A stretch of DNA of 24,669 nt, from positions 1 to 24,669 of the forward strand of contig CADDZH010000079.1 of assembly GCA_902812455.1 (NCBI GenBank), read 5' to 3'. The stretch comes from Chloroflexota bacterium (GTDB lineage: Bacteria > Chloroflexota > Ktedonobacteria > Ktedonobacterales > Ktedonobacteraceae). The position numbers and the translations under genes were made by a program. Each line of letters opens with the position of its first letter. The first letter of the stretch is position 1. The notes under the pieces were generated by a model. That model was not told the origin of the DNA and ran no database searches. It was given only the letters and a program-made list of their open reading frames with translations. Of the stretch, positions 1 to 24,669 are shown in pieces.

Positions 1-389
1 ATCACATGCTGGACGCGCTGGAGCAAGGGATCATCCTGGCCGAGACGCATATCTCTGCGCTGCGCCTCTCGTTCCAGGTTGTCAACAATATAAGCGGTGA
101 GCAGTTCCCGTTGGAAAGAGAGGTCCTCGCCGGGAAAGAGCGCATCAAGCAGGAGCATCACCATTCCAACACTGGGAATCCGTTCTCCAGTTTCCCAGCT
201 CACAATGGAGCGTTTGGGGATCGCGAGCTGCGCGGCCAGTTTCGCCTGCGTCCAGCCACGGGCAAAGCGTGCCCGTTTGAGCGCCCTGGCAAAGCGGGTT
301 GGTGCCTCCACCTCTGGACCAGTCGCTTCCTCTGGCAAGGAGAAAAGAAAGGCCAGGGGATTATCCTGTGAGGAACGATCATCTTTCAT
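1..389 (-). CDS. XRE-family helix-turn-helix regulator, C-terminus beyond window
   Basis: Open minus-strand frame from an ATG at 387-389 to the window edge (at least 129 residues, no stop seen). An acidic N-terminal stretch of about 30 residues is followed by a classical XRE/lambda-repressor-type HTH at about residues 33-75, with the motif RGWTQAKLAAQLAIPKRSIV followed by SWETGERIPS. The remainder looks helical (ELLTAYIVDNLERE). The start overlaps the end of the upstream antirepressor-like gene by 11 bp and is preceded by AGAGGAAG, so the two genes are probably translated from one message. By family it is a DNA-binding repressor, possibly of the operator-like repeats at 1202-1260; that target is inference. 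The missing C-terminus could carry a further domain. Confidence 0.8.
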   Translation of the reverse strand, partial: MKDDRSSQDNPLAFLFSLPEEATGPEVEAPTRFARALKRARFARGWTQAKLAAQLAIPKRSIVSWETGERIPSVGMVMLLLDALFPGEDLSFQRELLTAYIVDNLEREAQRRDMRLGQDDPLLQRVQHV

Positions 390-1179
390 ACATCTTCCTC
401 TGCTTTTCCAGCCACTCCACGGCTTTCGGATATTGCGCCTGGGTGAGCAGCTTATACGAGGTGACATTGAAGGTCCGGTAGAGCTGCCCGAAGACTGTTC
501 CGAAAAAATTGCCGCCGCCAAGCTTCTTGGACATGGCGATCGCCACCTGTTTCACCAGGTCGCTGATATGCTCAGCCTGCTCTTCCGAGATCTGAGCGCG
601 CGGGAGTAAACGTGCTTCCAGAGCAGAGAGCCGGGCATCATAAGCCGCTTTGACAGCCTTTACTTCCTCGCTCGTCTCATCTGCGCGGGAGAGTGCCTGC
701 TGGGCCTGGTCTAATGCCATGCGCGCCACGGCGAGGCCCTCGGCATAGAGCGGATTCTGGGTTGAAAGCATCACCTCGGTCGTGGGTCCTGGCGTGGCCC
801 CAAAGAGGCGACCCAGCACATCACCCACCTGCTCCTGGTAAAAGTCAATGCGGCTGCGTTTCTCCGGTTTCATACGCCGGGTGGAGACAACAGCCAGCCA
901 GTAGGGGATGAGGTCAGAGCGCAAGCACCAGGTCGTGATCAGTTGCTTCCCCTGCGCCAGGGGAAACTGCCAGAGTCCTTTCGCCAGAGCCGGCTGCTCT
1001 TCGATGCGCTCCCGTTGAGCATCTGCATCCAGACCAAGCGCGCGACAGAGATGGGGCAGCGCCCCATAAACATACCCATCTTCCCCCATGACTGCTGTAA
1101 TCTCCGCACCGGCAAATAGCACGGTTGCCTGCTGAACCACTTTGCCCACCCGTGCGGGCATGTTTTCCTGCTCGGCCAT
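379..1179 (-). CDS. Phage antirepressor-like protein (P22_AR_N / ORF6C type)
   Basis: 266 residues. The N-terminal half (about residues 17-130) resembles the P22 antirepressor N-terminal domain: a conserved module with LPHLCRALGLDADAQRERI, then WCLRSDLIPYWLA and a KRSRIDFYQEQ segment. A helical, probably coiled-coil linker (about 150-195) follows, and the C-terminal about 70 residues match the ORF6C style (HISDLVKQVAIAMSKKLG, then FNVTSYKLLTQAQYP). Such proteins bind or displace repressors in phages and mobile elements. Start ATG is preceded by GAGAGG. It overlaps the downstream XRE regulator gene by 11 bp. No other phage genes are visible, so it is more likely a domesticated or element-borne regulator pair than part of a prophage. 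Confidence 0.8.
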   Translation of the reverse strand: MAEQENMPARVGKVVQQATVLFAGAEITAVMGEDGYVYGALPHLCRALGLDADAQRERIEEQPALAKGLWQFPLAQGKQLITTWCLRSDLIPYWLAVVSTRRMKPEKRSRIDFYQEQVGDVLGRLFGATPGPTTEVMLSTQNPLYAEGLAVARMALDQAQQALSRADETSEEVKAVKAAYDARLSALEARLLPRAQISEEQAEHISDLVKQVAIAMSKKLGGGNFFGTVFGQLYRTFNVTSYKLLTQAQYPKAVEWLEKQRKMYER

Positions 1180-1201
1180 ACGAAACCTCTCTCAAAAAAG
1201 A

Positions 1202-1260
1202 TACACTACCTGTGTAACCAAAACCGCTTTACACCGACTATGATTACGCGATCAGTGTAA
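1202..1260. promoter_or_regulatory. Operator-like inverted repeats upstream of antirepressor gene
   Basis: The TACAC/GTGTA half-site recurs here: TACAC at 1202-1206 pairs with GTGTA at 1212-1216, and TTACAC at 1229-1234 pairs with GTGTAA at 1255-1260. The cluster lies just upstream of the minus-strand antirepressor start, where a promoter and repressor sites would be expected. I see no convincing -35/-10 pair. Binding by the neighbouring XRE protein is inference. Confidence 0.4.
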
Positions 1261-1321
1261 CATATAGCAAGTGAAAGGGCAAGTCTTCTCCACCTCTTCT
1301 TGGGCAGCCTCTCACCTTCGT

Positions 1322-1897
1322 TTAAACGTCTCCCCGCGCTATCTGCAACGTTCGCTCAGCTCTGCGCTCTATTTCTTCCCAACGCCCCTTGAAAGCGCTG
1401 TAAATTTGCGCATCCAGTCCAATGTGAACCTCGTAGCAGCGCAGCCGTTCATCCAGATGGGGTACTTCCAGGCCGATTGAGGCGTAGTGTACACGAGCCT
1501 GCTCATGGAAGTCGATATGCTGGAGCGAGGAGTACCAGGGTGCCCAGTATGAGAACATCGCAATGTCGTACAGATAGTCGCCATACATCGAGCAACCCCA
1601 ATCAATCACTCCGCTGACGCGACCATCTGAGACAAACACGTTATAGTTGAGCAGGTCAGCATGGATCAGGTGCCGAATGTCCGGGCAGATAACCACCAAC
1701 GACGCGAGGGAGTGGAGGGCCTCTTTGAAGGGGCCATCACCCACCGGTGAGGCTGCCAGATTTGAGCGCCAGGTCTGAGTCGGGTCAAATGACCGGGGGT
1801 CGGCGGCGCTGAGCAGGAACGCTTTCCAGCTCCTTGCCGGTGCTGGGGTTCCGGTAGCAGTCGGACCGGAATCAGCGTTTAGGATGGCTTCGTATTA
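1322..1897 (-). pseudogene. Aminoglycoside phosphotransferase, C-terminal remnant
   Basis: The open minus frame (stop at 1895-1897, translation to 1322) carries the C-terminal half of a choline kinase/APH-type phosphotransferase. It has the Brenner motif HLIHADLLNYN (catalytic Asp and Asn) and VIDWG as the metal-binding Asp, followed by MYGDYLYDIA. A GTG at 1744 could start a 140-residue product, but recognisable family sequence (RSWKAFLL, then TWRSNLAASPVGDGPF) continues upstream of it without a start. The N-lobe with the ATP-binding part is absent. I therefore call a 5'-truncated pseudogene. The missing half of a very similar protein is present in decayed form at the right edge of the window (24235-24669), also on the minus strand. 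Confidence 0.75.
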
Positions 1898-2044
1898 TCA
1901 GCAGTAAATGCAGGGTTTTATCGCGAATAACAGAAGTTATCTGCATATCCGATGTTATCGATATGAGAAAAAGAGACTTACCCTACGTCCATTATATGAA
2001 CACATAGTCTATATAAACACATCCGTTCAGTAGGGAGTTTCGTC

Positions 2045-3611
2045 ATGTCGCTCATATTTACAAATCTCTCAAAGGACCTTTGGTATCGATCAGTGCATTG
2101 GAAAAGTTTGAGAATGCCGTCTTTGCGGGGCTCTCTATCAATACTGCTGTCGTGCCTGGACAGCCCATCCCTATCTCCTTGTCTTTTTCCAGTGAAAATA
2201 GGAGCCTTGACTTGGGAACAGGATGCCGTATTGCCATCTTCTTGGATCAAGACAAAATTTTTCAGATGCCTGATGACGAAACTTTCTTAGCCTATACTCC
2301 CAGCTCGTTCTGGAACGTTGACATCGGCAACGTTCAGGCATTGATCGAGCCACCTCCTCCCTATTCCTCTCTAGTCTAGGAGAGCGCCTCTATGCCCTCG
2401 GTCAACACGAACTGCGCTTGGAGATCACAACGAACGGGAAGGATAGAGGACCATATACAGATACTGCAGTACTTACAGTCGTTCCAGAAGCTGTGTCGCA
2501 GTATTGGTGGCAATGGCAAGGAGATCTCCTGCAAGGAGCTGCTTGGAAAGCAAGCTATACCCTTGCTGGCACCTGTCAGAACAAGAGCCAGTATGTGAGG
2601 ATGCAGTTCACGGTAGAACTTGACGAAACCGATGGGAATGGGAATACGAAATCGTATGGGGATTTCAGCGTAGAAGTCGAGAAACAGCAATCTTCCCTAC
2701 TGACATTTCCACCAATTATGCAAGATTGGCCCTGGTTAATTCAAGGTCTCTGGGCACCTGAAGATCAACCGGGGAAGGAGTTCTTCTACACGGCCAAACT
2801 CACCTTGCAGGACTCCTACGGGAACCTGTATCCGCCAGTCAACTCTTCAACATTTGAGGTGGTCGTTAACGTCTCTGATACAAAACTTGCCGAAGCGCAA
2901 GCCGCATTTGCCAGTAATGCATCTGCTATTGCTCTCGGAATTGCCTCAGCAATCCTCTGGTGGCTCGCTCCCGCGGCAGCTGCTGCCACAGTCGCTGCTA
3001 CAGTCTTGGGAGAAGAAGCACTGGATCCACCAGAGCCGAGTCCACACTACTTAGAGCAAGTGGAACCTGTACCACTCACTTGGCCTGAAGAACTCTACAA
3101 GAACGACAAGCTAGTAGAATTTCGCGCATACTTCGAACTACTCGGGGAGTTATTGGGCGATCTCATAGCTCTTGGAGAAATTGAAGCTCGTCTGCTTGGG
3201 GCTCAGGCAAGGGGAAGCAAACAGGGGTTAGAACTTCAAGCGGTAAGTTATAGGCAGATCGTGCAGCAAATGGAGGGCAAAGCGCGTAGATTAGCAGAAC
3301 TTGCTAAGGTGGCGATGCAATCTACAGCGATACAGCAAGAGTTCAGTTCACAGGAAATAAGGGCGTTCATTGCAAGAAGTAAACCGATCTCATCAGTGCA
3401 AATAACCAAGCGTCTGGAGCAGGAAGGCTTCGATCAGACTACTCTTAAGAGCGTAAAGGAAGTAATAACCTCTCCTAAGTTACGTGAGTTGATGTTATCG
3501 CTAGAAGGGTTCACCCGGCTGTTCCCTATGACAAGCTTATGCATGATCCAGTTAGCGAGCATTATCCAGCACGCATCTGAGAAAATCTTGCGGCAATATG
3601 AAAGGCACTAG
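2045..3611 (+). pseudogene. Uncharacterised protein gene broken by two frameshifts
   Basis: Three successive reading frames form one apparent gene. It starts at ATG 2045 (preceded by TAGGGAG), moves to another frame near 2070 (LSKGPLVSISALEKF reads through), runs to a stop at 2379, and continues in the third frame through the same bases (YSSLGERLYALGQHELRL) to 3611. Both shifts are consistent with single-base deletions. The reconstructed product would be about 520 residues: a beta-rich N-terminal half (PVGQ-like and WNVDIG segments), a hydrophobic stretch rich in Ala (AIALGIASAILWWLAP) about the middle, and a helical C-terminal half. I do not recognise the family. Part of it (2418-3611, 397 residues from a TTG) could still be made. 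Base composition is visibly more AT-rich than the cluster to the right. Sequencing errors are the alternative. Confidence 0.6.
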
Positions 3612-3778
3612 CTTACCTGCACACTGATAGTGCATAACAAAGGCCGCAATAGAATAAGTCTCTTAAGGGTGTATCTACGAAGTCATCTCCAATCTACTGA
3701 TGAGCTAATGACAGTACTGACTGTTTCATGAGGTTAGAGGACTTGCCGAATGCACTATTAGCGTTGGTTTTTGTCTAA

Positions 3779-4110
3779 TTGCTACGGAAACCCCTAATTG
3801 CTACGCTCGCTAGCGCAGCGTTCATCGGTGTGCATCCAGATGGCGTGCACGCAGCTACAAGTCACCCTGTCTGTTTTGGTATCCAGGCACGTATCTTGGC
3901 TAGCGAGGATACGGTGCCTTTCACCGAAGAACTCTCGATCACCGTCACCAATACGAGCTGTGGGGAGACGGTGAATGGCTCCATGCTTGCCATCACAGAC
4001 CGCATCCGCTGTGGCTCGTCTCCCTGGGTGGTCGATTACCGAACAAGCGATGGCCTTAAGGCGCTCACGGCGGGTGAGAGCTTCACCTGGACTGGCCGCA
4101 CACTAGCTTC
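3779..4110 (+). pseudogene. Fragment of an unknown exported protein
   Basis: Plus-strand frame opening directly after a stop with a TTG (3779) and no Shine-Dalgarno sequence. The first about 27 residues look like a signal peptide (LRKPLIATLASAAF then a cleavage-like GVHAATS), followed by a Cys-containing beta-rich segment (SITVTNTSCGETVNGSM). The frame stays open to 4231, but from about 4110 it runs antisense to an acetyltransferase remnant, so its last third is probably not native. I do not recognise a family. Missing translation signals and the abrupt junction favour a truncated remnant over a working gene. Confidence 0.4.
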
Positions 4111-4308
4111 GAGGGCAGGCATGGCTTGTATGACAGCGACCGACACCTTGAACGCGAAGCCCAGCGAAGCATACAGCGAGAGGGAAGCCACGTTGAAAGC
4201 GTCCTGCTGGAGCCTGAGGCTCTCGATGTGATTGCGCCGGGCATACTCGATCACTCTGTCATCAAGGCCCGCCCGATCCCCTTGCTTTGCAAAGCAAGAC
4301 CTGTCCAC
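4036..4308 (-). pseudogene. GNAT-family acetyltransferase remnant
   Basis: The minus frame contains the C-terminal part of a GNAT N-acetyltransferase: VIEYARRNHIESLRLQQD followed by AFNVASLSLYASLGFAFK, the familiar end of the acetyl-CoA fold where a long helix precedes the N-x-x-S-L-x-L-Y-x-S-L-G-F strand. The N-terminal part and acetyl-CoA loop (R/Q-x-x-G-x-G/A) are not found upstream; instead the frame meets the palindrome at 4281-4298. The tail past about 4110 no longer resembles the family. It is therefore a decayed piece, probably left by a deletion or insertion. Confidence 0.6.
4281..4298. repeat. Perfect 18-bp palindrome
   Basis: CTTGCTTTGCAAAGCAAG is self-complementary over all 18 bases. 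It lies at the breakpoint of the acetyltransferase remnant and directly next to a second inverted repeat (4298-4342). It could be a protein binding site, a hairpin, or an end of a lost mobile element. Confidence 0.7.
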
Positions 4309-4342
4309 GCTAACTCCAATTAGAGCGTGGCGCTAACAGGTC
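4298..4342. repeat. Imperfect inverted repeat, terminator- or element-end-like
   Basis: GACCTGTCCACGCT (4298-4311) pairs with AGCGTGG (4324-4330) and, after a five-base bulge, ACAGGTC (4336-4342). The loop is 12 bases and AT-rich. It lies downstream of the minus-strand LarA-like gene and could act as its terminator, but there is no T-tract; a mobile-element end is the alternative. Confidence 0.45.
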
Positions 4343-4437
4343 TGGTCCACACGCCTTTCTCCTTGATACTGCATCCGTGGCTCAGCTCGCGCACCCGATC
4401 AGGGGCGGGCAGGCGACATCTTCCTCCTGGTAGCGAG

Positions 4438-5922
4438 TCAGGTCGTCGCCCTCCAGAGCAACGGCATGCGAGCACCGACGTTCGGAGTTACCATGACCGT
4501 CGGCTCACTACTGCCGACGGTCTGGCAGGCCAGACGCCAGGCGCCTTCCCAGGTCGGGGCCGCCGTCGCCCCCACGATCGCGGCCGCTTCAGCGCTCTTT
4601 GGTCCACAGAAGATGATCCGACTGGCAAGATTAAACAGGAAGGCATTCTCGTAGAAGACCGGAAAGGCATGCAGCGGATGGGCGGCATGGGCGTACCGGT
4701 ACTTGAAGATGAGGTCTTCCCGATGGGCATACTCCTCCTCGTAGTCTTCCAGCTTGGATGGATCGTGTCCGAGCCTGTTGAAGAGCTGAAGGAGCTCACG
4801 ATCAGCAGGCCGCCACCGCTCGTCGATCGTGCCATCACAAGGGGTGACCAGGATCGCCACACCGCCCTGCCGCAGCGGCGGTCTCTCGCCGACGTATTCG
4901 CGGATGCGAGCGTTGAGCTGCGCCAGGGACATGAGCGGATTCATGCAGGTGTCGTAGAAGATGCCATGGTAGGCCGCACCGCTTACGAACACATCGGCCT
5001 GGGCGGGAAGATCGACGATCTTCTCGCCGTCCGCGAGTTCGAACATCGGCTCCCGGATCGCCTCGCCGTCCCCTGCAAAGATCGCACAGAACTCGCCCCG
5101 GACATTCAGTGAGCCTTCTAGGTAGAAAACCTTCTTCCCCGTGGCCTGTTCGGCGTATTTGGCCCAGACTTCCTTGTGCTTCATGAAGAGCTGCTTGCGC
5201 GCTTCGGAAGCCATGGAATCCTTGTGCTCGTGGACGCGATAAGCGTGGTGAGTCATGATGCTGCGTGCACTTCCGAGGCCTACGGTGATGCCCTGACCTC
5301 CCCCCAGGTAACCGCCCCAGATCGAAGGCACCCCCGACCAGCCGCTCATGTAGATCACCAGATCCGAATCGACCAGGCAATCGTTGACCTCAACCAGGTC
5401 ACCCATTTCGGTCACACCCAGCTCGACCAGGTGATCCCGATCGGTGGCGTCGTGCGGACGAATGCGGCTGCTCGCCCAACCTGTCGGCCAGAAGCGATCG
5501 ACCACCTCGGGAGGCAAGATGTGGAAAGGGGACGGGTATGGTGGATTGATATCGCGACCGACCTTGGAGAGGATGAGCTCGCTGCGGGTCACCTTGGGAT
5601 GCAGGCCGCCGACTATCACCATGCGAACGCTGCGCTCCTCGACGCCTGCTTCTCGCAGCTCATCGAGCACGACTGGCACGGCGTGGACTCCCACTCCCAT
5701 CCAGTCGTTCATGGCGATCGTCACCTTACTGGAAGCCGTGACGAGATCAGCCAATGGTTTCATGCCGATCGGCTTCCTGATCGCGTCACGCACAGCCTGG
5801 GCAGGGTTTTCAAGTGCTCGAGGTATACGGTCGGGGTTGGGGCCTGCGACGACTATGGCGGAATCGGGAACCTCGATCTCCCAGGGAGAGCCGAGCCCAT
5901 AGTCAATGCCTGAAACCTTCAT
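4438..5922 (-). CDS. LarA-superfamily (DUF2088, lactate racemase-like) protein
   Basis: 494 residues, start ATG preceded by GAAGGAGG at good spacing. Overall layout matches nickel-dependent lactate racemase relatives: an N-terminal domain with the catalytic-His motif IVGGLHPKVTRSEL (His108), a central SGWSGVPSIWGGYLGGGQ segment, and His225/His226 in SIMTHHAYR at the place of the nickel-binding His. The Lys that anchors the pincer (NPN) cofactor in LarA, normally in a GGxK-type motif here, seems to be replaced (GGYLGGG). The reaction is therefore unlikely to be taken from LarA directly; racemisation or epimerisation of a 2-hydroxy acid is the family theme. No larB/C/E cofactor genes are nearby. 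It points away from the epoxide cluster and is probably separate from it. Confidence 0.75.
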   Translation of the reverse strand: MKVSGIDYGLGSPWEIEVPDSAIVVAGPNPDRIPRALENPAQAVRDAIRKPIGMKPLADLVTASSKVTIAMNDWMGVGVHAVPVVLDELREAGVEERSVRMVIVGGLHPKVTRSELILSKVGRDINPPYPSPFHILPPEVVDRFWPTGWASSRIRPHDATDRDHLVELGVTEMGDLVEVNDCLVDSDLVIYMSGWSGVPSIWGGYLGGGQGITVGLGSARSIMTHHAYRVHEHKDSMASEARKQLFMKHKEVWAKYAEQATGKKVFYLEGSLNVRGEFCAIFAGDGEAIREPMFELADGEKIVDLPAQADVFVSGAAYHGIFYDTCMNPLMSLAQLNARIREYVGERPPLRQGGVAILVTPCDGTIDERWRPADRELLQLFNRLGHDPSKLEDYEEEYAHREDLIFKYRYAHAAHPLHAFPVFYENAFLFNLASRIIFCGPKSAEAAAIVGATAAPTWEGAWRLACQTVGSSEPTVMVTPNVGARMPLLWRATT

Positions 5923-6350
5923 GTGAATCGCCTCCTTCTACGAAGCCGGTCTTGCGTTGACCAAGGCTCAGCGTACTGGGAGCCCTGTAATGGGTCCGAG
6001 CAATACCTTCTGCGACGACGGGCAGCCTTGTTGTCCAAAGCCCGGTTGTGGTTCCCCATCCGATAACCCTTAAGATCGAGGGCTATGAACGAAAAACCGG
6101 CTTGCTCCTGGTCAGCAATTTTTCAGCAGAGCCTCATTCGCCACACATCTATCCTATCACAGCAGCAGAAAATCGGAAAGAAGAGCCTCAACAACATAGC
6201 CGGAGGCTCTTCGCTCGGAGCGTGGCCGCCAGACAAGCTAGCGCATGCGTGACGGGAATTTGCCTATCAGTTCGACAAAGCCTGTATGCCTTAGCCCGTT
6301 AAAAAGGAGGCGACTTTGCAACAGCCCTGATATCTTCTCACTGCAAAGGA
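5923..6350. other. Intergenic region between divergent genes
   Basis: About 430 bases without a gene I can support. A plus frame at 6048-6302 has no recognisable domain and no Shine-Dalgarno sequence. The stretch holds an inverted repeat at 6181-6211 and, at 6301-6310, an AAAAAGGAGG that looks like a ribosome binding site but has no suitable start after it. Promoters of the divergent LarA-like gene (left) and the MEDS regulator (right) must lie here. Confidence 0.6.
6181..6211. repeat. Inverted repeat, 9-bp stem
   Basis: AAGAGCCTC (6181-6189) and GAGGCTCTT (6203-6211) are perfect complements around a 13-base loop, immediately followed by the small palindromic CGCTCGGAGCG. There is no T-tract, so it may be an operator or RNA hairpin instead of a terminator. 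Confidence 0.5.
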
Positions 6351-6379
6351 TTGATTTTCGACGCAAATGCGTGTATAAT
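6351..6379 (+). promoter_or_regulatory. Near-consensus sigma-70-type promoter for the regulator
   Basis: TTGATT (6351-6356) and TATAAT (6374-6379) are separated by exactly 17 bases. A second TATAAT lies 12 bases further (6386-6391) because the GCGTGTATAAT unit is tandemly repeated. The promoter is about 70 bases upstream of the regulator start. Confidence 0.75.
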
Positions 6380-6417
6380 TGCGTGTATAATAAAGACTAA
6401 CAAAAAAGACTAACAAA
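6369..6417 (+). repeat. Two pairs of short direct repeats in the regulator leader
   Basis: GCGTGTATAAT occurs at 6369-6379 and 6381-6391. AAAGACTAACAAA occurs twice back to back at 6392-6404 and 6405-6417. They sit over the -10 region and the presumed transcript start, a typical place for repressor or autoregulator binding. Binding by the downstream MEDS regulator is inference. Confidence 0.7.
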
Positions 6418-6451
6418 GATCAAGAAAGGTTGGATAAGTAAGTACAGCTTT

Positions 6452-7216
6452 ATGCCTGAAAAACAGAGATTCTTGACGATTGCGGAGGCGGCTGAGTTTT
6501 TGCATGTCAGTGAGACCTCATTGCGGCGGTGGACGAATAGCGGTCAATTGCGGTGTTTTCGCGTGGGAGGACGAAACGAGCGACGTTTCCTGGTAGATGA
6601 TTTGCTGGCGTTCATGCCAACCGCACAGGCCCGCAGGGGGGCGCAGACAGCGCACGCTGAGGATGAGACCAGCTATGAAGAGCGGCATATCTGCCTGTTC
6701 TTTGTCAACCAGGACGAGCAATGGCAAATGATGCGGCCATATCTTTTAGAGCATCTTGGCATAGGTGTGCCGGTGCTCTATATCCAGGATAGCATGTCAC
6801 CGGAGCGACTCATGGAACTATTGCGCCAGGAAGGCTTGCCTGTGGACGAGTTGATTGCACGCGGGTTATTGCGCATTATTCCGCCGGAGCAGGCTTACCT
6901 GCTGACGGGAAGGTTTGATCCCCAGCGCATGCTCGCCTTTATGGAATCGCAAATCCTGGCAGCACTGGCAATGGGATACAGGCGGGTCTTTCTGACGGGT
7001 GAAATGACCTGGTCTCTTGGCGACGCGCCCGGCGCCGAAAAAATGATGGACTATGAAGCCCTGCTCAATCCACTGGTTGAGAAATATCCAGGGGTAACGA
7101 TTGTTTGTCAGTATAATCTGAAGCGCTTTGATGGTCCCAGCGTACTTGATGCGCTGCTGACGCATCCGTCGGTCCACGTACCGAGCGGGCGAGTAGCGGG
7201 GTTCTACGGCTTGTGA
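6452..7216 (+). CDS. DcmR-like regulator: excisionase/MerR-type HTH plus MEDS domain
   Basis: 254 residues. Residues about 5-52 form an excisionase/MerR-like HTH (FLTIAEAAEFLHVSETSLRRW, with GGRNERRFLVDDLLAFM as wing). Residues about 75-254 match the MEDS (methanogen/methylotroph, DcmR sensory) domain: HICLFFVNQDEQWQMM, VPVLYIQD, the GRFDPQRMLAFM segment, GEMTWSL, YEALLNPLVE, VCQYN and a late THPSV. DcmR controls dichloromethane dehalogenase in Methylobacterium, so a sensor for a small organic compound at the head of an epoxide/CoM cluster fits. The start ATG has only a weak, distant Shine-Dalgarno sequence (AAGAAAGG about 22 bases up). It lies 153 bp before xecA in the same direction and is the best candidate controller of the cluster; the ligand is unknown. 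Confidence 0.85.
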   Translation: MPEKQRFLTIAEAAEFLHVSETSLRRWTNSGQLRCFRVGGRNERRFLVDDLLAFMPTAQARRGAQTAHAEDETSYEERHICLFFVNQDEQWQMMRPYLLEHLGIGVPVLYIQDSMSPERLMELLRQEGLPVDELIARGLLRIIPPEQAYLLTGRFDPQRMLAFMESQILAALAMGYRRVFLTGEMTWSLGDAPGAEKMMDYEALLNPLVEKYPGVTIVCQYNLKRFDGPSVLDALLTHPSVHVPSGRVAGFYGL

Positions 7217-7369
7217 ACGGCAAGCCCATCCTAAGAAGAGAAAGGAGGAAGGCAGAACTCACACTAGCAGTTTCTTTCATTTGGTCGGTTGTAGTTGCGT
7301 AGGTTGGTCTACCATCACGAAGATGTGCTCGTAAGTTATGAAAGCTACCTTGAACAGACGGAGGCAACT

Positions 7370-8494
7370 ATGAAAATTCGCGACCAGGAAATCTTGCTCC
7401 CCACCAGTATGGTGGGCAACTACCCTAATCCCCGCTGGTGGGACGCCCACTTCGCCCGGTTTTTCAGCGGGGATCAACTGCCGCCCGATGCTTTTGACCG
7501 GGAGGCTCTAGAAGATGTTGTTGTGACTCTGGCGCATGACCAGGAGCTGGCAGGACTGGACATTATTACTGACGCCAGGGTCCAGGGAGATGACTATGCT
7601 GTTCAGGCCCTCTATTATTACTACAAGCGCCTGGGGTATAACCTCAAAGGCGGTTACCTCGGCTTCCCTATTTACAGCCGCCTGCATGCCGCCACGCTGA
7701 CTGAGGAGGTCAAGCGGCACGGTGCGATCATGGTCGAGCAGGCCAAAGCGCTCAAGAGGGCCACAAACAAGCCGACAAAGGTCCAGTACACAGGCGTCCA
7801 GGTTCTGGCTCAGGCTACCAACGACCTCCACTATAAGTCCAGTCGTGACCGGGCCATGGACATCGCCCAGGCCATCAACGAGGACGTTCTGGAAGTGGAT
7901 GCACTGGGCGTCGATTTCATTCAGTTTGACGAGTTTACCTGGCCCTATGGTTTTGAGGACTGGGCCATCGAGGCGTTCAACCGGGCTGTGGAAGGCGTCA
8001 AGCACGCCAAAATCGTCGCCCACATCTGTTGGGGCAACTGGGGCGGCACTCCCGCCTACCTCCCAGACCAGACGGCGCAGCCAGGAGAGGTCTTTGATCT
8101 CACACAGCGCAAGGGGCCGACACCAGGTGACAGCACCTTTGTTATTCCGAAAGCCTACGAGGCTAAGATAGATGTGCTGAACCTGGAGATAGGAGGCCGC
8201 AGACGCGACCTGAGTGGTCTCCACATCCTCAAGCAGCATCCCTTGCCGAAACACCTGCAGTTCTGGGCCGGCGTGATCGATGTGAAGAGCACCATCACCG
8301 AAACCGCTGAGGAGGTGGCTGAGCGCATCCGGCAGATCCTGCAGTACGTACCCGCCGACCAACTCGGCCTCACCACCGACTGCGGCCTGATCCTGCTCCA
8401 GCGCTATATTGCGATTGATAAATTGCATGCACTGGCGGCCGGAACTCAACTCGTCCGTAGTGAACTGGCACGAACGCCGGCAGCGGTCGGTTAA
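7370..8494 (+). CDS. xecA: Epoxyalkane:coenzyme M transferase (EaCoMT)
   Basis: 374 residues from ATG 7370, preceded by GGAGG at 5 bases; an upstream in-frame start at 7295 lacks a ribosome site. The protein belongs to the cobalamin-independent methionine synthase (MetE C-terminal)/UROD-like zinc thiol-transferase fold. Zinc ligands are visible as His218 and Cys220 (AHICWGN) and Cys338 (TTDCGL), matching the H-x-C...C pattern. MetE is about 750 residues with an N-terminal half missing here, whereas EaCoMT of Xanthobacter is about 377. Reaction: opens epoxides with the thiolate of CoM to give 2-hydroxyalkyl-CoM; cytosolic. The assignment is strongly supported by the neighbouring HPCDH, 2-KPCC and CoM-synthesis genes. 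A plain methyltransferase for methionine is the alternative and is unlikely in this context. Confidence 0.88.
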   Translation: MKIRDQEILLPTSMVGNYPNPRWWDAHFARFFSGDQLPPDAFDREALEDVVVTLAHDQELAGLDIITDARVQGDDYAVQALYYYYKRLGYNLKGGYLGFPIYSRLHAATLTEEVKRHGAIMVEQAKALKRATNKPTKVQYTGVQVLAQATNDLHYKSSRDRAMDIAQAINEDVLEVDALGVDFIQFDEFTWPYGFEDWAIEAFNRAVEGVKHAKIVAHICWGNWGGTPAYLPDQTAQPGEVFDLTQRKGPTPGDSTFVIPKAYEAKIDVLNLEIGGRRRDLSGLHILKQHPLPKHLQFWAGVIDVKSTITETAEEVAERIRQILQYVPADQLGLTTDCGLILLQRYIAIDKLHALAAGTQLVRSELARTPAAVG

Positions 8495-8503
8495 TGTATA
8501 TAC

Positions 8504-8576
8504 AGGTCTGATTTATTGCGCCGCTCCTGTCTTGAGCAATCGATGCTATGACAGGCGGGCGCGGTAAATCAGGCCT
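8504..8576 (+). repeat. Large intercistronic stem-loop after xecA
   Basis: The left arm (8504-8531, containing TCTGATTTATTGCGCC) pairs with the right arm (8550-8576, containing GGCGCGGTAAATCAGG) over about 27 bases with a few mismatches, around an 18-base loop. It starts about 10 bases after the xecA stop. No T-tract follows, so it looks more like a transcript-stabilising or processing hairpin, or a decayed mobile repeat, than a simple terminator. Confidence 0.75.
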
Positions 8577-8598
8577 CCTACTCGGCACTTATCCGTCC

Positions 8599-8629
8599 GG
8601 CCATTACCTGTCCCCCGGACAAGGTGGCC
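8599..8629 (+). repeat. Second intercistronic stem-loop
   Basis: GGCCATTACCTGTCC (8599-8613) pairs imperfectly with GGACAAGGTGGCC (8617-8629) around a three-base loop. Together with the preceding hairpin it fills most of the gap between xecA and the zinc-ribbon gene. Confidence 0.5.
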
Positions 8630-8681
8630 GCTGCGCGGCTACCGCTGTGTGGTCAGGCCGGACACAAGGAGAAGATGTGAG

Positions 8682-8879
8682 ATGCCTATTTTGACGCTGA
8701 AATGCCCGGAATGCGGACACATATTTCAGGGCTTGGTCCTTGAAGGAACACGTCCACCAGAAGAATGGGTTTGCTCAAAGTGCGGCAGCCGCAAGGCTGA
8801 AGTAGCCACGGATCAGAAGCCTATCGCTCATCCCTGGGAAGGGGAACACGGTGTGGGCTTGTGTCCGTGTTGTAGCTGA
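8682..8879 (+). CDS. Small zinc-ribbon protein
   Basis: 65 residues from ATG 8682, preceded by AAGGAGAAG. Two CxxC knuckles (Cys8/Cys11 in CPECGH and Cys31/Cys34 in CSKCGS) form a typical zinc ribbon of the FmdB/rubredoxin-like kind. An additional Cys cluster closes the protein (GLCPCCS, Cys61, 63, 64). It lies between two genes of the pathway, 9 bp upstream of xecE, so it is surely co-transcribed. Function is unknown; a metal-handling or assembly role for the zinc enzyme XecA, or electron transfer, would be guesses. Confidence 0.75.
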   Translation: MPILTLKCPECGHIFQGLVLEGTRPPEEWVCSKCGSRKAEVATDQKPIAHPWEGEHGVGLCPCCS

Positions 8880-8888
8880 GGACGAAGT

Positions 8889-9647
8889 ATGCGACTGAAA
8901 GAAAAGGTGGCCATCATCACCGGGGCGGGTTCAGGCATCGGCGAAGTGACGGCGCGGTTGTTTGCCGGCGAGGGCGCGGCGGTGCTGATCGCGGATATCA
9001 ACGCGGCGGCCGCAGAAGACGTGGCTGCATCGATCAACACCCAGGGGGGACGCGCAGCCTGGGAATACGTCGATGTAACCGCTAGCGCCAGCGCCGAGAA
9101 GATGGTGCAGACAGCGCTGAGCCATTTCGGGCGGGTTGATATTCTCTTTAACAATGCTGGCATCGAGGGCTTTGGCACGGTCATTGAGACGGATGAAGCA
9201 AGCTGGGATCGCATTTTTGCGGTACATGTGCGTGGCGCGTATCTCTGCTCGAAGTATGCGGTACAGACGATGATCGATGGCGGGCGCGGCGGCGCCGTTA
9301 TCAATGTCTCATCCGTGGCCGGACTCGTCGGCCTGCAGCATATGTCGGCCTATTGCGCAGCCAAAGGGGCTATTATCAGCCTGACGCGGGCGATGGCGGC
9401 GGATTTCGCTCCTTATGCTATCCGTGTCAATTGCATTGCTCCGGGGACGACCATGACTCCGCTGGGGAAACGCCTGATCGAGAACGATACACCGGAAAGA
9501 CTGGCCCAGCGCCTGAGCCGTTATCCAATGGGACGTTTTGGAGAGCCAGAAGAAATAGCCCGCTCCGTGTTGTTCCTGGCCTCCGATGACAGCTCGTATG
9601 CAACAGGCATGTGCCTGGTAGTCGATGGCGGCCTGACCTGCGTCTAG
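8889..9647 (+). CDS. xecE: 2-(S)-hydroxypropyl-CoM dehydrogenase-like SDR
   Basis: 252-residue classical short-chain dehydrogenase. Glycine-rich NAD motif TGAGSGIG (11-18) with Asp36 after the second strand (favouring NAD), NNAG (88-91), catalytic Ser142, Tyr155 and Lys159 (SAYCAAK). Against my memory of Xanthobacter XecE it shares SVAGLVG, AYCAAKGAI and a C-terminal RL-x-[KR]-YP-[IM]-GRFG block; in that block Arg208 and Arg211 occupy the places of the Arg211/Lys214 pair that binds the CoM sulfonate. Reaction: oxidises S-hydroxypropyl-CoM to 2-ketopropyl-CoM. Oddity: the usual active-site Asn of the SDR tetrad (VNVxG) is His113 here (AVHVRG). Start preceded by GAGGACGAAG. A generic FabG-like SDR is the alternative. 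Confidence 0.8.
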   Translation: MRLKEKVAIITGAGSGIGEVTARLFAGEGAAVLIADINAAAAEDVAASINTQGGRAAWEYVDVTASASAEKMVQTALSHFGRVDILFNNAGIEGFGTVIETDEASWDRIFAVHVRGAYLCSKYAVQTMIDGGRGGAVINVSSVAGLVGLQHMSAYCAAKGAIISLTRAMAADFAPYAIRVNCIAPGTTMTPLGKRLIENDTPERLAQRLSRYPMGRFGEPEEIARSVLFLASDDSSYATGMCLVVDGGLTCV

Positions 9648-9688
9648 CTAGGCTCGTCTCACGCCGCCACACAAGCAGGATGGGAATT

Positions 9689-11113
9689 ATGGAACATTAT
9701 CCATTGTGGATCAACGGTGAACCTTGGGACACAAGTACTCGCCTCGCAGTAACAGACAAAGCAACGGGCACTCCCTGGGCCACCGTAAGCCAGGCCGGAC
9801 CTCGAGAAGTGGACGCGGCGGTCACAGCGGCCAGCCAGGCCTTCGCACATAAACGGCTGAGTGTGATGCAGCGGCACGATATTTTAATGGCTGCTGCTAG
9901 CCTGATTCACGCACAGCGCGACGAACTGGCGCTTATCATGGCCTACGAGGCAGGCAAACCGCTGCGCGAGGCGCGAGCCGAGGTCGAACGCGCGGCTGAT
10001 ACGTTCACCTGGTCAGCCGAAGAAGCCAGGCGTATACACGGGGAGATGGTGCCGCTGGAGGCGACTGCCGGCTCCGAGAATCGCCTGGCCTTTACCCTGC
10101 GCGTTCCCGTTGGCGTTGTGTGCGCCATCACTCCTTTTAATTTCCCGATCAACCTGGTCGCGCATAAAGTCGCCCCAGCGCTGGCAGCAGGGAATGCCGT
10201 CGTGCTCAAACCCGCCTCCTATACCCCGGTGATCGCGGTAAAGCTGTGCGCGATTCTGAAGGAAGCGGGATTGCCTCCCGGTTGGTTGAACCTGGTTGTA
10301 GGACCGGGCGACAGCGTCGGCCATGCGCTGGTGAATGATCAGCGCATCGGCTTCTATACCTTCACCGGCTCCAAAGCTGTTGGAGAAGCCCTCAAAGGGG
10401 CGGTTGGCCTGCGCCGCTGCACACTGGAGCTTGGCTCCAATGCGGCGGTGATCGTTCATGCAGACGCGGATATTGCCAGCGCTGCCACCCAGTGCGCGCT
10501 TAAAGGCTTCTCCTACGCGGGCCAGGTATGCCTCTCGGTGCAGCGCATCCTCGTTCATCAGGTTGTGGCTCAGCCTTTTATGGCAAAGCTGGTCGAGGTA
10601 GCGCAGGGCCTGCGTGTCGGTGATCCTAAAGACGAGCGTAACGACATCGGGCCAATGATCAGCGAAGGCGAAGCGAGGCGGGCTGAGTCGTGGATACAGG
10701 AGGCGGTGGCAGGCGGCGCTCAGTTGCTCACTGGCGGGCAGCGCAGCGGCCCGTTTGTAACTCCGGCGGTGCTGGCGAATGTGCAGCCATCCATGCGCGT
10801 GGTTTGCCAGGAAACATTTGCCCCCATCGTTGTAATTCGGACCTATGAGACATTTGACGAAGCTTTGCAGATGGCTAACGACAGCGAATTCGGTCTGCAG
10901 GCCGGTGTGTTCACAAGCTCGCTGGCAGCGGCTCTAGAGGCCGCCAGAGGCCTGCAGGTTGGCGGCGTGATGATTAACGATACCTCGTTCTATCGCGCCG
11001 GGCAGATGCCTTATGGCGGGGTCAAGCACAGTGGCATGGGCAGAGAGGGACCGCGTTACGCCATTGAAGAAATGACGGATATGCGCCTGGTTGTGTTTAA
11101 TCCACAGCCCTAA
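9689..11113 (+). CDS. NAD(P)-dependent aldehyde dehydrogenase
   Basis: 474 residues from ATG 9689 (AGGA 8 bases upstream; ATG 9680 is a close alternative). The full ALDH fold is present: Asn151 in TPFNFP, the cofactor motif FTGSKAVG (225-232), Glu247 in ELGSN, catalytic Cys281 in GQVCLS, ETFAP, and the C-terminal MPYGGVKHSGMGREG. It resembles succinate-semialdehyde or lactaldehyde-type enzymes; ELGSN instead of ELGGN marks a subgroup. It stands between the two hydroxyalkyl-CoM dehydrogenases. In the propylene pathway no aldehyde step is needed. It could oxidise an aldehyde formed from terminal (for example hydroxyethyl-CoM-derived) substrates or detoxify epoxide-derived aldehydes. Substrate is not readable from sequence. 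Confidence 0.9.
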   Translation: MEHYPLWINGEPWDTSTRLAVTDKATGTPWATVSQAGPREVDAAVTAASQAFAHKRLSVMQRHDILMAAASLIHAQRDELALIMAYEAGKPLREARAEVERAADTFTWSAEEARRIHGEMVPLEATAGSENRLAFTLRVPVGVVCAITPFNFPINLVAHKVAPALAAGNAVVLKPASYTPVIAVKLCAILKEAGLPPGWLNLVVGPGDSVGHALVNDQRIGFYTFTGSKAVGEALKGAVGLRRCTLELGSNAAVIVHADADIASAATQCALKGFSYAGQVCLSVQRILVHQVVAQPFMAKLVEVAQGLRVGDPKDERNDIGPMISEGEARRAESWIQEAVAGGAQLLTGGQRSGPFVTPAVLANVQPSMRVVCQETFAPIVVIRTYETFDEALQMANDSEFGLQAGVFTSSLAAALEAARGLQVGGVMINDTSFYRAGQMPYGGVKHSGMGREGPRYAIEEMTDMRLVVFNPQP

Positions 11114-11192
11114 ACATACAAGACATTGTAGTGCGTTCTCGATAGGATTCAAGCGGGTAGAAGCGAAAGAGTGTTGAAAGAGGCCACAAACA

Positions 11193-11951
11193 ATGCGCTT
11201 TGCCAATAAAATAGCCCTGGTGACCGGCGCCGGCTCCGGTATCGGGCGCGGCATTGCTCGCCGCTTTGCTGCTGAAGGCGCTTCCCTGGTGCTCAGCGAT
11301 ATGGCCGAGGCCGGGCTGCGTGAAACGATAGCCTTGATCACAGAAGCGGCTGGGCGGGTTATTCCTGTTGTGGGTGATGTCGCGCTGCGGACAGACGCAG
11401 AACGCATGGTAGAAGCGGCTGTTACCGCCTGGGGCAGGCTGGATATCGTTGTCAACAATGCAGGAATAAGCGGCTCGCGCCAGGCCACGCTTGCGCACCT
11501 CACACCGGACGAAGAGTGGGAACGGGTAATGGCGGTCAACGTAGGAGGCGTCTTCCGCGTTGCCAGCGCGGCTATCCGGCAGATGCTGACCCAGGGGCAG
11601 GGCACCATTATCAATATCGCGTCGGCCGCCGGGTTCGTGCCGTTTCCGGCGCGAGCAGTATATAACGCCTCAAAAGGGGCCGTGATCTCGTTCACACGAG
11701 CGCTGGCGGTCGATTATGCGCCAGATCATATCCGGGTCAATGCGATCTGCCCAGGCATGGTGGAAACGAACATGACGCGCTGGCGGCTGGAGATCCCGGA
11801 ACTGCGCCAGCAGGTGCTGGATATGACGCCTTGGGGGCGCATCGGCACCCCGGAAGATATCGCGGCAGCGGCCGTTTATCTGGCTTCTGACGAGGCCGAT
11901 TTTGTCACCGGGCACATGCTGGTCATTGATGGCGGCTGGATCATCAAATGA
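11193..11951 (+). CDS. xecD: 2-(R)-hydroxypropyl-CoM dehydrogenase-like SDR
   Basis: 252-residue short-chain dehydrogenase with TGAGSGIG (11-18), Asp36, NNAG, VNVGG with the tetrad Asn116, Ser144, Tyr157 and Lys161. It carries both arginines known to hold the CoM sulfonate in the R-enzyme of Xanthobacter (Arg152 and Arg196 there): Arg154 in PARAVY and Arg198 in MTRWRLEIPELR, each offset by two like the catalytic residues. The stretch CPGMVETNMTRWRL closely follows my memory of XecD. Reaction: R-hydroxypropyl-CoM + NAD to 2-ketopropyl-CoM. Having an R- and an S-type enzyme in one cluster is the signature of the epoxide carboxylation pathway. Start preceded by AAGAGG. Confidence 0.85.
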   Translation: MRFANKIALVTGAGSGIGRGIARRFAAEGASLVLSDMAEAGLRETIALITEAAGRVIPVVGDVALRTDAERMVEAAVTAWGRLDIVVNNAGISGSRQATLAHLTPDEEWERVMAVNVGGVFRVASAAIRQMLTQGQGTIINIASAAGFVPFPARAVYNASKGAVISFTRALAVDYAPDHIRVNAICPGMVETNMTRWRLEIPELRQQVLDMTPWGRIGTPEDIAAAAVYLASDEADFVTGHMLVIDGGWIIK

Positions 11952-11994
11952 TGCGGACAAGCGCCGGGCGAGGGCAGAGAAGGAGGAGTGAGAT

Positions 11995-12936
11995 ATGCCG
12001 ATCTTCCCTGGAGATGATAAAAGAATTTCGCTGGCCGAAGCTGCATCTATGGTGCAGGATGGGATGACGCTGGCCATTGGCGGCGGCCTGGCATGGCGGG
12101 AACCAATGGCCTTCCTGCGTGAACTCATCCGACAGGGGCGGTGCAACCTGCGCGTGATAGGAACGGCGCACGGTGTCGATATCGACATGCTGTGCGGCGC
12201 GGGCGCCATTGGCGTGGTGGAGGAATCATACGTTGGCTTCGAGACCGATTTCGGGATGGCGCCAAACTTTCGCCGCGCCTGCCAAAGCGGGCAGGTGCAA
12301 GTACATGATACCTGCTGCCATACCATTCTCCAGCAGTTGCGCGCCGCCGAATTCGGCGTTCCTTTCTTACCGGTTAGAAGCGTGCAGGGCACTGATTTTT
12401 TGCAACTGCACCCCGAATACAAGACTATGACCTGCCCGTTCACGGGATTGCCGCTGGTCCTGGTTCCGGCACTTGCGCCTGATGTCGCCATCGTCCATGC
12501 TCATTATGCAGATGCGCAGGGCAACTTGAAAATTTTCCCGCCGCTAGTTGCGGACCTCTTTTTCATTCGCGCCTCCCAGCACGTCATTGCCACGGTTGAA
12601 AAACTCGTGACAACAGAAGAACTGCGGGCCATGGAGCCGAACGTACCCTATTTCTGGGTAGAGGCGGTCGTCGAGGTGCCCTATGGAGCGCATCCCACCT
12701 CGTGCTATCCCTTCTATGCCTATGACCGCGAGCACTTAGCGGAATATCAGCGTGCAGCAGAGGCCGGGCCGGAGGCGTTTGCCGGCGACTATCTTGCCAG
12801 GTACGTGTTCGCCAGTCACGACGACTATCTCACGCGCATTGGCGGGAAGGCAAAACGCCAGCTCCTCGAAAGCTGGCGAGAGGGAGACGATGCCTGGCGC
12901 AGGCTCTTTACGGCGCCGGAGGGGGCTATCGCATGA
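11995..12936 (+). CDS. CoA-transferase family I, alpha subunit (GctA-like)
   Basis: 313 residues, ATG preceded by AGAAGGAGG. The fold and motifs are those of the A subunit of glutaconate/3-oxoacid CoA-transferases: early DGMTLAIGGGLAWREPM loop, then LRVIGTAHGVDIDMLCG, and the central DVAIVHAHYADAQGN motif typical of the family. It overlaps the next gene by 4 bp (ATGA), so the two are translationally coupled and form the usual alpha/beta enzyme. In this cluster the likely substrate is the acid released by 2-KPCC (acetoacetate from propylene oxide) or another short acid of the pathway; exact substrate and CoA donor are inference. It is closer to the GctA/IpdA type than to SCOT. Confidence 0.85.
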   Translation: MPIFPGDDKRISLAEAASMVQDGMTLAIGGGLAWREPMAFLRELIRQGRCNLRVIGTAHGVDIDMLCGAGAIGVVEESYVGFETDFGMAPNFRRACQSGQVQVHDTCCHTILQQLRAAEFGVPFLPVRSVQGTDFLQLHPEYKTMTCPFTGLPLVLVPALAPDVAIVHAHYADAQGNLKIFPPLVADLFFIRASQHVIATVEKLVTTEELRAMEPNVPYFWVEAVVEVPYGAHPTSCYPFYAYDREHLAEYQRAAEAGPEAFAGDYLARYVFASHDDYLTRIGGKAKRQLLESWREGDDAWRRLFTAPEGAIA

Positions 12937-13799
12937 GCGCTACAACGACTACCTATGCCACGCTTGCCGAGGTGATGATCTACCAGCTGGCACGCACGAT
13001 CAAAGATGGCGAACTGGTCTTTCACGGCTATGCTTCGCCGGTGCCGACGCTGGCGATGCTCTTAGCCAAGCGTACGCATGCGCGGCACATGATTCATGTC
13101 GAGGGAGCTACCTATAGTATCAACCCGGAGCCACCGTTTTTGCCGCCCACTTCAAATGATTGGGTGCTGGAACGCGGCTCCGTGATGGCCTTGGGGATCA
13201 GCGATCTGTTTGATATCGCGGCGCGCGGTGATATGGGGCGTATGTTTCTCTCCGGGGTGCAGATCGACCGCTACGGCAACCTGAACGTGACAGCGATAGG
13301 TGACCCTCGTTCCCCCAAGGTCAAGCTGCCGGGGAGCGGCGGCGGCTGCAATCTTTCTGCCGACGTGCAACATCTCACCATCTGGACCACCGGGCATCGC
13401 GCACCGAAAAACAAGGCGGGGAAACGGCTCTTCCGCTTTGTAGAGCATATTGATTTTGTCTCCTCTGTCGGTCATGTCACACGCGATGGCGTTCCGCGCA
13501 CAGCGCTAGGCCTGCGCGGAGGAGGGCCGGAGTGGATCGTGACCGAACTGGGGGCCTTCGACTTTGACCCGCTAACACATGTCCTGCGCCTGCGTGCCCT
13601 CTACCCGGACACACGTGTGCAGGACGTACTGGACAATACCGAATTTGAGCCGGTGATTGCGCCGGATGTGGGCATTGTGCCGCTGCCCAAACCTGAACAT
13701 CTTGAAATCATCCGGCGCTTCGATCCGCTATGCACGCACATGCGTGAATTCAGATCGTCTGACGTGTCCCGGCGCTTCGATCTCCCGGACAGTCACTAG
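12933..13799 (+). CDS. CoA-transferase family I, beta subunit (GctB-like)
   Basis: 288 residues; start ATG overlaps the alpha subunit stop. The probable catalytic Glu57 lies in HVEGATY, matching the position of the thioester-forming Glu of glutaconate CoA-transferase beta (about residue 54). Other family features: DIAARGDMGRMFLSGVQIDRYGNLNVT, then GSGGGCNLSADV in the oxyanion/CoA region and GPEWIVTELGAFDF near the C-terminus. It activates an acid made by the pathway by transferring CoA from another thioester. It ends 16 bp before xecC. Confidence 0.85.
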   Translation: MSATTTTYATLAEVMIYQLARTIKDGELVFHGYASPVPTLAMLLAKRTHARHMIHVEGATYSINPEPPFLPPTSNDWVLERGSVMALGISDLFDIAARGDMGRMFLSGVQIDRYGNLNVTAIGDPRSPKVKLPGSGGGCNLSADVQHLTIWTTGHRAPKNKAGKRLFRFVEHIDFVSSVGHVTRDGVPRTALGLRGGGPEWIVTELGAFDFDPLTHVLRLRALYPDTRVQDVLDNTEFEPVIAPDVGIVPLPKPEHLEIIRRFDPLCTHMREFRSSDVSRRFDLPDSH

Positions 13800-13815
13800 C
13801 AGGAGGTTTTTTTAC

Positions 13816-15384
13816 GTGGATATCACCCTGACTCCAACAACCAACAGGCAGTGGTTTGGTCTGGTGGAAGAGTATTTACAGAAAAGTGAGCCAATCATCA
13901 ATGTTCACCGCGATGACTCTAGAAAGTTCGATGCCATTTTCATCGGCGGCGGCGCGGGCGGGCGCTTCGGCTCAAGCTACTTGCGTGCAATGGGTGGACG
14001 TCAACTCATCATTGATCGCTGGCCGTTCCTGGGCGGCAGTTGCCCTCACCAAGCGTGTGTGCCGCACCATCTGTTTTCTGAAGCGGCTCGCGAACTCGAC
14101 CTGATGCGCTGGTTCTCCGGCAAACTCTGGTTCCCCGACGCCACCAACCTGCGTGCCTCGATTCTCGAGGTAGTTAACCTTTTCAAGGCTGGGAGATCAA
14201 CCGCGCACGCCTTCATGAATTGGCAGTCTAAAGAGCAGCTTGACATCGAGTACATCCTGAACGCTGAGGCGACCGTCATTGACGACCACACGGTAGAAGC
14301 AGCGGGAGAGCGTTTCCAGGCGGATAATCTCGTGCTGGGAATTGGCGCTGCGCCTGAGCGGCCGGCTATTCCCGGTATGAACCTGCATGGCATCTATGAC
14401 TTCGCGGCCTTCATCGAGGAATTGGACTTCGAGCCGCAGCGCTGTGTCGTCATCGGCGGGTCGAAGACGGGCATCGAGTACGGTTCGTTCTTTCAGGCGG
14501 CTGGCTGCCCGACAACGATTGTTGCCCGCAAGCCGCTCATGCGCACATCCAGCCTGCATCATGTTGACGAAGACTTACGCTCATATGTCATCGATGGAAT
14601 GCGCAAACGCGGCATCCAGATCATCGAGGGGAGCGAACCGGTTGAGATCAAGGGCGACGGGGATGGCAATGTTCAGGCTGTGATCATCCGCGACATGCGC
14701 ACCGGCGCTGAGCAGACGCTGCCATGTGACTTCGTCTTCCTGGCGACGGGCGAACGCCCCCGCTCGGAACATTTCCAGAAAATTCTGGGCGTCGCTGTGG
14801 GCGAGAAGGGCGAAATTCTTGTCGATAAGCATATGCGGACCAACGTTCCCCACGTCTACGCGATCGGCGACCTGATCGGCCCCCCAATGGAGATGTTCAA
14901 GGCCCGCAAAGGCGGGGTGACAGCCGCGCGCAATATTATGGGTGATCCGTATGAGTTCGACTGGACAGATTACCCCGACTTCCTACATTCGACGTACGAG
15001 ATAAGCTGGGTGGGCCTCTCGGAAGAGGAGGCCAGGCAGCGCTACAGGCACGTGACCATCATCCAGATGCCGCCCAAGGGAGTGCCATACGAGGATATTC
15101 CGCTCCCCTGCGCAGAGGGTACCATGCTCTATGCCTTTATGTACCCGGAGCTTTCCGGTTTCCAGAAGGCGGTCATTGACAGCGATACGCGGCGCCTGCT
15201 CGGCTTCCATCATGTTGGTTTCGGAGCCAAGGACGCCTTCCAGTATCTCGATCACCTGCTGCGACGGCCAGAAGGCATGACCATCGACGAGCTGGGCAGC
15301 ATGAACGAGCTGTTCCTCAATCCAGAGCATTTTATCCAGCTCTGCCGCCTGCGTGCAGGTTCACCAGATCTGCGTGACCTGTAG
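13816..15384 (+). CDS. xecC: NADPH:2-ketopropyl-CoM carboxylase/oxidoreductase (2-KPCC)
   Basis: 522 residues from GTG 13816 (AGGAGG 9 bases upstream); Xanthobacter 2-KPCC has 523. A member of the disulfide oxidoreductase family: FAD motif IFIGGGAGGRFGSSY (41-55), redox pair Cys76/Cys81 in SCPHQACVPHH, NADPH motif VVIGGSKTG, FAD motif VYAIGDLIG. Residues diagnostic of 2-KPCC are all present: Phe500 and His505 in ELFLNPEHF, replacing the His-Glu pair of other family members, Arg50 and Arg364 (sulfonate contacts, equivalent to Arg56 and Arg365), and Met134 (equivalent to Met140). Reaction: reductive cleavage of 2-ketopropyl-CoM and carboxylation to acetoacetate, freeing CoM. Mercuric or dihydrolipoamide reductase, the likely automatic labels, would not have this Phe/His pair. 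Confidence 0.93.
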   Translation: MDITLTPTTNRQWFGLVEEYLQKSEPIINVHRDDSRKFDAIFIGGGAGGRFGSSYLRAMGGRQLIIDRWPFLGGSCPHQACVPHHLFSEAARELDLMRWFSGKLWFPDATNLRASILEVVNLFKAGRSTAHAFMNWQSKEQLDIEYILNAEATVIDDHTVEAAGERFQADNLVLGIGAAPERPAIPGMNLHGIYDFAAFIEELDFEPQRCVVIGGSKTGIEYGSFFQAAGCPTTIVARKPLMRTSSLHHVDEDLRSYVIDGMRKRGIQIIEGSEPVEIKGDGDGNVQAVIIRDMRTGAEQTLPCDFVFLATGERPRSEHFQKILGVAVGEKGEILVDKHMRTNVPHVYAIGDLIGPPMEMFKARKGGVTAARNIMGDPYEFDWTDYPDFLHSTYEISWVGLSEEEARQRYRHVTIIQMPPKGVPYEDIPLPCAEGTMLYAFMYPELSGFQKAVIDSDTRRLLGFHHVGFGAKDAFQYLDHLLRRPEGMTIDELGSMNELFLNPEHFIQLCRLRAGSPDLRDL

Positions 15385-15444
15385 TCATTCGCCTCTGTAG
15401 GCCAGAAGGCGAGCTGCGGGGGTATAAAGAAGTCCTGTGCTTGC

Positions 15445-15466
15445 CGTCGATGCTTCCGCATCGACG
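15445..15466 (+). repeat. Stem-loop with 9-bp perfect stem and TTCC tetraloop
   Basis: CGTCGATGC (15445-15453), loop TTCC, GCATCGACG (15458-15466). It lies between xecC and the next gene, about 25 bases before that gene's ribosome site. With no T-tract, an attenuator or mRNA processing/stability element is more likely than a full terminator; it may set apart the epoxide half from the CoM-synthesis half. Confidence 0.7.
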
Positions 15467-15493
15467 CAGAGCTGAAAAAGAAGGAGGGTAGGT

Positions 15494-16450
15494 ATGTTAC
15501 AAACCTCAAAGCCGTCCACCTGGCGGTCGGTACAGAACCTGGTTCCGCTGCCATATCGCCGTGTCAGTGTGCAGCCTTATCATGGGCCGATGACGGAAGA
15601 GGCGATCACCACCCTGCTCTTGAGCCGCGAAGCCTATCGCCGCACCGATTTCATCGTGCTGCGCGGGGAAAACGAGCAGACCGCTGTCGTCAGTATCACA
15701 CGCGCGGAAAGCGAGCCGCTCTTTTCTCCCATCACGTCCGTGGAAGTGCTGGCATTTCCGGAGACGTGTGCGTTCGTCAAGCGCGAGGAGGTTGATACCT
15801 CCAACCGTTCCGCGCTGGCAGAGGTGGCGCACGAACTCGGTATTGGCCCGCAGGGAACGGTGGTTGTCCAGGGCCTCTACGATCACGTCAATTTCATTTA
15901 CCATCCCAACCCGCTGGTCGTGCACGTGGTTGAAGTCGCCCCGCCGGAGCCGCCCAAATTATACGGCCTGGCAAAGCAGGTGTTGAGCTATGCCGACCTG
16001 CCGCCCATGCGGCTCGAATTAGAACGTATCGAGGTGCGCGACCTGGCCGAACAAGTCCGTCCCGCCGCCTACCTTGTGCCCTGCCGCTCCGGCGGCTTAG
16101 ACGAGCTGCCCGCGGAGGTGTACTTCCTGGACGAGCACCCAGCGCGGCATGACTGGGTCATGATCGGCTGCGAGCGCAGTCTGCAATTCCACCGCCACTT
16201 TTACGGAGAGGAACCGCCGCGCGTTGAGATGTGCCCGCGGCGTATAGCCGGTCAGCGCGGCGAGCCGACGCTGGTCAAATGTTGCCTGCTGGAGACGCAT
16301 ATCGAACAAGATCAGCAGGTGATGGTTGTGCCCTGGGGAGCAGACCTGGCGATGGTCGAGGCCGCGCTGCGTAAACTATCAGAGAAGATGCCTTTGCGCT
16401 CTGCCAAGGGTGAAGCAGTAGACGCGGAGCAGCAGGACAGAGCAGAATAG
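15494..16450 (+). CDS. Uncharacterised Cys-containing protein in CoM cluster
   Basis: 318 residues; ATG preceded by a strong AAGGAGGG. I do not recognise the family. It appears soluble, with no signal peptide or membrane segment. Visible features: a hydrophobic beta-rich middle with LYDHVNFIYHPNPLVVHVVE (129-148), then PCRSGGLDELPAEVYFLDEHP (Cys197), MIGCERSL (Cys226), EMCPRR (Cys247) and LVKCCLLE (Cys263/264), plus several His (HRHF). The Cys/His placement would allow metal or cluster binding, though no classical CxxC is present. It is 13 bp upstream of the phosphosulfolactate synthase gene and heads the CoM-biosynthesis half, so a role in CoM synthesis (one of the later steps) or in handling of CoM intermediates is a reasonable inference. 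Confidence 0.75.
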   Translation: MLQTSKPSTWRSVQNLVPLPYRRVSVQPYHGPMTEEAITTLLLSREAYRRTDFIVLRGENEQTAVVSITRAESEPLFSPITSVEVLAFPETCAFVKREEVDTSNRSALAEVAHELGIGPQGTVVVQGLYDHVNFIYHPNPLVVHVVEVAPPEPPKLYGLAKQVLSYADLPPMRLELERIEVRDLAEQVRPAAYLVPCRSGGLDELPAEVYFLDEHPARHDWVMIGCERSLQFHRHFYGEEPPRVEMCPRRIAGQRGEPTLVKCCLLETHIEQDQQVMVVPWGADLAMVEAALRKLSEKMPLRSAKGEAVDAEQQDRAE

Positions 16451-16463
16451 AAGGAGATGCACT

Positions 16464-17351
16464 ATGCGTGAACTGGCTTGGGCCCATGTCGTTGATGGGC
16501 TGCTTAGCGGGCGCACACAGCCGCCGCGCAAGAATGGAATAACCATGGTCATCGACAAAGGACATGGCCCCGCCGCAACCGCCGATATGCTTGAGATGTG
16601 CGGCGATGTGATTGACCACTGGAAATGCACCTTCGGTACCTCGGCTTTCGTCCCCGCGGATGTCCTGCGCCACAAACTGCTGCTATTGACGGCGCATGGT
16701 ATTCTCACCTATCCCGGGGGGACGCTGCTCGAAGTCGCTATCGTGCAGGGTAGCTGCCGCGTCTTCATGCAGCATGCGCATAAGCTGGGGTTCAGCGCGG
16801 TAGAGATCTCGGATGGCACGATCCCATTGCCGCCGCACCGCAGGCGCAACGTGATCCGCTGCGCCCTCGATCACGGGCTAATAGCGATTACCGAGGTGGG
16901 GAAGAAAGATCCTGCGCGGCAGCCGTCAGCTGTTGAACTGGCGGAACAGGCGCTGCAGGACCTCGATTGGGGCGCGGTTTACGTCACCGTCGAGTCACGT
17001 GAATCGGGCAAGGGCATCGGCATCTATGATGAACATGGAGCGGTACGCGCCGAAGCGCTAGCAGCCATATGCGAACGCATGGGAGCTCAGGCTGAGCGTC
17101 TGATCTGGGAAGCGCCGCTCAAGAATCAGCAGGCGTACCTGATCCAGCAATTCGGCCCGAACGTCAACCTGGGAAACATCCCGTCAGGCGAAGTGCTGGC
17201 GCTTGAGGCACTGCGCACCGGCTTGCGCTTCGAGACATTCTCTCGCATTGCTGAAGAACTGGAGCGCCAGGGCAAGTGGAACCCGGAGTTGATCGAGGAG
17301 ACTTCGGCGGCCGAACGCTCACCGATGAGCACGCCCCCAGGCAGAGAATAG
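16464..17351 (+). CDS. comA: Phosphosulfolactate synthase (ComA family)
   Basis: 295 residues, ATG preceded by AGAAGGAG. ComA family motifs throughout: PRKNGITMVIDKGHG (21-35), FGTS (57-60), YPGGTLLEVA (83-92), VEISDGTIPLP (113-123), TEVGKKD (143-149), VESRESGKGIGI (176-187), EAPLKNQQAYLI (216-227) and FGPNVNLGNIPSG (230-242). Reaction: adds sulfite to phosphoenolpyruvate giving phosphosulfolactate, the first step of coenzyme M synthesis in methanogens and in Xanthobacter (XcbB1). About 40 residues longer than the archaeal enzyme, with extra sequence at both ends. A role in sulfolactate metabolism (as in Bacillus YitD) is the alternative, but the CoM-using neighbours argue for CoM. Confidence 0.92.
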   Translation: MRELAWAHVVDGLLSGRTQPPRKNGITMVIDKGHGPAATADMLEMCGDVIDHWKCTFGTSAFVPADVLRHKLLLLTAHGILTYPGGTLLEVAIVQGSCRVFMQHAHKLGFSAVEISDGTIPLPPHRRRNVIRCALDHGLIAITEVGKKDPARQPSAVELAEQALQDLDWGAVYVTVESRESGKGIGIYDEHGAVRAEALAAICERMGAQAERLIWEAPLKNQQAYLIQQFGPNVNLGNIPSGEVLALEALRTGLRFETFSRIAEELERQGKWNPELIEETSAAERSPMSTPPGRE

Positions 17352-17369
17352 ATAGAAGGGAATACGCCC

Positions 17370-18941
17370 ATGGCACACTCCGATGGCTCATCTCCCCTGG
17401 AGAGCCAATCCATGACGCCTACTCAATCCTCGTCCGTTCTGGGTGTAGGCAGCAGGCTGGCGGCAGGTCCGGCTGAAGTGCTGGTAAAGACGGCGTTCGC
17501 ACGCGAACTGGCAGATCAACAGGCGCTCTTTACGGGTATGAGCCTGGCAGACCTTGCATACACGGTCATGCTGATCGAGTCAAGGGTAATACCGCCGACT
17601 GAGGGTGCCTCGCTTCTGTCGGCCCTGCTTGCCCTGCATACGTCCCCTGCCGAGTTCACGCCGAAAGCTGAACTGGGCGATCTCTATACCAATCGTGAAG
17701 CCTGGTTAGCGGCGCATACTCCTGCCGTCGGCTGGCTTGGTGCCGGGCGTGCACGGCGGGAGGCAACCACTACCGGCTATCGCATCCTCGTGCGCTCGTC
17801 TCTCCTCACCTTTGCCGATGCTTTAATTGGGGCCGGTAACGCACTCGTTGAGCGAGCAGAAGAACATCGCGCCTCGCTCATGGCCGACTATACCTATCTG
17901 CAGCCTGCACAGCCAACGACTTTCGGGCACTACCTGCTGGGATTCGCCTACCCGCTCCTGCGCGACCTCGAGCGCCTGCGGGCGCTCTACGGCCGTGCCA
18001 ATCTCAGCCCTGCCGGCTGCGGCAGCGTCAACGGCTCACGCATACCGCAGGATCGTTGGAGGCTCGCCGAGCTGCTCGGGTTCGACGGGCTGGCCCACCA
18101 CGCGCGTGATGCCATGTGGCAGCCCGATGGCTCCAGCGAGACGCTGTCCACCATTGTGATGGCGCTCGTCAACCTGGATCGGCTGGCGGAAGACCTGCAA
18201 ATCTTCGCCACCGCCGAATTTGCACTGGTAGAACTGGCCGATAGGCATTCACGGGCCAGCGTCATCATGCCACAGAAAAAGAACCCGTACGCGCTCAACT
18301 ATATACGCGGGGCAACGAATGAAGTGAGCGGTACGCTGACAACCATAATCGCGCTGGGGCGTACCCCTTCGGGACAGGTTGACAACCGCGTGTTTGCCTA
18401 TGGAGACGTGCCGCGTGCCCTGGAACTGGCCAGCGGTGCCACGAGCCTGATGGCGGATGTACTCAAAGGGCTGCATTTCAACACATCCCTGGCCGAGGTA
18501 CGGCTGGCCGATGGGTTCGCTACCGCCACCGATCTGGCAGAGACAATCACCCTTGAAACCGGGCTGGATTTTCGCACGGCACATCGCATTGTCGGACGCC
18601 TGGTACGCGAGGCGGCACAGGTCAGCCGCCCCCTGCGGGAACTTAGCGGCGAAGACCTGGACGCGGCTGCACAGGCCATCATCCAGCGCCCACTGTATCT
18701 CTCAAGCGAAGCATTGGCGCAGGCACTGAACCCTGCAACCGCAGTTGCTGCACGCCAGGGCACAGGCGGAGCGGCGCCGGAGCCTTTTGCAGCTATGGTG
18801 AGTGAGTGCCGCGCGACACTCTCGGCGCATGCAGCCTGGCAGCAAGAGATGGCAGCGCGTATCAGGAGGGCTGAAGAGGCTCTGCTGCACCGTGCACACG
18901 AACTAGCTGGAGATGGAGAGACTATATGCCAGTCCACATGA
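17370..18941 (+). CDS. xcbC: Argininosuccinate lyase-like AFS enzyme (XcbC-like, CoM synthesis)
   Basis: 523 residues; ATG preceded by AGAAGGGAA. Aspartase/fumarase superfamily with argininosuccinate lyase-like order: ELGDLYTNREAW and GAGRARREATTTG where ASL has its HTGRSRND region, DYTYLQPAQPTTFGHYLL for the second conserved block, and the signature ASVIMPQKKNP (296-306) with the catalytic Ser297. Key change: the active-site His of the Y-T-H-L-Q motif of ASL is Tyr176. This and the altered HTGRSRND segment argue against true argininosuccinate lyase. By position next to comA it corresponds to XcbC1, which eliminates phosphate from phosphosulfolactate to give sulfoacrylate in Xanthobacter. Which of the two AFS genes here does that is not certain. 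It ends overlapping the following gene. Confidence 0.8.
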   Translation: MAHSDGSSPLESQSMTPTQSSSVLGVGSRLAAGPAEVLVKTAFARELADQQALFTGMSLADLAYTVMLIESRVIPPTEGASLLSALLALHTSPAEFTPKAELGDLYTNREAWLAAHTPAVGWLGAGRARREATTTGYRILVRSSLLTFADALIGAGNALVERAEEHRASLMADYTYLQPAQPTTFGHYLLGFAYPLLRDLERLRALYGRANLSPAGCGSVNGSRIPQDRWRLAELLGFDGLAHHARDAMWQPDGSSETLSTIVMALVNLDRLAEDLQIFATAEFALVELADRHSRASVIMPQKKNPYALNYIRGATNEVSGTLTTIIALGRTPSGQVDNRVFAYGDVPRALELASGATSLMADVLKGLHFNTSLAEVRLADGFATATDLAETITLETGLDFRTAHRIVGRLVREAAQVSRPLRELSGEDLDAAAQAIIQRPLYLSSEALAQALNPATAVAARQGTGGAAPEPFAAMVSECRATLSAHAAWQQEMAARIRRAEEALLHRAHELAGDGETICQST

Positions 18942-20299
18942 TCGATTCACTGATTTACCAGAACTCCTGGGGCACGCCTGAAATGCGTGCCATCTTTGAT
19001 GATGTACCTCGGACACGCTCGTGGCTGGAAATCCTGGCAGTGCTGGCAGAGACACAGGGCGAGTTTGGCCTCATTCCCCAGGATGCGGCGCGGGAGGTAG
19101 CCACGATCTGCCGCAGCGTTGAACTCGATACAGCTTTCTTTGAAGAAGTACGCGCAAGCTTTGAAGCAACCAACCATTCTACGCTTGGCCTGATCCGCGC
19201 ACTCCAGCGGCGCTGCCCTGGCGATAGCGGAGAGTGGGTCTATTACGGGGCAACGGTGCAGGATATCACCGACACCTGGACCGCACTGGCGCTGCGACAG
19301 GTGCGCGAGATTGTGCAACGAGAACTGAAGGAAATCGAGGCGAATCTGGCCCGGTTGGCGGCCGAGCAGCGTGACACCGTCATGGGAGGGCGCACACATG
19401 GACAACTCGGCCTGCCCATCACCTTCGGCTTCAAGGCTGCTGGATGGGCTATGGAAGTGCAGCGGCACCGCCGGCGGCTGGCTGAACTGGCACCGCGCAT
19501 GGATGTCGGGCAGCTGGCAGGCGGCGTCGGCAGCCTCTCATCGCTTGGCCCGCGGGCGCTAGAACTGCAAAAGCGTTTCCTGGCAAGGCTGGAGTTGGGC
19601 GCGCCGGCCATTTCATGGACAACTGCCCGCGATGGGCTTGCCGAGTGGTTCAATGTCCTGGCCCTGATCGCTGCCACCGGCGATAAGATCGGTCAGGAAA
19701 TCTACAATTTGCAGCGCCCGGAGATCGGCGAGGTGAGCGAGGGATTTGTGGCAGGTACGGTTGGCAGTATCACCATGCCGCATAAACGCAATCCTGAAAT
19801 TGCCGAACACCTGGGCACGCTTGCCCGCGTTGTCCGTCATAATGCGGCGATGCAGGCGGAAAGCCTGGTACACGATCATGAACGTGATGGGCGCTCCTGG
19901 AAAGCCGAATGGGCGAGCGTAGCCGAAACCTGTCTGGCGACCGGCAAACTCCTCTCGCTGCTGCGCACACTCACAGCGAACCTGGTGGTGCATCCCGAGC
20001 GCATGCTGGCCAATCTGGAGGCAACGGGCGGCTTCGTGCTCTCTGAGGCGGTCATGCTGGCCCTGGCAGCACACATCGGCAAACAGAGCGCCCACACCCT
20101 CGTCTATGAAACGGCAATAGCCGCGCATGCTCAAGGACGTGGACTCAAGGAAGCCATCCTGGATAATCCACAGATTTGCGCTCATCTTTCACGTGAGGAA
20201 ATCGAAGCGCTCTTCGATTACAAACAGCATACCGGTCAGTGCGGGGCGATGGTCGATCAGGTCCTCGTAGAGCTGAGGAACGGCGATGAACTCAAGTGA
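18926..20299 (+). CDS. xcbD: Adenylosuccinate lyase/carboxymuconate cycloisomerase-like AFS enzyme (XcbD-like)
   Basis: 457 residues from ATG 18926 (GGAGATGGAGAG just upstream); ATG 18938, which forms an ATGA overlap with the previous stop, is an alternative start. Superfamily motifs: GGRTHGQLGLPITFGFK (154-170) with His158 retained, and the signature GSITMPHKRNPE (279-290) with Ser280 and Lys286. The family includes adenylosuccinate lyase, 3-carboxy-cis,cis-muconate cycloisomerase and similar enzymes. Position as second AFS member after comA matches XcbD1 of the bacterial CoM pathway. The published pathway goes on from sulfoacrylate by decarboxylation, thiolation and reduction; I cannot assign the exact step to this protein from sequence. 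Overlaps the PLP-enzyme gene by 14 bp. Confidence 0.8.
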   Translation: MPVHMIDSLIYQNSWGTPEMRAIFDDVPRTRSWLEILAVLAETQGEFGLIPQDAAREVATICRSVELDTAFFEEVRASFEATNHSTLGLIRALQRRCPGDSGEWVYYGATVQDITDTWTALALRQVREIVQRELKEIEANLARLAAEQRDTVMGGRTHGQLGLPITFGFKAAGWAMEVQRHRRRLAELAPRMDVGQLAGGVGSLSSLGPRALELQKRFLARLELGAPAISWTTARDGLAEWFNVLALIAATGDKIGQEIYNLQRPEIGEVSEGFVAGTVGSITMPHKRNPEIAEHLGTLARVVRHNAAMQAESLVHDHERDGRSWKAEWASVAETCLATGKLLSLLRTLTANLVVHPERMLANLEATGGFVLSEAVMLALAAHIGKQSAHTLVYETAIAAHAQGRGLKEAILDNPQICAHLSREEIEALFDYKQHTGQCGAMVDQVLVELRNGDELK

Positions 20300-21302
20300 A
20301 CTGGATAAACTGGGCCTCTCGACAATGCCGCGTGTCCGCCTGGCATGCTTGCCAACACCGTTGATGGAAGCCCAAAGGCTGGCGGCGAAAATTGGTGGCC
20401 CGAGACTGTGGATCAAGCGCGACGATCTGACAGGCTTCGGATTCGGTGGGAATAAGATACGAGGACTGGAGTTCCTGCTGGCAGATGCCCTGGCGCAGGG
20501 AGCTGATACCCTTGTCACGGGCGCGGGGCCACAATCGAACTATGTGCGTGCAACGGCCGGGGCGGCCACCCACGCAGGTCTGGCGATGGTGGCAATCTAC
20601 TCCGGCACACGACCACTGAAAGTTGAGGGCAATTATCGCTTGACTTGCCTGCTAGGTGCGGAGGTACGCTTTACCGGCAGTCCAGATCGGGCTTCGGTGG
20701 ACGGAGCGATTGAAGCGACAGCACGGGAATTACTTTCGGTTGGGCGACGACCCTATGCTATCCCACGCGGAGGAGCCTGTGTCCTCGGCACACTTGGCTA
20801 TGTCCAGGCCGCATATGAACTGGCCGAACAATGTGCTGCTCAGCGTATCGTGCCGGATGCTCTAGTGCTGGCAACCGGTTCCTGTGGCACTCAGGCCGGG
20901 TTACTGGCCGGTATGCGGGCGCTAGGACTGCCGTGGCGGATTGAGGGCTTTACCGTCAGCAGACCGGCGGAGGAAGCGCAGAGGCGAGTATATGCCTTCG
21001 CACAAGCTGCGCTGAGCCGATTGGGGGTGGCCCAGATCATCTCTCCGCAAGACGTGATTGTTCACGGCGGATTCCTTGGTCCTGGCTATGGTGTACCGAC
21101 AGCGGAAGGTGCCGCAGCTATCCGATTGGCCGCACGCTGCGAGGGCATCTTCCTCGATCCGACATACACAGGAAAGGCATTAGCCGGGTTAATGGCACAC
21201 AGCCGCGCCGGGCGCTTCCGGCGCGATGAGACAGTTGTGTTCTTGCATACCGGCGGCGAACCGGCATTGTTCGTTGGAGAAGGGAGCTGGCTCAATGACT
21301 AA
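20286..21302 (+). CDS. xcbE: D-cysteine desulfhydrase-like PLP enzyme (XcbE-like)
   Basis: 338 residues. Fold type II PLP enzyme of the ACC deaminase/D-cysteine desulfhydrase family: LWIKRDDLTG (41-50), Schiff-base Lys57 in GGNKIRG, phosphate loop TGSCGTQAGL (197-206), and HTGGEPALF near the C-terminus. Two changes in places that are normally invariant: SN-H becomes SNY (Tyr86) and the GSGGT loop has Cys200. These suggest new chemistry. By position it corresponds to XcbE1, the PLP member of the bacterial CoM pathway, and may take part in sulfur (thiol) introduction. The start overlaps the previous gene by 14 bp and the stop overlaps the next start by 8 bp, so the run of genes is translationally coupled. 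Ordinary D-cysteine desulfhydrase is the alternative. Confidence 0.82.
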   Translation: MNSSELDKLGLSTMPRVRLACLPTPLMEAQRLAAKIGGPRLWIKRDDLTGFGFGGNKIRGLEFLLADALAQGADTLVTGAGPQSNYVRATAGAATHAGLAMVAIYSGTRPLKVEGNYRLTCLLGAEVRFTGSPDRASVDGAIEATARELLSVGRRPYAIPRGGACVLGTLGYVQAAYELAEQCAAQRIVPDALVLATGSCGTQAGLLAGMRALGLPWRIEGFTVSRPAEEAQRRVYAFAQAALSRLGVAQIISPQDVIVHGGFLGPGYGVPTAEGAAAIRLAARCEGIFLDPTYTGKALAGLMAHSRAGRFRRDETVVFLHTGGEPALFVGEGSWLND

Positions 21303-23430
21303 TTGGGGCGAGGCCGCATTCAACCCAAGAAGCGTAGCGCTCATAGGCGCTTCAGCGAAGTCGGGCAAGCTGGGATACATCCTTATGCGAAACCTGCTCG
21401 AGGGTTATCCTGGTGCCCTCTTTCCGATCAATCCGGCAGAAGCAGAGATCATGGGCTACCGGGCATATGCACGTCTGCAGGATGTGCCTGATCCAGTAGA
21501 CCTGGCGGTGATTGCTCTCCCACCAGATGCCTGCCCTGGGGCAGTGCGCGACTGCACTGAAGTAGGCGTGCGCGTCGCACTGGTCCTGAGTGGCGGATTT
21601 GCCGAAGTCGGACCGGAGGGCCGTGCCCTCCAGGAGGCAATGGTCGAGGCAGCCAGGGGCGTACGCGTGATCGGGCCAAACTGCTTTGGACTGTATAACT
21701 GCAACCTCGGCCTGAACGCCTCCATGGGCCTCGGTTTGCCACCCAAGGGAGGCCACATCTCGCTCGTCACGCAAAGTGGCGCTTACGGCATGGCGATCTT
21801 CGGCCTGGCGCAAGAACGCCGCCTGCGCTTCGCCAAAATCCTCTCACACGGCAATAAAGCGGATCTAACCGACCACGAGATCCTAGACTATTTTGCACAC
21901 GACGATGAGACCCAGGTTCTCTGCCTGTTCCTGGAATCTGTGAGTGATGGGCGAGCCTTTTACGAGGCGCTAGAACGGGCAGCCCGACGCAAGCCTGTCG
22001 TTATCGCCAAAACCGGGCGCTCGACTGCTGGCCGGCGTGCTGCGGCGTCACACACTGCCGCATTGACTGGCGACGTGACTGCATTCATCACCGCAGTGCG
22101 CCAAGCGGGAGCCATACTGGCGGAGAGCGGGCTGGAGATGGTAGATATTGCCGAGGGGCTGAGCCGCCAACCCCTGCCGCCAGGTCACCGCGTTGGCATC
22201 ATCACCAACTCGGGGGGTACAGGCGTCGAACTGGCCGATCTCTGCGAGCGATGCGGGCTGAGCGTACCTGAGCTGCCAGAGGCAACCCAGGCACGCATCT
22301 CTCCATTGATTCCAGCCTACGCAAGCCCACGTAACCCGGTGGATGTGACCCCCCTGTGGGCTCGCTTTCCAACAATGTACGGCGGCAGCATCGAAGCCCT
22401 GTACGAGTGCAGCGAGGTGGACATTATCATGCCCATCCTTTTGCAACGCTCGGCTTTGATGCGTGAGAACGTTGAGGCGGTGCGCGACGCAGTTCTCCGC
22501 TGTCAGCAGGAGCGGGGGATTGCCAAACCCACCTACGTCTGTTGGGTGGCCGGACGCGAAAGCACTGAAAACCGGGCAATCCTGCAGGAAGCGAGCCTTC
22601 CGGTCTACGATTGGCCAGAGCGCACAGCACGTGCGGCAGCCGCAATTGCGGCCTATGCCAGGGGTCGTCGCAACAACACGATGCGGCACACGGTTCTGGA
22701 ATCACCACCAGCAGGAGCACGGGAACAAGCTGCCGCAATCATTGCCACTGTACGCGCACAGGGACGCACACTGCTCCTTGAAAGTGAGGTCAAGGCGCTC
22801 ATGGCAGCCTATGGCGCAAGCATACCTCGTGAGACATTGTGTACGAGCCGAACTGCAGCCCAGACAGCAGCACAAGAACTCGGCAGACCATGCGTGCTGA
22901 AAATTGTTTCACCGGACATTAGCCACAAATCGGATGTCGGCGGCGTGCGTATCGGCGTACCGCCAACAGAAGTCGACGCAGCCTTTGAGGAAATGCTGGC
23001 GACAGTGCGCATAGTACAGCCGAATGCCCACCTGCTGGGCATAAGCGTCCAGGAACGGGTGCGTGGCCAGGAGGTGATTATCGGTGGGCTGCGCGATTGC
23101 GAGTTTGGGCCGCTCGTGATGTTCGGCCTGGGAGGTGTGTTTGTCGAAATATTGCGCGATAGCGCCTACCGGCTGATACCTACCACTACCGACGAACTGC
23201 GTGCGATGATTCGCGAAGTGCGAGGTTACCCTCTGCTCGTTGGTGTACGCAGGCAACCCGGTGCCGACCTGGAAGCCATTACGCGCACCCTGCAGGCAGC
23301 AGCATGGCTGCTCGCTGCCTTTCCTGAAATTGTCGAACTCGACCTGAATCCCGTTTTTGCTGGGCCAGAGGGAGCCGTCGTCGCCGACGGGCGGGCAGTA
23401 TTGGCCGGAGAAGCGGGGGAGAAGGGCTAG
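21295..23430 (+). CDS. Acyl-CoA synthetase, NDP-forming (fused alpha/beta)
   Basis: 711 residues from ATG 21295 (preceded by GGGAG); an upstream GTG frame to 21226 lies inside the previous gene and is unlikely. Domain order: CoA-binding Rossmann domain (LIGASAKSGKLGY, about 16-28), GPNCFGLYN (127-135), succinyl-CoA ligase-like domain with the phospho-His253 in ASHTAALTGD, then an ATP-grasp domain from about residue 495 (CVLKIVSPDISHKSDVGGVR, GGLRDCEFGPLVMFGLGG). It makes or consumes an acyl-CoA with ADP or GDP. In this cluster it could activate acetate, acetoacetate or another product acid, or recover ATP from acyl-CoA. The substrate is not readable. It overlaps the PLP gene by 8 bp. Confidence 0.88.
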   Translation: MTNWGEAAFNPRSVALIGASAKSGKLGYILMRNLLEGYPGALFPINPAEAEIMGYRAYARLQDVPDPVDLAVIALPPDACPGAVRDCTEVGVRVALVLSGGFAEVGPEGRALQEAMVEAARGVRVIGPNCFGLYNCNLGLNASMGLGLPPKGGHISLVTQSGAYGMAIFGLAQERRLRFAKILSHGNKADLTDHEILDYFAHDDETQVLCLFLESVSDGRAFYEALERAARRKPVVIAKTGRSTAGRRAAASHTAALTGDVTAFITAVRQAGAILAESGLEMVDIAEGLSRQPLPPGHRVGIITNSGGTGVELADLCERCGLSVPELPEATQARISPLIPAYASPRNPVDVTPLWARFPTMYGGSIEALYECSEVDIIMPILLQRSALMRENVEAVRDAVLRCQQERGIAKPTYVCWVAGRESTENRAILQEASLPVYDWPERTARAAAAIAAYARGRRNNTMRHTVLESPPAGAREQAAAIIATVRAQGRTLLLESEVKALMAAYGASIPRETLCTSRTAAQTAAQELGRPCVLKIVSPDISHKSDVGGVRIGVPPTEVDAAFEEMLATVRIVQPNAHLLGISVQERVRGQEVIIGGLRDCEFGPLVMFGLGGVFVEILRDSAYRLIPTTTDELRAMIREVRGYPLLVGVRRQPGADLEAITRTLQAAAWLLAAFPEIVELDLNPVFAGPEGAVVADGRAVLAGEAGEKG

Positions 23431-23522
23431 CAGAGCACCCGTAAGTGAGCTTCCTCTCCCTGGTAAAGGCCGCACCACATGACAGCAGGGAGATCGGGAA
23501 GCAAGGAGAAAAGGAAAACGCC

Positions 23523-23963
23523 ATGGCGAATGACATGACCGTGCGAGCAAGGTTAGAAACAGGGATGCGTTTTGATGTCGAGACGGGTTCGGGGCACCAC
23601 ATTTTGCTTGACGCGGCTGAACATAACGGGGGGGAGAACGCGGGACCTCAACCGATGGAGATGCTCCTGGTGGGTCTGGCAAGCTGCGCCGCGATGGACA
23701 TCCTTTCGATCCTGCGTAAGAAGCGCCAGGACATCACTGCCTACGAAGTACGTGTCTGGGGTGGGCGTACCGAGGAATACCCCAGGGTGTTTGTGGAGAT
23801 CACCCTCGAGCACATCTTTACTGGCCACAATATTCATCCACAAGCGGTGGAACGTGCCATTCAACTGACCGAGGAACGCTACTGTGGGGCAAGCGCAATG
23901 CTTGGCAAAACGGCCCGCATAAGTCATACCTTTCGCATACTTAAGGAGGGAGAGAGGCCTTAA
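23523..23963 (+). CDS. OsmC/Ohr-family peroxiredoxin
   Basis: 146 residues from ATG 23523, with AAGGAGAAAAGG upstream; the longer GTG frame from 23445 adds a non-conserved leader. OsmC family motifs: GPQPMEMLLVGLASCAAMDI (41-60) with Cys55, and EERYCGASAML with Cys121, the two redox cysteines. The usual family length is about 140. It detoxifies organic hydroperoxides using thiols. As the last gene of the cluster it may protect against oxidants from epoxide or alkene metabolism, or act on CoM-type thiols; the latter is speculation. A gap of 92 bp separates it from the synthetase gene. Confidence 0.85.
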   Translation: MANDMTVRARLETGMRFDVETGSGHHILLDAAEHNGGENAGPQPMEMLLVGLASCAAMDILSILRKKRQDITAYEVRVWGGRTEEYPRVFVEITLEHIFTGHNIHPQAVERAIQLTEERYCGASAMLGKTARISHTFRILKEGERP

Positions 23964-24141
23964 TATAACAAACCTAGGAATGAGCAAAGCAGAGTAAAAT
24001 TCGGCAATATCTACCATTATCTCTGAGAATATTCCGCCTTTCTCCCCTTGGGCTCCTTTTGAGGAGGAAGCTCGTGCAGAAAGACCATCGTGTCAGCTTA
24101 CACCACATATTACTTGAGAGAAACTGGCAGTAACTGCAAGT

Positions 24142-24170
24142 GCTCCTTTCAGCACATCGAGGAAAGGAGC
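24142..24170 (+). terminator. Stem-loop downstream of the cluster
   Basis: GCTCCTTTC (24142-24150) and GAAAGGAGC (24162-24170) form a 9-bp perfect stem around an 11-base loop, about 180 bases after the last gene. No T-tract follows. It could end the cluster transcript or the opposing minus-strand remnant; weak support. The rest of 23964-24234 shows nothing I can name. Confidence 0.35.
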
Positions 24171-24234
24171 GCGCGCTGCCTATCAAGCAGCACAGAAGCA
24201 TCTCCAAAATTATCAGAACAGGCATTCCCAGGAG

Positions 24235-24669
24235 TTCAACTCTCCAGCTCCTCACCGATGCATTTCCATCTGCTCCCCACGCCCCATACCCCGTCGTCCA
24301 CTGGATGTCAGCCTCACGAGTGGCATCGAGGGCGCGGAAGAGCGCGGGCAACACGGCTTGCCAACGATGCGCTCGGAGATAGTGTAATAGTCATGGAAGG
24401 CTCTCCCAATCTCCATGACAGCTGGGAGAGGAAGCGCCGGGGAGGCGAAAGAGGTGGCTCTACGGTCCTTTTCGAAGTCGTCCTTGTTCGCAGCAAAGCA
24501 AATGATGTAGTCATGGCCCCTTTGGCGAAAGGCGTATGCGCGAGACCACTCTCCCTGACCCGCCAGGGCCAGCTCGCTCACTCCATCCGGGAACCGTGCC
24601 TGCAAAAACTCAGCAACCTGCTGATTGGTCGGGAGGCGGAAATTGTCCGGCTGCAATGGATGATTGAGT
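24235..24669 (-). pseudogene. Aminoglycoside phosphotransferase, decayed N-terminal half
   Basis: The minus strand from the right edge encodes the N-lobe of an APH-type kinase: VAEFLQARFPDG, then LALAGQGEWSRAYAFRQRG (nucleotide-binding loop) and a long conserved run to ISERIVGKP. There the frame breaks: GKP is directly followed in another frame by VLPALFRALDATREADI and WGADGNASVRSW, indicating loss of about a dozen codons plus a frameshift. Similarity ends at about 24235, before the catalytic HxD loop. No ATG is visible at the edge (a TTG at 24656 is the first possible start), so the true start may lie outside. The C-terminal half of a closely similar kinase is found at 1322-1897 on the same strand. 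Confidence 0.7.

Follow-up and report, generated by a model that had tools for sequence, protein, structure and literature searches.

The locus of Xanthobacter autotrophicus Py2 on pXAUT01 (CP000782, locus L003) carries xecA, a zinc ribbon gene, xecC, and two SDR genes for hydroxypropyl-CoM dehydrogenases (HPCDHs), together with homologues of xcbA to xcbE and of a MEDS regulator. All of these have counterparts in the window, by which we mean the whole stretch of 24,669 nucleotides analysed here (contig CADDZH010000079.1). The Py2 locus differs in having an alkene monooxygenase upstream. Neither a CoA-transferase pair nor an acyl-CoA synthetase or OsmC was found in the 41.5-kb Py2 stretch, and the annotated aldehyde dehydrogenase of Py2 shows no match to the aldehyde dehydrogenase (ALDH) of the window.

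Nocardioides JS614 and Mycolicibacterium NBB4 (L001, L002, and L004) share with the window an XecC homologue (62–67%) and SDRs. Their plasmids, with the three stretches combined, also contain CoA-transferase subunits A and B, a synthetase, coenzyme M (CoM) genes, and MEDS. Unlike the window, they have several divergent gene groups, and their EtnE is 46–49% identical to the window XecA. No zinc ribbon is seen within 2.5 kb of the six etnE-type genes, and the JS614 ALDH shows 24% identity to the window ALDH over part of its length only. In the etn type, actinobacterial EtnE is encoded beside an alkene monooxygenase; the window XecA falls outside the EtnE clade, and the window has no monooxygenase match. 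The etn-type ethene pathway does share CoA-transferase and synthetase genes with the window (11995–13799 and 21295–23430).

The 13-gene cluster of Methylohalobius crimeensis, compared here by its description in PMC11507031, includes EaCoMT, hydroxypropyl-CoM dehydrogenase, CoA-transferase A/B, CoM biosynthesis genes, acyl-CoA synthetase, sulfoacetaldehyde/aldehyde dehydrogenase, and MEDS, all as in the window. It differs in the methanotroph host, a single HPCDH, and a 2,4-dienoyl-CoA reductase-like gene. The relevant passages of PMC11507031 describe its sulfoacetaldehyde dehydrogenase as dissimilar to XcbA, and report that ethylene raised 11 of the 13 cluster proteins.

Loci of Rhodocyclaceae (L034), Rhodoferax (L037), and Hyphomicrobiales (L049) are also alike. 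Here, xecA, the zinc ribbon, xecC, both SDRs, the CoA-transferase-like pair, five xcb genes, and the synthetase (cut by the contig end in L049) are on one strand. Their genes show 43–73% identity to those of the window. In these loci, xecA and the zinc ribbon are directly followed by xecC, and neither OsmC nor the ALDH subgroup of the window is present.

Gene content of the probable operon

The window contains a plus-strand run of 16 genes at 6452–23963, with the MEDS regulator first and OsmC last. Very probably, it is an operon for CoM-dependent epoxyalkane metabolism in a member of the Ktedonobacterales (Chloroflexota) that would make its own CoM, acting by the route proposed below. The genes are as follows.

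6452..7216, plus strand: MEDS and helix-turn-helix regulator (PF14417 MEDS, 141 bits; PF12728 HTH_17, 50 bits; same position in L005)
7370..8494, plus strand: XecA, putative epoxyalkane:CoM transferase of the Py2 type (75% identity to Py2 XecA; 100/100 clade)
8682..8879, plus strand: zinc ribbon, 65 aa, CxxC...CxxC...CPCC (Pfam Zn_ribbon_8, 33 bits, slightly below the cut-off of 34)
8889..9647, plus strand: SDR1, putative dehydrogenase of the S-HPCDH (XecE) type (best PDB match 4gh5; clade with Py2 XecE)
9689..11113, plus strand: ALDH, classical PF00171 (520 bits), of a subgroup common to L005 and L068
11193..11951, plus strand: SDR2, putative dehydrogenase of the R-HPCDH (XecD) type (best PDB match 2cfc; clade with Py2 XecD)
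11995..12936, plus strand: CoA-transferase-fold subunit A (PF01144, 97 bits; PDB 5mzw_A, 134 bits; 1poi_A, 128)
12933..13799, plus strand: CoA-transferase-fold subunit B (PF01144, 34 bits; PDB 5n00_B, 82 bits; 1poi_B, 80; GATY motif)
13816..15384, plus strand: XecC, homologue of 2-ketopropyl-CoM oxidoreductase/carboxylase (2-KPCC) (GTG start; 621 bits to 1mo9)
15494..16450, plus strand: XcbA (DUF7714), CoM biosynthesis (NF052538, 454 bits, cut-off 150; PF24830, 301 bits)
16464..17351, plus strand: XcbB/ComA, phosphosulfolactate synthase (TIGR03849, 313 bits, cut-off 280)
17370..18941, plus strand: XcbC, argininosuccinate-lyase-like CoM biosynthesis enzyme (NF052535, 684 bits, cut-off 575)
18926..20299, plus strand: XcbD, adenylosuccinate-lyase-like CoM biosynthesis enzyme (NF052536, 703 bits, cut-off 600)
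20286..21302, plus strand: XcbE, PLP enzyme, CoM biosynthesis (NF052537, 469 bits, cut-off 450; CuyA model, 326 bits, under its cut-off of 450)
21295..23430, plus strand: NDP-forming acyl-CoA synthetase (PF13607, 157 bits; PF13549, 233 bits; JS614 homologue, 49%)
23523..23963, plus strand: OsmC-family protein (PF02566, 61 bits)

The start of ALDH was chosen as the ATG at 9689 and that of XecC as the GTG at 13816. Adjacent genes lie less than 200 bases apart, several of them with overlaps of a few bases, which makes it likely that the run forms a single transcript, or one transcript with the regulator gene separate. The original prediction had placed the genes at 7370–23963 on the plus strand. 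Those named are there except MEDS, which lies just before this interval.

No repeats were seen between the regulator and xecA (7190–7400). With a mobile-element origin in mind, base composition was followed along the window, and no sharp step was found. A LarA-like gene on the minus strand (4438–5922) is divergent from the operon and was rejected as a member. It has no homologue upstream of MEDS in L005, including the 8 kb before that contig stretch, and the best score in the L005 and L068 genomes was 21 bits.

Proteins of the probable operon

The window XecA shows 75% identity to Py2 XecA over 97% of the query. In a tree of 36 loci and the window (38 rows, seven flagged as long), both fall in one 100/100 clade of 20 rows, separate from the actinobacterial EtnE clade. 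In an alignment of 40 sequences, at least 95% of them, the window included, share H217, C219, and C337 (numbering starts at 0), which we take to be the zinc ligands. These facts indicate that the window XecA is a putative zinc-dependent epoxyalkane:CoM transferase of the Py2 type, not the EtnE type.

The best solved match of SDR1 is 4gh5 (216 bits; next, 204), presumably S-HPCDH, and that of SDR2 is 2cfc, R-HPCDH (218 bits; next, 179). The SDR tree comprises 21 of the 84 loci, the window, and 30 background loci. Filtering by length and identity, with removal of background rows identical to cluster rows, left 67 rows, three of them flagged as long, and the bootstrap values had not settled. SDR1 is in a starred clade with Py2 XecE (97/94, 23 rows) and SDR2 in one with Py2 XecD (99/98, 18 rows), and both clades are free of the 26 background SDR rows, which come from two genomes. 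The sister of the XecE group consists of two unlinked SDRs from the L005 genome (L124 and L132); this, like the unsettled bootstrap, counts against the preferred explanation. In the alignments, SDR2 keeps R152 and R196 of XecD, and SDR1 keeps R211 and Y215 of XecE with K214 replaced by R; we assume that these five residues, so numbered, form the sulfonate sites. The window is thus predicted to have both R- and S-type hydroxypropyl-CoM dehydrogenases.

Against the solved 2-KPCC of Xanthobacter (1mo9), XecC scores 621 bits; the best other disulfide reductase reaches 115. It keeps R56, C82, H84, C87, M140, M361, R365, F501, and H506 (Py2 numbering), nine residues which to our understanding define 2-KPCC and include the Cys pair, the CoM-site Arg pair, and the Phe/His pair. 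In the tree (64 rows, seven flagged as long; rows below 400 residues dropped; 19 loci, near-copies and short contigs, removed by hand), the window XecC forms one lineage with that of L005, inside the 60-row group holding Py2 XecC. The outgroup is four long-branched rows, and the separation from other disulfide reductases therefore rests mainly on 621 versus 115 bits.

XcbA, XcbB/ComA, XcbC, XcbD, and XcbE all score above the curated NCBIfam cut-offs (5/5), and the window is predicted to encode the bacterial CoM biosynthesis set XcbA–XcbE. The reaction steps of ComA and XcbC are described in PMC8727900, and PMC11507031 cites the primary papers on the pathway, Partovi 2018 and Wu 2022.

The original prediction had assigned four proteins to the XecA, XecE, XecD, and XecC types, and the trees, in which all four fall inside the Xec clades, agree with the solved-structure matches and the diagnostic residues. 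The refuting outcome named with that prediction, placement outside these clades, did not appear. It had also recognised comA, two aspartase/fumarase members, and a PLP enzyme, which are ComA, XcbC, XcbD, and XcbE as scored above. These four are present, but XcbA at 15494–16450 had been overlooked, so the CoM set is five genes. It had expected annotation to hide the pathway. This is so in that, among the best 25 models per protein, no Xec-named NCBIfam model appears for XecA, XecC, or the SDRs; however, NCBIfam names the xcb genes, and some JGI homologues of XecC are named 2-oxopropyl-CoM reductase.

The window zinc ribbon corresponds in position to Xaut_4866 of Py2 (32 homologues aligned). Among the matches listed, 29 of 40 Py2-type xecA genes have such a gene no more than 2.5 kb away, and several of the 11 misses are near contig ends.

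Homologues of the ALDH show 77–78% identity in L068 and L005 and 48% in L011, and the other loci of the 84 have none among the matches listed (tblastn, E 1e-5). The subgroup is thus seen in two of 39 clusters among the matches listed, L005 and the window, besides L068 and, at 48%, L011; OsmC is seen in the same two of 39. Of all the genes in the run, only these two, ALDH of this subgroup and OsmC, look specific to Ktedonobacterales among the matches listed. Their absence from 37 of the 39 clusters, again among the matches listed, counts against the preferred explanation of the operon.

For the CoA-transferase-like pair, the best solved structures are 5mzw-5n03, which we take to be the AibAB decarboxylase, followed by 1poi. 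The difference is narrow for the window sequences (134 vs 128 and 82 vs 80 bits); the family profile of subunit B gives 125.5–127.4 bits to 5mzw-5n03 vs 105.3 to 1poi. The structure 1poi is glutaconate CoA-transferase. At the VEGATY site of subunit B, E is found in the window, L005, L001, L002, and L004, and A in L034, L049, and L063 (in an alignment that included one row running far beyond the gene). The Glu of this site lies near the presumed position of the catalytic Glu of glutaconate-type CoA-transferases. As this Glu, though present in the window, varies between loci, action of the pair as a CoA-transferase is doubtful, which counts against the preferred explanation.

Proposed route and alternatives

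In the parts of PMC6440738 that concern gene content, propylene clusters have EaCoMT, 2-KPCC, and both HPCDH types (R and S) but neither CoA-transferase nor synthetase; ethylene clusters have one SDR and CoA-transferase/synthetase. The window carries both kinds of marks, as do other loci. The simplest reading is one route for C2 and C3 epoxides.

In the preferred reading, XecA would join a C2 or C3 epoxide to CoM. SDR1 and SDR2 would oxidise the two enantiomers, or the achiral 2-hydroxyethyl-CoM. XecC would cleave the C–S bond and carboxylate; the C3 adduct would yield acetoacetate, and the C2 adduct probably malonate semialdehyde. The ALDH could oxidise the semialdehyde (for C2, malonate semialdehyde to malonate, leading to malonyl-CoA), and the acyl-CoA synthetase and the CoA-transferase-like pair might convert acids to acyl-CoA. 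The MEDS regulator is probably an inducer-sensing activator. A route by way of malonate semialdehyde, malonate, and malonyl-CoA is among those proposed for ethene (PMC8727900). The substrate range, the epoxide source, and the roles of the CoA-transferase-like pair, ALDH, OsmC, and zinc ribbon are the least certain points.

No alkene monooxygenase is among the 20 window proteins in the Pfam scan, and monooxygenase probes had no match in the window or L005. PF02332 and PF02461 are absent from the genomes of L005 and L068, both MAGs (2/2), in searches that matched 3/3 and 2/2 positive genomes. These negative results count against the preferred explanation. It can tentatively be considered that the operon serves detoxification, not growth, in a host without its own alkene oxidation that clears epoxides formed elsewhere or by co-oxidation; this is a real possibility, although not the favoured one. 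Methylohalobius crimeensis, as portrayed in the pertinent part of PMC11507031, has no dedicated alkene monooxygenase and probably detoxifies with such a cluster. The genomes of L033, L034, and L049, with like clusters, also gave no PF02332 match, in a search that matched nowhere, controls included. However, MAGs may be incomplete, and cytochrome P450, AlkB, and flavin-type oxygenases lie outside the search. PF02332 is moreover present in the genomes of L018, L046, and L048, which have like clusters or XecC. As the absence rests on PF02332 and PF02461 in MAGs, growth on alkenes and detoxification are both possible.

A reductive C2 route, reportedly proposed for ethene, is an alternative. Here, the ALDH would make carboxymethyl-CoM from 2-oxoethyl-CoM, the synthetase or the CoA-transferase-like pair would form a CoA thioester, and XecC would cleave it reductively to acetyl-CoA without carboxylation. 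The ALDH, the pair, and the synthetase do share the operon with XecC, and XecC homologues are on the plasmids of JS614 and NBB4, which are ethylene or vinyl chloride users (PMC6440738, PMC8727900). Among the matches listed, 17 of 17 loci of presumed methanotrophs, so assigned by title (L033, L036, L050–L059, L061–L063, L072, and L074), also show only one SDR type in the stretch examined. The window, however, has two stereospecific SDR types, needless for an achiral C2 adduct. Its XecC also keeps Phe501/His506, a pair that presumably favours carboxylation over protonation; XecC of the methanotroph locus L063 has Tyr at 506. This route is unlikely for the window.

The preferred route, with XecC carboxylating, can be extended. 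Both 2-oxoethyl-CoM and 2-oxopropyl-CoM would be carboxylated by XecC, ALDH and synthetase would lead from the C2 product to malonyl-CoA, and the CoA-transferase-fold pair would decarboxylate it to acetyl-CoA, acting like its nearest solved relatives, presumably decarboxylases, instead of transferring CoA. The Ktedonobacterales host, without a dedicated alkene monooxygenase, would scavenge C2 and C3 epoxides and make CoM solely for that. Such a full scheme is rather improbable.

It is least probable by far that the proteins resembling MetE, SDRs, and disulfide reductases are lookalikes with a non-epoxide function. Their top NCBIfam names are generic (methionine synthase, SDR family oxidoreductase/glucose 1-dehydrogenase, glutathione and mercuric reductase) and the general SDR subfamily model NF005559 is above cut-off for the SDRs, but none of eight MetE-like models reaches cut-off for XecA, nor does any among the best 25 of 48 disulfide-reductase models for XecC. 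The three trees and the diagnostic residues also group these proteins with their Xec counterparts, and five CoM genes are linked to them.

Distribution and significance

Among the matches listed, the nearest named contigs, L005 and L068, are from Ktedonobacterales MAGs, as fits the Chloroflexota background suspected originally. In L005, all 16 genes recur with their order and strand unchanged, at 64–84% protein identity (XecC, 84%). The gene order, singled out at the start for comparison across genomes, is thus kept, and its recurrence indicates that the operon arrangement is not chance. In L068, part of the order is kept, and XecC shows 87% identity over 191 residues at the contig end.

XcbA is above cut-off in 3 of 400 Chloroflexota genomes sampled, and in 1 of 47 Ktedonobacterales genomes, that of L005. 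It is unseen in the L068 genome because the cluster there is broken by contig ends. The XcbC model matches 382 of the same 400 genomes with one above cut-off, and XcbA was used for these counts since XcbC is a noisy marker of CoM synthesis.

Among the matches listed, 39 loci including the window have Py2-type xecA and xecC. Both CoA-transferase-fold subunits are seen in 30 of these and both SDR types in 18, again among the matches listed. Sixteen of the 39, including the window, have these two features together, and seven (the window, L005, L016, L026, L034, L037, and L049) have all five xcb genes as well. These locus counts (L005–L084) are samples in which loci cut by contig ends score as lacking genes. 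The gene combination is already known outside Ktedonobacterales and is not new. The claim that the extra genes are unusual is thus not supported for most of them, given the 16 loci, the MEDS and zinc ribbon homologues at the Py2 xec locus, and the CoA-transferases, synthetase, and MEDS on the JS614 and NBB4 plasmids and in the M. crimeensis cluster as outlined in PMC11507031. It survives for ALDH and OsmC, special to two of the 39 clusters among the matches listed.

In the literature searched for Chloroflexota with CoM, epoxide, or alkene, to which most subscription journals are external, no title describes the operon in Ktedonobacterales. In the portions of the Ktedonobacteria literature covered, epoxide and CoM terms concern epoxide hydrolase and methyl-CoM reductase. 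Chloroflexota are among the top BLAST hits named in PMC11507031. What is new is an operon with two extra genes (ALDH and OsmC) in a little-studied branch of Chloroflexota; the system itself is known from other bacteria.

According to PMC11507031, few steps of such pathways are experimentally confirmed. As a compact set in a single operon, the genes lend themselves to tests of the way in which the C2 and C3 branches are joined. The operon also draws attention to two conserved but unexplained companions: the zinc ribbon gene next to xecA of the Py2 type and the CoA-transferase-like pair, whose activity is doubtful. It would extend CoM synthesis and epoxide carboxylation to Chloroflexota, a phylum where XcbA was seen in only those 3 of 400 genomes.

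Genes Surrounding xecA

The window gene next to xecA encodes a zinc ribbon:

8682–8879, zinc ribbon

Conserved residues are C7, C10, C30, C33, C60, C62, and C63 (counted from 0) in an alignment of 32 rows, some of which lack the C-terminal part. Among the sampled loci, a zinc ribbon gene is seen near Py2-type xecA in 29 of 40, and near etnE-type genes in 0 of 6. One guess is that the zinc ribbon delivers zinc to XecA.

In the Ktedonobacterales genome containing L068, extra genes separate the MEDS regulator from xecA (L116, 11108–15974). They are a divergent three-gene set, which looks like a 2-oxoacid dehydrogenase judging by first residues alone, and a second MetE-like gene.

Two other open frames lie on the minus strand of the window:

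379–1179, minus strand, protein carrying a P22-antirepressor N-terminal domain and an ORF6C domain
1322–1744, minus strand, open frame with a partial match (53 bits) to PF01636, the family of APH-type phosphotransferases

Hits of the latter to resistance models fall far under the cut-offs set for them.

CoM Biosynthesis Genes in Other Chloroflexota

Homologues of all five xcb genes are clustered at L098–L101 in two Chloroflexota genomes, G188 and G239. XcbA exceeds its cut-off, while XcbC and XcbE are under theirs, and a disulfide-reductase-like gene lies nearby. The search for XecA in the two genomes gave no match, and XecC matches are at most 100 bits. In these genomes CoM may serve some other purpose, or the MAGs may be incomplete.

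LarA-Like Genes and Distant XecC Homologues

The window also contains a LarA-like gene:

4438–5922, minus strand, LarA-like gene

Full-length relatives of its protein reach 92% identity, chiefly from jgi, lgn, and ena sources. The genomes containing L005 and L068 lack this gene (best score 21 bits over both). Matches at E 1e-40 occur in 4 of 400 Chloroflexota genomes, all at 190 bits or less, and the stretches examined there contain no xecC match. Among the genomes searched, its closest counterparts (37–41% identity, 217–253 bits) adjoin anaerobic XecC homologues.

In all four MAG loci below, a LarA-like gene directly adjoins a distant XecC homologue (35–47% identity in the genome scan, among the matches listed):

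L066, 9839–12837, same strand
L071, 3340–6396, same strand
L073, 9087–12218, same strand
L080, 2136–4315, same strand

The hosts are Peptococcaceae, Syntrophaceae, deltaproteobacterial, and Dehalococcoidia MAGs. Residues were compared by alignment for L066, L071, and L073, the L080 sequence being cut. All three conserve the Cys pair, the two Arg of the CoM site, and Phe/His, and none of them conserves H84. In L066, the pair is followed by AIRC-domain and Ni-insertion genes, which are LarB-like and LarC-like. In L071, a beta-keto acid cleavage enzyme gene immediately precedes the pair. The pairing of an XecC homologue with a LarA-like protein is possibly an unrecognised anaerobic carboxylase system.
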